DNA of 64,000 bases, from positions 3,472,001 to 3,536,000 of the forward strand of contig NZ_CP018620.1 in NCBI RefSeq assembly GCF_001908275.1, in the 5' to 3' direction. The notes below the pieces were generated by a model. The model saw nothing but the letters and a program-made list of their open reading frames with translations. It searched no databases and was not told the origin of the DNA. Below are positions 1 through 64,000 of this stretch, one piece after another (the stretch's first letter is position 1; every line of letters begins with the position of its first letter). Origin of the DNA: Paenibacillus xylanexedens. Lineage in GTDB: Bacteria > Bacillota > Bacilli > Paenibacillales > Paenibacillaceae. Made by a program: the position numbers and the translations under genes.

Positions 1-237
1 CTGTTTGGGGCTGACGCTATCTGGTTATTTATGGATACACGGAAGAATCGATCCGTAAATCCAATGGCAAAGGGGCTTAAATTCATGTCCATTGACCGCT
101 TTATTCTGAGGAAACTGAATACCTGTCAGGAAGAACATACACGTGCCAATTTGGTTCGGCTGTTTGTCATTCGTATTCGTAAAGCCGAGATTGCGGAAGA
201 ACATGATGCCGCCTATGTCCTGAGCAAACTGAACTGA
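1..237 (+). CDS. C-terminal part of an unrecognised protein (5' end outside window)
   Basis: The reading frame is open from the first base to a TGA at 235-237, giving 78 residues. An internal ATG at 31 has no clear ribosome binding site, so this is probably the tail of a gene starting left of the window. The tail is charged (Arg/Lys/Glu rich) and has no motif I recognise. A hairpin terminator follows about 50 bases later, so it ends its transcription unit. No function can be assigned. Confidence 0.5.
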   Translation: MFGADAIWLFMDTRKNRSVNPMAKGLKFMSIDRFILRKLNTCQEEHTRANLVRLFVIRIRKAEIAEEHDAAYVLSKLN

Positions 238-284
238 GTGATGGCTGATAATAATTGCGATCCGCTGTTAACGTGTATACAACT

Positions 285-323
285 CAAAAAAGGAAGCTTG
301 TCTATAACGACAGCTTCCTTTTT
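285..323 (+). terminator. Rho-independent terminator after the partial gene
   Basis: GGAAGCT (292-298) pairs with AGCTTCC (312-318), extended by a few inner pairs, and is followed by TTTTT. The A-run before the stem also makes it usable from the opposite strand for the small minus-strand gene at 360-599. Confidence 0.75.
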
Positions 324-359
324 CATGTCTTGTAATGACTGTGTCTTACTTGACTCCTT

Positions 360-599
360 TTAATATAACGATAAAGCAAGGGAGTCGTTTTCACTTCGAC
401 TGTGGAGAATGGCTTCTCCATTAACAATCTCAATACTAATTAAAGAATGCAGACATTTTTGAATGGCGCGTTTACCGTTGCTAATTTTATGCTCAAGAGC
501 ACTGCTAAGCAATCTTAATGTCTTCTGCATAGGTTGTTTGTTTTCTTGATTAAAATATACAGGGATTGATTTGTTTTGAAAGGTTATTAGGGTTCTCAC
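360..599 (-). CDS. Small hypothetical protein, 79 aa
   Basis: Minus-strand frame with a GTG start at 599 preceded by GAGGTGA about 7 bases upstream, which supports real translation. The product is soluble, has no signal peptide or membrane segment, and resembles no family I know. It ends just before the shared terminator at 285-323. It could be a spurious frame; the ribosome binding site is the main argument for it. Confidence 0.45.
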   Translation of the reverse strand: MRTLITFQNKSIPVYFNQENKQPMQKTLRLLSSALEHKISNGKRAIQKCLHSLISIEIVNGEAILHSRSENDSLALSLY

Positions 600-1021
600 T
601 TGAAATCACCTCACGGTTGTTATTTCATACAGCTAATATTAAATTCCAATGCTTAAAATTACCTTAAAATCAGCTTATGAAAACATAAAGGTGGGTAATG
701 TTTGAAAAGTGTTCACAATTCAATTGTGAGCGAAGGAATAAAAGTCCTGAAAAACGTAACTTAATTACCATTTAAATGGAACGAAAAACGATAATTTTCG
801 TATCCTCGCAATATTAAATTGCATAACTGCCACAAAAGTTCTGAGTCGAATGTACGATATTTTAATATATACGTGGGTCATATGTAACAAAATTACAAGT
901 GGTACATTGCAAACAGGGTGTTTATGTAAGAAAATAGGGTTGATATAACGATTCATTCTCTTTTTTTTGATTTAATCTGACATTAGGACAATTTACATAT
1001 GAGACCATGGGAGGGATTCGG
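600..1021. other. Intergenic region upstream of the type VII locus
   Basis: About 420 AT-rich bases with no convincing gene. It should contain the promoters for the minus-strand gene and for the secretion operon. The only clear structure is the palindrome at 713-729. Several TA-rich stretches (860-880, 940-950) could serve as -10 boxes, but none has a well-spaced -35. Confidence 0.5.
713..729. promoter_or_regulatory. 17-bp perfect palindrome, possible operator
   Basis: TCACAATT-C-AATTGTGA is a perfect inverted repeat around one central C. It sits between the divergent small gene (ending 599) and the type VII operon (starting 1022), where an operator for either would be expected. No regulator is identified. 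Confidence 0.45.
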
Positions 1022-1342
1022 ATGATTCTAACCGTGTATTCCGGCCGCGAGGAAGGAGAATGGTTCGACATCGATGTTCCGGACGAATGTACCATTGAAC
1101 ATTTGAAGACATTACTCGGCGTTCGCATTTTTGGACAGGCACCGGGAGACGGCATTCAGTACATCCTTGAAGCCAAGTTTCCGGAAGGTCTGTGGTTCTC
1201 TCCGCAGAACGCACAGCAGTTAATGGAAACAGGGTTGCGACAAGGCAGTTGCGTACGTGTCCAGCGGGCTTTTTCAACAACTTCGGAAGAAGCGCCTGTA
1301 TATGGAAGACGTTCATTGTTTCAGCAGGACAGCAACGAATAG
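1022..1342 (+). CDS. yukD: YukD/EsaB-like ubiquitin-fold protein of the type VII secretion locus
   Basis: 106 residues when started at ATG 1022, which has GGGAGG six bases upstream; an in-frame ATG at 1007 lies before that site and is less likely. The N-terminus (MILTVYSGREEGEWFDIDVP) has the beta-hairpin pattern of the YukD/EsaB ubiquitin-like family, small cytosolic components or regulators of Bacillota ESX systems. It lies 54 bases ahead of the EssC gene, the usual pairing. Assignment rests on motif feel, size and position. Confidence 0.75.
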   Translation: MILTVYSGREEGEWFDIDVPDECTIEHLKTLLGVRIFGQAPGDGIQYILEAKFPEGLWFSPQNAQQLMETGLRQGSCVRVQRAFSTTSEEAPVYGRRSLFQQDSNE

Positions 1343-1396
1343 GGCTTTTGAACGTATACATTCATTATTGAACGAACTAAAGGAGGTCTTCTCTTC

Positions 1397-4300
1397 GTGA
1401 ATGTGTTATATCAGCGTTCTCCAAGAATGACACCGGTTCTCAAGGAAGAGAGACTCGAAATACTCAGGCCTCCAACAGAACCGAGCAAACCCACGTTTTC
1501 CATGATATCCATTATTGTGCCGATCATGATGACTATGGTCAGCATTGGTTTCTACGTATATATCAATATGACCGGCAAAATGAATAACAGCAATTATATG
1601 ATGTTTCAGATGATGACGGTCATGATGATGCTTACTTCTTACACCATTCCATTCTTCGTGTATCTGAGCAACAAGAAATCATATCGCAAAAAATTGGAAG
1701 AACGAAAAATAATGTATCTTGCCCAACTGGACAAACACCGGGAAGAACTGAAAGAAGCTCAGGCGGAGCAAGTGAAGAGTCTATACGAAATTCATGGTGA
1801 TCCGGGTGTGTGTCTTCAAGTGGTGAAGAACCGGAACAGTTCCTTGTGGGAGCGTTCACCAGAGGATGATGATTTCCTTCAGGTGCGCATTGGTACGGGA
1901 GAGATTCCATTCCGAATCAAACTTCAGGTTCCGCGGATTGATGGTTACGAGAAGGATGAGCTGATTGAAGCGGCCCATGAACTTGCGGCTGGATTCCAGA
2001 CGGTACCGGATGCTTCCATTACATTGCCTTTGTTCCAATCGAAGGTTATGGGACTTGTCGGTGATCGGGAGGAAGTACTAGCTTCCCTGCGAGTCATCAT
2101 CTCACAACTGACGGTACGCCATTCCCCGGATGAACTGAAGCTTGCTGCTTTCTATGAAGAAAAGGACAGCAAGGAATGGGACTGGCTTCGCTGGATGCCC
2201 CATATCTGGGATGAAGACCAAGGACAACGCTATATGGCCGACAGGCACAGCGGTGCGCATCAATTGGCGGACAGCTTGTTTTCCGTGTTGAACCGGCGTC
2301 GTAACAATAAGGAAGACCGCTACAAGAAAAGCGTACAAACGCCGTGTTACGTTGTAATTCTCTCCGATACGCAATTAATTGAAGAAGAACCGTTGCTTCC
2401 GCTGCTGCTGGAGTCGGCTCACGAGATTGATGTATGCACCATCATACTGGCTAATCGCAAAGAGTCTCTGCCGATGCATTGTCAGTTGATTATGGATGCC
2501 TCCAAGGGCAAAGGGGTGTATATCAAAAAAACGGAAGATGCAGATGTTATTCAACAAACGTACAAGCCTGATGTGATCTCAAAGGAGATGGCAGAGGCAC
2601 TTTCCCGTTATATGTCACCGATCCGGTTAAAGCGGTCATCTGCTTCAGATATCCCACAAGTGCTTCCATTATTCGATATGCTGAGCACATCACGCGTGGA
2701 AGATTTGGATGTGGTGTCCAGATGGGGACAGACGAGATATCCTGATACGCTGCCTGTACCAATGGGTGTACGCGCTGGCGGCAAAAAAATTGCGATAAAC
2801 CTGCATGACAAAATTGAACGTCAGGGTCATGGTCCCCATGGTCTGATTGCAGGTACAACCGGTTCAGGTAAAAGTGAAGTCATCCAGTCCATCGTAGCTT
2901 CACTCGCTGCTGAATTCCATCCACATGATCTGGCTTTCATGCTGATTGACTATAAAGGTGGCGGGATGTCCAATACATTTGTTGATCTGCCTCATGTGGT
3001 GGGGACGATCACCAATCTGGATGGAAATCTGATCGAGCGGGCAAATATCTCACTTCGGGCCGAACTGGTCAGAAGGCAAAAAATATTAAATGATGCGGGA
3101 AACCTCCAGCATATTGATGAATATTACAAGATTCTGCGCTCCAGACATGAACAGCCACTTCCACATCTGGTTATTATCATTGACGAGTTTGCTCAATTGA
3201 AGCGGGACCAGCCGGAGTTCATGGATGAATTGATCAGTATCGCGGCCATTGGCCGGACACTTGGGGTTCATCTAATTCTGGCAACCCAAAAGCCAGCTGG
3301 TGTTGTAGACGATAAAATATGGAGTAATTCGCGCTTCCGGATCTGCCTTCGCGTACAAAGTGAGGGAGATAGCAGGGACATGATCAAGATTCCAAATGCT
3401 GCATGGATTACAAAGCCTGGTCGTGGATATTTCCAGGTTGGTAGTGATGAAGTGTTTGAAGAAATGCAATTTGCCTGGAGTGGTGCACCTTATAACCAGC
3501 AGGAGGATTCAACAACGGTATTGCCTGTTATGGAAGTGCGCCTGAACGGTAAGCGGGAGCCTCTGTTAACCGGAGAGCGCAGAGCCGTTCTCAAAGGTGA
3601 AGATGTTCCGAAACAGCTTCAGGTATTTATTGATTATGTTGCGAAGTCTGCAGCGGATGCGGGTATCCGTCGTTTGCCAGGACCATGGTTGCCACCTTTA
3701 CCAGAGACATTGGAATGGGAAGGTCTTCAGGAATGGCAGGAAGAAGAGAATCGGGATCTGCTGCTTGATGGCGGGGCGAGTGGTCTGAAACCACTGGTAG
3801 GTTTGCTGGATGATCTCCCGAATCAGCGCCAACAACCGCTTGCATTGCCTGTAGATCAAGGCCATCTGGTCGTGTACGGTATGCCAGGACTGGGCAAAAC
3901 AACATTTGTTCAGACCTTGCTTATGTCTCTGGCCCGTTCCCACAGAACTGAGCCTTGGCATGGTTACATTATCGACATGGGCCGCATGATGAAGGACTTT
4001 GCAGCACTACCTCAGATCGGTGGCGTGATGATGGCTGAAGAGGAAGACCGGATCAAGCGGTTATTCCGCTATATTCTCAAGCTGTCAGCACAACGCAAAG
4101 ATATCATCTCGGAGGCGGGTGTTAAAACGATTTCGGCGTACCGCCGGACAGCTCACGCGGCTGTACCGCAGGTTGTGGTCGTTATTGATGGTTATCTTTC
4201 ATTCCGCAATGCCTATCCGGAAGAAAATGAACTTCTGGAGACGATCCTGCGTGAAGGCGGAAGTTTGGGTATCACCTTTGTGCTCACTGCCAATCGGGTA

Positions 4301-5401
4301 ACCGATGTATTTGAAAAATTCAGAAGCAATATTCCCAATGCGGTTTCATTTGAGTTATCCGATCCAAGCGATTATTATTATGCCGTGGGAAGACCTTCCA
4401 AGGCACCAAGTCAACTTCCGCCAGGAAGAGGTCTGGTCAAAGGCCAAGTGCCTCCATTAATGTTCCAGGCGGCATTGCCTTCTTCCGGGGCAGATGAGGG
4501 CAAGCGTTCATCGGCACTGCGCCGTACGATTGCTGAGATTCGCCAAGGCTGGACAGGGGAAGAAGCGCCGCAGATTGCTCCACTTCCGGAAGAGATCAAA
4601 CTCAAGGATCTGCTCATTCGGACAGGATCATATGGTCAGGCTTGGGATACATCGTCTGTAACTGTCCCTGTGGGACTGCTTACGGATGATCTGGAACCAT
4701 TCCAGCTTAATCTGCGTGAAGGTCCGCATTTCATGGTAACGAGTCCGATGGAAGGCGGTAAAACAACATTTTTGTTGACATGGATGTTATCACTGGCTTA
4801 TCATGCTTCTCCGGAAGCTGTACAAATATACACAGTAGATATGCGTTATGGCTCAGGTGGGCTGGGGGAAATCAGCAGTTTGCCCCATGTCCGTGGACAT
4901 GTATCGCGAGAAGAACAGCTTGCACCTGTGATTCAACAGTTGTACGATGAAGTTCTGAAAAGAGGCGAGATTTCTGGTGGACCGGAACTTGTGCTCGTCA
5001 TCGACGATGCGGACACCTTGTCCAAGCAACTAAACGATTTTAATGTAAAAGATCAATTGGGAGCGATTGTTCGTCAAGGAAGGGATCGCGGTGTACACGT
5101 GATTCTATCCGGGGTTCCGGCAGACTTCCCAACCTTTGGTTCTGACTGGGTAACGGATGTGAAGGCTTCCCAGAGCGGAATGCTGTTCGGGACTTTAGAC
5201 CCTAACGATCTCTCGTTCTTCCGTATACCTTATTCCGAATCTGGAGGTAGTTCAGGTGGGCTGAAGGTACTGCCTCCGGGTCAAGGTTATTATGTAAAAC
5301 GTAAATATTCCAGGGTTAAAGGTGCAGTTCCATGTGATGACAGCTGGAAAATGACCGATTGGATTTCTGAAATTCGTGACCGATGGCATGTTGTAGTTTG
5401 A
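1397..5401 (+). CDS. essC: Type VII secretion FtsK/SpoIIIE-family coupling ATPase (EssC/EccC-like)
   Basis: 1334 residues, GTG start behind AAAGGAGG. Two membrane segments near residues 35-57 and 67-90 are followed by three tandem FtsK/SpoIIIE ATPase domains. Domain 1 has a full Walker A, GTTGSGKS (486-493), and Walker B IIIDEF near 592-597. Domain 2 has GMPGLGKT (828-835) and VVVVIDG near 920. Domain 3 has the looser SPMEGGKT (about 1116-1123) with LVLVIDDAD near 1197. EssC/YukBA proteins usually carry two FHA domains before the membrane segments and are near 1480-1500 aa; here the FHA part is absent and the start looks more like actinobacterial EccC. It is the motor that recognises and exports WXG100 substrates at the membrane. 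Confidence 0.93.
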   Translation: MNVLYQRSPRMTPVLKEERLEILRPPTEPSKPTFSMISIIVPIMMTMVSIGFYVYINMTGKMNNSNYMMFQMMTVMMMLTSYTIPFFVYLSNKKSYRKKLEERKIMYLAQLDKHREELKEAQAEQVKSLYEIHGDPGVCLQVVKNRNSSLWERSPEDDDFLQVRIGTGEIPFRIKLQVPRIDGYEKDELIEAAHELAAGFQTVPDASITLPLFQSKVMGLVGDREEVLASLRVIISQLTVRHSPDELKLAAFYEEKDSKEWDWLRWMPHIWDEDQGQRYMADRHSGAHQLADSLFSVLNRRRNNKEDRYKKSVQTPCYVVILSDTQLIEEEPLLPLLLESAHEIDVCTIILANRKESLPMHCQLIMDASKGKGVYIKKTEDADVIQQTYKPDVISKEMAEALSRYMSPIRLKRSSASDIPQVLPLFDMLSTSRVEDLDVVSRWGQTRYPDTLPVPMGVRAGGKKIAINLHDKIERQGHGPHGLIAGTTGSGKSEVIQSIVASLAAEFHPHDLAFMLIDYKGGGMSNTFVDLPHVVGTITNLDGNLIERANISLRAELVRRQKILNDAGNLQHIDEYYKILRSRHEQPLPHLVIIIDEFAQLKRDQPEFMDELISIAAIGRTLGVHLILATQKPAGVVDDKIWSNSRFRICLRVQSEGDSRDMIKIPNAAWITKPGRGYFQVGSDEVFEEMQFAWSGAPYNQQEDSTTVLPVMEVRLNGKREPLLTGERRAVLKGEDVPKQLQVFIDYVAKSAADAGIRRLPGPWLPPLPETLEWEGLQEWQEEENRDLLLDGGASGLKPLVGLLDDLPNQRQQPLALPVDQGHLVVYGMPGLGKTTFVQTLLMSLARSHRTEPWHGYIIDMGRMMKDFAALPQIGGVMMAEEEDRIKRLFRYILKLSAQRKDIISEAGVKTISAYRRTAHAAVPQVVVVIDGYLSFRNAYPEENELLETILREGGSLGITFVLTANRVTDVFEKFRSNIPNAVSFELSDPSDYYYAVGRPSKAPSQLPPGRGLVKGQVPPLMFQAALPSSGADEGKRSSALRRTIAEIRQGWTGEEAPQIAPLPEEIKLKDLLIRTGSYGQAWDTSSVTVPVGLLTDDLEPFQLNLREGPHFMVTSPMEGGKTTFLLTWMLSLAYHASPEAVQIYTVDMRYGSGGLGEISSLPHVRGHVSREEQLAPVIQQLYDEVLKRGEISGGPELVLVIDDADTLSKQLNDFNVKDQLGAIVRQGRDRGVHVILSGVPADFPTFGSDWVTDVKASQSGMLFGTLDPNDLSFFRIPYSESGGSSGGLKVLPPGQGYYVKRKYSRVKGAVPCDDSWKMTDWISEIRDRWHVVV

Positions 5402-5417
5402 GGGGAGGTGGCTCATA

Positions 5418-6248
5418 ATGTTGACGGTTCATGATTCTAAGCAAAAGGTAGTCACGTTGCAAACAAAGGAACTTTTTTTCCTGGCTGGTATTCTCGGTTC
5501 AGACCGACTGCTTGGTGTGGAAGATCCGTTTCGCGGCTATATGGCGGAGGATATCGCGATGGAGTGGGAGCGTGTCAAAACCTCCCTGCTTGACAAAGGA
5601 TATCTGATTCGGGATCAGGATACCGATGAGCTGATCATGACACCGACCGTTTTCTCGAGGGTAGCCATTGCCGGATTGTCCGACAGAGCTTGTTGGATTC
5701 GCTACACGATCAACAGCAAGTCGTATGAGAGTTATATCCATTGCACGGATGAGCGGGTCGTTGAAGTTTCCCGTGTTGACGACGTACCGGACTCGTTCCG
5801 GCTCAGCGATCTGGGAAGTGTTCGTGAAGCCATTGATGTTCTGATAGAGCGGATGAAATGGAGCGGCCATTCTCCTGCGGAGAAACCGGCCCTAATGTGC
5901 TCCAAGAAAAAATTTTATGATGTCATGAATGAGCTCGAAAACAGCGGGGTACAGACCGTAGCAGAGGAACTTGAACAGGAGACAAGTGATCCTGAGGGCT
6001 CACTTGCACTGGCACGCTGTCTGGTGGGTAAGGAGTCAGACGGGGAGCTTAGGTTGCTCGTATGGAATGAAGATGGGTGGAAGTCGCAGTCGGCAGCCTT
6101 TGCTGCAAGTGCGGTATCCAACTGGTTGTTCCGGATGAGCACTGCGGCTTCAGATGATTGGCTAGTTGCAGCACTGACGACTAGAGAACAGTTTCACGAG
6201 ATGCTGCTGGACTGGCTTAAACAGCCTGCAGGGGAAGAGGAAAGGTGA
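5418..6248 (+). CDS. Type VII locus protein of unknown function, 276 aa
   Basis: Starts at ATG 5418 behind GGGGAGGTG, 16 bases after essC, and ends 6 bases before the next gene, so it belongs to the operon. It is soluble, mixed alpha/beta, with no signal peptide or membrane segment. Length and position recall the EspG chaperones of actinobacterial ESX loci, and the N-terminal pattern (hydrophobic helix, Gly-Ser, then DPF) is loosely compatible, but there is no motif proof. Function remains unknown. Confidence 0.8.
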   Translation: MLTVHDSKQKVVTLQTKELFFLAGILGSDRLLGVEDPFRGYMAEDIAMEWERVKTSLLDKGYLIRDQDTDELIMTPTVFSRVAIAGLSDRACWIRYTINSKSYESYIHCTDERVVEVSRVDDVPDSFRLSDLGSVREAIDVLIERMKWSGHSPAEKPALMCSKKKFYDVMNELENSGVQTVAEELEQETSDPEGSLALARCLVGKESDGELRLLVWNEDGWKSQSAAFAASAVSNWLFRMSTAASDDWLVAALTTREQFHEMLLDWLKQPAGEEER

Positions 6249-6254
6249 TGGTAA

Positions 6255-6803
6255 ATGCGCATTCGTGTGGAACCGGATGTGCTTCGGGCACTGAGCAAGC
6301 AGATTCAGTATGCAGCGGAGCAAATACAGCAAAAGATGACAGTGTTGGATCAGGCGATTCATTCGCTGGAGTGGGAGGTTGAATCCCGCGCAGCGGTGAT
6401 GAATGAATGGAATCACAGTAAACGACTGGGCGAGGATGCGCTGCGTCGATTAATGGACTTAAGCGTACAGCTGGGACGCAAAGCGTTGTTATTCCAGCAG
6501 GCAGACATGGAGTATCGTTCCGTGCTGAGTCATGTGAACACAGCCTATGGTAATGCGGTCAATATGCTGAATGTTCTTCAGAACAATCGTACAGGAGAAA
6601 TCATGCCTGCACATTCTGCAACTGTAGCTGTAGTATCCGATCCCCTTTCCGCAATGGCGGCCGTATATCGTGTACAGGATGCCGCTCCGCCTGATGGCTC
6701 CCCGGCTACACTGGTGCAGGCTATGCAGCCTGAGCCTGTAGCATGGAGATTCACAGATCCTTCCTTTCGGGGAAGAAGAGGGACCGAGCCTGTTGTTTCC
6801 TGA
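6255..6803 (+). CDS. WXG100-like helical protein with C-terminal extension, 182 aa
   Basis: Starts at ATG 6255 with AGGTGATGG upstream. Residues 1-100 are two long amphipathic helices joined near residues 36-42 (HSLEWEVESR), where W-E-V stands for the W-x-G turn of WXG100 proteins. Residues 105-182 are Pro/Ala-rich and look disordered. This resembles larger ESX substrates or partner proteins that pair with a small WXG100. The missing Gly in the turn makes a canonical WXG call uncertain; its place just before the WXG100 gene supports a secretion role. Confidence 0.7.
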   Translation: MRIRVEPDVLRALSKQIQYAAEQIQQKMTVLDQAIHSLEWEVESRAAVMNEWNHSKRLGEDALRRLMDLSVQLGRKALLFQQADMEYRSVLSHVNTAYGNAVNMLNVLQNNRTGEIMPAHSATVAVVSDPLSAMAAVYRVQDAAPPDGSPATLVQAMQPEPVAWRFTDPSFRGRRGTEPVVS

Positions 6804-6927
6804 ACAGGGTGAATAAAAGTAACAGCAGAAAGTGAATTTTTTTTGTAAATAGGCTGTTAGGAGAAGTTTCAAGTGCTGAAAATGGGGTAAATAGGATTAG
6901 GTCCTTCGGCTTTTGTCCGATCGATCC

Positions 6928-6936
6928 TGGTATAGT
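6928..6936 (+). promoter_or_regulatory. Extended -10 promoter for the WXG100 gene
   Basis: TGGTATAGT (TG-N-TATAGT) is a good extended -10 element 53 bases before the esxA start. No strong -35 is needed with such an element. It would allow the substrate to be made in excess over the machine genes upstream. Confidence 0.5.
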
Positions 6937-6988
6937 ACAATTTGAACAAGTCAAAATTTAATTGCACAAACCAAGGAGGAATTTACCA

Positions 6989-7264
6989 ATGGCAGGACGT
7001 ATTTTAGTTACCCCAGAGCAGCTTGATCAGGTTTCCAACCAATTTAAACAAAGCGGTGAGCAAAGTCAGCAAATCGTATCTACATTGACTCAATCCATCA
7101 CAAGCATGGAAGGACAATGGGAAGGTATGACAAAGCAACGCTTCTTCCAGGAGTTCCAAGAAGCTAGCAAACAAATGCAATCATTCGTTCAAACGCTGAA
7201 CAGCATCAGCGCTGAACTTACAGCTATTGCTAACAAATTCCGTACAGCTGACCAAGCTCGTTAA
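6989..7264 (+). CDS. esxA: WXG100 family secreted protein (EsxA/YukE-like)
   Basis: 91 residues from ATG 6989, which has AAGGAGG nine bases upstream; the longer frame beginning at 6962 precedes that site. Two amphipathic helices flank the turn QWEGMT, giving the W-x-G motif near residue 44. The C-terminus carries FRTAD, a conservative form of the YxxxD/E export signal. WXG100 proteins form helical-hairpin dimers exported by the EssC motor. The gene has its own promoter and is followed by a strong terminator, so it can be transcribed alone. Confidence 0.93.
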   Translation: MAGRILVTPEQLDQVSNQFKQSGEQSQQIVSTLTQSITSMEGQWEGMTKQRFFQEFQEASKQMQSFVQTLNSISAELTAIANKFRTADQAR

Positions 7265-7348
7265 TCTGCTTTACATAGATCAGGCCGATGTGAAGTCTGA
7301 ATTCGCCCTGAATTATAGGTGGATAGCAAGCTGAAGATGTACAACTAC

Positions 7349-7387
7349 AGCAAAAACCGGGCGTTGTCACAACACCCGGTTTTTGCT
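7349..7387 (+). terminator. Strong terminator after esxA
   Basis: AAAAACCGGGCGTTGT pairs with AACACCCGGTTTTT around a short loop and ends in a T-run. It separates the substrate gene from the kinase/vWA/PP2C group. Confidence 0.85.
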
Positions 7388-7422
7388 GCAACTATGACAC
7401 TAGGACAGAGAGAGGGATAAGC

Positions 7423-9498
7423 ATGTCTTTTCAACCAAATCCCGGGGATGAAGTGGTGATTAACGACATTGCCTATACGATTGGGCAACATCCGGCTGCG
7501 CCGGGTCTGGCTTATGCCCAAGCCGGAAGGCAGGGGATTGTTTATCAGTTGTTACCCCGAAATGCTTCCCTTCATGGGGCCAAAGCACTAAAAGTCTTTT
7601 TTCCTAAATTCCGTATTCCGGCTATGGTATATCAGTCTGAGCATATGGAGTCTTATAGTGAACTGCCAGGTTTGCAGGTATGCAAGCGTGATGTGCTCAC
7701 TCCGGAAAGAAACGGAGCGCTCATTGGAAAACATCCCGATCTGTTATATGCGGTGTTGATGCCATGGGTGCAAGGTCAGACCTGGTTCGATGTAATTAGT
7801 GATCAGAGACAGTTGACGGCTGAGGAGAGCCTGAAGCTGGCCAGAGCGCTTGCTGGAACGGGTTCGGCTATGGAACAACGTGGACTGGCTCATTGCGATA
7901 TGTCCGCTCCCAATGTAATGATTCCGTTTTTTTCCGAAGTGGAGAACCTGGGGAAGACGTCTGCGGTAGAACTTGTGGATGTCGAGCAGATGTACGGTTC
8001 CAAGATGGATCGTCCGGATGCCCTGCTTGCCGGGTCGCCCGGTTATGCAGCCCATCGAACAGTGCACAGCGGTTTGTGGAGTTCATATGCTGACCGATTT
8101 GCCGGAGCTGTTATCATTGCTGAAATGTTAAGTTGGTCGGACCCTGTGATTGTAGAGAAAGCGTGGGGCGAAAGTTATTTTGACCAGCATGAAATGCAAA
8201 CGGTGAGTGAACGGTATTATGCGATGCGAGAGTCCCTTGAGAAACGTTGGGGTTCCAAACTGTCCGATCTGTTTATTCGAGCATGGGAAAGTCACGATCT
8301 GAGCAGCTGTCCGACGTTTGGCGAGTGGTATGTTGCATTGGCTGCGGTAGACGTGGATCAGGCCAATGCGGCTGCTGCTGTGACGTCGGAAGAAGAAGCT
8401 GCCAATCCGTCCGAAGCTGATGTGAATCTGAAAAAGAGCTCAGAACCAGTAAGTGAACCGGTGAATACGCAAGACGGGAACCGTCCTCAAACGCCGCACT
8501 CTCCCGATCAGGAAGCGGTTGTGAACCGTCTGTTCCTGCAAGCAAGAGCCCTGGAGGATGAAGATAAACCGGCTGCAGCACTGGAAGTGTACCGTTCGCT
8601 TTATCATTTTATTCCTCATAACAGCGCGATGCAGATGGAAGTCGAGGCTGCAATTAAGGAACTGGATGCCAAGCTTAATCCAAAAGAAGACACAGACAAA
8701 CCTGTACCTGTGCCATTCTACAGATCCAAAAAGTTCATGATTTCCTCCGCTGTGCTTATTGTATTGCTGGCAGGTGGCGTGCCAACGGTCAAAATACTCG
8801 CCGATCAGGCAGAGGTAAAGCAGAAAGAACAGCAGGAAGCCACACGACTGGCAGATATCAAAGCTGCGGAAGAGGCTGAAGCTGCAAAGGCAGCTGCGCT
8901 CAAACAGCAGGAAGAGCAGGAGAAGCAAAAGGCCGCAGAGGCTGCAAAACTGGACGCAGAGGAAAAGAAAAAGCTTGCTGAAGCCAAGCAGAAGGAAGCT
9001 GAAGCAAAGAAAAAAGAAGAAGAACGTAAGGCGTTACAGGCCAAGTACGACAAACAGGCTAAATATGAGGCCTATCTGGTGAAGCAGGAACAGCAGAAAA
9101 AAGAAGCTGCCAAGAGAGCGCAGCAAGAGAAGTACGATAAACAGGCAAAATATGAAGCTTATCTGGTCTGGAAAAAAGAGAATGATGCCAAGCTTGCAAA
9201 ACAGGAAGCGGAGCGTAAAGCGGCAGCGGAAGTTAAACGTCAGCAGGAGATTGCTCAGAAAGCCGCGCTCAAGAAAAAACGAGCCCAGAATGTAGTCACG
9301 CTGATTGCTCATTACAATAAAACGTATAACGCACAAAAAGGCAGAAAGATTGAAAATGCGGAAGCGTATGCCCGTGATTTTAAAAATCTCTACAATACAG
9401 ATGCTTCCTATTTCAAAGGTGTCGGCAAAGTGGCCGCTCGAATGAGTGCCATTAACAAATTTCTGAGCAACACCAGTTATACGTTGCCCAACTTATAA
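7423..9498 (+). CDS. Membrane-anchored protein with N-terminal Ser/Thr kinase-like domain and coiled coil (possible EssB/YukC counterpart)
   Basis: 691 residues. Residues about 1-310 have protein-kinase-like features: a Lys in ALKVF, HCDMSAPN (157-164) in place of HRDxxxxN, and LVDVEQ (Asp186) in place of DFG. An acidic linker and a TPR-like helical stretch (about 365-420) come next. One membrane helix lies at about 438-460, then a Lys/Glu/Ala coiled coil and a small basic C-terminal domain. The 13-residue motif KYDKQAKYEAYLV occurs twice in the coiled coil. EssB/YukC also has an N-terminal pseudokinase, one membrane helix and an outer helical part, so this may be the locus's EssB analogue. 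Alternatively it is the kinase of a kinase/vWA/PP2C triad. Activity is uncertain because the DFG is altered. Confidence 0.75.
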   Translation: MSFQPNPGDEVVINDIAYTIGQHPAAPGLAYAQAGRQGIVYQLLPRNASLHGAKALKVFFPKFRIPAMVYQSEHMESYSELPGLQVCKRDVLTPERNGALIGKHPDLLYAVLMPWVQGQTWFDVISDQRQLTAEESLKLARALAGTGSAMEQRGLAHCDMSAPNVMIPFFSEVENLGKTSAVELVDVEQMYGSKMDRPDALLAGSPGYAAHRTVHSGLWSSYADRFAGAVIIAEMLSWSDPVIVEKAWGESYFDQHEMQTVSERYYAMRESLEKRWGSKLSDLFIRAWESHDLSSCPTFGEWYVALAAVDVDQANAAAAVTSEEEAANPSEADVNLKKSSEPVSEPVNTQDGNRPQTPHSPDQEAVVNRLFLQARALEDEDKPAAALEVYRSLYHFIPHNSAMQMEVEAAIKELDAKLNPKEDTDKPVPVPFYRSKKFMISSAVLIVLLAGGVPTVKILADQAEVKQKEQQEATRLADIKAAEEAEAAKAAALKQQEEQEKQKAAEAAKLDAEEKKKLAEAKQKEAEAKKKEEERKALQAKYDKQAKYEAYLVKQEQQKKEAAKRAQQEKYDKQAKYEAYLVWKKENDAKLAKQEAERKAAAEVKRQQEIAQKAALKKKRAQNVVTLIAHYNKTYNAQKGRKIENAEAYARDFKNLYNTDASYFKGVGKVAARMSAINKFLSNTSYTLPNL

Positions 9499-9537
9499 AA
9501 TAACACGTGAATGAATGACGGAGGTGACTCACCCTAG

Positions 9538-10290
9538 ATGAACTACACGATTCAAGCATCACAGCGTACACCTGCACTTATCATATATTTAATTGATATT
9601 AGCGCCTCCATGAATATGGTTCTGGAAAATCGTCGACGGATTGACGTTGTCTATGATGCCTTATCTCTTGCGATCCGCCAAATGGTATTTCGCTCTACCA
9701 AGGGTAATCGTCTGACACCTCGCTATCGTATAGCCATATTGGCTTACAGCGATGATGTATATGACTTGTTGAACGGAATCAAAGGAATTGATGAGATCGC
9801 TGCCGTTGGTTCTTTGCCTGACCTGACTCCGAGACGGTTTTCAGATTCTGCGAAGGCTTTCCTGCAGGCGGAAAAGATTCTACAGGCCGAAATTCCAAAT
9901 ATGCAGGATTGTCCTGCGCCACTTGTATGCCACATGACCGATGGGGTAGCCACAGGTGAAGATCCCGAACCTATTGCAAAAAGAATTATGGGTATGAGTG
10001 TACCTGACGGCAATGTACTGGTGGAGAATATTTTTATATCGGATCATCTGCTGGAAGGACCAATTGCTGAACCTAGAAGATGGAAGGGAATCTCTTCGGA
10101 AACGAATCTACAGGATGAGCATGGAGAGAAGCTGCGGAATATGTCATCTGTCCTGCCCGAAAGTTATCGGGAAATGCTTGTTGAAGCTGATTATTTGCTT
10201 GCACCCGGTGCACTCATGATGCTGCCAGGTACATGTGCAGAATTGGTATCAATCGGATTCCAGATGTCCGCTGCTACGCCTGTGAGATAG
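9538..10290 (+). CDS. von Willebrand factor A domain protein (TerY-like)
   Basis: 250 residues, ATG behind GGAGGTGA. The fold begins with LIIYLIDISASM, whose D20-x-S22-x-S24 is the metal-ion-dependent adhesion (MIDAS) signature. A Thr in LTPRRF and the Asp of HMTDG complete the site. No signal peptide or membrane helix, so it is cytosolic, as in TerY-type vWA proteins that work with a kinase and a PP2C phosphatase. The gene lies 39 bases after the kinase-like gene and 10 before the phosphatase gene. Confidence 0.85.
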   Translation: MNYTIQASQRTPALIIYLIDISASMNMVLENRRRIDVVYDALSLAIRQMVFRSTKGNRLTPRYRIAILAYSDDVYDLLNGIKGIDEIAAVGSLPDLTPRRFSDSAKAFLQAEKILQAEIPNMQDCPAPLVCHMTDGVATGEDPEPIAKRIMGMSVPDGNVLVENIFISDHLLEGPIAEPRRWKGISSETNLQDEHGEKLRNMSSVLPESYREMLVEADYLLAPGALMMLPGTCAELVSIGFQMSAATPVR

Positions 10291-10300
10291 GAGGGGAATC

Positions 10301-11143
10301 ATGAGAGCGATGCGTTTGGCGACATTGTCTGCTGGAGATAAGGGGGGCCATGCCGAGCAACGGCATGGCAACTTTCGCTATGTGAGTGTACAGACCGGGG
10401 AACAGCCGCTAACTCGCTATCAAGGCACATTTAAGTGCAGATATGGTTATGGCAGAGCGGCTGAGACGGTTCATCAGGGAGATACCGGACAGGACTTTGC
10501 TGCGGTACGTATGAAAGGGAATATCTGCAATTTTGTTTTGTGTGATGGGGTAGGCATGAGTTACCTGGGCGATTTTGCAGCGCGTTTTCTGGGGAATGCT
10601 TTGCTGGATTGGTTGGAAACGACGCAAAACACAACGGTAGAGGGTGTTGAGCGTCTTCTCCATGATCTAACCCTTCCCGCATCGGAGCAATTGGAGAAAT
10701 TACAGCCACTGGAAAGTTCCCCTTTGTTGCTGCGTGAAGTGTTGATGGAAAAGCGAAGTCGGGGCAGTCAGGCCATGTATGTGTGTGGGCGGATCGAGCT
10801 CACGGGAGGCGGCCGCAAAAGCCGTGTATGGTTAGCGTGGCAAGGAGATTCCCGTATTCGCCTGTGGCGTAATGGTCAGGAACAGTCTGAATTATTTCAG
10901 ACTCACTGCAAGACAAATGAGCGTTGGTCTACACTTGAAGGACCTGTTGGTGGTAAGCCGCACATCTGCGAGATGAAAGGGGCCGCAGGAGATTCACTGC
11001 GTCTTCAGTTGTATACGGATGGATTAAATGATCTGGATGCCATTCAAGCCTATGTCCCGGATGAACACATTCAGGTACTGCTGGATGCTACACATACCGG
11101 CGGTCTTGAAGATGATGCCGCTTTCATTGAGCTGGAATGGTGA
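10301..11143 (+). CDS. PP2C-family serine/threonine phosphatase
   Basis: 280 residues, ATG behind AGGAGGGG. Metal-binding and core motifs of PP2C are visible: GQDF near 66, LCDGVGMSYLGDFAA near 80-95, AWQGDSRIRLWR in the middle, LYTDGLNDL near the end and the final EDDAAFIELEW. It is cytosolic. Together with the vWA and kinase-like genes it forms the last gene of what looks like one operon, suggesting reversible phosphorylation controls or accompanies secretion. Confidence 0.87.
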   Translation: MRAMRLATLSAGDKGGHAEQRHGNFRYVSVQTGEQPLTRYQGTFKCRYGYGRAAETVHQGDTGQDFAAVRMKGNICNFVLCDGVGMSYLGDFAARFLGNALLDWLETTQNTTVEGVERLLHDLTLPASEQLEKLQPLESSPLLLREVLMEKRSRGSQAMYVCGRIELTGGGRKSRVWLAWQGDSRIRLWRNGQEQSELFQTHCKTNERWSTLEGPVGGKPHICEMKGAAGDSLRLQLYTDGLNDLDAIQAYVPDEHIQVLLDATHTGGLEDDAAFIELEW

Positions 11144-11280
11144 GTGCCAGTTACAAACTTGTGGACCGATCCTGATATTGCTGTGACGTTGGTGTTGATC
11201 AACGGTGAAAAAACTTGCTGGTGTTGATTTAAAAGACACTCTTTTTGGGTAATCTTGTGAAGAATTGAATTTAAGTGTGT

Positions 11281-11485
11281 GTTCAAAAAGGTCGGTTTTC
11301 AGTACCAAGAAGATGGGATAAAGCTAGAAATGGAGTAGCGGAGCGTAGATAGAGCTACGTGAGCAACCGCAATGTTTCCGAAGGAAACAACCTTCGTAAG
11401 CCCACACTTATTTCGGCTGAATTCCATATTCGATGCTGATGGTGCCATTAGGCACCTTTCGTAATCAAAAGCGGACTTTTTGAAC
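11281..11485. mobile_element. MITE-like repeat, copy 1
   Basis: A ~205-bp non-coding element with near-inverted ends: left GTTCAAAAAGGTCGGTTTTC and, on the other strand from the right end, GTTCAAAAAGTCCGCTTTTG. It shares long runs of near-identity with copy 2 at 25052-25249, including GGAGTAGCGGAGCGTAG, TTTCC-GAAGGAAACAACC and ATTCCATATTCGATGCTG. It carries internal hairpins and no gene. It fills most of the 11144-11554 gap. Confidence 0.75.
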
Positions 11486-11554
11486 AACCTCTTTAACGAT
11501 GAGCTTGAACGTACATTCTTACATAATTGCTAAAATGAAGGAGTGGAATGGATA

Positions 11555-12361
11555 ATGACACAACATAACGGCAAGTCACGGTTCCAGGGTAAGGTTGCGA
11601 TTATTACCGGAGCAGGCTCGGGTATTGGGAAGGCCACTGCGGTCAAACTGGCTAAAGAGGGTGCACATGTTGCATTGTTTGATCTGGTGAATGATCGGAT
11701 CTCTGAAACGGAAGCAGAGATTAATGCGCTGCACCCCGGTGCGGCAAGAGCATTTGATGTAGACATTTCCGACCCGGCACGTGTGGAAAAGGCTGTACTG
11801 GAAACCGTTGAGTTATTCGGCGGTTTGGATATTGTTTTTGCCAATGCGGGCATTAACGGTGTATCGGCACCCATTGAGGAGATTCAGGTTGAAGATTGGC
11901 AGCAGATTATTACAACGAACTTGAATGGTACATTTTTTACCGTTAAATATGCATTGCCTCACTTGAAAAAACGGGGTGGCGGCAGCATTATCATCACGAG
12001 TTCCATCAACGGAAATCAACGCTTCTCAAGCTTTGGCATGTCGGGGTACAGCACGTCCAAGGCAGGGCAGGTTGCATTTGCGAAGATGGCTGCGCTGGAG
12101 CTGGCGAAGTTCAAGATACGTGTAAACGTGATCTGCCCAGGAGCGATTGCGACAAATATCGATCAAAGTACGGTCAAAACGGATGATCTGCAACAGATCA
12201 TTATTCCGATGGAGTTCCCGGAAGGACAGCAGCCGCTGGCGGACGGGCCGGGTCAGCCGGAACATGTTGCCGATCTGGTAAGTTTCCTCGCATCGTCCGA
12301 ATCCAGACATATTACCGGAGCAGAGATCGTCATTGATGGTGCCGAGTCATTGCTCAGCTAA
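11555..12361 (+). CDS. Short-chain dehydrogenase/reductase
   Basis: 268 residues from ATG 11555, with AAGGAG eleven bases upstream; a GTG at 11543 overlaps that site. Rossmann signature TGAGSGIG (18-25), NAG near 95, catalytic Ser in ITSS and YSTSK (Tyr165, Lys169) are intact, so it should be an active NAD(P)-dependent SDR. The C-terminal GAEIVIDGAES is typical of the classical family. The substrate cannot be told from sequence. Single gene with its own terminator. Confidence 0.88.
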   Translation: MTQHNGKSRFQGKVAIITGAGSGIGKATAVKLAKEGAHVALFDLVNDRISETEAEINALHPGAARAFDVDISDPARVEKAVLETVELFGGLDIVFANAGINGVSAPIEEIQVEDWQQIITTNLNGTFFTVKYALPHLKKRGGGSIIITSSINGNQRFSSFGMSGYSTSKAGQVAFAKMAALELAKFKIRVNVICPGAIATNIDQSTVKTDDLQQIIIPMEFPEGQQPLADGPGQPEHVADLVSFLASSESRHITGAEIVIDGAESLLS

Positions 12362-12420
12362 GTGAGCATTCTGGATAGATTCCATTTTACTTAAGTCGTG
12401 TCTTAGGATATGTCTGCGAT

Positions 12421-12449
12421 AGTCGTTCCTTTGGAACGGCTTTTTTTGT
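12421..12449 (+). terminator. Terminator after the SDR gene
   Basis: GTCGTTCC-TTT-GGAACGGC followed by seven T residues. Confidence 0.8.
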
Positions 12450-12514
12450 TATAATGCTAACATTCGAATAGAGATACTGAAGAGCAGTAGGGTACATTCA
12501 TTAGGAGCGATCAT

Positions 12515-15034
12515 ATGCATATAGAGTTACCTATACAAGAGATTATTCCTGAGTTGAGACAGTTATTTCGGGATCAAGATACAGGTGTGTTAATTGCAGA
12601 GCCAGGAGCGGGAAAAACGACGGTTGTACCGCTGGCTTTGCTGGAGGAGCCGTGGGTTGCGGGACGGAAAATCATTATGCTGGAACCCCGAAGGCTGGCT
12701 GCGCGTTCGGCTGCATCGAGACTGGCGGCTACGCTAGGGGAAAAGGCGGGTCAGACTGTAGGATATCGTGTACGCATGGATACCCGGGTGAGTCAGGGGA
12801 CACGCATTGAAGTTGTGACGGAAGGGGTATTGACCCGGATGTTACAGCAGGACCAGGGTCTTGAGGATACGGCGATGATTATATTTGATGAATTCCATGA
12901 GCGGCATCTACACGGGGATTTGGGTCTGGCTCTGGCCTTGGAATCGCGAGCGATGTTACGTCCAGATCTGAAATTGCTGGTGATGTCGGCGACCCTTGAT
13001 CCTGTTCCCGTCTGTGCATTGCTTGGCGAAGGTACAAAATCAATTCACTGTCCCGGGCGCACGTTTCCGGTGGAAACACGATATGTGCCAAGACCGGCAG
13101 CCATGCCACTGGAACAATTCACGGCTCAGACGGTGAACAAGGCATTAGCTGAACAGGAGGGAGACGTGCTTGTTTTTCTTCCTGGTGCAAGAGAGATACA
13201 CCGTACAGAGCGGGAGTTATCGAATGGTTCTCTTCCTGCGCATGTGAAAGTTCATTCCCTGTATGGCAGTATGCCGGTGGAACAACAGGATGAGGCCATA
13301 CGTCCGGCGGCTGAGGGTTCGCGCAAAGTTGTGTTGTCCACCTCCATTGCGGAATCCAGTCTCACACTCGCTGGAGTTAAGATTGTGGTGGACGCAGGGC
13401 TGAGCCGAGCATCGGCATTCTCGCCGCGAACGGGCATGAGCCGGCTTGTCACCCTGCCGGTGTCCAAGGCGTCAGCCGATCAACGGCGGGGGCGTGCAGG
13501 GCGAATTGCCCCTGGGGTGTGTTACCGGCTATGGAGCGAAGAGGTTCATGGGGGGCTACCTGAGGCAGCTCGCCCAGAGATTACCTCCGCGGATCTTGCG
13601 CCGCTGGCGCTGGAGCTTGCCGTCTGGGGTGTCCAGTCCCCAGCAGAGCTGCAATGGCTGGACACCCCGCCTGACGCCGCCTACGGCCAGGCACAGGCGC
13701 TGCTGCGCCAGCTGGGCGGCCTGGACGACGCAGGCCGCATCACGCCCTTCGGGCGGCGGATGAACACGCTTGGCGTGCATCCGCGACTGGCCAGCATGCT
13801 GCTCCGCGCGGCGGAGCTTGGGCTTGCCAGCTACGCCAGCATGCTGGCGGCACTGCTGCAGGAGCCTGCGGGCCTTCGCAGCAGTGGCAGTGCAGGCGCG
13901 GGCACGGACCTCCGCCCGCGCGTAGAGGCGCTGCTGACCGCGGACAGCAGCGCCATGCCGCAAGCGGCAGCGGCTGTCGCAGACGGCGCGGCCGTGCGGC
14001 GCATGCTCCAGGAGAGCCGCCAGCTGCGCTCGGCGCTCGGCCCGGCGGCCGATCCGGTAAGGCCGGATGAGGACAGCTGCGGATTGCTGCTGTCCTTCGC
14101 CTATCCGGACCGGATCGGGCAACGCCGGGAGGACGGCCGCTATCTGCTGAGCAGCGGCCGCGGCGTACGGCTCGCAGCGACAGAATCGCTGAGCCGTTCA
14201 GCGTATCTGGTCGCAGCCGAGGCAGACGACCAGGGCGCAGATGCGCGCATCCTGCTGTCTGCGCCGTTGCAGGAGCAGACATTGTTGCAGGCAGGTCAGC
14301 ACTTGCTGCACAATGAAGTGCAAGTGGCCTGGGATTCCAATACCCGCAGCGTGCGGGCACATAAGAGACTTCGGATTGGAGCCCTTGTAATTAAAGAGAG
14401 CAGTATTGCACAGCCGCCTGAAGATCAGGTGCTGGAAGCACTGTTAATCGGAATACGAATGGAAGGGCTGGATTGTCTGCCTTGGACAAAAACATCCAGA
14501 CAACTTGCGGACAGGCTGCGGTTCCTGCATCTCCATCTACCTGAGTGGCCCGACCTGATCGAAGATGATCTGACCGAAGAGTTGGCAGAACATCTTACCC
14601 CTTATCTGACAGGCATGCGATCGGCAGCCGACCTGAAGAGATTGTCGATGCAGGATGTATTACTGGGTGGATTGAGCTGGACGCAACGACAACAACTGGA
14701 CGATGAAGCGCCGACGCATATACAGGTGCCCAGTGGCTCACGTATTCCTGTGGACTACAGTCGTCCAGAGGACCCGGCGCTGGCAGTAAGATTACAGGAG
14801 ATGTTTGGACAACAGGAGACACCGCGTATAGCGGGTGGGCGAGTCCCGTTGACCATCCATTTGTTATCGCCGGCTCAGCGACCTGTACAGGTCACAAGAG
14901 ACTTGGCCAATTTCTGGCGAGAGACGTACTTTGACGTCAAAAAAGATCTGAAAGGTCGTTATCCGAAGCACTACTGGCCGGATAATCCACTTGAAGCGGT
15001 CGCCACAAATCGGGCCAAACCACGGGGGAAATAG
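12515..15034 (+). CDS. hrpB: ATP-dependent helicase HrpB (DExH type)
   Basis: 839 residues. Helicase motifs I (GAGKTT, 31-36), II (DEFHER, from 125, a DExH box), III (SAT near 160) and VI (QRRGRAGR, about 322-329) are intact. The C-terminal end KGRYPKHYWPDNP followed by EAVATNRA is diagnostic of HrpB. The biological role of HrpB is poorly known; related DEAH proteins act on RNA. About 13.55-14.33 kb of the gene is strikingly GC-rich compared with both ends and produces long spurious antisense frames. The reading frame itself is unbroken. Confidence 0.95.
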   Translation: MHIELPIQEIIPELRQLFRDQDTGVLIAEPGAGKTTVVPLALLEEPWVAGRKIIMLEPRRLAARSAASRLAATLGEKAGQTVGYRVRMDTRVSQGTRIEVVTEGVLTRMLQQDQGLEDTAMIIFDEFHERHLHGDLGLALALESRAMLRPDLKLLVMSATLDPVPVCALLGEGTKSIHCPGRTFPVETRYVPRPAAMPLEQFTAQTVNKALAEQEGDVLVFLPGAREIHRTERELSNGSLPAHVKVHSLYGSMPVEQQDEAIRPAAEGSRKVVLSTSIAESSLTLAGVKIVVDAGLSRASAFSPRTGMSRLVTLPVSKASADQRRGRAGRIAPGVCYRLWSEEVHGGLPEAARPEITSADLAPLALELAVWGVQSPAELQWLDTPPDAAYGQAQALLRQLGGLDDAGRITPFGRRMNTLGVHPRLASMLLRAAELGLASYASMLAALLQEPAGLRSSGSAGAGTDLRPRVEALLTADSSAMPQAAAAVADGAAVRRMLQESRQLRSALGPAADPVRPDEDSCGLLLSFAYPDRIGQRREDGRYLLSSGRGVRLAATESLSRSAYLVAAEADDQGADARILLSAPLQEQTLLQAGQHLLHNEVQVAWDSNTRSVRAHKRLRIGALVIKESSIAQPPEDQVLEALLIGIRMEGLDCLPWTKTSRQLADRLRFLHLHLPEWPDLIEDDLTEELAEHLTPYLTGMRSAADLKRLSMQDVLLGGLSWTQRQQLDDEAPTHIQVPSGSRIPVDYSRPEDPALAVRLQEMFGQQETPRIAGGRVPLTIHLLSPAQRPVQVTRDLANFWRETYFDVKKDLKGRYPKHYWPDNPLEAVATNRAKPRGK

Positions 15035-15488
15035 TTGAATTATTTCGTTTTTTCAGATATCAAAGACACGTGTCTGAAGCAGAACGTGAAGCGGGAGCGC
15101 TAACAAACCTGTGACGTCTTATTCGGCGATTTGAAGCGCCCGTAGTAATCTAAGGAATCTGAAACACGCTATATTTGAATAACCTACCGTTTACAACGGG
15201 TTTGTCAGGTAATTTTGGTAAATAACGTGTCTCATGTTCCTTACAAAATAAAAGGAGGAGTCGAAGGCTAAATAAGACGTCCTCGGTTCCTTAGAAAATC
15301 GTCTGGACAATTCGCCAGGATCAGCCAGTCTGGACTTCAAGATGTTCTGGACCCCACGTCCTTCAACGTAGAGCATGCCTGACAACGTATCACATACCTG
15401 AGTTTGAAGGCACACCCTGATGAGGATTAAAAAGCAATGAACCTCAGTAATTTTTTACTATCAACACATAGTATATTGATTTGCAAAC
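15035..15488. other. Intergenic region between hrpB and the stress gene
   Basis: About 450 bases without a credible gene. It holds a 12-bp perfect palindrome AGACACGTGTCT (15064-15075), a small hairpin CCGTT-TAC-AACGG near 15187-15199 and several short repeats. None forms a clear terminator. The sigma-B type promoter follows at 15489. Confidence 0.5.
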
Positions 15489-15513
15489 GTTTAAAAGAAA
15501 CTTAGGCGGGTAA
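15489..15513 (+). promoter_or_regulatory. Sigma-B type promoter
   Basis: GTTTAA, 13 bases, GGGTAA. Both boxes match the Bacillus sigma-B consensus (GTTTAA-N12-15-GGGWAW), about 40 bases before a general stress gene. Confidence 0.75.
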
Positions 15514-15554
15514 TAACATAGCGAACCACTCAATAATATGAGGAGGGATTCACT

Positions 15555-16160
15555 ATGCAGAAGAAAATCGTAGGTGTGTTTAATACAGAACGTGAAGCAT
15601 CACAGGCTATCGAGGGTCTGAAAGCACAAGGATTCACTTCAGACGAAATCTCCGTTGTTACACAGGATCGGGATGAACTGAAGGCAATTCGGGAAGAGAC
15701 AGGTACCAAAGCCCCTGAAGGCGTGGCTGCTGGTGCAGCAACAGGTGGTGTACTTGGTGGCGTAGCCGGTCTGCTCGCAGGTATCGGTGCACTAGCCATA
15801 CCCGGCATAGGACCGATTCTGGCCGCAGGTCCTATTGCAGCAGCATTTACCGGTGCAGCTGTGGGTGCAGGAGCTGGCGGATTGGTGGGTGGACTTGTGG
15901 GTCTTGGTATTCCGGAAGAGGACGCTAAACAGTATGAGGAGTATGTACAGAATGGTAAAATCCTGCTGCTCGTAGATTCTACGGATCGGGACTCCGATGT
16001 GTACGATGTGTTCAGTGGCAACAGCCAGCTTAACCGAGACAGAGCCGAAGCAGCTCATCGCGGAGATGTGCCAGCCGAACGTCCGGATCTGGATATGGAA
16101 GAACGCAGATTGGAAGCCCAAAACAAGGCAGCACGATTCGGTAACAATACATTCCTGTAA
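15555..16160 (+). CDS. YflT-type general stress protein with glycine-rich core
   Basis: 201 residues, start behind GAGGAGGG. Residues 1-55 form the YflT-like domain (KIVGVFNTEREASQAIEGLK, then SVVTQDRDEL). Residues about 58-120 are an Ala/Gly-rich glycine-zipper region that could insert into a membrane. The tail is hydrophilic. This family (general stress protein 17M type) is sigma-B dependent in Bacillus, which fits the promoter at 15489. Molecular function unknown. Confidence 0.88.
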   Translation: MQKKIVGVFNTEREASQAIEGLKAQGFTSDEISVVTQDRDELKAIREETGTKAPEGVAAGAATGGVLGGVAGLLAGIGALAIPGIGPILAAGPIAAAFTGAAVGAGAGGLVGGLVGLGIPEEDAKQYEEYVQNGKILLLVDSTDRDSDVYDVFSGNSQLNRDRAEAAHRGDVPAERPDLDMEERRLEAQNKAARFGNNTFL

Positions 16161-16251
16161 ACTTGCCGCGAATTTAATCGATATGAAATAAAACCCAATG
16201 ACTTATTATCTGCAAAATGGAATGACATATATGATCCACCAGATGGTCATT

Positions 16252-16281
16252 AGCCGGTTTCCTTAAGGGAAGCCGGCTTTT
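16252..16281. terminator. Terminator between convergent genes
   Basis: AGCCGGTTTCC-TTAA-GGGAAGCCGGCT with TTTT after it; it can end the stress gene and possibly the DUF202 gene from the other side. Confidence 0.75.
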
Positions 16282-16337
16282 GTCCCTGTGTTGCATATGG
16301 GTGCGTGTCAATAATGGCAGATGGTGTTTTTACCCCG

Positions 16338-16730
16338 TCAAGCAGGGAATAACAATACATATAACAGTACAGCCAAAGCGAGTCCAATCACCAGTAGCAT
16401 CAATGTGAGAAATCGAATTAATCCGGTCGATGCCTGAAACGTCTGTTCATTGATTTGTGTACGCTTCCGATGATACGCTGCTGCCGAATACACAATGATG
16501 GATATGCCGCCAATCAGAGAAGTGATACCCGTAATAATCGCCGCAATATGTGCAAGTTGATCATACGCCGACGAATTGAAACCAAATCCGGCAGCAAGAA
16601 AGCCGATGCCCGCCATGGCAATACCCGTGCGCACCCAGGCCAGAAAAGTTCGCTCGTTAGCCAGATGTTGTTGGACATACTTGGAATCGGTAGTGGTTAC
16701 GTCTTTGTCTGTTAAAGAAATGTGAATCAA
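16338..16730 (-). CDS. DUF202 family membrane protein (YidH-like)
   Basis: 130 residues with the family signature QQHLANERTFLAWVRTG near 24-40 and three membrane helices (about 40-60, 65-90, 105-128). The start is unclear: the first possible codon is TTG at 16730, but the ribosome binding site (ACGGAG) abuts it directly, so initiation may be a few codons downstream at a rare start. It is divergent from the acyltransferase gene. Function of DUF202 is unknown. Confidence 0.82.
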   Translation of the reverse strand: MIHISLTDKDVTTTDSKYVQQHLANERTFLAWVRTGIAMAGIGFLAAGFGFNSSAYDQLAHIAAIITGITSLIGGISIIVYSAAAYHRKRTQINEQTFQASTGLIRFLTLMLLVIGLALAVLLYVLLFPA

Positions 16731-16802
16731 CTCCGTTCATTAAATATACGGCTTCATTGTACTTTGTTTTTACCGCAAAACCAAGAAAGGATGGCTGAAT
16801 GT

Positions 16803-17951
16803 ATGCCTCGCAAAAAACGAATTACAGAAATAGAGAGCTTAAGGGGAATTGCCTTTGGAGCGGTGGTTCTCCAGCATTCCATCGCACATTACTCTTTAGT
16901 CCCGGAGACGAGACTGGAGGATGGTGTGTTACTGGCCATACTGCTGATGCTCTCCAAATTTGCAGTTCCTTTATTCATATTCATAACAGGTATGGTGCTG
17001 TTTTATAACACGGGAGACAAGCTGCATTATGGCCAGTTCATGAGAAAAAGAGTAAACGACGTCATCGTGCCTTATCTGATCTGGTCACTCATTTATTTTA
17101 CACTTGCACCGCGGGGCTGGACCGGATTTGGATGGAATGACATCCCGGACCTAGGCTTGAAGTTGATTACTGGCAAAACGACTTCACACTTTTGGTACAT
17201 TATTATGCTGATCCAGTTTTATCTGTTATTTCCGCTCTTCTTGCGTGCAATTCGTTATGTATATAACCGATATGAGGCCAAAGGGCGTATGATCGCATTA
17301 TTGATTTCTGGTGTGGTGTATCTTGTACTTGCGGATCAATTAAGAAACATCGCCAAGTTCATGGAATGGCTGAATATCCCGGTGCTGACAGATGCTTTTA
17401 CAACGTATGCAGACCGCAATTTCCTCTATTTCTTTATTTATTTTGTGCTTGGTGCAGCAGCGGGGTTATCCGTCCAGCATTGGAATGAATGGATTCATCG
17501 ATTGCGCTGGATATACTGGACAGTGTTTATTGTTCTGGGTCTGCGGTTTACTTATTTATTAATGCTGGAGTTTCAGAAGCCGGAGGGAATCAAAATTACG
17601 TTCTATACGGTCAGCCTGATCCGCCCGGATATGGCACTCTTTCTGATAGCCTCTATTATGGTCATGTACCAGCTGGTCGGAAAACTTCATAACCTCAGGG
17701 CTACACGACTGCTGGGATGGATTGGTGGTGTATCGTATGGCGGTTATCTGATGCATATGTTGATGCTGCGGTACAGCTATATTCCGGATGAGTTATTTTA
17801 TGTTGCTATGGGCTTGAACCCTGTCGTTCGGATGATCATTACCTGGTTGGTCGCTCTTACATTATCCTGTGTGCTGACGTGGCTCATCTCGCGTATAAGT
17901 TGGGGTAAATGGATTGTGGGAGCTGTGCCGAAATCTGTCCACACCAAATGA
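16803..17951 (+). CDS. Acyltransferase 3 family membrane protein (OafA/NodX-like)
   Basis: 382 residues from ATG 16803 (AAAGGATGG upstream); an in-frame ATG at 16791 overlaps that site. The start (KKRITEIESLRGIAFGAVVLQHS) is the classic acyltransferase-3 signature with the conserved R-G and His. About ten membrane helices follow. Such enzymes O-acetylate or O-succinylate surface sugars or exported molecules. No partner gene is adjacent, so the substrate is unknown. Confidence 0.9.
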   Translation: MPRKKRITEIESLRGIAFGAVVLQHSIAHYSLVPETRLEDGVLLAILLMLSKFAVPLFIFITGMVLFYNTGDKLHYGQFMRKRVNDVIVPYLIWSLIYFTLAPRGWTGFGWNDIPDLGLKLITGKTTSHFWYIIMLIQFYLLFPLFLRAIRYVYNRYEAKGRMIALLISGVVYLVLADQLRNIAKFMEWLNIPVLTDAFTTYADRNFLYFFIYFVLGAAAGLSVQHWNEWIHRLRWIYWTVFIVLGLRFTYLLMLEFQKPEGIKITFYTVSLIRPDMALFLIASIMVMYQLVGKLHNLRATRLLGWIGGVSYGGYLMHMLMLRYSYIPDELFYVAMGLNPVVRMIITWLVALTLSCVLTWLISRISWGKWIVGAVPKSVHTK

Positions 17952-18461
17952 ATCCATCAACATATGAAAAATTCATAATAGATCACCACAGCCGCACAGA
18001 AGTGTACGGGAGTACGAGAGTAAACGAACACAAGATACAGGAGCACAGGTAGTACAGCTTTTACAGCTTGTGCACAGTCTTTCTTATGATTAAAATTCGA
18101 TCTCACGACTCCCTGAGCCCTGAAATAAACAAACTTTCGAATCAATTTCATAACTCACTAAAAATGGATTTCTGTAACTGGATATAGACAAATTGAACCG
18201 TTTCGATCTATATCCAGCCTTGATTGAAGCAGCTAAAGGTATTATGAAATTGATTCTTTTGAATAAAAAATAAAATTTCATTACATGAAAAATTCACAAC
18301 AGAAAACCTTTTTCCGTGCTTCCCCCAGGCTAACGCGTATTCACACGATTTCTTGCTCGCCCTCCTTGAAGATGGATAAAAGGGAGGCAAAGCGGAGAAA
18401 GATGGCAGAACCCGAACATAAGTTTTATAATACTAGATATATAGGTTCTGACAGGAGGGGA
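17952..18461. other. Intergenic region upstream of rtp
   Basis: About 510 bases. It holds the long inverted repeat at 18178-18217 and AT-rich direct repeats around 18120-18290 (GAAATTGATT-like). I looked for B. subtilis type Ter sites, which flank and autoregulate rtp there, and saw no convincing match. An upstream extension of the rtp frame from 18285 has no ribosome binding site. Confidence 0.45.
18178..18217. repeat. 11-bp inverted repeat with 18-base loop
   Basis: CTGGATATAGA and its exact complement TCTATATCCAG, 18 bases apart, no T-run. Could be a protein-binding site or structured RNA leader; located 245 bases before rtp. Confidence 0.5.
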
Positions 18462-18842
18462 ATGAACGTGGCTTTTATGATTGCACAGCGGGCATTTATC
18501 AAGCTATATCTAATTACAATGGTTGAACAGCACAGGGGGTATGGTTACGAGATGCTGGAGGCGATGAAGCAGGAATTCAAAGACTACGGTTATGTACCAC
18601 CCCAGAGCGAGGTATATCGGGCACTGCATGAATTGGTACAGCAAGGTGTTTTTTATCGCACAAAGAAGCTGAAGGGCAATGATCCAAAGGTCGATTTTCA
18701 GGAAATCGTTTTATATCATTTCACGGATGATGGTGCGGAGAAAGCCGAATTATACAAGAAACAGGTCAAAACGGATCTGGATCGTTGTCTCGGCATGTTA
18801 CACAAGGCAGAAGAGGACAATTACGGTACGAAAGGAAGATGA
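18462..18842 (+). CDS. rtp: Replication terminator protein (RTP) homologue
   Basis: 126 residues from ATG 18462 (AGGAGGGG upstream). The run from AQRAFIKLYLITMVEQ through EVYRALHELVQQG to IVLYHF and LYKKQVKTDLDRCLGML follows B. subtilis RTP (122 aa) almost position by position: winged helix, dimerising C-terminal helix. RTP dimers bind Ter sites and block replication forks in one direction near the chromosome terminus. The stop overlaps the next start region, so the oxidoreductase gene may be co-transcribed. A PadR-like regulator is the alternative, but similarity to RTP is clearly closer. Confidence 0.88.
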   Translation: MNVAFMIAQRAFIKLYLITMVEQHRGYGYEMLEAMKQEFKDYGYVPPQSEVYRALHELVQQGVFYRTKKLKGNDPKVDFQEIVLYHFTDDGAEKAELYKKQVKTDLDRCLGMLHKAEEDNYGTKGR

Positions 18843-18844
18843 GC

Positions 18845-19852
18845 ATGAACAGACATTTACAGTGGGGGGTACTCGGTACGTCAACCATTGCCAAAAATGC
18901 AGTCATTCCGGCGATCCAGCAGTCCGAACGTGGTGAGGTGCTGGCGATTGCCAGCCGCAGCAAAGAAAAGGCGGAAACCCTTGCCGAAGAACTGGGCATT
19001 GCCAGATCGTATGGCAGTTATGAAGAGCTCATCGCTGATCCGGACATTGAAGCCGTCTATATTCCTTTGCCTAACCATATGCACAAAGAATGGACCATCA
19101 AAGCGGCACAGGCTGGCAAACACGTGTTGTGTGAGAAACCGGCTGCTTTGAATGCTGATGAATCGGCAGAAATGATTGAGGTATGTCATCAGCATGGTGT
19201 TCTTTTTGCTGAAGCGATCATGTATCGATATCATCCCAAGCATAGACGTGTGCAAGAGATTATAGCTAGTGGAGAGATTGGTATCGTCAGAGCCATCCAT
19301 GGTAACTTTACGTGTAATACCGCTGATGACAAGGAGAATGTAAGGTTCAAAAGAGAGATGGGCGGCGGATCATTATTCGATCTTGGCGTGTATCCGATCT
19401 CGGCGGCCCGAATGTATCTGGGACAGGAACCGGAAGCGGTGACAGTTCACGCTCTATTCTCGGACGAGCATGATGGCGTGGATATGATGGCGTCGGGACT
19501 GGTAGAATTTCCGAATTCGGTAGCTTTAACGTTTGACTGTGGCATGTGGGCTTCAGGTCGAGCGGAGATGGAGATTCTCGGGACGGAAGGGCGGATTGAA
19601 CTGCCAAAAGTGTTTGGCTGGGAGAACAGTGATATTCCACCTCAGATTATTGTGCACACCGATTCAGTCAGCCGTGAGGAGCGTGTATCCGTGTCGAATT
19701 CCTATGTGCTTCAGGTGGAGACGTTTGCAACGGCTGTGCTTGAAGGAGAGGCCTTACCTTTCAGTCCGGAAAATACTATTCAAAACATGCGCGTGATTGA
19801 TGCGTGCCTGGAATCGGCTCGAACTCGTCAACGTGTGCAACTGATCGATTAG
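18845..19852 (+). CDS. Gfo/Idh/MocA family oxidoreductase
   Basis: 335 residues. N-terminal Rossmann fold (WGVLGTSTIAKNAVIPAI), then PNHMHKEW and the family motif CEKPAALN near 95-102, and a C-terminal alpha/beta domain with GGGSLFDLGVYPI. This layout suits dehydrogenases of the D-xylose or dihydrodiol type. ATG 18845 has AAAGGAAG at a good distance; an ATG at 18839 overlaps the rtp stop. Substrate unknown. Confidence 0.88.
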   Translation: MNRHLQWGVLGTSTIAKNAVIPAIQQSERGEVLAIASRSKEKAETLAEELGIARSYGSYEELIADPDIEAVYIPLPNHMHKEWTIKAAQAGKHVLCEKPAALNADESAEMIEVCHQHGVLFAEAIMYRYHPKHRRVQEIIASGEIGIVRAIHGNFTCNTADDKENVRFKREMGGGSLFDLGVYPISAARMYLGQEPEAVTVHALFSDEHDGVDMMASGLVEFPNSVALTFDCGMWASGRAEMEILGTEGRIELPKVFGWENSDIPPQIIVHTDSVSREERVSVSNSYVLQVETFATAVLEGEALPFSPENTIQNMRVIDACLESARTRQRVQLID

Positions 19853-19888
19853 ATTAGGTTAAGTCAGTTTACACATACTAGAAAACGC

Positions 19889-19922
19889 AGACTCCATCTT
19901 TAGGATGAGAGTCTTTTTTTTC
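19889..19922 (+). terminator. Terminator after the oxidoreductase
   Basis: AGACTCCATC-TTTAG-GATGAGAGTCT with one bulge, followed by eight T residues. Confidence 0.75.
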
Positions 19923-20026
19923 TGTCTTAAAATGTTACAATTATAATATTTTACAATTTAAACGTCTTTATTTGATATTTATACCAAATTTATGTGATAT
20001 AAATAGTCATGAGATGACTTGTTTAC

Positions 20027-20032
20027 TATAAT
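20027..20032 (+). promoter_or_regulatory. Probable -10 box for the barnase gene
   Basis: TATAAT 91 bases before the ATG; the -35 at the expected distance (TAGTCA) is weak, suggesting an activator or low basal use. Confidence 0.4.
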
Positions 20033-20122
20033 CTAGCAGAACGCACAACTAGAAAGTTACAGCTTGCACTTATGCATATCGTGACCACGTTCATCTACTT
20101 TGAAGGATCGGGAGGCCGGATT

Positions 20123-20563
20123 ATGAAAAAGTTGATATCCACCGCATTACTGGCATTGTTGTTAACGTTTGTTTTCCTCACAGGTTCACAGTTCACTCCA
20201 GTCGGACAGCAGAAGGCATCTGCTGCAACATGTACCATCATCAATACGTTTACGGGTGTAGCAAATTATTTGAGTGCAAATGGAACGTTGCCATGTAACT
20301 TTATTACCAAATCACAGGCAACAGGACTTGGCTGGGTAGCGTCAAAAGGAAACTTGGCTGTAGTGGCTCCTGGGAAAAGCATCGGTGGAGACGTATTTGG
20401 CAATCGGGAGGGGCTTCTGCCTTCGGCCAGCGGACGTACATGGCGCGAAGCGGATATTAACTATACTTCCGGCTTCCGTAATTCGGATCGAATTGTGTAC
20501 TCCAATGATGGACTCATCTACAAAACGACAGATCACTATGTATCATTTACACGCATGAAATAG
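20123..20563 (+). CDS. Secreted guanyl-specific ribonuclease, barnase homologue
   Basis: 146 residues from ATG 20123 (GGGAGG upstream). A Sec signal peptide (KK, hydrophobic core, cleavage after ASAA near 35) precedes the mature enzyme. The core INTFTGVANYL, ITKSQATGLGWVASKGNL, PGKSIGGDVFGNREG, SGRTWREADINYTSGFRNSDR and TTDHYVSF follows barnase closely and keeps its catalytic Glu, Arg and His. The mature N-terminus has two Cys (ATC and LPC), absent in barnase, which could form a disulphide. Its inhibitor is encoded 14 bases downstream. Confidence 0.95.
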   Translation: MKKLISTALLALLLTFVFLTGSQFTPVGQQKASAATCTIINTFTGVANYLSANGTLPCNFITKSQATGLGWVASKGNLAVVAPGKSIGGDVFGNREGLLPSASGRTWREADINYTSGFRNSDRIVYSNDGLIYKTTDHYVSFTRMK

Positions 20564-20577
20564 AGGAAGGAGCAGTC

Positions 20578-20853
20578 ATGAACACCGTGATTCTGGATGG
20601 AGAAGATTTTGCTAGTAGCGCTGAACTTCATCAGCAATTAAAGAATAAGTTGAAGCTGCCGGATTTTTATGGGGGCAATCTCGACGCTCTATGGGATTGC
20701 CTGACGGGTACGGTTGAACTTCCACTAGAGTTAAGATGGACCAACTACCGAATCAGCGAAGAACGACTGGGGAAAGCAGCAGGCCGGGTACGTGATTTGA
20801 TGTTGGAGGTACAGGCTGAACAGGCTGGATTTCAATTGCGTGTTGAGGAGTAG
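20578..20853 (+). CDS. Barstar homologue (ribonuclease inhibitor)
   Basis: 91 residues, RBS GGAAGGAG. The barnase-binding helix region LPDFYGGNLDALWDCLTG matches barstar LPEYYGENLDALWDCLTG, including the key Asp residues that fill the barnase active site. Cytosolic, as needed to protect the producer. It forms a two-gene operon with the ribonuclease and ends at a strong terminator. Confidence 0.95.
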   Translation: MNTVILDGEDFASSAELHQQLKNKLKLPDFYGGNLDALWDCLTGTVELPLELRWTNYRISEERLGKAAGRVRDLMLEVQAEQAGFQLRVEE

Positions 20854-20895
20854 GCAGCAAATAAAGGCAGTTCAAATATAATCCGTCCAGCCGAG

Positions 20896-20921
20896 CAGAC
20901 CACATGTGGTCTGTTTTTTTT
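20896..20921 (+). terminator. Terminator after the barstar gene
   Basis: CAGACCACATGTGGTCTG, a perfect palindrome, followed by eight T residues. Confidence 0.88.
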
Positions 20922-21048
20922 GTGTTATAGGAGATTGTTTATAAAGTCTTTGTGTTGATTACGAATCATCTGAAAGTAGAGCGAGATTTTACTTTGCTTA
21001 CTTGTCGTTAAAATTATTTTCACGAAGGTATTGATTTCTGCATAACTT

Positions 21049-21086
21049 ACGTTAAAATAAAATTAACATGAAAAATATTTTAACGT
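21049..21086. promoter_or_regulatory. Inverted-repeat operator upstream of the MFS gene
   Basis: ACGTTAAAATA (21049-21059) is repeated in inverse orientation as TATTTTAACGT (21076-21086). A further half-site CGTTAAAAT lies at 21006. The repeat sits just before the ribosome binding site, and an ArsR-type regulator is encoded immediately downstream of the transporter. Confidence 0.6.
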
Positions 21087-21102
21087 TAGGGAGTGGAAAG
21101 TC

Positions 21103-22392
21103 ATGAACGATAACACAGCAGTTGGCAAGCAAGGTATGGGTGAGTTAATACGAATCAGACCGTACATGCAATTTATGCTTAGTAAAGTTGTATCCCAATT
21201 TGGTGATTCGATTGATTCGATTGCTTACAGTTGGATGGTGTACATTCTGACCGGTTCGAAAGTGCTGATGGGCACGTTGCTGGCGGTGAATTTTTTGCCC
21301 AATATCCTCCTGGGTCTGTTCGCCGGGGCTTTGGTTGATCGCATGTCTCCCAAAAAAGTGATTGTGATTACGAATACTGGCCGCGGGTTGTTTGTGGGGA
21401 TTACAGCTCTGCTGTTTGGATTGGGTCAACTTGAAGTCTGGCATCTGTTTGTCATTACAATTCTGAATTCTTTGCTGGAATGCTTCACTACTCCTGCGGA
21501 AGTGTCCAGTGTCCCCCGATTGCTCCCCCAATCGATGCTGCTTTCGGGTAATGCGATGTCCTCTTCCGCAACCAGAGTGGCCGAACTCGCAGGACTTGCA
21601 GTGGCGGGTGCCCTTATTGCTACAGTAGGCATTGCCTTGACGATCCTGATTGATGCTGGGTTGTTTGCGCTAAGTGCTTTAATTATGAGCCGAGTCGGCT
21701 ATCCTGAAACCTCAACATCTTCTAACAATGATGATAAGACATCAACTGGAATAGATTCTCTTCCATCCAAAAAAAGTAGCATATTCTCCGAAATGGCGGA
21801 AGCTTTTCATTTTCTCCGTAAACATGCCTTATTGTTAATCGTTTCCATCCTGTTTGCCTTCATTAATTTCTGCCTGATGCCGTTTAATGTTCTCCGTACA
21901 CCCTATGTCATTGAAACGCTGCATGCTGGAGCTGGGGGATTAAGTCTGCTCAGTGGGCTGATGGTGGGAGGCATGTTACTTAGCGGTGTATGGTTGACAC
22001 AAAGGGGAGCGAAATATCGTAAAAGTGTGCTGGTCATCAGCGGTATTGTCATGTTGGGTCTCAGTTATGCGATGACGGCATTACCCGCTTATATGACTTC
22101 CTTCCAACTGCCGGTTGCAGCGGCCTTTTGTCTACTGATGGGTATGGGGATTCCGCTGGCTACAACACCGCTTGGTACCTATCTTATGGAAGTTACCCCT
22201 TCGGAGATGCTGGGCAGAGTGTATGCCCTTCAGACTATGCTTGTCTTGAGTGTTGCACCACTTGGGAGTCTGGTTTCGGGAGCACTTGCAGATTGGCTGA
22301 CCATGCCGGTTCTGTTTATCGTTTTTGGTATTATGCTTGCCATGTCAGCAGGTATGCTGTTATTTAGCAAAAGTTTTCGAAGTGCTCTGTGA
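21103..22392 (+). CDS. Major facilitator superfamily transporter
   Basis: 429 residues with about twelve membrane helices. The loop between helices 2 and 3 has GALVDRMSPKKV (MFS motif A form) and the middle loop (about 205-230) is hydrophilic. It fits the Bacillota drug-efflux group (MFS, enterobactin/macrolide exporter-like). The gene is preceded by an inverted-repeat operator and followed by a winged-helix regulator gene, so induction by its substrate is likely. Substrate unknown. Confidence 0.88.
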   Translation: MNDNTAVGKQGMGELIRIRPYMQFMLSKVVSQFGDSIDSIAYSWMVYILTGSKVLMGTLLAVNFLPNILLGLFAGALVDRMSPKKVIVITNTGRGLFVGITALLFGLGQLEVWHLFVITILNSLLECFTTPAEVSSVPRLLPQSMLLSGNAMSSSATRVAELAGLAVAGALIATVGIALTILIDAGLFALSALIMSRVGYPETSTSSNNDDKTSTGIDSLPSKKSSIFSEMAEAFHFLRKHALLLIVSILFAFINFCLMPFNVLRTPYVIETLHAGAGGLSLLSGLMVGGMLLSGVWLTQRGAKYRKSVLVISGIVMLGLSYAMTALPAYMTSFQLPVAAAFCLLMGMGIPLATTPLGTYLMEVTPSEMLGRVYALQTMLVLSVAPLGSLVSGALADWLTMPVLFIVFGIMLAMSAGMLLFSKSFRSAL

Positions 22393-22449
22393 AGATATTC
22401 AGAAGTGATCATTAGCCGATTTTCTGTATCAAGTCATTTCCGGATCGTT

Positions 22450-22479
22450 TTGACCGAAGTCCTGACGCAGCGGTATAAT
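22450..22479 (+). promoter_or_regulatory. Promoter of the regulator gene
   Basis: TTGACC, 18 bases, TATAAT. Transcription would start about 22486, leaving room only for the ATG at 22526, not the earlier ATG at 22490 (which would be leaderless). Confidence 0.65.
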
Positions 22480-22525
22480 AGAGACATCGATGGACAACAG
22501 GTACCCCGGAAATGAGGATACAGGG

Positions 22526-23218
22526 ATGGCGCACAAGGTTCTTTCAACAATTGAAGAAATTAAAATTTACTCCGATCCGTATCGGATACAGATTATGAAT
22601 ATGTTTAACAAGCAGGGCAGACCATCCACGGTCAAAGAGATCGCCGACCAGATGGGTGAGGTGCCAGCCAAAGTTCACTATCATGTAAAAAAGCTGGAGA
22701 AAATCGGTCTACTGACGATTGTTTCCACGCGTGAGATTAATGGGATTATCGCAAAATACTACGAACCGTTTACCGGAGAGATCCATCTCCGTCACGAAGA
22801 TGAAGACAAGGAAAACTCTCCATTGAAACAGGTGTTTCGGTCCGAGACGCTCAAATTATTAAATGAGATGTTTGAACAAAGTCGTCAGCGATTCATGTAT
22901 CAGGCGGAAAATGAAGATCGGATGTTTCTCTCGGATATCACGCTGTACGCAACCCGTGAGGAAGTAGAGCAGTTGTATAAAAACATCATAAAACTCTGTG
23001 AACCCTATACAACAAAAGAGAATCGACAGGGGGAACATGAGGTCTTTCAGTTATTCTCTGCCCTCTCTAAACCTATAGTGAAAATACCTGCTTCCAAGAC
23101 AAATGCAAAAGAGAAGAAGAAAGCTACGTCTAATAAGAGCAAATCAACTCCGAAAACGTCTCGATCTGTGTCTAAGCGGCAGGAGTCTGCATCATCTGAT
23201 AGTGAATCGAAAGAATAA
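22526..23218 (+). CDS. ArsR-type winged-helix transcriptional regulator
   Basis: 230 residues from ATG 22526 (GAGG eight bases upstream). The N-terminal domain has YSDPYRIQIMNMF followed by TVKEIADQMGEVPAKVHYHVKKLEKIGLL, a classic ArsR-type helix-turn-helix with the HYHVKKL recognition helix. A middle ligand or dimer domain follows. The last 40 residues are Lys/Ser-rich and disordered. Probably controls the MFS gene upstream and itself. Confidence 0.85.
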   Translation: MAHKVLSTIEEIKIYSDPYRIQIMNMFNKQGRPSTVKEIADQMGEVPAKVHYHVKKLEKIGLLTIVSTREINGIIAKYYEPFTGEIHLRHEDEDKENSPLKQVFRSETLKLLNEMFEQSRQRFMYQAENEDRMFLSDITLYATREEVEQLYKNIIKLCEPYTTKENRQGEHEVFQLFSALSKPIVKIPASKTNAKEKKKATSNKSKSTPKTSRSVSKRQESASSDSESKE

Positions 23219-23302
23219 ATGGATGGATGGAATCCATGGGTTCAGCGTTATCGCTGGAAGCAAGTAACGGCAAACGTGAGAGACTGCTTCGGAGAAAACT
23301 AG

Positions 23303-23328
23303 AAAAAGCCGCCCAATGGCGGCTTTTT
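23303..23328 (+). terminator. Terminator after the regulator gene
   Basis: AAAAAGCCGCC-CAAT-GGCGGCTTTTT; symmetric, so it can also end transcription from the minus-strand gene. Confidence 0.85.
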
Positions 23329-23413
23329 AATGCGTGATAAGGAAGGCAAATGGTGGAGCACCCTATGGAATCCAATTCAATTTTGTCGCTTACCGTTTCA
23401 GTTCATAACGAAG

Positions 23414-23980
23414 TTACATGTTCTCATCGTAGCCCTTCACATCACGTTTGGCTGCGGTTGCGGGGGAGTTAGATGTACCATATTCTTCGACCGCTTCCCA
23501 GGCATCTGCGTTGTCGAACTTGCCGGCCCGCTGCTGTCTTCCTTCTCCAGCACCACTCGGAGGCATGGTCATTACTTCTTCTTCAACGGGCCGATCGTTG
23601 CTGATCTCCCGATTAGGCGTGTCGTCAATACAGTAAGCGGTATAAGGGATAGCCTCAAGTCGTTCGAAGGGAATATCTTCTCCGCACGTTACACAGGTTC
23701 CATATGTACCTTGCTCCATACGTTCCAATGCGTCGTTCACTTGATTGAATTCGTCTGTTAATGTATCGTCAATCGCCAGATCACGGCTACGTTCGAATGT
23801 TTCTGTACCCGCATCTGCCGGATGATTATCATAGGAGGACAGTTCACCAGTTGAATCTTTCAGCGACTCGACTGGAGCACCGTCTTCCATGCTGGATTCA
23901 AAATGACGCTGCAAGTTTTCACGTTGCTCCAAAAGGGCGTTTTTCAGTATTTGATGTTGATCTTTAGTTAATGTACTCAT
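23414..23980 (-). CDS. yteA: DksA/TraR-type zinc-finger protein (YteA-like)
   Basis: 188 residues from the minus-strand ATG at 23980, with AAAGGAG upstream. A helical N-terminal half carries LTKDQHQILKNALLEQRE. The zinc-finger region has CVTCGEDIPFERLEAIPYTAYC; the usual fourth ligand position is followed by IDDT, so one Cys is replaced. The C-terminus is acidic and ends with KGYDENM. YteA is a sporulation-associated DksA relative of unknown role in Bacillus. The longer frame beginning at 24232 has no ribosome binding site. Confidence 0.88.
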   Translation of the reverse strand: MSTLTKDQHQILKNALLEQRENLQRHFESSMEDGAPVESLKDSTGELSSYDNHPADAGTETFERSRDLAIDDTLTDEFNQVNDALERMEQGTYGTCVTCGEDIPFERLEAIPYTAYCIDDTPNREISNDRPVEEEVMTMPPSGAGEGRQQRAGKFDNADAWEAVEEYGTSNSPATAAKRDVKGYDENM

Positions 23981-24178
23981 AAGGACATGCTCCTTTCCCG
24001 TTGTGGGGTGTAGTGTGTCTTTACCCGAATTGGATGAAAAGCAATCATTTTCGTGAGGAATAGGGCTGTATCGTTTTATATCTGACGGATTATGTGTTAT
24101 AAAAAATAGAGAGAGAAAATGCCGTATGTTATTCACAGGAAATGAAACACGGCTTGGCTTATAATGGAGGTTGTCAAT

Positions 24179-24556
24179 ATGGATGAACATATGAAACGAA
24201 GATTGGATAAACAGAGACAATTGTTCAAACAATTGGGTGTGCAGCTAGATGCGTTATCGATACATGAAAAACAATTTAATTATAAACTTCGTGGTTATGA
24301 TCCGGATGAGGTAGATGCTTATCTTGATCTGGTCATCAAAGATTACGAACGTTTCTATGCCAATATTGCAGATCTGATGGACAAATGGCAAGAACAGCAG
24401 TTAACGATCCGTGATCTCAAGTCGTCCGCGAAACCGGTGGAAGATCCAACCAAGATTGATCGCAAACAGCTGGATGATATTGTAAAACAACTGGAGTACA
24501 GTGTGCGACAGCTCAAGATCAGAGCACGTCCCGAAAAGGATCTGTTCTCTGAATAA
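24179..24556 (+). CDS. DivIVA/GpsB-domain protein
   Basis: 125 residues from ATG 24179 (GGAGG upstream). The run FNYKLRGYDPDEVDAYLDLV at about 32-51 is the membrane-binding DivIVA motif, followed by a coiled coil. The size suits a GpsB-like or accessory DivIVA protein acting at division sites or poles. It has a longer N-terminal helical lead (30 residues) than GpsB. Confidence 0.85.
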   Translation: MDEHMKRRLDKQRQLFKQLGVQLDALSIHEKQFNYKLRGYDPDEVDAYLDLVIKDYERFYANIADLMDKWQEQQLTIRDLKSSAKPVEDPTKIDRKQLDDIVKQLEYSVRQLKIRARPEKDLFSE

Positions 24557-24598
24557 CGGCAGCATGTCCTGGATTATATTAAATAAAGGTGGTTAATC

Positions 24599-25033
24599 AT
24601 GAGTACTCATTTTTCGGTCAGTGTGCATTGTTTGTTGTTATTGTCTCTCAGCGCGCCTGAACGAATCACGTCTGCACATATTGCAGGTAGCGTGAATACC
24701 AACCCTGTCGTCGTCAGACGTATTCTGGGCGGGCTGAAAAAGGCGGGACTAGTGAACTCTTCTCCTGGAACAAGAGGTTTCTATCTGGCTAAGCCAGCAA
24801 GTGAAATTACGTTGGCCATGATCTATCAGGCTGCCAAGGACGAAGGTCCATTGTTCCCGATTCACGGCAATTGTAACCCGGATTGTGAAGTGGGCTTGCA
24901 TATAGACAGCTTGCTGACCAATCTGTATCAGGTTGCCGAGGCGAAGGTGGAGCAGTTCTTTGCATCCATTACACTCGAAGATATGGAACGTTCCTGTGCC
25001 CAGATGCAAGCTGTTCCATCACAGACAGAGTAA
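24599..25033 (+). CDS. Rrf2 family transcriptional regulator
   Basis: 144 residues, RBS AAAGGTGG. Winged helix with SVHCLLLLS, ITSAHIAGSVNTNPVVVRRILGGLKKAGLV and the wing PGTRGFYLAKPASEITL. Two Cys (NCNPDCEVG) occur, but the three-Cys iron-sulphur pattern is absent, so it is YwnA-like rather than IscR-like. The MITE copy 2 lies right after it. Confidence 0.87.
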   Translation: MSTHFSVSVHCLLLLSLSAPERITSAHIAGSVNTNPVVVRRILGGLKKAGLVNSSPGTRGFYLAKPASEITLAMIYQAAKDEGPLFPIHGNCNPDCEVGLHIDSLLTNLYQVAEAKVEQFFASITLEDMERSCAQMQAVPSQTE

Positions 25034-25051
25034 ATTGCAGTAAGACGAAAA

Positions 25052-25249
25052 GTTCATGTTGGTTTTCAGTACCGAGAAGATGGGATGAAGTTAGAAATGG
25101 AGTAGCGGAGCGTAGGAAACTACGTGAGCAACTACAATGTTTCCTAAGGAAACAACCTTCGTAAGCATATGCTTAATTCGGCTGAATTCCATATTCGATG
25201 CTGCGATGCCGTTAGGCATCCTTCGTAATCAAAAGCGGACTTTTTGAAC
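25052..25249. mobile_element. MITE-like repeat, copy 2
   Basis: Second copy of the element at 11281-11485, about 85-90 percent alike by eye, in the same orientation. Its left end is more worn (GTTCATGTTGGTTTTC). The right end GCGGACTTTTTGAAC is identical. It stops 12 bases before the ribosome binding site of the phosphoesterase gene. Confidence 0.75.
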
Positions 25250-25278
25250 GACCTCTTAAAGGAAAGGTGGGTTGTTAT

Positions 25279-25776
25279 ATGAAAATTGTAGTAATCTCTG
25301 ACACGCATTGTTCACGTAAATCACAGAAATTACCGGTTAGGCTCCTTGATGTACTGCCGAGTGCCGATCTCATTCTTCATGCCGGTGACTGGTCGGATTG
25401 GAGCGTATACCCATTGCTTAGCGAGTATGCACCTGTTGAAGGCGTAGCTGGTAATACGGACCCGTCCGAAATCGCGGAAAAACTGGGGTATTCCCGCATT
25501 GTTGAAGTGGAAGGACTTCGTCTGGGGCTTGTGCACGGGCATCTGGGATCAAAGGGTACGGAGCAGAATGCAATTCATACCTTTGCAGGCCAGCATGTGG
25601 ATGCTGTGATCTACGGACACTCACATATCCCGGTGATGCATACCGTGGACAACACACTGGTATTTAATCCGGGGTCGCCTACGGATCGGCGTTTTCAGAA
25701 ACAATACTCATTTGGCATCATGACAATAGATCAGGGGAAAATACAGGCTGAACACGTGTTCTTTGATCGGGATTAG
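25279..25776 (+). CDS. YfcE/MJ0936-type metallophosphoesterase
   Basis: 165 residues from ATG 25279 (GGAAAGGTGG upstream). All calcineurin-like metal motifs are visible: ISDTH (D8, H10), HAGDWSD, GNTD, HGH and YGHSH. Family members are small manganese-dependent phosphodiesterases. Physiological substrate unknown. Its leader is the right end of MITE copy 2. Confidence 0.9.
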   Translation: MKIVVISDTHCSRKSQKLPVRLLDVLPSADLILHAGDWSDWSVYPLLSEYAPVEGVAGNTDPSEIAEKLGYSRIVEVEGLRLGLVHGHLGSKGTEQNAIHTFAGQHVDAVIYGHSHIPVMHTVDNTLVFNPGSPTDRRFQKQYSFGIMTIDQGKIQAEHVFFDRD

Positions 25777-25907
25777 AGAGATATACGCTGGTTGCAAGTT
25801 GGACGAGTACAAGAGCCAGAACCAACTACTGAAGTGGCGACTGGATAACTGATAGGGAACCTTTTCCTCAAATTTCATCTTATAGATAAAAAAGATTATT
25901 GTACAAG

Positions 25908-25952
25908 GCATCTTTGAACAGAATTGAAATCTGTTCCAAGGATGTCTTTTTT
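25908..25952 (+). terminator. Terminator after the phosphoesterase gene
   Basis: GGCATCTTTGAACAGA pairs imperfectly with TCTGTTCCAAGGATGTC, followed by TTTTTT. Confidence 0.75.
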
Positions 25953-26093
25953 GATTTGAGATCTCACATCATTCTCTTGAGAAGTTATCTCTGGATGGGG
26001 AATGTGCTCTGTTCGTTATCTGTCATTCATCTGTTGGCGTTTTCCCCTATGGTGACGTTCAGTGGAGTGATACAATGCCTTTACGACATGAAA

Positions 26094-26107
26094 TGAATAC
26101 GTTTACA
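26094..26107. promoter_or_regulatory. Putative CcpA cre site
   Basis: TGAATACGTTTACA matches the cre consensus TGWAANCGNTNWCA at all but one position. It lies 15 bases before the first start of a sugar-catabolic operon, where bound CcpA would block transcription when glucose is present. Confidence 0.55.
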
Positions 26108-26121
26108 TAAGGAGATGGATC

Positions 26122-27039
26122 ATGATGAAACTGTCTGTATTCACCGTGGCTACCCCTGATCTGAATGCAGAAGAATTGGCATCGGCTGCGGCAGCAGCGG
26201 GGATTGATGGGATTGAATGGAGATTCCGTGGAATTCCTGAAGATGCTATGTCTGAAGAGCCTTCTTACTGGAGAAATAATCGATGCTCCGTAGATCCGAG
26301 CCGCTGGGAGGAACAGGTTCCTGTTTTTCGTGAAGCAGCGGTAGGGAAAGGAAGGAAATCCATTGCACTTGTACCGTATCTGAACTGTGGAGATCTGTCT
26401 GCCACCGAGCAGGCGTTTCAGGCGGCAGCTGGGTTGGGAGCATCAATGATGCGTGTGGGTGTTCCTGGATATGATCGCAAGACCCGTTATCCTGAGTTAT
26501 ATCGTAAAGCCGTTGATTACCTGAGTGAAGTACAAGATCTGGCCAAACAGTACAATATCAAGGCGATTGTAGAGACGCATCATCAGACGATTGCACCCAC
26601 GGCATCACTGGCCTATCGGCTTGTGCAATCGCTCGAACCGCAGCATGTGGGTGTATTGTACGATCCAGGCAATATGGTGCATGAAGGATATGAGAATCAT
26701 CGAATGGGACTTGAGTTGTTGGGTCCTTACCTGGCTCATGTGCATGTGAAAAATGCCGGGTGGTTTGAACCAGAAGGGAAAGAATCACAAAAGGCTAATG
26801 TGACTGAGAAGAGTAGCGGAGTGGCTCTGAATGCAAACTGGAAATGTCACTGGACGCCGCTGACTGAAGGCATGGTCGATTGGGTACAGATGGTGCGGGA
26901 TCTTCGTGCCGTTGGGTATGACGGATACTACGGAATTGAGGACTTTAGTGGTGCCTTGGAATCCAAGGCGATGTTACAGCATTTTGCAGACGTTTTCGCC
27001 GAAATTGAGCGTCGTGTGGACGAGGAGGAGCAGTTATGA
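26122..27039 (+). CDS. Sugar phosphate isomerase/epimerase family TIM-barrel protein
   Basis: 305 residues. TIM-barrel features include DGIEWRFRG near the N-terminus, IVETHHQ in the middle, YDPGNM and HVHVKN toward the end and a final GIEDFSG; the Glu, Asp, His and Glu are the usual metal ligands of AP-endonuclease-2 type isomerases. ATG 26122 or 26125 follows GGAGATGG. Its stop overlaps the next start by four bases, so translation is coupled. Likely inositol- or hexose-type substrate, not determinable. Confidence 0.87.
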   Translation: MMKLSVFTVATPDLNAEELASAAAAAGIDGIEWRFRGIPEDAMSEEPSYWRNNRCSVDPSRWEEQVPVFREAAVGKGRKSIALVPYLNCGDLSATEQAFQAAAGLGASMMRVGVPGYDRKTRYPELYRKAVDYLSEVQDLAKQYNIKAIVETHHQTIAPTASLAYRLVQSLEPQHVGVLYDPGNMVHEGYENHRMGLELLGPYLAHVHVKNAGWFEPEGKESQKANVTEKSSGVALNANWKCHWTPLTEGMVDWVQMVRDLRAVGYDGYYGIEDFSGALESKAMLQHFADVFAEIERRVDEEEQL

Positions 27040-28208
27040 GTATCGTACGAGTAGCGGTGATTGGTATTGGAAACATGGGAGCAGCACATGCCAGAACGTT
27101 GGTGGCTGGAGAAGTACCCGGTGCAGAGCTGGTCGCCGTATGTGATGTAAGAAGAGAGATGGAGAGCTGGGTATCCAGTCACCTTCCGGCAACGGTCACC
27201 TATTGGCAGGATGCAGAGCAGATGATGGCTTCGGGTACGATTGATGCAGTCATTATTGCAACGCCTCACTATGACCATCCGGAACAAGCCATTCAGGCGT
27301 TCCAGCATGGCTTGCATGTCATGATCGAGAAGCCGGCCGGTGTATATACGAAACAGGTACGCAAGATGAATGAAGCGGCCGCAGCCAGCGGTAAAGTCTT
27401 TTCCATGATGTACAACCAGCGGACCAACCCACTCTACATTAAACTGAGAGACTTGATTGCTTCAGGGGAACTGGGAGAGGTACGGCGTACCAACTGGATT
27501 ATTACGAACTGGTATCGATCCCAAAGTTACTATGATTCCGGCGGCTGGCGGGCAACATGGGCAGGTGAAGGGGGCGGTGTACTGATTAACCAGGACCCGC
27601 ATCAACTGGATCTGTGGCAGTGGACCATCGGCATGATGCCGGTGCGAATGCGTGCTTTCTGTTCGTTTGGCAAGTATCGGAATATTGAAGTGGAAGATGA
27701 TGTAACAGCATATGTGGAGTATGAAAATGGAGCAACAGGTGTCTTTGTAACGACTACTGGTGAAGCACCGGGAACCAATCGATTCGAGGTCAACGGAGAC
27801 CGAGGTAAAATCGTAATTGAAGATGGAAAGCTTACGTTCTGGCGACTTCGGGAATCTGAGCCTGATTTCAATCAGCGGTTTACCGGAGGTTTTGGACAGC
27901 CAGAATGCTGGAAATGTGAGGTTCCGATTACGGGTGTGGAAACGGGTCACCCGGGTCTGATTCGCAACTGGGTTGATGCGATTCGTACAGGCGCACCACT
28001 TATTGCTCCCGGTGAGGATGGTATACACGGATTGACATTGTCGAACGCTATGCTGCTGTCCACCTGGACGGATAACTGGGTGGATCTGCCGATCGATGAG
28101 GATTTGTTCTACGAGCATCTGCAGGAACGCATTGCTGGATCAACGACGAAGAAAGACAAGGCATTCAGTGGCAGTCAACCTGCTGATTTGAGTCAGACAT
28201 TTAAATGA
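27036..28208 (+). CDS. Gfo/Idh/MocA family dehydrogenase
   Basis: 390 residues, start ATGA overlapping the isomerase stop. Rossmann motif VIGIGNMGAAHA, ATPHYDHPEQA, IEKPAGVY and the catalytic region GEGGGVLINQDPHQLDLWQW are all present. It should oxidise a cyclic polyol or sugar together with the neighbouring isomerase. Confidence 0.9.
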   Translation: MSIVRVAVIGIGNMGAAHARTLVAGEVPGAELVAVCDVRREMESWVSSHLPATVTYWQDAEQMMASGTIDAVIIATPHYDHPEQAIQAFQHGLHVMIEKPAGVYTKQVRKMNEAAAASGKVFSMMYNQRTNPLYIKLRDLIASGELGEVRRTNWIITNWYRSQSYYDSGGWRATWAGEGGGVLINQDPHQLDLWQWTIGMMPVRMRAFCSFGKYRNIEVEDDVTAYVEYENGATGVFVTTTGEAPGTNRFEVNGDRGKIVIEDGKLTFWRLRESEPDFNQRFTGGFGQPECWKCEVPITGVETGHPGLIRNWVDAIRTGAPLIAPGEDGIHGLTLSNAMLLSTWTDNWVDLPIDEDLFYEHLQERIAGSTTKKDKAFSGSQPADLSQTFK

Positions 28209-28271
28209 AGACGATTTGTTATATAAGACGAGTTCATTGTAATCAACATTTTATAATAAGGATGGGATGAC

Positions 28272-29369
28272 ATGGCTAAAGACGGAATGTTTTATGCACC
28301 AAAAAGTGTTACAAAAGAGGTCGTATGTGGTCCGGGTGAGTTCACGATTGCTGCTGTTGCGCTGGATCATGGACACATCTACGGCATGGTTGGGGCATTG
28401 TTGGAGGCTGGAGCTACTCTCAAGTGGGTGTATGATCCGGACCCGGCGAAGGTAGAGGCATTTCGGAAGCAGTTCCCACAGGCTCAAGTCGCTGGATCTG
28501 AAGCAGAGGTGCTTGCAGATGATGAGGTGTTATTGGTGGCAAGTGCAGCGATCACTTCAGATCGTGCGCCGCTTGGTATGAGAGTTCTGGCAGCAGGCAA
28601 GGATTATTTTACAGACAAAGCCCCATTTACCACACTGGAGCAATTAAAGCTTGCACGAGAAGAAGTGAAGCGAACGGGCAAGAAGTACATGGTGTATTAC
28701 AGTGAACGACTGCATGTAGAAAGTGCGATCTATGCGGGGCAGCTCATTGAACAAGGGGCAATCGGCAAAGTAGTGCAAGTTATGGGTACAGGCCCGCATC
28801 GCCTGAATGCTGGAGGAAGACCCGACTGGTTCTTCAAGCATGAGCAGTATGGCGGCATTCTCTGTGATATCGGGAGTCACCAGATCGAACAATTTCTGAC
28901 GTTTGCTTCATGTACGGACGCTGAGGTAGGGTTCAGTCGTGTGCATAACTTCAATCACCCACAGTTCCCGGAACTGGAAGACTTCGGCGAAGCTTCTCTG
29001 ATCGGGGACAACGGAGCGTCCGGTTACTTCCGAGTGGATTGGTTCACACCCGATGGTCTGGGCACATGGGGCGATGGGCGTACAGTTATTCTGGGAACGG
29101 ACGGTTATATTGAGCTGCGGAAGTATATCGACATCGCAAGGGAACCTCAGGGGGATCAGGTGTACCTGGTCAATCATGAAGGGGAGTACCGTTACAATGT
29201 AAAAGGCAAGGTCGGCTACCCGTTCTTCGGTCAGCTCATCCGCGATTGCCTGGACCGGACCGAGACAGCCATGACACAAGAACATGCATTCAAAGCGGCA
29301 GAACTCTGTCTGATTGCACAGCACAAAGCCATGAGCGAGCGCGTGGTGTGGAGTAGCGGAGCGAAGTAA
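28272..29369 (+). CDS. Gfo/Idh/MocA family dehydrogenase
   Basis: 365 residues, RBS AAGGATGGG. The N-terminus is unusual: no simple GxGxxG but FTIAAVALDHGHIYGMVGAL. The usual EKP motif is replaced by TDKAPFTTLEQ, and the active region is GILCDIGSHQIEQFLTFA. These features mark a distinct subfamily seen next to sugar isomerases. Last gene of the catabolic operon. Confidence 0.87.
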   Translation: MAKDGMFYAPKSVTKEVVCGPGEFTIAAVALDHGHIYGMVGALLEAGATLKWVYDPDPAKVEAFRKQFPQAQVAGSEAEVLADDEVLLVASAAITSDRAPLGMRVLAAGKDYFTDKAPFTTLEQLKLAREEVKRTGKKYMVYYSERLHVESAIYAGQLIEQGAIGKVVQVMGTGPHRLNAGGRPDWFFKHEQYGGILCDIGSHQIEQFLTFASCTDAEVGFSRVHNFNHPQFPELEDFGEASLIGDNGASGYFRVDWFTPDGLGTWGDGRTVILGTDGYIELRKYIDIAREPQGDQVYLVNHEGEYRYNVKGKVGYPFFGQLIRDCLDRTETAMTQEHAFKAAELCLIAQHKAMSERVVWSSGAK

Positions 29370-29435
29370 ATGTTTTAGGTGAAGGAGAGCAAAGGTTGAT
29401 CACTAAAGGTTATTAGTAAAGTTGAGCGAAGAAAG

Positions 29436-29515
29436 AGCAGCCCAAATGTTAAACTGCATCCAACATGTTAGTTATGTCTAACGAATGGAGCAGTTCATAC
29501 TGGGGCTGCTTTTTT
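29436..29515 (+). terminator. Branched terminator at the left edge of the cassette array
   Basis: AGCAGCCC (29436-29443) pairs with GGGCTGCT (29503-29510), followed by TTTTTT. Inside are further pairings (AACTGC-TCC with GGAGCAGTT; GTTAG with CTAAC). It insulates the array from the operon upstream. A shorter hairpin with the same GAGCAGCCC start occurs at 50899-50931. Confidence 0.75.
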
Positions 29516-29530
29516 GAGTATGTTCGTGAC

Positions 29531-29559
29531 TTCGCATATGGATCAATCTGGGTTATATT
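29531..29559 (+). promoter_or_regulatory. Promoter facing into the cassette array (Pc-like)
   Basis: TTCGCA, 17 bases, TATATT, directly after the terminator and 59 bases before the first cassette core. The same boxes and much of the spacer (ATGGA-CA-T-TGGGT) recur at 50942-50970. Correct spacing and duplication argue for a real promoter. It would drive the leading cassettes. Confidence 0.65.
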
Positions 29560-29579
29560 ATATGTAGTTCGGATATTGG

Positions 29580-29624
29580 TTGAAAGGAGAAATGTTTACG
29601 AAGTTCGTAGATATGATGTTAGGC
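29580..29624 (+). other. attI-like insertion platform with leader ORF
   Basis: The first recombination core is GTTAGGC at 29618-29624. GTTAGGCGAA here is the exact complement of the left core TTCGCCTAAC of the first attC-like site, as expected for the 5' end of the first cassette. Upstream, GAAAGGAG and ATG 29592 open a short frame that runs in phase through the core into the first cassette gene. This resembles the ORF-11 arrangement in attI1 of class 1 integrons. Whether it is a true attI or a relic attC right arm is open. Confidence 0.55.
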
Positions 29625-29654
29625 GAAATTACCTGTAAGATTAGGAGGTTTATT

Positions 29655-29978
29655 ATGTCAAACCTTAATTTGGAATTGCGTTTAGAGAAAATGAATTGGA
29701 GTTCCAATTATTCAAAACGAGAAATCACACCTTCTCAAAAATATAAGTTTGAAAATATTCGGTTAACTGAGAGTATGATTGATGATTTACATACACTAAT
29801 TCTTCAAATTAAAGAGGATTGGATGACTTTAAAAGTCAGTATAGTAGGAGAAAATTATTACATCTATATTACTCTAATCTTTGATGATACTGATCCAGCA
29901 AACGAATTAGATAGAACTCTTAATAGAGTAAAGAAGCATGCGAGTCATATTTTAAGGATTTACAAGAATTGGGTTTAA
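29655..29978 (+). CDS. Cassette gene, hypothetical protein 107 aa
   Basis: ATG 29655 with TTAGGAGG eight bases upstream; the in-frame leader ORF from 29580 runs into it. The product is a small alpha/beta protein, rich in Lys, Ile and Asn, without signal or membrane segment. It overlaps the next gene by 10 bases and shares its cassette, so the two products probably act together. No family recognised. Confidence 0.65.
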   Translation: MSNLNLELRLEKMNWSSNYSKREITPSQKYKFENIRLTESMIDDLHTLILQIKEDWMTLKVSIVGENYYIYITLIFDDTDPANELDRTLNRVKKHASHILRIYKNWV

Positions 29979-30493
29979 AAACAACCTCAAATAATTTTGA
30001 TTTATTGAATGAAATAATGAATGAAGATGGGTTCGTGTTTAAAGCGCATCAAATTGAAGAATGGGGAGTAGCGGAAGAAATAAAGCAGCTATTGGCTACT
30101 CAAAATCAAGACTTTAAGGTCATACAGCATTATCAGTCGAGATTTGATGGAGGATTATCTGGAGGAGCCGAAGACTTTTTGTTTTTCATCGGCAGCTCAG
30201 TTTTATCAGGAGTTACTTGGGATGTTTTGAAAGGGATCTTGGCTAGTAAATTTGAAGATGAACGTACAAACATTAAAAGTACTTCTATAAATAATGAAAA
30301 ATTTAAAGAACTTAGAAGAGAGGTAGCTGAAAGAACAAGAGAAGATTATAGAGAATTAGTACTGACTGATTTTTATAAGAACGAGAATGAGCTTATCTGT
30401 GAATTTAAAATTTATGAACCTACTATGAAAACAATAATGATTTTATGTGATCTAGAGTACCAAATTAAAGAATTAAAGTATGAAAGAAAGTAA
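29969..30493 (+). CDS. Cassette gene, hypothetical protein 174 aa with hydrophobic Gly-rich segment
   Basis: Starts at TTG 29969 (weak RBS) overlapping the previous gene, or at ATG 30017. Residues about 60-85 (GGLSGGAEDFLFFIGSSVLSG) are Gly-rich and hydrophobic, followed by a charged helical part. The two-gene overlapping cassette is the layout of toxin/antitoxin or effector/immunity pairs, but nothing in the sequence proves that. Its stop lies 5 bases before the left core of attC-1. Confidence 0.6.
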   Translation: MGLKTTSNNFDLLNEIMNEDGFVFKAHQIEEWGVAEEIKQLLATQNQDFKVIQHYQSRFDGGLSGGAEDFLFFIGSSVLSGVTWDVLKGILASKFEDERTNIKSTSINNEKFKELRREVAERTREDYRELVLTDFYKNENELICEFKIYEPTMKTIMILCDLEYQIKELKYERK

Positions 30494-30497
30494 CTTC

Positions 30498-30593
30498 GCC
30501 TAACATAATATTCACGCTGCGGGCATCCGCCCTTGGTCCGGCAGGAGCCGGACACCCAGCATACGCTGGGTCGTGAATACAGGAACGTTATCC
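30498..30593 (+). repeat. attC-1, cassette recombination site, 96 bp
   Basis: Left core GCCTAAC, inner stem TATTCACG/CGTGAATA, right core GTTATCC. Between the inner stems are three hairpins (GCGGGCATCCGC; GTCCGGC-AGGA-GCCGGAC; CCCAGC-ATAC-GCTGGG), giving a cloverleaf-like fold. Short class. Right core complements the left core of attC-2 exactly. Confidence 0.85.
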
Positions 30594-30667
30594 GAAAAAA
30601 CTTAAATCCTTATTAATAACAAAAGTGAAGCGAAAGCTATATCAGCTTGGATTAGGAGCAGAAGATT

Positions 30668-31639
30668 ATGATGTGGATTGAAATGTCAACAGACGAAACA
30701 CATGGAGGAAAAGGATGGGGATTTTCTCAATGTCTATGGTCTCCAGCATATAAGATCGTTAAGAACTCTAGAAGACCTTGGCCGTATTGGAATAGCTTGA
30801 TACGTGTTAAAGAGGGAGACGTTATTTTACATCTTAAAGGTAATGCAGAGCCTGGATTTGTAGGATATTCTATTGCTGAAGCTGATGGCTTTGTTACAGA
30901 TCTCAGACCGCCTAATCCCGGAAGCCAATGGGATTAGGCAGAAAAGTTTAACAGAGTAAATTTAAAAGACTTTGAATTATTTACTGAAAAAATTTTGCTC
31001 AGTAAATTATTCAGTCAAAAGGAAAGTCAGCTTAGATACTATTTCAATATAAATAAAATCAAGAAAGGCAATGAAAAAAAACTTTTGTTTTATGTAGTTC
31101 AAAACGATAGTTTACGTAGGCAGAATGGAGCTTATTTGTCAGAGTTAGATAGGATATTAAGTGATATTCTATTTGATGAAATTACAAGCTATACAAACGT
31201 TAAAGAAACTAATATCAGAAAACAGGTAAAAGCATATGAAAGTCAATCAAGTTTAGCAATTCGAATCGGACAAAATGAATTTTCGAAAAATGTTAAAGAA
31301 AACTTTCACAATAAATGTTGCTTTCCTAGTTGCGAAATTAGCGATAAAAACTTTTTGATAGGGTCACATATAGCACGATGGTCGGACAGACCGGAATTAA
31401 GAGGAGAAATAGATAACGGTTTGTGTCTTTGTTTAATGCACGATAAAGCTTTTGAAATGGGCTTATTTACTTTAGATATTGATTTGCTAGTATCAATAAA
31501 TACTGAGCGCTTAGCCAATTATGGTAATCCAATAAATCGAATAAAAGAATTTAATGGTTATCCTATCAAGCAAGCGCAAACATGCGTTAACACTGATTAT
31601 TTAGAACATCACTGGATAAGAATTGGTTTTAGACCTTGA
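30668..31639 (+). pseudogene. Cassette gene: EVE/PUA-like domain fused to HNH endonuclease, split by an in-frame TAG
   Basis: Two frames in the same phase (30668-30937 and 30995-31639) are separated by one TAG at 30935-30937, in a context (GSQWD-stop-AEKFNRVNL) where a Tyr or Phe codon is expected. The first part (WIEMSTDETHGGKGWGFSQC, then GDVILHLKG) looks like an EVE/PUA-fold modified-base reader. The second has CCFPSCEISD, GSHIARW and NGLCLCLMHDKAFE-GLF, the zinc-stabilised HNH nuclease core. Fusions of this kind are seen in modification-dependent restriction. Unless the stop is read through, the full enzyme is not made, though the second part could start internally. Confidence 0.7.
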
Positions 31640-31678
31640 ACATAGAAGTATAGCGGTTTCAAAGAAGCCTGTTTCTTC

Positions 31679-31774
31679 GGATAACATAATATTCACGCTG
31701 CGAGAATTCGCTCTTGGTCCGGCTTTCGCCGGACACCCGACATACGTCGGGTCGTGAATACAGGAACGTTATAG
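31679..31774 (+). repeat. attC-2, 96 bp
   Basis: Left core GGATAAC, inner stem TATTCACG/CGTGAATA, right core GTTATAG. Same three-hairpin plan as attC-1, with compensating changes (third hairpin CCCGAC-ATAC-GTCGGG). Right core plus flank complements TCCTATAAC of attC-3. Confidence 0.88.
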
Positions 31775-31830
31775 GAAATCAGCTAAAATTCAAGAAAGTA
31801 AAACATTTATTATCGAAGGAGCTTGTATAT

Positions 31831-32703
31831 ATGAACTCTAATTATGTTCGACGCATTCAAGAAGTTTACTCAGATTTACATATTCAAGATGTTAAACAAA
31901 ACGAGATCGGTCAGAATAATGACGTATTTATTCTTAATCAATCTCTTGTCTTTAGGTTTCCTAAGTATAAGCAAGGATTAGAAAAATTAAAGCTTGAAAC
32001 AGAGTTATTAGAAACTATTAGAAAGACTGTAACAATGCAGATTCCCTATCCAGCCTACAAATCATTTGATGAGCTGGAGGTGGGTAAGACTTTCATGGGC
32101 TATAAGCTGATTGAAGGCACTCCTTTTTGGAAGGAAGAATTAATAACTATTAAAAGCCAAAACCTTATAGAAACAATTGCCTCACAACTTGTTACTTTTC
32201 TTATTGAACTCCATTCTATGGACATACCGAAAGCGGTAGTTCCTCAGAAACAACATGAAAGTGTACATAGAATTATAGAAGATCTGTTTATTAATATAAA
32301 AGAGAAACTCTTTACATTTATGCGATTAGATGCACAAGAAAAAGTAGTAGATAACTTTAATACATTCTTAAATAATACTCATAATCAGAATTTAGAGAAA
32401 ACCTTTATTCATGGAGACTTCGGAGCAGGCAATATCATATGGAATCGAAAAGATAAAAGAATTACAGGAGTTATTGACTTCGGAGGCTCAGGACTTGGGG
32501 ACCCAGCATATGATTTAGCAGGAATTCTTTCCAGCTACGGAGAAGAGTTTTTTGAAACATGCACTAATCTATACCCGAATGGAAGACAAATTTCAGAAAG
32601 AGCCCATTTTTATAGAAGCACCTTTGCTTTACAGGAAGCTCTACATGGAATAGATCATAATGACCCAGAAGCTTTTGAAGATGGAATTAAAGAATTTAGA
32701 TAG
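31831..32703 (+). CDS. Cassette gene: aminoglycoside phosphotransferase (APH) family kinase
   Basis: 290 residues from ATG 31831 (GAAGGAG upstream); the long frame from 31714 begins inside attC-2. APH/choline-kinase fold: FIHGDFGAGNIIW (His194, Asp196) and GVIDFGGSGLGDPAYDLA (Asp216), with GQNNDVF as nucleotide loop. It resembles the APH(2'') and related group. Substrate could be an aminoglycoside or another small molecule; resistance is possible but not shown. Confidence 0.85.
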   Translation: MNSNYVRRIQEVYSDLHIQDVKQNEIGQNNDVFILNQSLVFRFPKYKQGLEKLKLETELLETIRKTVTMQIPYPAYKSFDELEVGKTFMGYKLIEGTPFWKEELITIKSQNLIETIASQLVTFLIELHSMDIPKAVVPQKQHESVHRIIEDLFINIKEKLFTFMRLDAQEKVVDNFNTFLNNTHNQNLEKTFIHGDFGAGNIIWNRKDKRITGVIDFGGSGLGDPAYDLAGILSSYGEEFFETCTNLYPNGRQISERAHFYRSTFALQEALHGIDHNDPEAFEDGIKEFR

Positions 32704-32785
32704 AACAACTTAATTAATTATTCGTATTAGTGAATAACTTAGTGAAAGTGATTAATATTTAGTGTTTCAAAGAAGAGCTGACATC

Positions 32786-32932
32786 CTATAACACCATATT
32801 CGAACTGCGGTCCATACGGCCCTTGATCTGCCAGAAGTATGTTCGAGAAGAGTAATAAGGCAGATACATCCATTCCCCTAAGATAAGAGCTATCTAAAGG
32901 GAATGGACGTCGTGAATACAGGAACGTTATAC
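32786..32932 (+). repeat. attC-3, 147 bp
   Basis: Left core CTATAAC, inner left arm ATATTCGAAC, right arm CGTGAATACAGGAAC, right core GTTATAC. Long class with an extra hairpin (CATTCCCCTAAGAT / AAAGGGAATG). Confidence 0.8.
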
Positions 32933-32982
32933 GCAACCACCCAGGAGTAATTGTATGCGGATCAAGGAAGGGGATAAATTGA

Positions 32983-33774
32983 ATGATATTGAATTTGGAA
33001 CTTGCGGATATTTTGGAAAAATCTGAAATTAATTATATGGTTGATCGAATGACTGCAATCAGAGAACGAGAAGGAAACCCTGAGGGAATTGAAATAAAAC
33101 GATTCGGGGAGAGCACGGCGTTTTATAGTAAAACGATGCCATGGGGTCTTTTTAATAATGTAAAGGGAAGGATTTCTGAAGATGTCATTGAAGATATCTT
33201 AGACTTTTATAATGAGTGGGAGAGGAATTTTGAGATTCAAGTCATCCCCGGTAAGATAGATCAAAAAGTAATGAGAACGCTCCATAATAAAGGCTTTTAT
33301 CAATCAGGATTTCATACAACGCTTTTTTGTGAACCTGGAAATCTAAATTCGTTTGATCATCATAAATTGGAAATTCGTGAACTACTTGAAGATGAGTTCG
33401 ATACATATGCAGAAATTCATTGCTTAGGTACAGGATTATCTCTTGATGGGAAAGAACACGTAGCTGCAAATAACCGAGTACTGTTTTCCCGTCCGGGATG
33501 GCACTATTATTTAGGGCTGGATCAGGGGAAGCCGGTTGCAGTAGCTGTGATGTATATAGAGGACAATGTTGCTTCATTAACATTTGCGACCACACTACCG
33601 GAATATCGAAACAAAGGATTTCAAACAAATTTATTGCTTAGACGAATTCATGATGCCTACAAGAATTGTAATATCGTTGTTAGTCAGTGCTCATATGGCT
33701 CGCAAAGCCATCGGAATATGGAAAGAGTGGGTATGAGAATTGGATATACCCGGGCAACATGGACAAGGAATTAA
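32983..33774 (+). CDS. Cassette gene: GNAT-family acetyltransferase, 263 aa
   Basis: RBS GGAAGGGG nine bases before the ATG. The C-terminal half carries a GNAT fold: ASLTFATTLPEYRNKGFQTNLLLRRIHDAY is the acetyl-CoA binding motif A (R/Q-x-x-G-x form, here RNKGFQ), then CSYGSQSHRNMERVGM and IGYTRATW. The N-terminal half is a degenerate second GNAT-like domain. Substrate unknown. Confidence 0.85.
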   Translation: MILNLELADILEKSEINYMVDRMTAIREREGNPEGIEIKRFGESTAFYSKTMPWGLFNNVKGRISEDVIEDILDFYNEWERNFEIQVIPGKIDQKVMRTLHNKGFYQSGFHTTLFCEPGNLNSFDHHKLEIRELLEDEFDTYAEIHCLGTGLSLDGKEHVAANNRVLFSRPGWHYYLGLDQGKPVAVAVMYIEDNVASLTFATTLPEYRNKGFQTNLLLRRIHDAYKNCNIVVSQCSYGSQSHRNMERVGMRIGYTRATWTRN

Positions 33775-33801
33775 CTGTGAGGGGAAATTTAGGCTGGCAT
33801 C

Positions 33802-33916
33802 GCCTAACATAATATTCAAGCAGCGGCCCTTCGGAGCCTTGGTCTGCGAGGTGGATTTCGAAGAGGCATTTCAGCAGACAAGCCCGTTGGGGTTCATGAA
33901 TACAGGAACGTTATCT
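33802..33916 (+). repeat. attC-4, 115 bp
   Basis: Left core GCCTAAC, arm ATATTCAAGCAGCGG, conserved GCCTTGGTCTGC, right arm TTCATGAATACAGGAAC, right core GTTATCT. Right core and flank complement GTCAGATAAC of attC-5 over 10 bases. Confidence 0.85.
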
Positions 33917-33947
33917 GACATTAACCTATTACATTTAGGAGCAAATA

Positions 33948-34667
33948 ATGAAGATCACTTTCTCGAAATGGGTTCAATATTATCGAAGAAATAATCAAAA
34001 TCTCAAATATATTCATTGGGATGACAACTATAAATTAACAACTAATGAAAGAGAAATAATCATTAAGTCACTTCAACAGTTTCAATTAGGAGAAAACTCT
34101 GAAGGTAAACATCTAATTAAACGTGCGCAAGAATATGTACATCAGACACAAGATCAGGATTACTATGAAGCGCTTATAGAATTTATTAAAGAAGAACAGA
34201 GGCACGCTAGAGATCTAGGCAGATTTATGAAGGTACAGGGAATTCCACTCCTTCGCAGACATTGGGTGGACAATGTATTTAGAAGATTACGTCGATATGC
34301 GAGTCTAGAACAATCAGTCATTGTTCTATTAACTGCTGAGATCATTGCTAAGTTGTACTATAAAGCCTTGCAAAAATCTACAAAGTCAGAAGTATTAATA
34401 GATATATGTAATCAGATTTTAAGTGATGAGGAGAAACATGTTCAGTTTCAATCTGAAACACTTCATGAATTTGCTCAAAATAGAAGCGTTTTCTCTAACA
34501 GAATAGTTTATATCCTTCGTAGAATCCTTTTTGAAGGAACGCTAATTATCGTGTGGTATCAACATAAGCGTGTATTTAAAGCTGGGGGATATAAACTCAA
34601 AAGTTATTACTATGAATGCCGTCATGAGTTTAACTTAACAAAGAAGATTATAGCTAATTCACAGTAG
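33948..34667 (+). CDS. Cassette gene: ferritin-like diiron protein, 239 aa
   Basis: RBS TAGGAGC. Four-helix bundle with two E-x-x-H metal motifs, EEQRHARDL (about residue 84) and DEEKHVQFQ (about 165), plus an intermediate Glu (LLTAEIIAKL). A hydrophobic stretch near residues 197-207 and a Tyr/Lys-rich tail suggest membrane association. Diiron carboxylate enzymes of this kind are oxygenases or desaturase-like; exact role unknown. Confidence 0.75.
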   Translation: MKITFSKWVQYYRRNNQNLKYIHWDDNYKLTTNEREIIIKSLQQFQLGENSEGKHLIKRAQEYVHQTQDQDYYEALIEFIKEEQRHARDLGRFMKVQGIPLLRRHWVDNVFRRLRRYASLEQSVIVLLTAEIIAKLYYKALQKSTKSEVLIDICNQILSDEEKHVQFQSETLHEFAQNRSVFSNRIVYILRRILFEGTLIIVWYQHKRVFKAGGYKLKSYYYECRHEFNLTKKIIANSQ

Positions 34668-34678
34668 AGGTTTACGTC

Positions 34679-34846
34679 AGATAACATTATATCCAAGCTT
34701 TGGGTCCTGACGCTCCCTCGTTCAGCCCGAAGGGAATTGGTAGGGAAGTGGAATCAGGCGGACACATCCGCACCGACTAACCGCATCGCGGTCGCCCCTA
34801 ACGTGACTTAAGTCGGTGGGGCGTCGTGAACACAAGAACGTTATAT
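34679..34846 (+). repeat. attC-5, 168 bp
   Basis: Left core AGATAAC, right arm CGTGAACACAAGAAC, right core GTTATAT. Long class with a GACTAACCG...CTTAAGTCGG outer arm and an inner GCATCGCGGTC hairpin. Confidence 0.83.
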
Positions 34847-34902
34847 GCAATCCCGGAGATCTAAGTTCCAATTGAGGATGAATGTATTAGGAGGGAAGGA
34901 TG

Positions 34903-35307
34903 ATGAATAATGGTATGGCATCATGGCAAGAACTGAAAATAGATTATGAAATTAATCAAATATCTCCCAATATATCAACTAGACTAGAAGATATTGAACG
35001 TATCCCTACGGGGCTTGGAATCAAAATACTCACTATTCTTATTGAATGGGCTTGCCAGCCACAAAATACCCATCCAATTGAAATAGCGAGGAAAAAGATT
35101 AAAACAATTCCTTCTGATTGGCTAATAGAACATCTTCCTAAAGTAGCTAAAACAGCAATTTGTCTTGACGATGAATGGGAGTATCGTAGATTGTTAGAGC
35201 TACTTTCAGAGGCAATTCCAAAATTGCTAGATTGGGGAATTGAATTGGGGATTAATTCTAAAAATGAAGGAATCAAAGAGGCAGCAAATGACTATAAAGA
35301 AAAATAA
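34903..35307 (+). CDS. Cassette gene: hypothetical protein, about 134 aa
   Basis: ATG 34900 or 34903 behind AGGAGGG. Helical, soluble, ends with a charged tail. No motif recognised. The stop TAA lies inside the worn left core of attC-6. Confidence 0.7.
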   Translation: MNNGMASWQELKIDYEINQISPNISTRLEDIERIPTGLGIKILTILIEWACQPQNTHPIEIARKKIKTIPSDWLIEHLPKVAKTAICLDDEWEYRRLLELLSEAIPKLLDWGIELGINSKNEGIKEAANDYKEK

Positions 35308-35388
35308 CAGTTTTGTAGAGTACAATGAAATGAGAATGTAGATTGGAGCCTTAATTCGGTGGGGCGTCGTGAATACAGAACGTTAGAT
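35302..35388 (+). repeat. attC-6, left arm eroded
   Basis: Right arm GGGGCGTCGTGAATACAGAAC and core GTTAGAT are typical, but the left side (AAATAAC, then no TATTCACG) is degraded, so the site is probably inactive. Confidence 0.65.
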
Positions 35389-35448
35389 GAAATCAGCGTA
35401 AAAACAGTATAACAATTCATTATTTTATTTTTGAATAGGAGAGAAACC

Positions 35449-36108
35449 ATGCTGGAGGCAGTCATTTTCGATATGGATGGAACACTATTTCAAACAAACA
35501 AAATTTTAGAATTATCGTTAGAAGAAACATTTACTATCTTAAGGTCTCTAAATGAATGGTCGAGTGAAGCTCCAACCCAAAAATATCGTGAAATAATGGG
35601 AGTTCCTCTACCAGTAGTTTGGGAAACGTTATTACCGAATCATTCAACTGAAATCAGACGAATTGTGGACGAGATCTTCCTAGAGAAGCTAATTGCAAAT
35701 ATTAATAATGGAAATGGCGCCCTATATCCGCATGTCAACGAAATCTTTGATTACTTGAAACTTGGAGGCTATTTCATTTTTATTGCAAGTAATGGACTAA
35801 ACGAATACCTCAATGCCATCGTTAACTGCTACAAATTAGATAAGTGGGTGGCAGAAACTTATAGCATCCAACAAATAGGAACTCAAAATAAGGATGACTT
35901 AGTCGGTCATATTCTTAAAAAACATCACATCAGCAATGCAACTGTGGTTGGGGACAGGATTTCTGATTTCAATGCCGCAAAAAACAATGGGTTGAAGGCT
36001 ATTGGTTGTCGATTTGATTTTGCCCAAGAAGGGGAGCTTGCACAAGCGGATTTTATTATTGACGACTTACTTGAATTAAAAAATATATTTAAACATCAGG
36101 GAAAATAG
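35449..36108 (+). CDS. Cassette gene: HAD-superfamily hydrolase (phosphoglycolate phosphatase-like)
   Basis: 219 residues from ATG 35449 (TAGGAGAG upstream). HAD motif I VIFDMDGTLFQTN (Asp8, Asp10), motif II IFIASNG, motif III Lys region and motif IV VVGDRISDFNAAKNNG are present with a helical cap domain between. Likely a small-molecule phosphatase. Confidence 0.85.
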   Translation: MLEAVIFDMDGTLFQTNKILELSLEETFTILRSLNEWSSEAPTQKYREIMGVPLPVVWETLLPNHSTEIRRIVDEIFLEKLIANINNGNGALYPHVNEIFDYLKLGGYFIFIASNGLNEYLNAIVNCYKLDKWVAETYSIQQIGTQNKDDLVGHILKKHHISNATVVGDRISDFNAAKNNGLKAIGCRFDFAQEGELAQADFIIDDLLELKNIFKHQGK

Positions 36109-36146
36109 AATGATTTTGTAATTATATCGAAGAAGACGCTGAAATC

Positions 36147-36261
36147 CTATAACACCATATTTAAGCTGCGGCTACCCCTTGTTCAAAATGATGTTTTTGG
36201 CAGGGGAGTTGATTCATGTGACAACTTGCTGCGCAAGTTCGTGAATACAAGAACGTTATAC
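36147..36261 (+). repeat. attC-7, 115 bp
   Basis: Left core CTATAAC, arm ATATTTAAGCTGCGGC, hairpin CAACTTGC-TGC-GCAAGTT, right arm CGTGAATACAAGAAC, right core GTTATAC. Confidence 0.82.
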
Positions 36262-36508
36262 GCAACCCCTTAAGAATGTTAAACCATGCAACCAATTAAT
36301 AACAAATAATAAATATAGGTGAAAGAATACATTTACAACGTAGCAGTTGAAAACCAGGATGAACGGAATATTAGAAGGTGTACCATATAACAATAAATTT
36401 TCACATCGTTAGTTATGCTCCTTGGTCATCAAGAGGAATACCAGAGAAGCGGATTCATAATAAAGTGCAAACTAAAGAATATTTCTATTATGCGAGAGAG
36501 AGGATCAA
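36262..36508. other. Decayed cassette remnant without intact gene
   Basis: A piece of cassette following attC-7 with only a 23-codon frame (36319-36390), ending in the half-site attC-8. It looks like a cassette whose gene has been lost. Confidence 0.45.
36385..36470 (+). repeat. attC-8, left half only
   Basis: ATATAAC core followed by AATAAATTTTCACATCG, GCTCCTTGGTC, AAGAGG and AGAAGCGGATTCA; these align base by base with the left half of attC-9. The right arm and core are missing. Confidence 0.6.
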
Positions 36509-36949
36509 ATGAATTATCATTTTGGTTTTTCATGGAAGGGTTTGATAATCTTTTTATTGCCAATGATACCAAATATATTTTATTTTTTAATCCCTGCGTC
36601 AGATATATCAGGAAACAATGCAAATAGCCATTTGATTTTAGATGTTTTGGAGCACGGAAGTCAGGCGATATTTTTCTTTTTTCTGATATTTGTTGTAAGA
36701 AAACAAGCATCTGAAATGCGATGTCCGTATTTAATTGGTATGGCAATAATGTTGATTTTTTATTATGGGCTATGGATATTGTATTTTACAGGCAACGCAA
36801 ACTCGATTATTTTTTTGGGGATGGCCGTTCTCCCGGTAGTATATTTTATATTAGCTGAGATTTGGCTTCAAAATTATCTGGCTATTATACCAACAGTACT
36901 TTTTGGTATTGTGCATGTCATTAATACATATTTGTCTATTGCGAATTAA
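36509..36949 (+). CDS. Cassette gene: small multi-pass membrane protein, 146 aa
   Basis: ATG behind GAGAGAGGATC. Four to five membrane helices covering nearly the whole length, few charges. No family assigned. Follows half-site attC-8 and precedes the group II intron fragment. Confidence 0.7.
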   Translation: MNYHFGFSWKGLIIFLLPMIPNIFYFLIPASDISGNNANSHLILDVLEHGSQAIFFFFLIFVVRKQASEMRCPYLIGMAIMLIFYYGLWILYFTGNANSIIFLGMAVLPVVYFILAEIWLQNYLAIIPTVLFGIVHVINTYLSIAN

Positions 36950-36981
36950 AGGGAGGACAACAATCCTCTTAAATTTTGATT

Positions 36982-37270
36982 GTGCGTTCAGTATGTATTC
37001 TATATCAAGGATTAAGTCCCGAATGGTGAGGTTAAAAGTAAGCCATAACTTAAGGCAGGGCTGTCCAACGTGAGCAGGAATCTGAATGAAGCCATCGGCA
37101 AATCTCCGGTCCGAGGAACACGAGCCTCTTATAAGGCTAGCGTTCATTGGATGAAGTTACTACACAAACCAAAGTTGATACTGCTGAAGGCGTACGAGAG
37201 TAAATGAGGGGATCTTTCCTATGCGGAAACGGATTTGATAGGAGCAAAAGATAGAACCAAAAGATAAAAT
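36982..37270 (+). mobile_element. Truncated group II intron (5' part of ribozyme only)
   Basis: Begins with GTGCG at 36982, the group II 5' end, and continues with segments I recognise from bacterial intron domain I: GAAGCCATCGGCAAATCTCC, GGTCCGAGGAACACGAGCC, GGATGAAGTTAC, ACTGCTGAAGGCGTACGAGA and CGGAAACGGATTTGATAGG. No reverse transcriptase frame and no domain V hairpin follow before attC-9, so the 3' part is lost. Based on memory of intron sequence patterns, not alignment. Confidence 0.6.
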
Positions 37271-37342
37271 ACGTAAAGACATATTAAATACATAAAACAC
37301 ACAAGACATATAAGGATGTGGAATCGAAGAAGAAAGGGCAGC

Positions 37343-37503
37343 GTATTACAATACATTTTTGCTTCGTCGCTGACGCTCCTCGGTCTTCAAGAGGGATTTC
37401 GGAGAAGTGGAATCAGGCGACACATACAACCGGCTAAGTGGCAAAGCCACCCGGACCTCCGGTCCTTAAGACGTTTGGACGTCAGAAATGCGCAACGTTA
37501 TAC
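37343..37503 (+). repeat. attC-9, 161 bp
   Basis: Left core GTATTAC (one change from the expected GTATAAC), right core GTTATAC. Long class with GGCTAAGTGG-CAAA-GCCACC and ACCTCCGGTCCTTAAGACG arms; right arm GACGTCAGAAATGCGCAAC is diverged. Confidence 0.75.
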
Positions 37504-37581
37504 GCAATACCCTAAAATTAAGAAGAAACTAAAGAACAATAAAAGAAGAAACATAATAAAACTTAATTGAAGGTGATAATT

Positions 37582-37959
37582 ATGAAAGATTGGGACTACA
37601 GTAAGCCTTGGTTCCATGGCTCGCCATTATTTCTAAATGAATTACTAGTCGGAAGCACAATAACTCAAGATCGAGAGTTAGCAAGAATCTTTTCGCAGAA
37701 ACCATCTATTGTTTCTTTTGATGAGAATGGCGCAAGATTTCATAATGGTAAGTTATGTGGATACATTTACATAATTGATGAGGAAATTATAAGTGAGGAT
37801 GTACATCCACATCCAGCAACTACCATGAAACCTGGTGAAGAATGGCTCATAAAAAGAGGATTAAAAGTACGAAAGATAGATGAGACGAGAACAAGAGCGG
37901 AAGAACAACTTTCAGAGGAAGAGGAGTTAGAATTATTGGAAAAGCTAAATAACAGATAG
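37582..37959 (+). CDS. Cassette gene: ADP-ribosyltransferase-like protein, 125 aa
   Basis: ATG 37582 behind AAGGTGA. The start WDYSKPWFHGSPLFLNELLVGSTITQDRELARIFSQKPSIV resembles the H-G-[ST]...G-S-x-[IL] entry of ART/PARP-fold proteins that wrap NAD. A Glu/Gln catalytic residue cannot be placed with confidence. The C-terminus is acidic and helical. Could equally be a non-catalytic member of that fold. Confidence 0.6.
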   Translation: MKDWDYSKPWFHGSPLFLNELLVGSTITQDRELARIFSQKPSIVSFDENGARFHNGKLCGYIYIIDEEIISEDVHPHPATTMKPGEEWLIKRGLKVRKIDETRTRAEEQLSEEEELELLEKLNNR

Positions 37960-37990
37960 CCCATAGCTTGGTCACAGAAGAGGGCACTGC

Positions 37991-38140
37991 AAATAACAAT
38001 ATATTCACGCCTCGGGCCATTCGGCCCTGGGTCAGGCAGGGGAATTGGGAGCAGCCGGACAACCCTGCACTGGCTAAGTCCGTCAGACCCGGCTGTAGCC
38101 CTTAAGCCAGTGAGGGTTCGTGAATACAAGAACGTTATCT
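37991..38140 (+). repeat. attC-10, 150 bp
   Basis: Left core AAATAAC, inner stem ATATTCACG/CGTGAATA, hairpin GGGCCATTCGGCCC, long arm CACTGGCTAAG/CTTAAGCCAGTG, right core GTTATCT. Confidence 0.83.
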
Positions 38141-38246
38141 GTAAGATTGAAAAATGATTAAAACTGTAAAAAGAAAAAGTATATATTATCTAATTATAGA
38201 GTTAATTCAATTGCAACATTCTGTTGCTAGAGGGGAAGTGATCAAG

Positions 38247-38393
38247 GTGCTAATTTTGATCCTGCTTATAATTATTGTTATGGGAGTAGCAATTATAGAT
38301 GGGAGATTAAAAAAGAAACTTGAAAATGATAAAAGAATTATTGAAAGATTAGATGTGTTAATTAATGAACTGAGAGATATCCGTAAAAAATAG
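38247..38393 (+). CDS. Cassette gene: single-pass membrane microprotein with coiled coil, 48 aa
   Basis: GTG 38247 with GAGGGGA ten bases upstream; an earlier GTG at 38238 is too close to that site. Residues 1-17 are a pure Leu/Ile/Val membrane helix, residues 18-48 a charged heptad-like helix (KKKLENDKRIIERLDVLINE). Such proteins often act as membrane-anchored dimers. Function unknown. Confidence 0.55.
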   Translation: MLILILLIIIVMGVAIIDGRLKKKLENDKRIIERLDVLINELRDIRKK

Positions 38394-38486
38394 AGAAATA
38401 ATAATCACAAAAGAATATAAAGGTTTATTGTTAATTGTAAATCGCTAAAACCTATCAAATTCAACTCAGATGGAAAATAGGATTAA

Positions 38487-38684
38487 GTGGACTTGTTTAC
38501 AAAAGGCACAAAAGATTTCTTTTTTTATCAGGGATGCATTTCTAACGGACAACTGATTAGTAGTAATGAAGAAAGTATAGAACTTCAATTCTTTAATCCT
38601 GATGAAATGTCTGATTTATTTAATCAGCAACATACTGATGCTTTTAATGATTTCAGGACTCAAAGAGTTGAAGTATTTAGATAG
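38487..38684 (+). pseudogene. C-terminal remnant of a NUDIX hydrolase
   Basis: The frame FFFYQGCISNG...ESIELQFFNPDEMSDLFNQQHTDAFNDF fits the last third of a NUDIX protein; the NUDIX box and everything before it is missing and stops lie just upstream. No start or ribosome binding site. A broken cassette. Confidence 0.5.
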
Positions 38685-38737
38685 AATTAGAATAAAGTCT
38701 TAGGGGTGAAGGCAGATTCGAAGACGACTGATCCATA

Positions 38738-38833
38738 ACATAACATAACATTCACGCTACGTGCGTCAGCCCTTGGCCCGGCATGCGCCGTACACTCGAC
38801 ATGTGTCGAGTCGTGAATACAGGAACGTAAGGT
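38738..38833 (+). repeat. attC-11, 96 bp, right core mutated
   Basis: Left core ACATAAC, inner stem ATTCACG/CGTGAATA, third hairpin CTCGAC-ATGT-GTCGAG, right core GTAAGGT where GTTAGGT is expected. The mutated core suggests it can no longer recombine. Confidence 0.78.
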
Positions 38834-39077
38834 GAAATTCAGCAGAATGCTAAAAACTTTATCAAATCGAAGGAATAGATAACAACACCTGAATGGAAAT
38901 AAAAGTGATATAGATCAGTTAAGGAGATCGTTTGGTTGGTTCCAGTTCCCAAATGTCTAAACTTTTCTTCAAAGCAAGTTTTTGTATGATGTCGAACCAT
39001 TTCCTCCAGGTTACCTTGTAACAATCAGAAATGGCTTCATTAAAGCACTGAAGCGAAAGGAATATATATATATAAAC
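38834..39077. other. Leader region of the next cassette
   Basis: About 240 bases without a gene. An upstream frame from 38982 is open but has no ribosome binding site. Confidence 0.4.
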
Positions 39078-39626
39078 ATGAACAATTCCCTCCTGAAACT
39101 TCGAAAGAAATTTATCCTGATAATAGTGATTATAGATATAATTTGGTTATTTTCATTTATCATCAATTATGATATTACTATATTCAAAAAAAGTAACATT
39201 GTAATACCTATCGTACTACACATCATTTTATTTTTTTGGTTAGGCTATAAAAGTAAAGGAAGAAAGCTTTTTGTTGTTTTGATTATTTTTTCTTCTCTTC
39301 TTTTGATTAAGTATTCATTTGCTCCAGTATTTGATCCATACAGCTACGAACATCTGCATATCCCTGGCCCTGGGCATTATAGTGAAGTTATAGTTGAACA
39401 TCGAGCTAATCTGCTGGATCAAGGCATTACACAGTATCGTGTCTACCAAACGAAGTTTTGGGGTTTATTCTTAACTGAGTTAACGACTAAGGAAGTTGTG
39501 ATAGAAGAACCACATGACTTATATCTTTCCCAAGAAGATATTTTTGATTACTCTGCTCCAAAATGGACGAGAGGGACAGTTAGCTTTGATACCTATAAAG
39601 GAAAACTTACTCTCAAGCTCAAATGA
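39078..39626 (+). CDS. Cassette gene: membrane protein with C-terminal extracytoplasmic or cytosolic domain, 182 aa
   Basis: ATG 39078 (weak GAAAGGA 16 bases upstream). Three membrane helices near residues 11-30, 42-58 and 64-82, then a 100-residue hydrophilic beta-rich domain. No family recognised. The weak ribosome binding site makes the exact start uncertain. Confidence 0.6.
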   Translation: MNNSLLKLRKKFILIIVIIDIIWLFSFIINYDITIFKKSNIVIPIVLHIILFFWLGYKSKGRKLFVVLIIFSSLLLIKYSFAPVFDPYSYEHLHIPGPGHYSEVIVEHRANLLDQGITQYRVYQTKFWGLFLTELTTKEVVIEEPHDLYLSQEDIFDYSAPKWTRGTVSFDTYKGKLTLKLK

Positions 39627-39747
39627 CTGAACATAAAACCCAAAATATTTATGAATTGGATTTACTTCAAGAAGGTGCTATGGAAAGGCATTAGGATAGG
39701 GACATAAGGACGATTTTAAATGAGAACTCAAAGAAGCGCCCGACATC

Positions 39748-39843
39748 ACCTACCATAATATTCATGCTGCGGACATTCGTCCTTTGTCCGGCATTTGCCG
39801 GATACTCAGCATACGCCGAGTCCTGAATACAGGAACGTTAGCA
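39748..39843 (+). repeat. attC-12, 96 bp
   Basis: Left core ACCTACC (mutated from ACCTAAC), right core GTTAGCA. Three-hairpin plan with third hairpin CTCAGC-ATAC-GCCGAG. The left core and flank TCACCTACC match the complement of the preceding right core (TCACCTTAC) except where each has mutated. Confidence 0.82.
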
Positions 39844-39911
39844 GAAACCAAGGGATTCCTTAATTAAATTTTAAAGATTAGATAAACTATTATTTAAGGA
39901 CGGGGATTTCA

Positions 39912-40529
39912 ATGAGTAGCTTGTTACTAACCTCTTGTGGTTTTTATACTGAAGATATTAAAAATCAATTTCTGGACTTTATTGATGGAGATATTTCTCA
40001 ATTAAAAGTCTCAATTATTACAACAGCATCTCCTAGAAAAGAAACTAATAGATATGCACAAAGAGCAATGCAAGAGTTTAAGGACATGGGATTTCAGCAT
40101 ATCAATTTTGTAGATATTGAATTTGATGACCCGCAAATTCTCTTACATAGAGATGTTATATATATCAATGGTGGAAATCCATTTACATTATTGTATTACG
40201 CTAAGAAAAGTAGTGCTGATGAAATTATCAGAACACTGGCCGCACAGAATGCAATTATCGTTGGAGTAAGTGCAGGAACGTTATTACTGGGGCCGAATAT
40301 TAACATTGTGGATTTCTTTACTCCACAGATGAACACAATGAATTTAACAGATTTTAAGGCATTAGGTGTAACCGACAAGCTTATTTTTCCTCACTATGAT
40401 CGAGAGGACGTATTTAAAGATCGTACTAATAAAACAATTGAAGAGAGAATAGTAGAATTTGAATGCAATGAGAAATGTAAGGTGACAAGGCTTAAAGATG
40501 AAGAATATATCTCAATCTTGATGAACTAA
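39912..40529 (+). CDS. Cassette gene: peptidase S51 / dipeptidase E-like protein
   Basis: 205 residues, RBS AAGGACGGGG. Class I glutamine-amidotransferase-like fold with nucleophile Ser120 in GVSAGTLLLG, INGGNPFTLLYYA upstream and a His in FPHYDRED. Peptidase E cleaves Asp-X dipeptides; this shorter cassette form may have another substrate. Confidence 0.85.
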   Translation: MSSLLLTSCGFYTEDIKNQFLDFIDGDISQLKVSIITTASPRKETNRYAQRAMQEFKDMGFQHINFVDIEFDDPQILLHRDVIYINGGNPFTLLYYAKKSSADEIIRTLAAQNAIIVGVSAGTLLLGPNINIVDFFTPQMNTMNLTDFKALGVTDKLIFPHYDREDVFKDRTNKTIEERIVEFECNEKCKVTRLKDEEYISILMN

Positions 40530-40584
40530 GCACATTGAAAGTCGTAAATTCATTGAAAGTAGCTCGAAGAAGCTCCTGAAATCT

Positions 40585-40738
40585 TGCCAGCACCGTATTC
40601 ACGCTGAGGGGCTACGCCCCTTGGTCTGTCAGTGGGATTTCGAGGAAGTAGTATCCAGCAGACAACTCCTGCGAGGCTAAGTCTTCGACTTAGTCGCTCC
40701 TTTAAGCCTCACGGGTCAGGAATACAACAAAGTTATAG
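40585..40738 (+). repeat. attC-13, 154 bp
   Basis: Left core TGCCAGC is mutated but still matches 5 of 7 of the complement (TGCTAAC) of the attC-12 right core. Inner stem TATTCACGC/GGTCAGGAATA, nested hairpin GAGGCTAAGTC-TTCG-GACTT...AAGCCTC, right core GTTATAG. Confidence 0.78.
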
Positions 40739-40828
40739 GAAATCAGAGCAAAACAATTATCAAATATTACATAGAGGTTGAGTAACCATATGTAATGGTT
40801 GTCTAAATAACTCGTTGGAGGTTTGCAC

Positions 40829-41338
40829 ATGGAAATTGCAAATGAAGTAATCGAAAGTATGTTGATTAAGTTTAACTCTGAGAGGAAATGGACTCTCCAA
40901 GCGATAGAACAATTGTCATATGAAGATATAACATGGGCGCCTAACTCTGAAAGTAATAGTATTACAAACCTAGTCGCTCATATTCGAGGCTGTGTTCATT
41001 CGAGAATAGAAACAATTTTTTATGATATTCCAGACACTAGGGACAGAGAAAAGGAATTTGAACGTGGACTTAAATATTCTAAAGAGCAAGTTTACAACAT
41101 GACAAAAGAAGCATTTGATATAATCATTCTCTATCTCGAACACCTCAAATCAAACCCTGAATTGTTGTTATCACAACCGTTTATCGATCGTCCACCTCTC
41201 ACATATAGCCAGGTAAACAATGAGACAACAGTTTTTAATCTAATGATAGCAATGATTAGAGAAATACATTATCACACCGGACAAATAATATATGTAGCAA
41301 AGATTAGAAAGGGACAACTTGTATGGAATTATGACTAA
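40829..41338 (+). CDS. Cassette gene: DinB/YfiT-superfamily protein (DUF1572-like)
   Basis: 169 residues from ATG 40829 (TTGGAGG upstream). Four-helix DinB fold with metal-binding His triad candidates: LVAHIRG (His near 49), and REIHYHTGQIIY near 146-150. DinB-like proteins include thiol-S-transferases for bacillithiol or mycothiol. Two other DinB genes lie to the right (51017 and 53015). Confidence 0.82.
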   Translation: MEIANEVIESMLIKFNSERKWTLQAIEQLSYEDITWAPNSESNSITNLVAHIRGCVHSRIETIFYDIPDTRDREKEFERGLKYSKEQVYNMTKEAFDIIILYLEHLKSNPELLLSQPFIDRPPLTYSQVNNETTVFNLMIAMIREIHYHTGQIIYVAKIRKGQLVWNYD

Positions 41339-41386
41339 TATAAAGGTGCCTAAATGTGAAAGTGTTTCAAAGAAGGCACTGACATC

Positions 41387-41542
41387 CTATAGCATCATAT
41401 CTACGTTGCGGACCGTTCCGCCCTTGGTTCGCAAGATGTGAGATGCGAAGAAGTGGATTCAGCTTGCAACCCTGCGAGGCTAAGTCTTCGACCCAGTCGC
41501 TCCTTTAAGCCTCTCGAGTTCGTGAATACAACAACGTTAGCC
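41387..41542 (+). repeat. attC-14, 156 bp
   Basis: Left core CTATAGC (one change from the complement CTATAAC of the attC-13 right core), nested GAGGCTAAG arm as in attC-13, right arm CGTGAATACAACAAC, right core GTTAGCC. Confidence 0.82.
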
Positions 41543-41573
41543 GAAAGAAGTTCTTATTTTAGGAGGGGTCTAT

Positions 41574-42344
41574 ATGATATTAGAAAAAGTTATAAATAAA
41601 ATTACCATACAAAGTGAATATAAGGATTTGGTTGATAAGTATGTGGATCATATTCTTAACGAATTCAAAGATAAGATTCATAGCATTTATATGTGTGGCT
41701 CGATTCCAAAAGGAACGGCTCAACCTTTTAAGTCAGATGCAGACTTTACTATTGTATGTGCAAATCCCAAAGATATTGATTACGAAAGATTGTCAAATAT
41801 CAAAGACAGGCTTTTGGAAGAATATCCATTCGTCACTAAGATGGATACGATCATTTGCTCGATTGATGATGTATTAAGTAGACCGAATGATTGGGGTTTT
41901 TGGATTAAGATCATTTGTGTTTGTATACATGGGGAGGACATTGGTGAAAAAGTACCCCCGATCATAATTTCTCAAGAATTCATTTTAGACTTAAATACAG
42001 ATACCAAGGAGGAAGTAGATCGTGTACATCGATCACTTTCTAATGTTAGTGATCACTCAATGAAAACTAGATATATTAAAGGTTACTCTAAGAGATTAAT
42101 TCGTGCATTATACTCTTTGGTTTTAGAAGATACAGGGGTATGGGAAGATGAAATCATTAAGATGAAGGATGCCATAATAAACTATTGCTCTATTGACGGC
42201 GCCTTAGTTGAGTATCTGTATGCTTGTTACTTGGATAGTAGCAATGTACTTGTTGAAGAGTTTCTGGAAATTGCAGATGAAGTATATCGCTATTTTGAGA
42301 ACGCTTTAAATAAAATGGCCGCTTCCAGAAATTCAGTTGGCTAA
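41574..42344 (+). CDS. Cassette gene: nucleotidyltransferase-fold protein, 256 aa
   Basis: RBS TAGGAGGGG. Polymerase-beta-type nucleotidyltransferase motif CGSIPKGTAQPFKSDADF (Gly42-Ser43, Asp55, Asp57) plus a helical C-terminal domain, the layout of aminoglycoside nucleotidyltransferases and related antitoxin/MNT proteins. Substrate unknown. Its stop codon lies within the left core of attC-15. Confidence 0.82.
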   Translation: MILEKVINKITIQSEYKDLVDKYVDHILNEFKDKIHSIYMCGSIPKGTAQPFKSDADFTIVCANPKDIDYERLSNIKDRLLEEYPFVTKMDTIICSIDDVLSRPNDWGFWIKIICVCIHGEDIGEKVPPIIISQEFILDLNTDTKEEVDRVHRSLSNVSDHSMKTRYIKGYSKRLIRALYSLVLEDTGVWEDEIIKMKDAIINYCSIDGALVEYLYACYLDSSNVLVEEFLEIADEVYRYFENALNKMAASRNSVG

Positions 42345-42410
42345 CAACATATTGACGCTCGTAGTCACTCTGAGAAGCGATCCAGCCCCTAAGTCCGTCG
42401 GGACATCACT
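42339..42410 (+). repeat. attC-15, left half, fused to next cassette
   Basis: Left core GGCTAAC, an exact complement of the attC-14 right core GTTAGCC, then ACATATTGACGC. The right arm and core are deleted and the next gene follows directly, locking two cassettes together. Confidence 0.65.
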
Positions 42411-42432
42411 GGCAAGATTGAAAGGAGAAAAT

Positions 42433-42891
42433 ATGATACTTGGGTTGTATGAAGCACATTTACCAGTAAGTAACTTACATCAATCTATCGAATTTTATTC
42501 TAAATTAGGATTAGAGCTGGCCTGGAGAGATGAAGATACAGCGTTCTTCTGGATTGAAAAAGAAAAGAGTTGGGTCGGTCTATGGCAAGGCAAAGAGCAT
42601 AAAACTTCTTATCATCCATCATTAAGGCATATAGCATTTCGAGTGAGTTATGAAGATCTTAAAGACAGTGTGAAATGGCTTCAATCAATTGAAATAGAGC
42701 CTGTCCCATTTGGAAAAAGAGATTCAATAAATCCATTTGTAAGGCCTAATCAGGGAAATGCTTCAGTCTACTTCAATGATCCAGATGGAAATAGTTTAGA
42801 ATTAATGTGTTTTGTAAGTGTCCCTGAAAACTTAAAGAATATATCCAATAAATTATCAATCGAAGAATGGGAAGACCTTTTGAAGAGATAA
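42433..42891 (+). CDS. Cassette gene: VOC (glyoxalase/dioxygenase-fold) protein
   Basis: 152 residues from ATG 42433 (AAAGGAG upstream); the long frame from 42337 begins in the half-site. Typical VOC start LGLYEAHLPVSNLHQSIEFYSKLGLE, HIAFRV with metal-ligand His, and the end VYFNDPDGNSLELM with ligand Glu. Fosfomycin-resistance enzymes (FosB/FosX type) share this plan, but many VOC proteins do other work. Confidence 0.85.
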   Translation: MILGLYEAHLPVSNLHQSIEFYSKLGLELAWRDEDTAFFWIEKEKSWVGLWQGKEHKTSYHPSLRHIAFRVSYEDLKDSVKWLQSIEIEPVPFGKRDSINPFVRPNQGNASVYFNDPDGNSLELMCFVSVPENLKNISNKLSIEEWEDLLKR

Positions 42892-42935
42892 AAACTAAAG
42901 AATGTATTTGGGGATTTAAAAGAAGTATCAGCATC

Positions 42936-43048
42936 AGATAACATAATATTCAGGCTGCGGCTCCTGCGGAGCCTTGGTCTACCGAATGAAAGCGCTTCAT
43001 AAAAAAATATTAAACTACGTTGAAAGTATGAATACAGAAACGTTAGGG
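42936..43048 (+). repeat. attC-16, 113 bp
   Basis: Left core AGATAAC, arm ATATTCAGGCTGCGGC, hairpin GGCTCCTGCGGAGCC, conserved CCTTGGTCT, right arm ATGAATACAGAAAC, right core GTTAGGG. Confidence 0.82.
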
Positions 43049-43077
43049 GAAATAATTGCTAGTGGAAGGGGATTTAA

Positions 43078-43710
43078 ATGCATATTAGAGGAATAATTCT
43101 TGAAGGATACTCAAATGCCGGGAAGACTTCAGTATTAAAAGCAATTAAACGTTATCAATCACAAGAAGAATCCTCAGAACGGAGCGTAGTTATTCTTGGA
43201 GAACATTATTCTCAAATTTCGAATAATAAACATGGAGAATATGTAAGTCTAACCCGGGAAGGACACATTGAGTTACTTAAAGAGCGGGTTGACATGCTAA
43301 AGAAACTTAACGAATGGGCAATTCAACTTGGTCCTGCATCTAGAGGATCTAGGGGACTATTTTATGTTCTGGAGAGGTTTCACTTAAATCATAGAGCTGC
43401 ATTTGTAGATTCGGATTTGGATGAGATAAATAAAATAGAAGAACAGCTTGAGTCTTTAGGTGCCAGGTGTATTTTGCTTACAATCTCGCCCGAAGTTGTA
43501 GAAGAAAGAATTAAAAGTAGACAACCAGAAGAATGGATCTATAAAACAGAAGAAGAAGTAAGATCGTCGGTAAGTGAATTATTAAGATTCCAAAATGTAT
43601 TAAGACATCAAGCTCAAATCTCAAGAGTTCCAACAATAGAAATCAATACAGATGATAAGAATTGGGATGAGTATGTAAGGGTAATCATGGAGGGCAACGA
43701 CATTGCCTAA
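43078..43710 (+). CDS. Cassette gene: P-loop kinase-like protein, 210 aa
   Basis: RBS GGAAGGGG. Walker A GYSNAGKTS (residues 10-18) right at the N-terminus as in nucleotide and antibiotic kinases, an ERFH motif near 100, and a lid-like Arg-rich stretch EERIKSRQPEEW. Thymidylate-kinase-like or zeta-toxin-like fold; target unknown. Its stop TAA is inside the left core of attC-17. Confidence 0.78.
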   Translation: MHIRGIILEGYSNAGKTSVLKAIKRYQSQEESSERSVVILGEHYSQISNNKHGEYVSLTREGHIELLKERVDMLKKLNEWAIQLGPASRGSRGLFYVLERFHLNHRAAFVDSDLDEINKIEEQLESLGARCILLTISPEVVEERIKSRQPEEWIYKTEEEVRSSVSELLRFQNVLRHQAQISRVPTIEINTDDKNWDEYVRVIMEGNDIA

Positions 43711-43829
43711 CCAGATGTTCAAGCATTGTCGCTAGTGCTCCTTGGTCGGGTAGAAACTATAAACAGAAGAATGTATCCAGCCAGTCGTATCAGGCATTCG
43801 CCAGTCGTCGTGAACACAAAATGTTAGAT
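43705..43829 (+). repeat. attC-17, 125 bp
   Basis: Left core GCCTAAC, conserved CTCCTTGGTC, right arm CGTCGTGAACACAAA, right core GTTAGAT. The right core with flank complements TTCATCTAAC of attC-18 over 10 bases. Confidence 0.83.
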
Positions 43830-43866
43830 GAAATCAGTTAAAATCAAAATCAATATGAGGTGCGTA

Positions 43867-44667
43867 ATGGATCGTAAGATTATTCAAACCGCAAAAGAGA
43901 TAGCAATAAGAATTATTCGCGAAGCAGGTCTAATCTCTAAAGAGAAGTTTGATAACTTTGTTGAACTGAGATCTAAAGATGAATTTGGGGATGTGGTTAC
44001 TGAAGTAGATCATATCTGTGAAGAAATCATTATCAAACAAATACAAGACGTATTTCCAAGTCATCAGATACACAGTGAAGAGGCAGGGCTTATCGGAACT
44101 AAGCACGATTGGTTATGGTTAATTGATCCTTTAGACGGAACTAATAATTTTGCGATTGGTTTACCTGTTTTTACGATATCAATTACCTTAATGTACAAAA
44201 GAGAGCCTGTGCTTGGAGTGGTCTATGAACCTCTAACAGAACGTTTATTTGTATCTGTTATTGGTGAAGGGACAAGCTGCAATAATCGACAAATACAAAT
44301 TAAGAGTAACCCGAATATTTTCAAAGGAAATATAGGTTGGATTCAAGGTCACAGAGTACAAAACGACCCACAAGCAGTAAAACTAAGACAACACATTGAT
44401 ATTAGATTTAAACGAATGTTAAGATTATGGGCTCCAACGCTTCAATGGTGTATGTTGGCCAAAGGAGATATTGATGGAATTGTTCTGTACAATTCTGAAG
44501 GTGATGACTTGTATTCAGGTATCTTAATGGTTAAGGAAGCAGGGGGGCTTGTTATAGATTTTGATGGAAATAAGTTTAACGGAATGAAAGAAGAACCTTA
44601 TTTAATTGCATGTCACCCAGACCACAAAGAAGAATTATTGCAAATTGTAAGAGAAGGATTGAGTTAA
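43867..44667 (+). CDS. Cassette gene: inositol monophosphatase-family phosphatase
   Basis: 266 residues from ATG 43867 (GAGG six bases upstream). Metal-site motifs IHSEEAG (Glu) and WLIDPLDGTNNF are complete. The second signature, normally W-D-x-A-A, is EGDDLYSGILMVKEAGG, close but altered. It may act on inositol phosphates, 3'-phosphoadenosine-5'-phosphate or other sugar phosphates. Confidence 0.85.
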   Translation: MDRKIIQTAKEIAIRIIREAGLISKEKFDNFVELRSKDEFGDVVTEVDHICEEIIIKQIQDVFPSHQIHSEEAGLIGTKHDWLWLIDPLDGTNNFAIGLPVFTISITLMYKREPVLGVVYEPLTERLFVSVIGEGTSCNNRQIQIKSNPNIFKGNIGWIQGHRVQNDPQAVKLRQHIDIRFKRMLRLWAPTLQWCMLAKGDIDGIVLYNSEGDDLYSGILMVKEAGGLVIDFDGNKFNGMKEEPYLIACHPDHKEELLQIVREGLS

Positions 44668-44688
44668 CACCTAGAAGCAACTGACTTC

Positions 44689-44856
44689 ATCTAACATTTT
44701 ATCCACGCTTCGGAGCTTGACAGCTCCTCGGTCCGCGAGAAGCAATCGGCAGGGAAGAGAATTCAGCGGACACATCCGCCCTGACTAACCGTTTCATGGC
44801 CGGACTATTGAGAGTCCTTAAGTCGGTTGGACGTCATGGATGCAGGAACGTTATAC
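44689..44856 (+). repeat. attC-18, 168 bp
   Basis: Left core ATCTAAC, long arms like attC-5 (CTGACTAACCG with CTTAAGTCGG), right arm ACGTCATGGATGCAGGAAC, right core GTTATAC. Confidence 0.82.
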
Positions 44857-44914
44857 GACAATCTCTAATTATATTTATGTGGGCTAAATGCATAGAAGCA
44901 GGGAGGACATATTA

Positions 44915-45376
44915 ATGATTAGAACAGTTTCACTTTGTGTTATCCGAAGAGGGGAAGAACTACTGTTAGAAGAGTTTTTTGATGAGGATGTAGGCATAAC
45001 TTATTATCGACCTATAGGGGGAACCGTTGAATATGGAGAAAGTAGTAAAATCACCGTAATTCGTGAAGTCAAAGAAGAAATTGATGCAGATATTTCAGAA
45101 CCTTTCTTAATTGGTATTATTGGAAATATATTCAAATAACAGGATCAAATTGGGCATGAAAATGATTTTATTTATGAGGCTGAACTTATGAATAGATCAC
45201 TTTACGATTTGGAAGAAATAGATGGTATAGAAGGAAGTAAACCCTATAAAGCAGTATGGAAAACACTAAATTATTTTAAGAGGAATTTGACAGTAAAACT
45301 GGTACCAGATGGGTTACTAGAGTTGCTTCAAGACGGAACAGATGGAAGATATATTAAACACTTAAGTAAACGATAG
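44915..45376 (+). pseudogene. Cassette gene: NUDIX hydrolase split by an in-frame TAA
   Basis: ATG 44915 behind GGGAGG. The NUDIX box GGTVEYGESSKITVIREVKEEI is intact, but one TAA (45137-45139) interrupts the frame in GNIFK-stop-QDQIGHENDFIYEAEL, where a Tyr codon is expected. The two halves are in the same phase and together make a full-length 153-residue NUDIX. Without read-through the C-terminal half of the fold is lost. Confidence 0.75.
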
Positions 45377-45402
45377 CTTGAGGGATATGAAGAAGATGGG
45401 GC

Positions 45403-45567
45403 TTATAACAACGTATTCACTTCACTCTGCGTGCTAACACCTTAGGTCCGGCCGAAGTTATGATCAGGGAAGTGAACAGCCGGACAACCCTACGAGCCTA
45501 AGTCTGGCGACCCGTTCCCTTCGGTAACTTAAGGCTCTCGAGTCGTGAATAAAGAATAAATTTATTC
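45403..45567 (+). repeat. attC-19, 165 bp, right core mutated
   Basis: Left core TTATAAC, arms GAGCCTAAGTC/ACTTAAGGCTC, right arm CGTGAATAAAGAATAAA. The right core reads TTTATTC instead of GTTATTC, so the cleaved G is lost. Confidence 0.75.
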
Positions 45568-45580
45568 GAAAGATGGTGAA

Positions 45581-46567
45581 ATGATGAGTGTTATAAATAC
45601 TGAATCCGTACAAAACGAAATTATGAAAGATATCGAAACAAAATATGGATGGATTGTACATGCAGTTGAATCAAACTATTTGGGCTATGGTAATTTAAAG
45701 TGGATTATGACAACTAACATCGGGCCCATCTTTGTTAAACAATATTGCAAGATAAGGTATCGACGCGGATTAGATGGGGTTCGAGACGCACTGAAGTATC
45801 AACATCTTATGCATCTTGATGGAATTCCTTGTCAGCCAGTATATAGTTTCAACAGTGAATATATTCATACCACATTTTCCGGCGAGGATTATATGATTTC
45901 TGGTTTTAGCACAGGGAATTTAATAAAAGCAGGGCAATTAAACAGTCTTCAGATGTATAGTCTTGGTGAAGCTACTGGTCGTATGCATATGTGGATGAAA
46001 ACACATATGCCGAAATTACCATACTTACAGTGGGAGTTACCTTCAAAGGCAGAGATGTTTGAAAAGATACAAGCAAATCTAAATGAAATGAAAAAAATGA
46101 CTAATCAAAGATACATAGAAGCTATAGAGAATCAAAGAATTATTCTTAAAGAATTAGATTTGGATATATTTAATGAGTGTGCTAAAGGATGGGCGCATTG
46201 GGATATGCATGTCGACAATTTATTATTTCATGAAGATAGGTTAGAAGATATTTTAGATTTTGATAGACTACACTACGTATATTCAGATTTCGACATTTCT
46301 CGGGCAATACTCTCAAGTGCACTTTTAGATAACGGGAAATTAAATGTTGAGTCAACTAGGGCATATGTTGATGGTTATAGAATTCATACTAATCTTACGA
46401 TAGAACAGTTGGTACTATCGATTAAATTAACTTGGTACAAAGAGTTTAAGTGGGTACATGAAAAGTATAGTCAAGATAAAGCAATGAGTCGGTTTATCGA
46501 GGAAATGATTTGGATAGGGAATGAGTGGGAGAATCTCGAAGAGATATTCACAACTATCTTTAAATAA
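45581..46567 (+). CDS. Cassette gene: APH/CotS-family phosphotransferase
   Basis: 328 residues. Kinase-like APH fold with GWAHWDMHVDNLLF (His206, Asp208, Asn) and EDILDFDRLHYVYSDFDISRAI as second catalytic region. FVKQYCK gives the ATP-binding Lys. Looks closer to the CotS/YtaA and homoserine-kinase-like branch than to typical aminoglycoside kinases. Confidence 0.83.
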   Translation: MMSVINTESVQNEIMKDIETKYGWIVHAVESNYLGYGNLKWIMTTNIGPIFVKQYCKIRYRRGLDGVRDALKYQHLMHLDGIPCQPVYSFNSEYIHTTFSGEDYMISGFSTGNLIKAGQLNSLQMYSLGEATGRMHMWMKTHMPKLPYLQWELPSKAEMFEKIQANLNEMKKMTNQRYIEAIENQRIILKELDLDIFNECAKGWAHWDMHVDNLLFHEDRLEDILDFDRLHYVYSDFDISRAILSSALLDNGKLNVESTRAYVDGYRIHTNLTIEQLVLSIKLTWYKEFKWVHEKYSQDKAMSRFIEEMIWIGNEWENLEEIFTTIFK

Positions 46568-46679
46568 TGATTGTGGGTCAATTCGGACTAGTCAGCGCCA
46601 GCCCTATGAGGTTAAATCCGTCGGACCAGGAGCGATATATCTTACGCCTCTCGGGTTCTTAGATACAGGAATGTTATCG
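46568..46679 (+). repeat. attC-20, left arm eroded
   Basis: Right arm AGATACAGGAAT and core GTTATCG are recognisable. The left part lacks a clear TAAC core; a GAGGTTAAATCCG stretch with CTTACGCCTC resembles the long-class arm. Right core complements TCCGATAGC of attC-21 with one change. Confidence 0.6.
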
Positions 46680-46719
46680 GAAATATTCGTAAACACTTTA
46701 TTTTTTGGGGGCATCAAGG

Positions 46720-47262
46720 ATGAGTAAAAAAACAATAATTATTGAAGATTACAAAAATGAATGGCCTGAAATGTTTTCTGATCTGAAATCCATCATAGAA
46801 CAAAGACTCGGGGATCTAGTACTTAGAATTGAGCACGTTGGTAGTACCGCAATACCTGGACTAGTGGCAAAACCTATTTTAGATATTGATGTAGTAATTG
46901 ATTCTATGGACTTGCTTCCAGATGTAATTCAAGGATTAGAAAGTTTAGGTTACTATTATGAAGGAAATTTGGGTGTTGAGAACAGAGAAGCTTTTGCAAG
47001 AAAAGATGCAAATGTTCCTTATAGTATAGTAAAAATACAGAGACCTGAACATCATTTATATGTTTGTAATAAAGAGAGCAAAGAGTTATTAAGACATATA
47101 TCGTTCAGAGATGCATTAATTAGCAATCCCGAATTTGTAGTCGAATATGGCAATCTAAAGAAAGAACTTGCTATTAAATATGGAGAAAATCGTCAGTCTT
47201 ATACGGAAGGGAAGACCGAATTTGTAAATAAAGTAATTAATGAATATGGAAAAAACTTGTAG
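46720..47262 (+). CDS. Cassette gene: GrpB family protein (UPF0157)
   Basis: 180 residues from ATG 46720. Family signature DYKNEWPEMFSDLKSII, RIEHVGSTAIPGLVAKPILDIDVVI is complete; it is a nucleotidyltransferase-fold protein. GrpB proteins are of uncertain function, with a CoA-biosynthesis link proposed for fusions. Confidence 0.88.
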   Translation: MSKKTIIIEDYKNEWPEMFSDLKSIIEQRLGDLVLRIEHVGSTAIPGLVAKPILDIDVVIDSMDLLPDVIQGLESLGYYYEGNLGVENREAFARKDANVPYSIVKIQRPEHHLYVCNKESKELLRHISFRDALISNPEFVVEYGNLKKELAIKYGENRQSYTEGKTEFVNKVINEYGKNL

Positions 47263-47286
47263 GTTGCTCAATGGGATTAAAACATC

Positions 47287-47328
47287 CGATAGCAAATTAA
47301 CCACGCTGCGGGGTTAACGCCTCTTGGT
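47287..47328 (+). repeat. attC-21, left half only
   Basis: Left core CGATAGC, then TTAACCACGCTGCGGGG and CCTCTTGGT; cut off where the GNAT remnant begins. Confidence 0.6.
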
Positions 47329-47529
47329 AGATCAGGTATAGGTCGTAAAGCAGCAATAGAAGCATTTAAGATGTACAAAGCAAATTGGAAGATTTCGCAA
47401 ATGGAGAGCAATCTTCCGGCAAGGACATTTTGGAGAAGTGTAATAGAAGGTTTTAAAGGAACTAATTACACTGAACACTATGTACAAGATCGAAAAAAAT
47501 ATATACAAGAATTTAGTACAAGAAATTAA
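47329..47529 (+). pseudogene. C-terminal remnant of a GNAT acetyltransferase
   Basis: Open frame RSGIGRKAAIEAFKMYKANW, then ISQMESNLPARTFWRSVIEGF and NYTEHY, which is the acetyl-CoA-binding end of a GNAT protein starting inside its Q/R-x-x-G-x-G/A motif. The N-terminal half is gone and the fragment is joined directly to half-site attC-21, so one deletion removed the right half of the site and the start of the gene. Confidence 0.7.
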
Positions 47530-47563
47530 AAGCATTTAATGAAAACTAATTCAGCACGGCATC

Positions 47564-47658
47564 GTCTACCAACATATTTACCTGCGGACCGGCTGGTACC
47601 TATCCTAGGTCCCCTCGAGGCATTCCAAGGAAGTGGCCCGGCTACGGGGAGGTTATAC
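47564..47658 (+). repeat. attC-22, 95 bp, diverged
   Basis: Left core GTCTACC, ACATATTTACCTGCGGACC, right core GTTATAC; the usual GTGAATACAGGAAC arm is missing. Still, right core and flank complement attC-23 left core and flank over 14 of 16 bases. Confidence 0.65.
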
Positions 47659-47671
47659 GACAGAATCAAAA

Positions 47672-47703
47672 ACAATAGAAAAAGAGGGTCATATAACCCT
47701 CTA
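47672..47703 (-). terminator. Terminator of the minus-strand cassette gene
   Basis: GAGGGT-CATATA-ACCCTC; read on the minus strand it is followed by TTTTTCT. It overlaps the stop codon of the gene. Confidence 0.7.
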
Positions 47704-47988
47704 AATACTAGAATTCTGCAATTCACTAAATAGTTGTAGGGCATCTTTGAAACCTTGTATGTAGATACTTCTTTCTAGGATGGATTGGAGTGAGATTTGT
47801 GCGTCTTCGTAAAGAAAAACTGTATGTTGAAGTTGATCGGGCAAAGCATCACGAAGTGTTTTAAAATATTCATCTGTCTCAGCAGAAAGCTGAGTGAACT
47901 CCCTATGACACTCCAGAAGCTTAGTATAGAGCAAATCTAAACGTATTCTTATCAGTGGTTCTGTTAATGATTCTACAGTATTAATCAT
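47701..47988 (-). CDS. Cassette gene on the minus strand: small helical protein, 95 aa
   Basis: Minus-strand ATG at 47988 with GAAGGAGG upstream and a good promoter (TTGTAA-N17-TATAAT). The product is an all-helical soluble protein rich in Leu, Glu and Asp; it recalls small DUF6809-like proteins but this is a weak impression. It is divergent from an HTH gene and flanked by shared operator repeats, so the HTH protein probably represses it. The only antisense gene in the array. Confidence 0.7.
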   Translation of the reverse strand: MINTVESLTEPLIRIRLDLLYTKLLECHREFTQLSAETDEYFKTLRDALPDQLQHTVFLYEDAQISLQSILERSIYIQGFKDALQLFSELQNSSI

Positions 47989-48006
47989 ATTTAGTTCCTC
48001 CTTCAA

Positions 48007-48078
48007 TTAACTCTATAAAGTTATTATATGACCTCTTAGAGTTAATTACAAGGTGAATATTTGACTTTGTAGAGTTAA
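48007..48078. promoter_or_regulatory. Three TAGAGTTAA operator repeats between divergent genes
   Basis: TAGAGTTAA occurs at 48037-48045 and 48070-48078, and inverted at 48007-48015. The middle copy lies inside the spacer of the minus-strand promoter and the inverted one lies downstream of its -10. Likely binding sites for the adjacent Xre-type protein. Confidence 0.65.
48023..48051 (-). promoter_or_regulatory. Promoter of the minus-strand cassette gene
   Basis: On the minus strand TTGTAA (48051-48046), 17 bases, TATAAT (48028-48023). A cassette with its own promoter is unusual in this array. Confidence 0.65.
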
Positions 48079-48092
48079 AACTTCGCTTTCTG

Positions 48093-48121
48093 TTGATGAT
48101 TGCTAATATGAAAGATAAGAT
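48093..48121 (+). promoter_or_regulatory. Promoter of the Xre-type regulator gene
   Basis: TTGATG, 17 bases, TAAGAT, ending 22 bases before the gene start at 48143. Confidence 0.5.
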
Positions 48122-48142
48122 AGAAATTACGGAGGGGAAAAG

Positions 48143-48364
48143 ATGAACATAATCAAGTGTAATATACGAGAACTCATGGCAGAACATCGAATAGATGATA
48201 TAACAGAATTGATGGCAAAATCGGGCTTAAGCCGGAATTCGATCAATAAACTCTATAGGGAAACAAATATAGAAACAACAAAGCTGGAAACCTTATTCAA
48301 GCTATGCGATACATTTAATTGTAAATTATCTGATTTGATTGAATACGTACCAGGAGCAAAATAA
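48143..48364 (+). CDS. Cassette gene: Xre/Cro-type HTH regulator, 73 aa
   Basis: RBS ACGGAGGGG. Single HTH domain: NIRELMAEHRIDDITELMAKSGLSRNSINKLYRET and TLFKLCDTFNCKLSDLIEY, the Cro/C1-type of YozG and similar small repressors. Divergent from the small helical gene; probably binds the TAGAGTTAA repeats. Confidence 0.87.
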   Translation: MNIIKCNIRELMAEHRIDDITELMAKSGLSRNSINKLYRETNIETTKLETLFKLCDTFNCKLSDLIEYVPGAK

Positions 48365-48397
48365 ATAGTGAAGGTCGATTTGAGAAACGATTCCGTC

Positions 48398-48510
48398 CTA
48401 TAACATAATATTCAAACATTGCTCCTTCGGAGCCCGGCACTGCGGATGGATTTCGAGAAGAGTTTCAGCAAACATCCCCTTTGGGGTTCATAAATATAGA
48501 AACGTTGTCC
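48398..48510 (+). repeat. attC-23, 113 bp
   Basis: Left core CTATAAC, arm ATATTCAAACATTG, hairpin GGCTCC-TTC-GGAGCC type (GCTCCTTCGGAGC), right arm ATAAATATAGAAAC, right core GTTGTCC. Confidence 0.8.
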
Positions 48511-48549
48511 AATACCCCCAATCAAAACAACAAGCATAGGAGCAATATT

Positions 48550-48951
48550 ATGACAATCATGTTCAAAGAGGTAAAAGACATTGATACACACGCAATTCAA
48601 GAACTGTTTCACTCGGTGGACTGGAAATCAGGAGATTTCCCAGAAGATCTTAGACAAGCAATAAACAACTCGCATACGGTTATTACTGCATGGGATGATA
48701 CCAAACTAGTTGGCTTAATAAATGCATTGTCTGACAGCGTGATGACAGTATATTTTCATTACATGTTAGTACACAAAGAATATCAATCATTAGGAATTGG
48801 TAAGAGAATGATGGAACAAATGCTTAGTCGATATTCTAATATCAAAACAAAAGTGCTTATATCCTATGATAGTGCAGAAAAATTCTATGAAATATTTGGA
48901 TTTAAGCCAGAAGAAGGAACTAAAGCCATGTTTATTTCAGATATGGTATAG
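48550..48951 (+). CDS. Cassette gene: GNAT-family acetyltransferase, 133 aa
   Basis: ATG 48550 with TAGGAGC upstream; the frame from 48481 starts within attC-23. Motif A VHKEYQSLGIGKRMMEQML (Q-x-x-G-I-G) and the C-terminal SAEKFYEIFGFKP are complete. Short single-domain GNAT, substrate unknown. Confidence 0.87.
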   Translation: MTIMFKEVKDIDTHAIQELFHSVDWKSGDFPEDLRQAINNSHTVITAWDDTKLVGLINALSDSVMTVYFHYMLVHKEYQSLGIGKRMMEQMLSRYSNIKTKVLISYDSAEKFYEIFGFKPEEGTKAMFISDMV

Positions 48952-48986
48952 CATCTTGTTAGTTTATCAAAGAAGTTGGGATCATC

Positions 48987-49035
48987 TGATAACAACACGG
49001 TAATACGTAGGGGCATCGACCCCGTTTGAAGTAAA
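48987..49035 (+). repeat. attC-24, left half only
   Basis: Left core TGATAAC then AACACGGTAATACG and GGGGCATCGACCCC hairpin. No right arm or GTTA core found before the next gene. Confidence 0.55.
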
Positions 49036-49126
49036 GATTCCGATCAGATGAGATTTGATTATAGATGGATTTGTTTTTGAGAAGGTCGCTATATAAAGCT
49101 TCAATTCGGATATGAAGGGATACCAG

Positions 49127-49339
49127 ATGATAAGTTATAAACCATTTCAAAAATTATTGATTGACAGGGAAATCAAGAAGCAGGATTTATTGAAGATGAC
49201 GGGGATTTCATCGGCAACGATGGCAAAACTTAATACGAATGAGTATGTATCGTTAGAAGTAATCGATAAATTATGTACGGCATTGGGATGTCAGCCCGGA
49301 GATCTATTGGAGCATATAGTAGATCCGAAACCAAGTTAA
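49127..49339 (+). CDS. Cassette gene: Xre/Cro-type HTH protein, 70 aa
   Basis: ATG 49127 with GAAGGGA upstream (ATG 49112 is the alternative). KPFQKLLIDREIKKQDLLKMTGISSATMAKLNTNEYVSLEVIDKLCTALGCQPGDLLEH is a complete single-domain YozG-like HTH. No obvious target gene in its cassette. Confidence 0.87.
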   Translation: MISYKPFQKLLIDREIKKQDLLKMTGISSATMAKLNTNEYVSLEVIDKLCTALGCQPGDLLEHIVDPKPS

Positions 49340-49382
49340 AGAAGAAAATAATAAGTTAGTCAATCAGAGAATCGATTCCGCC

Positions 49383-49507
49383 GTATAACATTATATTCAA
49401 ACTATGGCTCTTAACGAAGCCATAGTCTGCTGGAGGTGTATTTTATGGAAGCGCTTCAGCATACATATTTAAAAACGCTGAACGTCGTGAGTACAGGAAC
49501 GTTTTGT
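49383..49507 (+). repeat. attC-25, 125 bp, right core diverged
   Basis: Left core GTATAAC, hairpin CTATGGCTCTTAACGAAGCCATAG, right arm CGTCGTGAGTACAGGAAC, right core GTTTTGT instead of GTTAxxx. Confidence 0.78.
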
Positions 49508-49545
49508 GAGATTATCGCTAATGTTAAAAGCAAGGAGGAATAACG

Positions 49546-49632
49546 GTGAGTCGAAGGCAAACTTTAGCTAGATTTAGAATCAATCTTAAATGTTTTCCAA
49601 GAGATAACCCGAATGTTGGTTTCGAGTGGTGA
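49546..49632 (+). pseudogene. 28-codon frame with strong RBS, probable cassette remnant
   Basis: AAGGAGG precedes a GTG at 49546; the frame ends inside attC-26. Either a very short peptide gene or the 5' end of a gene whose remainder was lost when the mini-site formed. No recognisable motif. Confidence 0.35.
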
Positions 49633-49649
49633 TTACAGAAACGTTATCG
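49602..49649 (+). repeat. attC-26, minimal 48-bp site
   Basis: Left core AGATAAC, right arm GTGATTACAGAAAC, right core GTTATCG, with only about 25 bases between. The branched middle is absent, as after an internal deletion. Confidence 0.6.
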
Positions 49650-49707
49650 TAAAGCTTAGTGAAGGTGTATTTATAAATGATCAAAATCCGATAATTGGAG
49701 GTTACTT

Positions 49708-50265
49708 ATGAGAGCATTCACTGTAGAAGCAGTTTTTATTGATCGTGATGGAACGATCGGTGGTTCAGATGAAGTCCTTTACCCGGGGGAATTTGAATTG
49801 TTTCCGTACACTAAAAAATCTATGGCAAAATTAAAAACACTTGGAATTAAACTGTACGGATTTACGAATCAGCCCGGTATTTCAAGAGGTGAAGCTACAA
49901 AAGAAGCATTTGTAAGAGAAATGATAGAATTTGGCTTTGATAATGTTTTTATATGTCCGCATCAACATACTGAGAGATGTGAGTGCCGTAAACCGAACCC
50001 AGGAATGTTACTTGACGCTGCTAAGAAAAACAATTTAGATTTAAGTAAATGTATTGTAATTGGGGATCGATGGTCTGATATTTTAGCAGGTCATCATGCT
50101 GGATGCAAAAAGATATTAGTTTTGACTGGAGCAGGGAATGAAGCTTTAAATAAATACAGACATAAATGGTCAAACACAGAAGCGGATTTTATTGCAAGTG
50201 ATTTCAAAGAAGCAGTTAATTATATTATTAGTCTGGAAGGAACGATTGAAGCGGGCCTAAGGTAG
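49708..50265 (+). CDS. Cassette gene: HAD-IIIA hydrolase (GmhB/HisB-like)
   Basis: 185 residues, RBS TTGGAGG. Motif I VFIDRDGTIG (Asp12, Asp14), motif II TNQPGISRG, the zinc loop CPHQHTERCECRKPNPG and motif IV VIGDRWSDI are all intact, as in D-glycero-D-manno-heptose bisphosphate and histidinol phosphatases. A stand-alone sugar-phosphate phosphatase is likely. Confidence 0.9.
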   Translation: MRAFTVEAVFIDRDGTIGGSDEVLYPGEFELFPYTKKSMAKLKTLGIKLYGFTNQPGISRGEATKEAFVREMIEFGFDNVFICPHQHTERCECRKPNPGMLLDAAKKNNLDLSKCIVIGDRWSDILAGHHAGCKKILVLTGAGNEALNKYRHKWSNTEADFIASDFKEAVNYIISLEGTIEAGLR

Positions 50266-50321
50266 CAACTAACTAAGATAAGATATATTTTAAAAAAATA
50301 AATATAACAGGAGGAATTAGC

Positions 50322-50717
50322 ATGAAATTTATTGTTTCTGCTAGCGTTCTCAATGAACATAATGAGATTTTACTCATGAAAGGTCGAAGAGGCTGGGAAA
50401 TGCCTCAAGGTTGTGTTGAAGAAGGAGAGACTATAAGGGAGGCAGCAGTTCGAGAAGTGAAAGAGGAAACAGGGATTGACATTGAATTAATTAAATTTTG
50501 TGGTTTGTATCAGAACATAACGCGTGGCGTATGCAACAATATATTTACTGGAAAACCGATTGGTGGAGCTTTAACTACCAGTGATGAAAGTGAAGAGGTG
50601 GGCTACTTTACTTTAGAAGAAGCTGGGCAAATGATAACATGGGGGAATTTCTATGAAAGAATTCATAATGCATTAGATGAGAAAAGCCATCCTTTTTTGA
50701 TTGAATTTTCAGAATAA
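50322..50717 (+). CDS. NUDIX hydrolase, 131 aa
   Basis: RBS CAGGAGG. Full NUDIX box GCVEEGETIREAAVREVKEETGI after an MPQG start as in diphosphohydrolases. No attC-like site is found between this gene and the HAD gene (56 bases apart), so they may be one cassette or the end of the array. A large terminator follows. Confidence 0.9.
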   Translation: MKFIVSASVLNEHNEILLMKGRRGWEMPQGCVEEGETIREAAVREVKEETGIDIELIKFCGLYQNITRGVCNNIFTGKPIGGALTTSDESEEVGYFTLEEAGQMITWGNFYERIHNALDEKSHPFLIEFSE

Positions 50718-50747
50718 GGTCACTCATTATGGTAGACTCCACCTTAA

Positions 50748-50816
50748 AGCCGCTCCTATCTTGGTTGGTGATGTTCTAGACAAACACCATTCGACCCAAG
50801 ATCGGGGCGCTTTTTA
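50748..50816 (+). terminator. Long terminator closing the cassette array
   Basis: GCCGCTCCTATCTTGG pairs imperfectly with CCCAAGATCGGGGCGC, with an inner GGTGATGTT/AACACC stem, followed by TTTTT. Confidence 0.75.
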
Positions 50817-50898
50817 TATGCTTGTACCTTCGTAACTCAGGTTTAATTGCGCTAGTTTTCTAATCAAAATACAGATATGAGAGTAGTTTAATATAAGG

Positions 50899-50931
50899 AG
50901 CAGCCCGAGAATACAGGTTGCTTCTTTTTTT
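50899..50931 (+). terminator. Second terminator, partner of the left-edge terminator
   Basis: AGCAGCC (50899-50905) pairs with GGTTGCT (50916-50922), then TTTTTTT. Same GAGCAGCCC start as the terminator at 29436 and likewise followed by a TTCGCA-N17-TATATT promoter. Confidence 0.65.
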
Positions 50932-50941
50932 GCTTTTACAC

Positions 50942-50970
50942 TTCGCAAATGGAACATTGTGGGTTATATT
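50942..50970 (+). promoter_or_regulatory. Promoter, duplicate of the array promoter
   Basis: TTCGCA, 17 bases, TATATT, with spacer sharing most bases with 29531-29559. Here it precedes the YfiT-like gene. Confidence 0.6.
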
Positions 50971-51016
50971 GGATATGATTTGGTTCTATAGTAGAGAAAT
51001 GGAGAGGTGGTCAACC

Positions 51017-51544
51017 TTGGATGAAAATGTACGCTTTCCGATAGGAAACTTTGAGCCAAGTCTTAAATTCTCTAATGAGGACCGCATCCACATCATTGGT
51101 CAAATTCCCGGAATTACGAAGACCTTAAGAGAGATTACACAACATCTCAATGATGATCAACTTTGTACTCCTTATCGTGATGGCGGTTGGACGATCACAC
51201 AGATTGTGCACCACCTTGCTGACAATGACATGAACGCTTATATCAGATTTAAGAGAGCCTTGACTGAAGATGAACCGATGGCAAGCTCATATCGAGAAGA
51301 TTTATGGGCATCATTACATGATTACAGGAATACGCCCATCGAAGATTCAATTTTGTTGATGGAGATACTGCACAAGCGATTTCTCACGTTGTTGTATGGT
51401 TTACATGCCGATCAGTTTAGACGAAAACTCCGAACAGAAGTGTTAGGTACAATTTCATTGGATATTGCTCTACAAAGATTTGTATGGCACGGGCAGCATC
51501 ATATTGCTCAAATTAAATCTTTTATAACATCGCAGAGGTGGTAG
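51017..51544 (+). CDS. yfiT: YfiT-type DinB-superfamily protein (bacillithiol transferase-like)
   Basis: 175 residues from TTG 51017, which has GGAGAGGTGG six bases upstream; an ATG at 50999 has no good site. Motifs follow YfiT closely: FPIGNFEPS, LCTPYRDGGWTITQIVHHLADNDMNAYIRFK, and QRFVWHGQHHIAQI with the His metal triad. YfiT/BstA proteins are metal-dependent bacillithiol S-transferases or hydrolases. Confidence 0.88.
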   Translation: MDENVRFPIGNFEPSLKFSNEDRIHIIGQIPGITKTLREITQHLNDDQLCTPYRDGGWTITQIVHHLADNDMNAYIRFKRALTEDEPMASSYREDLWASLHDYRNTPIEDSILLMEILHKRFLTLLYGLHADQFRRKLRTEVLGTISLDIALQRFVWHGQHHIAQIKSFITSQRW

Positions 51545-51604
51545 GGTTTTATACATCTCAAGTGTGGAGGTAACATATGTGTAAAAGTGAATTGAATTTC
51601 TAAT

Positions 51605-51622
51605 GAGGAGCCTTGGTCTGCT
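51605..51622 (+). repeat. Possible attC relic
   Basis: GAGGAGCCTTGGTCTGCT contains GGAGCCTTGGTCTGC, identical to the middle of attC-4, followed by CGGATTCAG as in larger sites. Cores on both sides are missing. Suggests the array once extended past the YfiT-like gene. Confidence 0.4.
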
Positions 51623-51729
51623 ACTATCAATCACCTAGGATCTGTATGTAAACGGATTCAGAACTAGATGAGTGACTGCACTTGAGATATAAAATCAAAT
51701 AGAAGTAAATCTTGATTAGGGAGATACAA

Positions 51730-52284
51730 ATGTTAATTGAAGATGAAAAAGTATACCCTGATTGCGCAGTTGAAATAAGAACTGTCGACGTTGGCGGTTT
51801 AACAAAACCACAGCTTATACAGAAACTGGACCAACACTCTATTTTATTGAATAGATATGGAGAACAGTTGTTATATGATGAAAGATTTATAGTTTCCAGT
51901 ACAAAGCAAAGTTTGCAAACGGTTGAGTTGACCGTCAGACAACTTGGATTTTCGGATGGTGCTACGACTTTTCAGCTCTTTCGAAGAGCAAATGATCTTG
52001 GGTTAGAATGTTGTCCGGTTGAGTTAGGACCTTATCTAAGAATGCAATATTTGGATCAGCCCGAGATATGTTCTACCAATATTTCAGAGGGTAACAAAGC
52101 TCCGTCCGGCTCTATTACTGTAGCATCTGAAGCCCTTGCGGTGGATAACGATTTTCCAAAAGGTTTTTATCTCAGACGAATAAGCGACACGTTATGGTTA
52201 CGAGGATATCTTGCCGACCATTTGCATATTTGGAGCCCTCATGATCGCTTTATCTTCTGTAGGGCTCAGCTTTCTATTGTATGA
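51730..52284 (+). CDS. Conserved hypothetical protein, 184 aa
   Basis: ATG 51730 with AGGGAGA upstream. Recurrent features: a central TVRQLGFSDGATTFQLFRRANDLGLECCPVELGPYLRM and an end GFYLRRISDTLWLRGYLADHLHIWSPHDRFIF. I recall similar Bacillus proteins without assigned function. No signal or membrane segment. Confidence 0.72.
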   Translation: MLIEDEKVYPDCAVEIRTVDVGGLTKPQLIQKLDQHSILLNRYGEQLLYDERFIVSSTKQSLQTVELTVRQLGFSDGATTFQLFRRANDLGLECCPVELGPYLRMQYLDQPEICSTNISEGNKAPSGSITVASEALAVDNDFPKGFYLRRISDTLWLRGYLADHLHIWSPHDRFIFCRAQLSIV

Positions 52285-52326
52285 AGATCAGAAAGGTATT
52301 TTTGAAAGCAAAGGAGTGAAGGACCA

Positions 52327-52983
52327 ATGGATATCAAAAACAAAAGCGGAGATGTGCTTGGAAAAATTCAAATTGAATCCTTACGCAATGATAATGCGAT
52401 TGACCGGATCGTCATTGACTTAAAGCCTGGTGAAGGGAAGGCGATATACACCGCAGATGTTACAGAGAACCAATTCACGCAACAGACCAATTATGCAGCT
52501 ATTCCATGGGAAGACGGTTTGGAACAATTGCAGAAACATTATTCTCCATGGCAGCCGAAATTTCCGATTGATTCTGATATAGATGCCATTCATGTATTTT
52601 ATGGATTTGATAATTTAACTCCGCAAGAAATTGATGAAATGATTGAAGAAAGTAACAGGTCACGTAGAGATGTAGTGATACGAGACCTGAAGCCCAATAA
52701 GAAGGTTGTGGGCATCGGCATCACGTATAAAGAATACGGTGGTTATAAATTTAATATTTTCGGGACAACAAAAAGCCGGATCACATTGCCTGATCATGGT
52801 GGTACTACGGTTAAACAAGCAGCCATACGTGGCGTCGAAGCATTTTATATTTTCGATGACCAAACTTCCCAATTGATATGGATCGAAGAGGATGTGCATG
52901 GGAAGGCGCTGCAATACGAGATCATTGGCAGAAACATGTCAGAAGATCTTGTGATGAAGATTGCGAAGTCAATGAACGGATAA
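52327..52983 (+). CDS. Hypothetical protein with DUF4367-like C-terminus, 218 aa
   Basis: RBS AAAGGAGTG. The C-terminal part (WIEEDVHGKALQYEIIGRNMSEDLVMKIAKSM) resembles DUF4367 domains of membrane anti-sigma-like proteins, but here there is no membrane segment. N-terminal half unknown. Confidence 0.7.
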   Translation: MDIKNKSGDVLGKIQIESLRNDNAIDRIVIDLKPGEGKAIYTADVTENQFTQQTNYAAIPWEDGLEQLQKHYSPWQPKFPIDSDIDAIHVFYGFDNLTPQEIDEMIEESNRSRRDVVIRDLKPNKKVVGIGITYKEYGGYKFNIFGTTKSRITLPDHGGTTVKQAAIRGVEAFYIFDDQTSQLIWIEEDVHGKALQYEIIGRNMSEDLVMKIAKSMNG

Positions 52984-53014
52984 ATGATGATATTAATCTG
53001 AGTGAGGTGCAGCG

Positions 53015-53497
53015 ATGAGTTACAAAGCTATTCTCATAGACCAATTAAACGCCTGTTATCATGACAAGAGCTGGTTTATACCGCTGCATGATATTTTGAC
53101 AGACCTCAATGCGGCGGAAGCCTCTTATGTAAAGAATGAGGGGGAGCACTCCATTTGGGCGATCGTCAATCATCTTATTTTCTGGAATGAGAAGTGGCTT
53201 GAGAGATATATTGCCGAACAGGTCGACGGGCAGAATTCAGTGAATAATGAGGATACATTCGACATAGATCCGTCTAACTTGAATGATGTGGAATGGCGCA
53301 AGGCATTACATAGACTGAAAACCGTCTTTAGTGATTGGAACAGGGCACTCGAAGATAGTGAAGAACATAAATTGACCCGTGAAATCCCTTCCTATTTTAA
53401 CGCGCCATGGTGGGGAGTTGTATCAAATCTATGTATTCATAATGCCTATCATATTGGCCAGATCATGCTGCTCAAAAAATCAATGAAACACACGTAG
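53015..53497 (+). CDS. DinB-superfamily protein, 160 aa
   Basis: RBS GTGAGGTG. DinB four-helix fold with IWAIVNHLIFWNEKWLERY (His near 51) and CIHNAYHIGQIMLL at the end providing the His pair. Likely metal-dependent thiol transferase or related enzyme. Confidence 0.83.
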   Translation: MSYKAILIDQLNACYHDKSWFIPLHDILTDLNAAEASYVKNEGEHSIWAIVNHLIFWNEKWLERYIAEQVDGQNSVNNEDTFDIDPSNLNDVEWRKALHRLKTVFSDWNRALEDSEEHKLTREIPSYFNAPWWGVVSNLCIHNAYHIGQIMLLKKSMKHT

Positions 53498-53551
53498 TAC
53501 ACGCTGTATTACATTTATGAAATTATACTTAAGCAAAGGAAGATGACTATC

Positions 53552-54061
53552 ATGGAAAAAGGCAAAATTATATTTTTGAACGGTGTAACCAGCTCTGGTA
53601 AAACTTCAATTGTAGAGGCGATGCAATCATACGATGATCCGTTTTTCTATGTTGTGGCTAATGATTTATTTGAAAATACGATCGGTGATAAACATCTACA
53701 GACGGATTACTGGAAGTATCTGAGTGAAGCAATTGTAATGATGTATCATACGGCAAAAGTATTTTCAGACCATGGCAAGCATGTTCTGATCGATGGCATT
53801 CTTGTGGAAAGACCGGAGCTCGCGCCGCATTATGAACAAGTTAAACAGATTTTTAAAGGGTATCCACTGGATATTGTGGAACTGCACTGTCCCCTCGACA
53901 TCTGTCGTCAGCGTAACATTGAGCGTGGTGATCGCAGAGAAGACCAATCGGATGAACAGCATCGAATCATGGCCCAAAACATCAACTATAGCTATTCAAT
54001 TGATACAAGTATGAACACACCGGAAGAATGTGCAGAGAAGATTATTGCAGCGCTGTTCTAA
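53552..54061 (+). CDS. Chloramphenicol phosphotransferase-like P-loop kinase
   Basis: 169 residues from ATG 53552 (AAAGGAAG upstream; ATG 53543 is too close). Walker A FLNGVTSSGKTSI (11-18), HVLIDGIL strand and CPLDICRQRNIERGDR lid match the CPT family, which phosphorylates chloramphenicol or other hydroxyls. Activity on the drug is not implied. Confidence 0.82.
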   Translation: MEKGKIIFLNGVTSSGKTSIVEAMQSYDDPFFYVVANDLFENTIGDKHLQTDYWKYLSEAIVMMYHTAKVFSDHGKHVLIDGILVERPELAPHYEQVKQIFKGYPLDIVELHCPLDICRQRNIERGDRREDQSDEQHRIMAQNINYSYSIDTSMNTPEECAEKIIAALF

Positions 54062-54081
54062 ACACAACGTTATGGGAGTTG

Positions 54082-54555
54082 GTGACCATTCGTTCCGCAT
54101 ACTGGAGGTATTTTCTATATGTTGTTGAGCATAAATTGAACGTGCTGATCGAATGTTGGCAAGAAGGTCTCTATGTGCAAGGTTTAATTCATGATATATC
54201 CAAGTTCTTTCCGCAAGAATTTATTCCCTATGCAATTCATTTTTATTCACAATAGAAGGATGAAGACACCCATCTAAGATGGAAGAACGCATGGCTACAT
54301 CACCAAAACCATAACAAACATCATTGGGAGTATTGGATTGTAAATAGGAATACAAAAGAAGCTCTGCCCATGCCTAAGAAATATCTGATAGAAATGGTAT
54401 GTGATTGGAGGTCTTTCTCAAGAAAATGGGGACGTAAAGTGAAAGATTCTAATCTGGTAGAACGAATGATACATTCACAAGATATTATTTTACATCCAGT
54501 GACGAGAGAACAGCTTGAACAGTTATTTATTAGAAAGGATGAGAAGTTCATATGA
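54082..54555 (+). pseudogene. DUF5662 family protein split by an in-frame TAG
   Basis: Frame from GTG 54082: YVVEHKLNVLIECWQEGLYVQG, LIHDISKFFPQEFIPYA, then TAG at 54253-54255, then in the same phase KDEDTHLRWKNAWLHHQNHNKHHWEYWI and a normal C-terminus. All family His and Asp motifs are there, so a single nonsense codon breaks an otherwise intact gene. An upstream AACACAACGTTATGG resembles an attC right end. Confidence 0.75.
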
Positions 54556-54645
54556 TCATTTGAAGCAGAGCGTTATTGCAAATAAAGATACTCGATACCG
54601 TGATAATTAAGCAAAAAGCTGAATTCCGAAACTGTGGAGGTTATG

Positions 54646-55581
54646 ATGACCATTCATACGATTGAATTAACTCAGGAAAATCTGATTGGTTCTTTTACCA
54701 ATGAGGTAACCCCCATTTTGAGCGTGAAATCTGGTGATTCCATTCGTTTTCAGACGCTAGATGCGGGCTGGGGAACAGGTGTGAGTTATGTGGAACGCAT
54801 GAAACCTTTTGATCGACAAGGTGAAAAAGATGGAGGTCATGCCTTAATCGGTCCGATCTATATCGATGAGGCGAAGCAAGGGCAGACGTTGGAGATTGTT
54901 TTCAATGAGATCGTACCCGGGAGTTACGGGTTTACTTCCGCTGGCGGATATCCGAACTGGCAGAACCAGAAGTTACATCTAACAGAGGTTGAAGAACTGT
55001 CGCTGAATTGGACACTTGATCGCCAAACGATGAATGGAACCTGTGAAATAAAAGGAAAGTCCTTCACTGTATCTCTCTCGCCGTTTATGGGTGTAGTGGG
55101 CATGCCGCCAGAGTCGGGTGGAATTCATACGACTTGGCCGCCTCGCTACTGTGGAGGGAACATCGACTGTAAGGAACTGGTGCAGGGAAGTAAATTATAT
55201 TTACCTATCCCCGTAGACGGAGGTTATCTCGCGATTGGTGATGGTCATGCACGGCAGGGAGACGGTGAAGTCAGCTGTCAGGCCATTGAATGTCCAATGG
55301 AGGTTGTTGATGTCACGCTTAATGTGATTGATGATATGATTTTGACCAATCCTCGTGCACATACGCCGTCCGGCTGGATTACCTTCGGGTTTCATGAAGA
55401 TCTTAATGAGGCTACGGTTCAAGCATTAGACGGGATGCTCAATCTGATGGGTGAGTTGTACGGACTAGATCGAGTGGAAGCGATTGCACTTGGAAGCGCG
55501 GTAATTGACCTGCGTATCACCCAAATTGTGAATGGTGTTAAGGGTGTGCATGCTGTCCTTCCACATGATGCCTTTAAGTAA
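54646..55581 (+). CDS. Acetamidase/formamidase family protein
   Basis: 311 residues from ATG 54646 (GTGGAGG upstream). FmdA/AmdA family traits: DAGWGTGVSYVERMKPF, GHALIGPIYIDEAKQGQTLEIV, the GVVGMPPESGGIHTTWPPR and GGNIDCKELVQGSKLYLPI blocks and GDGHARQGDGEVSC. Zinc-dependent amidases releasing ammonia from short amides. Confidence 0.92.
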   Translation: MTIHTIELTQENLIGSFTNEVTPILSVKSGDSIRFQTLDAGWGTGVSYVERMKPFDRQGEKDGGHALIGPIYIDEAKQGQTLEIVFNEIVPGSYGFTSAGGYPNWQNQKLHLTEVEELSLNWTLDRQTMNGTCEIKGKSFTVSLSPFMGVVGMPPESGGIHTTWPPRYCGGNIDCKELVQGSKLYLPIPVDGGYLAIGDGHARQGDGEVSCQAIECPMEVVDVTLNVIDDMILTNPRAHTPSGWITFGFHEDLNEATVQALDGMLNLMGELYGLDRVEAIALGSAVIDLRITQIVNGVKGVHAVLPHDAFK

Positions 55582-55646
55582 CTTGAGGCTTGTTATACGT
55601 CGCATTAGATGTTTTTATTTTTCCACAGAAGAACAGGAGGGAATAT

Positions 55647-56474
55647 ATGAGTGATCCGCGTTCAACATACAGTATCCAAACGGCAGTGTTAAGTTTACAA
55701 GAGGAATTAGAGAGGTTAAAGATACAGGCGGTAATGGGGTGGTCCAAAGAATTTCGAAATCTAGAGTGGTATGGTTTGAAAAATGGAATGCGTGTATTGG
55801 AGGTTGGAAGCGGACCAGGTTACATTACAGAGCAACTATTGAACAGTCTGCCGGACAGCGAGCTTACCTCTCTTGAGATTGATCGTTCACTGCAAGCACA
55901 AGCCAAAGAACGGCTGAAAGATATTCCTTCCACGCGATTACAATTTGTAGAGTCTTCCATCTACCAGATGGATCTGCCTGATGATTCTTTTGATTTTGTC
56001 GTGGCAAGACTGATCTTTCTTCACTTGAACAATCCTGACGAAGCTGCACAAGAGATATATCGTGTACTGAAGCCTGGCGGCCGTCTTGCCATTATTGATG
56101 TGGATGACGGCGTTTTTGGAGCAGTGAATCCTGATGTTCCTGCTTTGCATACGGTATTAATGAAAATTTCGGACTATGTAGCACAACACGGTGGTAATCG
56201 TTTAATTGGCAGAAGTCTGCCGCGTCTCCTTTCTGAGAGCGGATACATCGATGTTGACATTGATTCTGTCCTTCAACATAGTGATCTGTTAGGCATAGAA
56301 GGGTTTAAGCATCAGTTTAATCTTAATCGTTTTGTACATTTTGCTGAAAAAGGTGTGATCAGTTCGGAGGAATTTGCTCAGCTGCAACAAGCCTCTGAAG
56401 CGATAAATCATTCGCCGGAAGCCTATGCCATGATGAATTTCATTACAGCTTGCGGGACGAAGCCATTGACATAG
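55647..56474 (+). CDS. Class I SAM-dependent methyltransferase
   Basis: 275 residues from ATG 55647 (CAGGAGGG upstream). Motif I VLEVGSGPGY (about 50-59), LTSLEID acidic loop, DDSFDFVVARLIFLHL and LKPGGRLAIIDVDDG are typical. Substrate unknown. Confidence 0.9.
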   Translation: MSDPRSTYSIQTAVLSLQEELERLKIQAVMGWSKEFRNLEWYGLKNGMRVLEVGSGPGYITEQLLNSLPDSELTSLEIDRSLQAQAKERLKDIPSTRLQFVESSIYQMDLPDDSFDFVVARLIFLHLNNPDEAAQEIYRVLKPGGRLAIIDVDDGVFGAVNPDVPALHTVLMKISDYVAQHGGNRLIGRSLPRLLSESGYIDVDIDSVLQHSDLLGIEGFKHQFNLNRFVHFAEKGVISSEEFAQLQQASEAINHSPEAYAMMNFITACGTKPLT

Positions 56475-56508
56475 CTGGGTTGAAACTAATTAGGGACGGA
56501 GGATGGGG

Positions 56509-57447
56509 ATGAATATCGTTCAATCTTTTCAGGAATTAGTAGTTCGAGGGGATCATCAGGGTATGATTGAGTTACTGAAAAACTTCGAACAATCCAGGAA
56601 ATTGTCTGTCCATGAACGAGGCTGGGTCTACTGGAATATTTCAGATGGTTATGCCTTGTTAAGGGAGCCGGAACTGCTTTATGCCAATCACCGGCAATTC
56701 TTCAAATGGGGGAAAGAAAATCTCGCCCCGGAGCAGTTACACTGGATTGTTTCGGATTCAACACAAGCGTTGTCATTATCTCTGGGAAACTACTTTGATG
56801 ATTGGATTGATTGGTACCAATATGCTTGCGAGTATGCCCCGAAGTTGGATACCAACCGAGGTGTTCGATTCGAGAGCCATCGGGCTTTGGGTGGTTCGCT
56901 TTGGGTTTTGGAGAGATACAGTGAAATGGACAGTGTGCTTGAAAATATGAACCAACTCATACAAGAAGATGAGTCATGGTCCAATATTCTTTTTGCCCGG
57001 ATTACATACAACAAACAACGTCTGACTAGGCTTTATCATGCGGGTGACGTTGCTGGAGTCCAAGCTCTTGTGAACGAAACGATGGACTGGATTGAGGACA
57101 TCAATATTGGAGCAATGCCGATTTCAAGAAAAGATGAAGTGGTCGGCAGCTGGGAGGATATTAATGTCTCCAGAAATTCGCAGAGAGATATCAACATTGC
57201 GTTAAACAATTTGGCCTGTATTTTAACGGATATCGAAAGGTATGAGGAAAGTGTGAAATTGTTTATGCAGATACAGGAACGGGGTCACCACGTGAATGCA
57301 TATGGTTTTTCCAAATGTATATATTCGATCTGGAAGACAAGAGGGGCTGAGGCAGTTAAAGATGCATTAGCAGATAATGCATCTTATGAAATAGTGGACC
57401 TTGTGAGAAATACTCCTGAACTATTAGAGATCAAAGGTTTAGCATAA
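56509..57447 (+). CDS. Hypothetical helical-repeat protein, 312 aa
   Basis: ATG 56509 behind ACGGAGG. All-helical with TPR-like spacing (ERGWVYWNISDGYALL; DINIALNNLACILTDIERYEESVKLFMQI), which suggests a protein-interaction scaffold. No enzymatic motif and no known family recalled. Confidence 0.7.
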   Translation: MNIVQSFQELVVRGDHQGMIELLKNFEQSRKLSVHERGWVYWNISDGYALLREPELLYANHRQFFKWGKENLAPEQLHWIVSDSTQALSLSLGNYFDDWIDWYQYACEYAPKLDTNRGVRFESHRALGGSLWVLERYSEMDSVLENMNQLIQEDESWSNILFARITYNKQRLTRLYHAGDVAGVQALVNETMDWIEDINIGAMPISRKDEVVGSWEDINVSRNSQRDINIALNNLACILTDIERYEESVKLFMQIQERGHHVNAYGFSKCIYSIWKTRGAEAVKDALADNASYEIVDLVRNTPELLEIKGLA

Positions 57448-57500
57448 ATTAATTGAAGTTGGCAGAAGTTTGCACAACAACGTGAAAGGAGTGATGTGAT

Positions 57501-57560
57501 ATGAGAAACAATACGAATCTGAGTAGAAGAAATAAAGTTGCCAAAGGTGTTTTTGTCTAG
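57501..57560 (+). CDS. Possible 19-residue leader peptide
   Basis: AAAGGAG, nine bases, ATG 57501, basic peptide MRNNTNLSRRNKVAKGVFV. It is followed by an imperfect hairpin (CAGAGGA...CCC-AAGAAA-GGG...TCCTCTG, 57563-57600) and then the GNAT gene. Could be a leader controlling the GNAT gene, or chance. Confidence 0.3.
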   Translation: MRNNTNLSRRNKVAKGVFV

Positions 57561-57629
57561 CGCAGAGGACCCAAGAAAGGGTTCCGAGGGATTCCTCTGT
57601 GTAATTTTCACGAGGAGGAATTTCAATTT

Positions 57630-58076
57630 ATGATTCATTTAAAACGTGTATCGGTGGATAATTGGTATGCATGTACTCAACTGAATGTAACGGAAGAACA
57701 GAAAAAAAGTTTTCCCGCGCCGGTTGTATATTGGATTGCTGAATCCAAAGTAGTGGAAGACTTTCAACCCATGACCATCTATTTTGATTCGGATCTGGTT
57801 GGTTTTGCTGTGTACTCAGATAAGCCGGATCATGAGGACAACTACTGGCTTCTTGCTCTAATGGTAGATACAAAATATCAGGGCAGAGGTTATGGAAGAG
57901 AAGCGCTTAGGAAGTTGATTGATCTAATGAAAGAATTGTTTAATTGCAAAAGCATCATGATTGGACACAGGCCGGAAAATCGTATCGCCGGGAATCTGTA
58001 TGAATCACTTAGTTTTCAGAGAGTAAGTGAAGGGCTGATTGATGGCGAAGTCGTTCGGCTTCTAACATGCAAGTAG
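57630..58076 (+). CDS. GNAT-family acetyltransferase (BltD/SpeG-like), 148 aa
   Basis: RBS GAGGAGG. GNAT motif A ALMVDTKYQGRGYGREALRKLI (Q-x-R-G-Y-G) and ENRIAGNLYESLSF are complete. Overall layout recalls spermidine/polyamine acetyltransferases; substrate not proven. Confidence 0.87.
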   Translation: MIHLKRVSVDNWYACTQLNVTEEQKKSFPAPVVYWIAESKVVEDFQPMTIYFDSDLVGFAVYSDKPDHEDNYWLLALMVDTKYQGRGYGREALRKLIDLMKELFNCKSIMIGHRPENRIAGNLYESLSFQRVSEGLIDGEVVRLLTCK

Positions 58077-58115
58077 TGCCAAAACATACGCGATTTGGAT
58101 TATAAAGGAGGTAGC

Positions 58116-58445
58116 TTGTCTTTGAAGCATGTACACATTATTTTCTCATTACTCTTTATCATGTTAGGAATTGTGATTATTACGATCTCAAAAATGATTG
58201 AAGAGGTGATTCCCAAGCTAGGGTATGCAGCATTCCAGTCAGCAGCAGCTGGCAGTTATGATTCGAGTGCTTATCAAGTGGATTTGGTACTGAATTATTG
58301 GATAGCCGCGATATGCATTTTGGGTGGAGTTATCTGTTTATTAGCTAGAATGAATTGGGTTCAGAACTACATTCGTGAAATGAATATAAGAAACAGAGCG
58401 TTTGATGAAACTCATAATTATGACGACACAAGAGAACTGAAATAG
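58116..58445 (+). CDS. Small two-helix membrane protein, about 109 aa
   Basis: TTG start at 58116 or 58122 behind AAAGGAGG. Membrane helices near residues 6-25 and 62-80 with an extracytoplasmic loop between, then a charged tail. No family known. Confidence 0.65.
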   Translation: MSLKHVHIIFSLLFIMLGIVIITISKMIEEVIPKLGYAAFQSAAAGSYDSSAYQVDLVLNYWIAAICILGGVICLLARMNWVQNYIREMNIRNRAFDETHNYDDTRELK

Positions 58446-58483
58446 GTTATGATATGACATAAAAAAAGAAGGGGCGGATATAC

Positions 58484-59008
58484 ATGATTACATTCCAATA
58501 CTTTGAACCGGAAGATTTTGATCAACTGATCGAATGGAGTGGGGATGAAGCATTTTTGCTCCAGTGGGCCGGCCCTCAGTTCCAATATCCACTTTCCAGA
58601 GAGCAGCTATCGGATTATTTGCATGGTGCCAATGATAAGAACACTTCAAACAAGTTCATTTATAAAGTGATGGATGAATCAACTCAGGAGATTGTGGGAC
58701 ATATTGCTCTTGGCGGGATTGATCGATATAATCGTTCAGGGCGTATCGGTAAGGTGCTTCTTGGTAAGCCATACCAGGGTAAAGGTTATGGAAAGCAAAT
58801 GATCAATGAGGCACTTCGAATTGGATTTGAAGAGGAGAAGTTGCACCGGATCAGTCTGGGCGTATTTGATTTTAATGTCTCAGCCATCCGATGTTATGAA
58901 AAAGCGGGCTTTGTACAAGAAGGACTTATTCGTGATGCGAGAAGATATGAAGATACATTCTGGAATCTAATCGAGATGAGCATATTAGAAAACGAATGGA
59001 AGAAATGA
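58484..59008 (+). CDS. GNAT-family acetyltransferase (RimJ/RimL-like), 174 aa
   Basis: RBS GAAGGGGCGG. KVLLGKPYQGKGYGKQMINEAL is motif A and GVFDFNVSAIRCYEKAGFVQEGLIRDARRYEDTFWNLIEMSIL is the RimJ/RimL-type end. N-acetylation of an amine or protein N-terminus is expected. Confidence 0.9.
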   Translation: MITFQYFEPEDFDQLIEWSGDEAFLLQWAGPQFQYPLSREQLSDYLHGANDKNTSNKFIYKVMDESTQEIVGHIALGGIDRYNRSGRIGKVLLGKPYQGKGYGKQMINEALRIGFEEEKLHRISLGVFDFNVSAIRCYEKAGFVQEGLIRDARRYEDTFWNLIEMSILENEWKK

Positions 59009-59033
59009 CTTCTCAAAAGGACTCATCATACTT

Positions 59034-59053
59034 GAGAGGAGGGTTACCCTCTC
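59034..59053 (+). promoter_or_regulatory. Hairpin covering the ribosome binding site
   Basis: GAGAGGAGGGTTACCCTCTC folds with GAGGG paired to CCCTC, hiding the Shine-Dalgarno AGGAGGG of the gene at 59057. Translation may be kept low or be conditional. Confidence 0.45.
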
Positions 59054-59056
59054 GTC

Positions 59057-59332
59057 ATGCTGAACATACTGAAAAAGCTGACTTTTTGGTTTGTTATTTT
59101 CTCGCTAACCGTATGTTTCATTAATCTATCAGGAAACGATGATAAGAATATTCTGATTTACCTAACGAATCCTATAAATCCGTTGCTGAATGACTGGTTG
59201 ACCAAAATAAATACAAATCCAGAGACGAACTCATTGTTCAGGCCGTTAATATACTTGTTCCATTTGATTTTTTGGGGCGGAGTGGGGTTCATCCTGGATC
59301 GCCTCATTATGAAGCTAAACCGTAAAGGGTAG
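59057..59332 (+). CDS. Small two-helix membrane protein, 91 aa
   Basis: Membrane helices near residues 8-24 and 64-82, with an Asn-rich loop between. The start codon follows the hairpin-sequestered ribosome binding site. No family recognised. Confidence 0.6.
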   Translation: MLNILKKLTFWFVIFSLTVCFINLSGNDDKNILIYLTNPINPLLNDWLTKINTNPETNSLFRPLIYLFHLIFWGGVGFILDRLIMKLNRKG

Positions 59333-59358
59333 AAACAACGACGTGTACGAAATTTAAA

Positions 59359-59401
59359 TGGGGATGTTCACCTGTCATCTGAATGATAGGCGAACATCCC
59401 C
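59359..59401. terminator. Bidirectional terminator between convergent genes
   Basis: GGGGATGTTC-CCTGTCAT and ATGATAGG-GAACATCCCC form a long stem; the following T-run is short (TT), so it may be a weak terminator from the + side. Confidence 0.6.
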
Positions 59402-60367
59402 TTAATTACTTGCTTCCTGGTTTATTTCAATGATCCCCGTATCAATAAATTCCTTCACAGGCACACCGTTGCTAGCGAGTAACAGGGTCTCCATCATTTT
59501 GGCACCCCAGACTCCTTCATTCTGCGAAATAACGGCAGACAATTGACCGTTGAGCAACCCGTTTTCACTGGTCGGGCTATCACCGAACGCGATTAAATGC
59601 CGGTTAAGGCCTTTTGCTTTCCAGATCAGGGTAGAAGCAGAGACAGAAACAAAATCGAGCCCGATAATCGCATTGAAGTGAGGGTGAGCTTGAATCATGT
59701 TCTCCATATCGGACATGGCTTGATCTTCATTCCCTTGATGATAACGAACTTCCAAGATTTCGATGTCTGTTTCACTGCGGATATAATCAATGAATCCATT
59801 AAGCCGCTGTTGCAAACCTTGCATCTCCTCCAAACCATTCTCGACAAGAATCATGCCTTGATTATGCAGAAGTCTTGTAGTTGTCATCGCGAATTGCTGG
59901 CCGGTACGATAGTTATCGGCGCCCACATAAGCGATTCGGTGACTGGATGGAACATCTGACTCAAATGTAATGACCGGAATACCCGCAGCTTGGGCTGCAT
60001 CAATAACGGGGGTAAGTGCAGCAGCATCCACAGGCGATATAGCGATTCCGTCCACATGCTGTTTGATCATATTCTCCATGATACGGATCTGTTGTTCGGT
60101 GTTGGCCTCATCAGGTGCGTTTACAATTAACGTGATATTGTGTTTCCCTGCATACTCCGTTGCATCCTTCGTGATCATCTCATAGGTTGGATACGTCATT
60201 GGATAAATAATACCGAAAGTTTTGCTCGCTGCAGATTTCTCTACAGGTGAAGTTGCAGGAAGTGTTGCAGCCATTTGTTGTGGACGAATGTGTGCCGAAC
60301 CGGATGAAATGATCATCGGGAACAGCAGTATTAGTGTAAGTAAAAGTGCAAATCTGGCTTTATTCAT
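59402..60367 (-). CDS. Sugar-binding protein (ribose/galactose-type substrate-binding family)
   Basis: 321 residues. N-terminal hydrophobic signal or anchor (residues 5-25), no lipobox Cys, then the two-domain type-I periplasmic-binding fold: IIYPMTYPTYEMITKDATEYAGKH, DGIAISPVDA, ITFESDVPSSHRIAYVGADNY, NAIIGLDF. Its start overlaps the end of the response regulator gene by 8 bases. No permease or ATPase gene is next to it, so it may be a sensor accessory rather than a transporter part. Confidence 0.85.
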   Translation of the reverse strand: MNKARFALLLTLILLFPMIISSGSAHIRPQQMAATLPATSPVEKSAASKTFGIIYPMTYPTYEMITKDATEYAGKHNITLIVNAPDEANTEQQIRIMENMIKQHVDGIAISPVDAAALTPVIDAAQAAGIPVITFESDVPSSHRIAYVGADNYRTGQQFAMTTTRLLHNQGMILVENGLEEMQGLQQRLNGFIDYIRSETDIEILEVRYHQGNEDQAMSDMENMIQAHPHFNAIIGLDFVSVSASTLIWKAKGLNRHLIAFGDSPTSENGLLNGQLSAVISQNEGVWGAKMMETLLLASNGVPVKEFIDTGIIEINQEASN

Positions 60368-61958
60368 ACATGGGCTCTTTTCTCATATCTGATGGTCTGG
60401 CTTGCGATTCCTCGGTTCCTTGAGTTCGGTATTCTCTTGGTGTAAAACCTGTTGTTTTCTTAAATATATTGGAAAAATAGTGAGAGTCGTTGTAACCAAC
60501 TTTATAAGCAATCTCAAAGGTTTTGTTGTTGGTTGTTTTCAGCAACTCCTTGGCTTTACCGATTCGAATCTGGGTTAGATACTCCGTTATCGTTTGACCG
60601 GTTTCCTGACTGAAAATCTTGCTTAGATGACTTGGACTGATTCTGACGTGTGCAGAAATCATCTTCAACGAGACCTGTTCGTTATTGTATTCACGGGATA
60701 CATAGGCTTTCACCTGATCAATAACATCACTGTATTTTCCGGAGCACGCGGCTCTTCTCTGCCATAACAGGTTAAGCAGGGAACACAGATACTGGGTACA
60801 ATCCTCCCAGCACGTGATCTTCCGGATCGTCTGCTGCAGGGAAGTAATATTCTCATCCGAATGGTCACTCATGCGGAACAGCTGATTCGCAAGCCGAAAC
60901 GACTCCAGCGTAAGATCATTCAACAGATAGAAGCCATACGAGGAGGACTTCCAGTCGAAGGACTGTAATGGAGCGGCAAACTCCTGCACAAAATGGTCAC
61001 GCAGATTGGGGCTGCCGATTTTGAGAAATTCAAGAAACGAATTCCTGTCGAGAAAAAGAGTTGTTTGCTCATCCAGGTTAATTTCACGTAGAGAAGCTCT
61101 GTTCTGAAGGGTGAGCCGGTTAATATATTTATCCTCCTCCGCTTCCAGATACGAGACATGAATTCCTTGCAGACGTTCCTGCTGACTGCCAATGCCCAGA
61201 ATAATATTACATTTGAACGTATGCTCAAGCTCCATACGAACCCGCCCGCGAAGCTGCTCCAGATATACGGATATGTTGTCATCGGAGTGATACTTGAGCA
61301 GAAGCACCAACTCGGTCCGGCTTCGAATATAAGGAAGAAGTTCGACGTGGGGATCACGAGTTTCCTCCAGTATGGGAAGCAGCTTCTTCATCAGGGATTC
61401 CGGGTCCCGGGAGTCATCTGTTAATCGAACGTCGATAATGACAATTGTATAATACCGGGCCGAGAGTGGAAGTGAGAGTTGTTTGGCTGATTCAATCGCA
61501 TCGGTTGTACCGATGAGTCCTCCGCACAGATCGGCCAGCAGTTTTTCTTTGGTGATCGTCCGGTTTGTCATGCGTTGATGTTCTTCATCCATTTGTTTGC
61601 TGACCTTATGAAGCATTTGGATTAGCTCTGCTGCACTAATGGGCTTTAGACAGTACTCGGTCACACCAAGTCGGATAGCCTCCTGGGCATAACTGAATTC
61701 ATCATGACCGCTCATGATAATGATTTTGATATCAGGTTGTTGAGTGCGAACGATGGAGGTCAGTTCCAATCCGTTCATAAATGGCATTTTGATATCTGTA
61801 ATCAGAATATCCGGAGCCCATTCATGAATTAGTGGTAACGCAAGTTCGCCGTCGGGTGCATCCCCGCAATAGTGAAAACCTTCCTTTTCCCAATCAATGC
61901 AGCTGCGTATATTCTCCCGAATTCCAATTTCGTCATCCACAATCATCACCTTTTTCAA
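60360..61958 (-). CDS. YesN-type response regulator (receiver plus AraC HTH)
   Basis: 532 residues, TTG start with AAGGAGG upstream, overlapping the kinase stop (TTGA). Receiver domain 1-120 with Asp8/Asp9 and phospho-acceptor Asp55 (ILITDIKMP), Lys near 105 (YCLKPI). A middle linker/GGDEF-like region of unknown role, then a C-terminal double AraC helix-turn-helix (ISPSHLSKIFSQETGQTITEYL and VGYNDSHYFSNIFKKTTGFTPREYR). Controls sugar-uptake genes in this family. Confidence 0.93.
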   Translation of the reverse strand: MKKVMIVDDEIGIRENIRSCIDWEKEGFHYCGDAPDGELALPLIHEWAPDILITDIKMPFMNGLELTSIVRTQQPDIKIIIMSGHDEFSYAQEAIRLGVTEYCLKPISAAELIQMLHKVSKQMDEEHQRMTNRTITKEKLLADLCGGLIGTTDAIESAKQLSLPLSARYYTIVIIDVRLTDDSRDPESLMKKLLPILEETRDPHVELLPYIRSRTELVLLLKYHSDDNISVYLEQLRGRVRMELEHTFKCNIILGIGSQQERLQGIHVSYLEAEEDKYINRLTLQNRASLREINLDEQTTLFLDRNSFLEFLKIGSPNLRDHFVQEFAAPLQSFDWKSSSYGFYLLNDLTLESFRLANQLFRMSDHSDENITSLQQTIRKITCWEDCTQYLCSLLNLLWQRRAACSGKYSDVIDQVKAYVSREYNNEQVSLKMISAHVRISPSHLSKIFSQETGQTITEYLTQIRIGKAKELLKTTNNKTFEIAYKVGYNDSHYFSNIFKKTTGFTPREYRTQGTEESQARPSDMRKEPMYE

Positions 61959-63781
61959 CGGTTAACCTCCTTGCTTTTGGGGATACGAATCATAAATGTG
62001 CTGCCTTCCATATACGTACTTTCCATTTCAACACCATAAGATGGTCCAAAATAGAGTCGAATCCGGTGATGTACATTGAGCAGACCGAATCCGCCTTCCT
62101 GCTCGTCATCTTGGGGTGAACGGGAACCGGCCGGCTTCTCCAGCTCTTCACGTAATTGTGCCAATCGATCCGCAGACATGCCAATTCCGTTGTCCTGTAC
62201 GGTGAGAATGATGCTATTGTCCTCTACATATCCGTGTATGGATATCAGCCCTTGACCGCGTTTGTTCTTGATCCCATGATAGAGCGCGTTTTCAATCAGG
62301 GGCTGCAGCGTCATTTTCAAAATGGGATAATCCTGAAGCTCACGATCAACGCTGATCTCGTAGGTGAGAATATCGTGGTACCTCATCTGTTGAATAACCA
62401 AGTAACTCCGCGCATGTTCAAGCTCGGTTTGAATGGATACCCAGTCGAATCCTTTATTCAGACTCAAACGAAAGAACTTCGAGAGGGCCTGCACAAGTTT
62501 GATTACATTTTCTTTTTTCTCTGCTTCAGCCATCCATAGGATGGATTCCAACGTGTTATACAGGAAATGAGGGTTGATCTGAGCTTGCAGCGTACGTAGT
62601 TCAGCTATTTTCACCTGTTCATTCTCTCGAATGCTCTTTTCGATTAGCATTTTGAGCTTATCCAGCATCACATTGAAACTTTTGCCCAGATCAGCAATTT
62701 CGTCCGAGCCGTGTGGTGTGACTTTGGCTTCCAAGTAACCGTTTGCAGCTTTACGCATCTTGTTCATCAGGATCCGGATGGGAAGAATCAGTCGATTATT
62801 CAGGAAAAAATATAACGATATCGCAAAGAAAGCACTTAACAAAACGGTAATGATGATCAATTGGCGAATGCTATTGGCCTCTGCAATGATTTCCTGATAA
62901 GGAGCTACCCCGATCATTTTCCATCCGGTCTGTTTTGAGGTGCTGTATACAACAAACTGGGGCTTGGATCCTGCAGACAGGATAAAGCTGTCGTGCTGTA
63001 GATGTAAAGGGACCGATCGGATCTGATCCATCATGGTTATGGATGCCGGGGTGGCATCCGGCATGAAAAGTGTATTTCCGTATTGATCACTAATATAGAA
63101 AAAACCGGAATCCTTAATAGGGGTATTCGTCAAAAAATCATCAATGAACGAATCATTCAAATCAATTACTATGAACCCGATGACCTCATGTGTAATCCGC
63201 TCTTTGACCGTAGTTATAATTGAAAGCGCATTCTGTTTAGGGTAAGCAAACCCATCCAGCCTGTTATATTCGGCATAGGCTGCAGAATGAGGGATGCGCA
63301 GAATGGCATCCGGATACTGCATCAGATACTTGAAGTACGGGTTACGCAGCGGATTTCGTTCCAGCTTGAACACGCCTTTTCGTTCACTTATGCCTTTTCC
63401 ATAGAAATTCACGAACGAGATATTAAGTACCTTGTCATACTTGTAGGTTTCCCGATAAAGATTGTATGTCTGAAGGATGGCTTTGGCTTCCGGGTAGGAC
63501 TCCGATTGAGAATACAGGTATTGAAGCACTTGCGGGTTCTTGCCCAGTTCGAGCAGCCGTTCCGTATCCTCAAACAAGATGTCAATGTTCCTGGCAAGCT
63601 GGTCGGCAACCAGCTGTGTCGAGGCCTTGTTATGATTGGATACGACCGTATAGGATTTGTGGTAAGAAATCAATCCAACCACGATCAGTGGTACTGAACT
63701 GAGGATGATAAACATGCTGAGTAATTTAAGCCTGAGGCTTGAAGCAATCCATTGAATGAGTTTCAACGTATTCCACTCCAT
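61955..63781 (-). CDS. YesM-type sensor histidine kinase
   Basis: 608 residues. Membrane helices near 18-40 and 305-327 enclose a dCache-like extracytoplasmic sensor; HAMP follows (about 327-380). The His-kinase part has QINPHFLYNTLESILWM (His405) and an HATPase with LQPLIENALYHGI and NGIGM plus GFGLLNVHHRI. Start ATG 63781 has only a weak ribosome binding site. Forms an operon with the regulator and the binding protein. Confidence 0.93.
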   Translation of the reverse strand: MEWNTLKLIQWIASSLRLKLLSMFIILSSVPLIVVGLISYHKSYTVVSNHNKASTQLVADQLARNIDILFEDTERLLELGKNPQVLQYLYSQSESYPEAKAILQTYNLYRETYKYDKVLNISFVNFYGKGISERKGVFKLERNPLRNPYFKYLMQYPDAILRIPHSAAYAEYNRLDGFAYPKQNALSIITTVKERITHEVIGFIVIDLNDSFIDDFLTNTPIKDSGFFYISDQYGNTLFMPDATPASITMMDQIRSVPLHLQHDSFILSAGSKPQFVVYSTSKQTGWKMIGVAPYQEIIAEANSIRQLIIITVLLSAFFAISLYFFLNNRLILPIRILMNKMRKAANGYLEAKVTPHGSDEIADLGKSFNVMLDKLKMLIEKSIRENEQVKIAELRTLQAQINPHFLYNTLESILWMAEAEKKENVIKLVQALSKFFRLSLNKGFDWVSIQTELEHARSYLVIQQMRYHDILTYEISVDRELQDYPILKMTLQPLIENALYHGIKNKRGQGLISIHGYVEDNSIILTVQDNGIGMSADRLAQLREELEKPAGSRSPQDDEQEGGFGLLNVHHRIRLYFGPSYGVEMESTYMEGSTFMIRIPKSKEVNR

Positions 63782-64000
63782 CTGAAGGGATCAAAAATGT
63801 ATCATTAGTATAACATGATTTTCTAATATGTAAGAGAATCGCTAAATACTACACAATTAAACAAAGAAATTACACTTTCTAAACTCCATTTTTTGAAATT
63901 ACTAAATTATTACATAAATAAAGTATGAGACTCCATATAAGCTCGGAATGAAAGCGTTCTATAATGTGGTCACACCACAAGGTGAAACGAAAAAAGGGAG
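63782..64000 (+). other. Divergent promoter region, next operon starts beyond the edge
   Basis: AT-rich intergenic DNA. On the + strand TATAAT (63960-63965) overlaps TGAAAGCGTTCT, a partial cre-like sequence (63949-63960), and the sequence ends in AAAAAAGGGAG, a ribosome binding site for a gene just outside. The kinase promoter should lie on the minus strand between 63785 and 63880. Confidence 0.5.
63965..63979. promoter_or_regulatory. 15-bp palindrome downstream of a -10 box
   Basis: TGTGGT-CAC-ACCACA is a perfect inverted repeat just after TATAAT, in operator position for the + strand operon beyond the window, possibly read by the YesN-type regulator or another factor. Confidence 0.45.

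Follow-up and report, generated by a model that had tools for sequence, protein, structure and literature searches.

Does the run of small genes and attC-like sites in the chromosome of Paenibacillus xylanexedens belong to an integron, and if so, to which kind? The window, a 64,000-nucleotide stretch of contig NZ_CP018620.1, carries a cassette array from 29618 to 49656 in which attC-like sites are interleaved with small genes. With a covariance model trained on 16 sites, 15 of them in the window and one in a second array, an unfiltered scan of 28000-52000 gave 36 matches up to E = 10. Eighteen attC-like sites, all on the plus strand, had E ≤ 0.001; seven further plus-strand matches (35295, 36378, 46620, 47280, 47557, 48980 and 49559; E 0.13-2.2, 9-15 bits) are probably decayed sites, and the remaining 11, on both strands at E 2.9-9.8, were taken as chance. 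The strong and weak matches together agree with the sequence-only reading, which had counted about 26 sites. Its start for the array, the G at 29618, also held; the last well-kept R' half lies at 49643. The array begins at an attI-like site, and its sites are as follows.

29531..29559, plus: promoter-like sequence, a consensus match only, from which the first cassettes could be transcribed
29595..29618, plus: attI-like site, TTTACGAAGTTCGTAGATATGAT then GTTA, inferred crossover after the G at 29618; motif with at most 4 substitutions in 16/16 same-place sequences; resembles the attI beside the integrase
30491..30600, plus: attC-like site 1 (covariance model, 102.4 bits; bit scores below likewise)
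31672..31781, plus: attC-like site 2 (96.1 bits)
32779..32939, plus: attC-like site 3 (111.7 bits)
33795..33923, plus: attC-like site 4 (117.9 bits)
34672..34853, plus: attC-like site 5 (100.6 bits)
35295..35395, plus: probably decayed attC-like site, R' half preserved (13.2 bits, E 0.27)
36140..36268, plus: attC-like site 6 (93.7 bits)
36378..36490, plus: probably decayed attC-like site, R'' half preserved (13.2 bits, E 0.28)
37336..37510, plus: attC-like site 7 (55.3 bits)
37984..38147, plus: attC-like site 8 (93.6 bits)
38731..38840, plus: attC-like site 9 (81.5 bits)
39741..39850, plus: attC-like site 10 (92.4 bits)
40578..40745, plus: attC-like site 11 (85.7 bits)
41380..41549, plus: attC-like site 12 (103.4 bits)
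42929..43055, plus: attC-like site 13 (85.9 bits)
43698..43836, plus: attC-like site 14 (47.8 bits)
44682..44863, plus: attC-like site 15 (106.9 bits)
45396..45574, plus: attC-like site 16, partly decayed (27.5 bits)
46620..47665, plus: three probably decayed sites, 46620-46686, 47280-47393 and 47557-47665 (12-15 bits, E 0.13-0.43)
48391..48517, plus: attC-like site 17 (82.1 bits)
48980..49037, plus: probably decayed attC-like site (9.1 bits, E 2.2)
49376..49514, plus: attC-like site 18 (97.1 bits)
49559..49656, plus: final attC-like site, probably decayed, R' half preserved (10 bits, E 1.4)

The promoter-like sequence is a weak candidate, because one was found where 1.9 were expected in shuffles. 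Across the whole genome, for which the model scored 150 of the 1006 candidates from a first look, 28 matches reached E ≤ 0.001 and fell into two clusters only, the window and C1:2641661-2650401. The site is therefore not a genome-wide repeat, the pattern that the sequence-only reading had named as evidence against its own proposal. An integrase search of the genome gave no match inside the window. With at least two attC sites and no integrase nearby, the array would be classed as a CALIN, the term for attC clusters without an integrase (IntegronFinder 2.0, PMC9024848); an attI is nonetheless present. The genes between the sites are varied:

30995..31639, plus: HNH_2 endonuclease domain, cassette gene
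31831..32703, plus: APH-type phosphotransferase fold, cassette gene
33948..34667, plus: ferritin-like cassette gene (below Pfam cut-off)
35449..36108, plus: HAD hydrolase, cassette gene
39912..40529, plus: peptidase S51, cassette gene
40829..41338, plus: DUF1572 / DinB-like cassette gene
41574..42344, plus: nucleotidyltransferase, cassette gene
42433..42891, plus: glyoxalase superfamily, cassette gene
43078..43710, plus: AAA_18-like cassette gene (below cut-off)
43867..44667, plus: inositol monophosphatase family, cassette gene
45581..46567, plus: APH-type phosphotransferase fold, cassette gene
46720..47262, plus: GrpB, cassette gene
47701..48006, minus: DUF6809, opposite-strand cassette gene (below cut-off)
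48550..48951, plus: GNAT acetyltransferase, cassette gene
49708..50265, plus: HAD-like hydrolase downstream of the last site, either a terminal cassette or part of the flank

The longest open reading frame lay on the plus strand in 283 of 306 cassettes and on the minus strand in 20. The proposed site plan was borne out in 150 aligned sites: an R'' box NNNTAAC and an R' box GTTANNN, unpaired spacers (4 nt in 147 sites, 7 nt in 139) and an 8-bp L stem. Double changes at paired columns numbered 55 cells, against 10.6 in shuffles, and all fell within the L stem. The seventh pair of this stem was unpaired in 55 of the 150 sites, and an extra base within the stem was absent in 148, in an alignment fitted to the model and judged for the L stem only.

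We used minimum-energy folds of the bottom strand to compare linear sites with the junctions of circular cassettes. Of 238 sites, 132 formed the L stem as linear sequence and 153 as circle junction; for 12 sites of the window the numbers were 3 and 4. Spontaneous folding is therefore supported for only part of the sites. In 235 of 306 cases the circle junction gave a more stable fold than the linear site and in 50 a less stable one, with mean energies of -24.5 kcal/mol for circle junctions, -21.1 for linear sites and -20.9 for random starts.

A cassette's first bases, after the G of the GTTA boundary, were complementary to the R'' box of the same cassette's site, as is to be expected because circular cassettes require it. 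In the window, 56 of 75 bases were complementary in 15 cassettes, whereas 100,000 shuffles gave a mean of 36.7 and never more than 52. Extending the comparison to 112 cassettes from 19 sequences (the window, L009 and 17 integrase loci; 151 of 161 site matches, after removal of the ten that were weakest or in reverse) gave 500 of 560 complementary bases and 78 perfect cassettes, against 319 bases in shuffles (maximum 354; z = 21). At 8 distant loci (78 of 89 site matches used), 321 of 335 bases were complementary in 67 cassettes, and 57 cassettes were perfect where 6 were expected and at most 14 were seen by chance. When the two halves of linear sites were instead compared with each other, 368 of 645 bases were complementary, and the match was perfect in 7 of 129 sites.

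The second array of the same genome, 861 kb from the window, adjoins a broken integrase, and no intact copy was found in this genome. In related species, an intact integrase is followed by an attI and attC sites in the same direction. The integrase was codirectional with the cassettes in the 16 and the 8 loci counted; 16 integrase loci had 126 attC matches downstream and 1 upstream, and among the 161 site matches the single minus-strand one overlaps a plus-strand one. Of 19 sequences, 18 had the attI motif immediately 5' of a matching first cassette, two of these as a tie for best, and in the nineteenth it was decayed. A second, window-type attI was present in all 16 sequences of the window's chromosomal place, 14 of which had their own start exactly there. 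Open integrase frames occur in many species, and six residues, which we took as the catalytic set (R224, K249, H314, R317, H340 and Y349), were invariant in 38 aligned sequences. The top Foldseek match of this integrase is the Vibrio IntI (2a3v).

Cassettes were gained, lost and reordered between relatives, at the level of species rather than of strains of one species. Relatives with 92-97% identical flanks carried partly different cassettes at the same place, and the same genes in fixed order, which would have spoken against exchange, were not seen in 15 species-level relatives. We grouped cassettes into 40 strict clusters, one of which occurred in 8 neighbour contexts; 7 clusters were common to integrase-bearing and window-type arrays. 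Among 21 shared full-length cassette pairs, the alignment started at most 1 base from the boundary in 2, 12-18 bases before it (within the conserved R' half) in 10 and further out in 9; 10 ended 3-11 bases beyond the boundary, 7 stopped at least 20 short and 4 overran by at least 20. Insertion of cassettes at attI is weakly supported, because cassettes shared with another window-type array made up 28 of the 63 in the first third and 33 of the 54 in the final third. Together, own-cassette complementarity, the linkage of integrase, attI and attC in related species and cassettes that differ and recur uphold the original proposal of a cassette array in a Paenibacillus-type chromosome.

Of 75 genomes of the genus, 74 had site matches at E ≤ 0.001. 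With the threshold at E ≤ 1e-5, sites were present in 207 of the 295 genomes sampled from Paenibacillaceae and in 4 of the 299 sampled across Bacillota. At most 39 candidates per genome were scored in the genus, ten in the family and nine in the phylum, so that the numbers of sites in each genome are minimum values. Beyond Paenibacillaceae, clear arrays were seen at one locus only (L190), two others had sites by eye or with weak scores (L189, L195), and none was found within 3-9 kb downstream at three more (L187, L191, L194).

A once-working integron lineage could by now be mostly vestigial in Paenibacillus, with decay and homologous recombination between sites as the main sources of change in its arrays. 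The broken integrase of this genome and the roughly 7 decayed sites in the window fit such a history, as do several integrase matches that carry stops and the 28 of 75 genus genomes without a match to the N-terminal piece of the integrase. We nevertheless consider it unlikely: many species keep an open integrase frame whose catalytic residues are invariant, relatives' cassettes differ, and complementarity was perfect in 78 of 112 and 57 of 67 cassettes, where decay would be expected without use.

Still less probable, and to our minds a poor account of the locus, is a classical IntI integron, or a CALIN from Gram-negative bacteria, whose true IntI has since been lost. The site plan and the cassette rule match those of integrons, and one of the 299 Bacillota genomes sampled has a true IntI. 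Against this, no IntI above the curated cut-off was found in the genome of the window array, and three intact integrases from related species scored 209.6, 202.9 and 206.7 bits with the IntI model TIGR02249, all under its cut-off of 265. The 41-residue IntI-specific insertion (I2, near patch III) was absent in 21 of 21 linked integrases, in which the K box and HxLRH lie 59-60 residues apart; in IntI the distance is 100 residues, as measured in the 11 of 18 sequences with matching motifs. A tree with long branches and three Xer as outgroup placed the linked integrases outside the IntI clade (support 100/99 for IntI, 71/83 for the other group). The near absence of an extra L-stem base and the spread of arrays through the family, which is not sporadic, also argue against it. 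By these sequence comparisons, the linked integrase is not an IntI. That ordinary repeats, such as structured intergenic elements or terminators, accumulated by homologous recombination or transposition without site-specific exchange can be dismissed as highly improbable: the repeats do alternate with genes, some are decayed and many form no L stem in minimum-energy folds, but those at E ≤ 0.001 are confined to two arrays in one orientation, cassette starts complement their own sites at z = 21, and an integrase and attI precede arrays in related species.

The integrase resembles XerA-type tyrosine recombinases, whose model NF040815 was its top NCBIfam match (225.8, 216.2 and 218.6 bits, one of three intact integrases above the cut-off of 220) and whose structures (4a8e, 5hxy) include its top VIA Z (4a8e, 22.1); XerA likewise has no IntI insertion. 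XerA acts on dif sites. The Paenibacillus-type integrase differs from it by an extra N-terminal domain of about 90 residues, with a HARP match that was weak each time (E 8e-4, 0.046 and 0.043; Pfam PF07443, cut-off 25), and by its linkage to attI and attC arrays.

Like sedentary chromosomal integrons with IntI, such as those in Vibrio and Xanthomonas, the system comprises an integrase gene, an attI and a long one-direction array of small-gene cassettes; it also shares R'' and R' boxes ending in AAC and GTT, an unpaired central spacer, a variable end, a cassette boundary between G and TT, and own-cassette complementarity. Unlike them, its integrase lacks the IntI-specific domain and bears the HARP-like one, its sites have 4 and 7 nt spacers and no extra L-stem base, and a second attI without an integrase lies elsewhere in the chromosome. 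In folded attC sites of integrons, extrahelical bases lie on the R''-L'' arm, as PMC2727003 describes. The classical layout, with the integrase transcribed away from the cassettes, also contrasts with the codirectional one here. Treponema integrons share this codirectional order, but their integrases are described as IntI (PMC3607928), whereas the Paenibacillus-type one falls outside IntI in our tests. Although it resembles a CALIN in having no adjoining integrase, the window array begins at a conserved attI-like site (16/16 sequences), and the integrase associated with its kind of site is not an IntI.

The window thus very probably holds a chromosomal cassette array of integron type, sedentary and belonging to a separate lineage. 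We judge the Paenibacillus system, which appears to work like an integron and has an integrase outside IntI, to be an integron lineage, of which we found no earlier report in the literature; the suggestion of an undescribed lineage is supported because the linked integrase falls outside the IntI family. Cassettes would be excised as circles and re-inserted by the linked tyrosine recombinase acting on a folded single strand, and its linkage to the attC-like sites suggests that these are its substrates. Site recognition should differ from that of classical integrons because there is neither an I2 insertion nor an extrahelical L-stem base, and the N-terminal HARP-like domain would be the leading candidate for recognising the folded site. 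Since the window array has an attI and no integrase, the integrase of the second array would have served it in trans, as the second attI and the cassettes shared in different species suggest; both could instead reflect an integrase that formerly stood beside the window array. The window array is probably frozen now, since the search of this genome turned up the broken integrase but no intact one. Somewhat better than even, in our estimate, are the prospects of a bolder form of this reading: a Bacillota integron lineage whose folded single-stranded sites are recombined by an enzyme that never had I2, with strand choice resting on a structure-recognising HARP-like domain and on spacer asymmetry, and with two separate attI platforms of the chromosome served by one integrase, as a second integron invention or a pre-I2 survivor.

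Integrons in Firmicutes have been described as very rare, the one complete example being that of Limnochorda pilosa, alongside a few attC clusters (PMC9024848). IntegronFinder identifies the integrase by its I2 domain, according to PMC9668308, and would miss the Paenibacillus-type integrase because its recognition relies on that domain. I2 is needed for cassette capture, confers single-strand recombination and has been found in no other protein, as stated in PMC7790495. If folded sites were recombined without I2, the accepted account of integron origin would be incomplete, or would have a natural test case. Judging from the genomes compared, the system is a genus-wide means of collecting and shuffling genes in Paenibacillus and relatives, and, if recombination proceeded without I2, a large reservoir of mobile genes would have been overlooked in these bacteria.

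Genes and structured repeats take turns from 29618 to about 49656 of the window, the arrangement that the sequence-only reading had described as an integron-like cassette array. Between window positions 28000 and 52000, a covariance model built from 16 sites found 18 attC-like sites at E<=0.001, all on the + strand, and seven weak ones. When 150 of 1006 candidates from the 7.1-Mb, two-contig genome were scored, 28 matches at E<=0.001 fell into just two clusters, one in the window (C1:3472001-3536000) and a second array at C1:2641661-2650401.

An integron cassette is excised as a circle, and because it leaves in this form the R'' half (..TAAC) that closes it has to pair with the cassette's own start; in the linear array, R'' stands opposite the start of the next cassette, not its own. 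We compared the five bases 3' of GTTA with the five 5' of TAAC. Agreement in the window, over 15 cassettes, was 56 of 75 bases (100,000 shuffles: mean 36.7, maximum 52). Pooling the window with the second array and 17 integrase loci gave 112 cassettes (151 of 161 site matches used; pairs needed GTT and AAC in place, 100-3500 bases apart), in which 500 of 560 bases agreed and 78 cassettes were perfect. In 20,000 shuffles the agreement was 319 bases (sd 8.5, never above 354), and 4.7 cassettes, at most 14, were perfect. Within single linear sites, the two halves agreed at 368/645 bases, with 7/129 perfect. At eight distant loci, seven from five other Paenibacillaceae genera and one (L190) from another family, 321 of 335 bases in 67 cassettes fit their own ends (78/89 site hits used), and 57 cassettes were perfect vs 6 expected.

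The 150 aligned sites, the best of the 161 site hits, have a 4-bp R stem (TAAC/GTTA) and spacers of 4 nt (147/150) and 7 nt (139/150). In an alignment itself fitted to structure, 148/150 carry an 8-bp L stem without an extra base, the count of extrahelical bases covering that stem, and double changes on paired columns occupy 55 cells vs 10.6 in shuffles. In 55/150 sites the bases at the seventh position of the L stem do not pair. Presumed circle junctions had a mean fold energy of -24.5 kcal/mol, linear sites -21.1 and random starts -20.9 (n=306); the junction folded better than the linear site in 235/306 cases and worse in 50 (Wilcoxon p 5e-36). This gain is tempered by the minimum-energy folds, which contain the L stem in 132 of 238 linear sites and 153 of 238 circle junctions among sites with both cores, and in 3 linear sites and 4 circle junctions among 12 window sites.

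A search with the IntI model found no true IntI in this genome and no integrase adjoining the window's attI. Among the model's best places was a broken tyrosine recombinase, in open-frame pieces at C1:2639796-2640766, followed 3' by an attI-like motif, the first cassette and attC sites, all codirectional. The named relatives of this integrase are from Paenibacillus. Of 75 genus genomes, 47 contain a match to its N-terminal piece, and many of these matches have long open frames; among six such frames, that of L072 has a deviating end. NCBI gives several of these proteins the title of NCBIfam NF040815 (a XerA model), 'site-specific tyrosine recombinase/integron integrase', yet the IntI domain is absent. 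At 16 integrase loci with flanks, 126 attC sites lay downstream and 1 upstream, the latter at L099 2707-2881, ~7 kb from an integrase remnant; L091 was excluded for its short contig, and L095 had zero matches. In 18 of 19 sequences the attI motif TTTACGAAGTACATAAATTAGAT before GTTA, or a close form, stood directly 5' of the start fitting the first site, in two of these as a tie for best; the remaining sequence, L093, has a decayed motif. At L187, ~3 kb off and on the opposite strand, there is a second, shorter recombinase (285 codons) that lacks the N-terminal domain.

We compared the window array with the corresponding chromosomal locus of 15 relatives (flank identity 92-97%). The attI-like TTTACGAAGTTCGTAGATATGAT before GTTA was present within four substitutions in 16/16 sequences, window included, and the best own start fell exactly there in 14/16, being decayed in L163 and L173. 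These arrays have some cassettes in common, in part with their order kept, and different ones lie in between. Strict clustering of all 306 cassettes cut yielded 40 clusters; one occurs with 8 different pairs of neighbours, and 7 join cassettes of integrase-bearing arrays with those of window-type arrays from different species. In 21 full-length cassette pairs at >=80% identity, 9 of them across array kinds, alignments started no more than one base from the predicted boundary in 2, 12-18 bases before it (the conserved R' half) in 10 and further out in 9; they ended 3-11 bases past the boundary in 10, at least 20 short in 7 and ran on in 4. Any preference for the attI end is weak: cassettes shared with another window-type array made up 28/63 in the first third and 33/54 in the last.

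The functions encoded by the cassettes are of the usual accessory kind: HNH, APH-type kinases, HAD, GNAT, NUDIX, GrpB, peptidase S51 and others (Pfam, 29 proteins, flanks included). In that scan, five of the 29 lacked any Pfam match other than ones under the cut-off, and the proteins at 29655, 30668, 32983, 34900, 36509, 37582 and 38982 had no match at E<=0.001. By eye, the reading frame of the NUDIX cassette (44915-45378) appears interrupted. Two small HTH_26 regulators occupy separate cassettes (48143-48364 and 49127-49339), and a gene on the reverse strand adjoins one of them. Inside the array, at 37064-37239, there is a fragment of a group II intron (Rfam RF02001, 67.4 bits), flanked by half of a decayed site (36378) and by an attC-like site (37336); attC sites are targets of some group IIC introns. 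A promoter-like stretch before the array (29529-29564) has a near copy after it (50940-50977), 5' of a DinB-like gene, with 32/38 columns identical, which may record how the array came to lie there.

The site model matched 74/75 genus genomes, 207/295 family genomes (16/19 genera) and, in a phylum sample doubling as its specificity control, 4/299, two of those Paenibacillus. The integrase matched at E<=1e-60 in 91/295 family genomes and 21/299 phylum genomes (17/214 genera), some matches spanning just the part without the N-terminal domain. Sites matched the model in 9/18 distant loci, and similar ones were seen by eye at L189 and L195, from two further families. True IntI exceeded the cut-off in 1/299 phylum genomes, G445, on a 4.2-kb contig (122) that could be contamination.

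At the level of sequence, these data demonstrate cassette units, their boundaries, linkage to an integrase and differing content. Cassettes would be excised as circles, recombination may take place on the folded strand of the site, and the second attI, that of the window array, would have been served in trans. PMC9024848 describes integrons as nearly absent from Firmicutes, and PMC9668308 and PMC7790495 define the integron integrase by its extra domain. Our literature search found no report of integrons in Paenibacillus. An unusual consequence of the Paenibacillus system is that its cassettes apparently recombine without I2, the IntI-specific extra domain.
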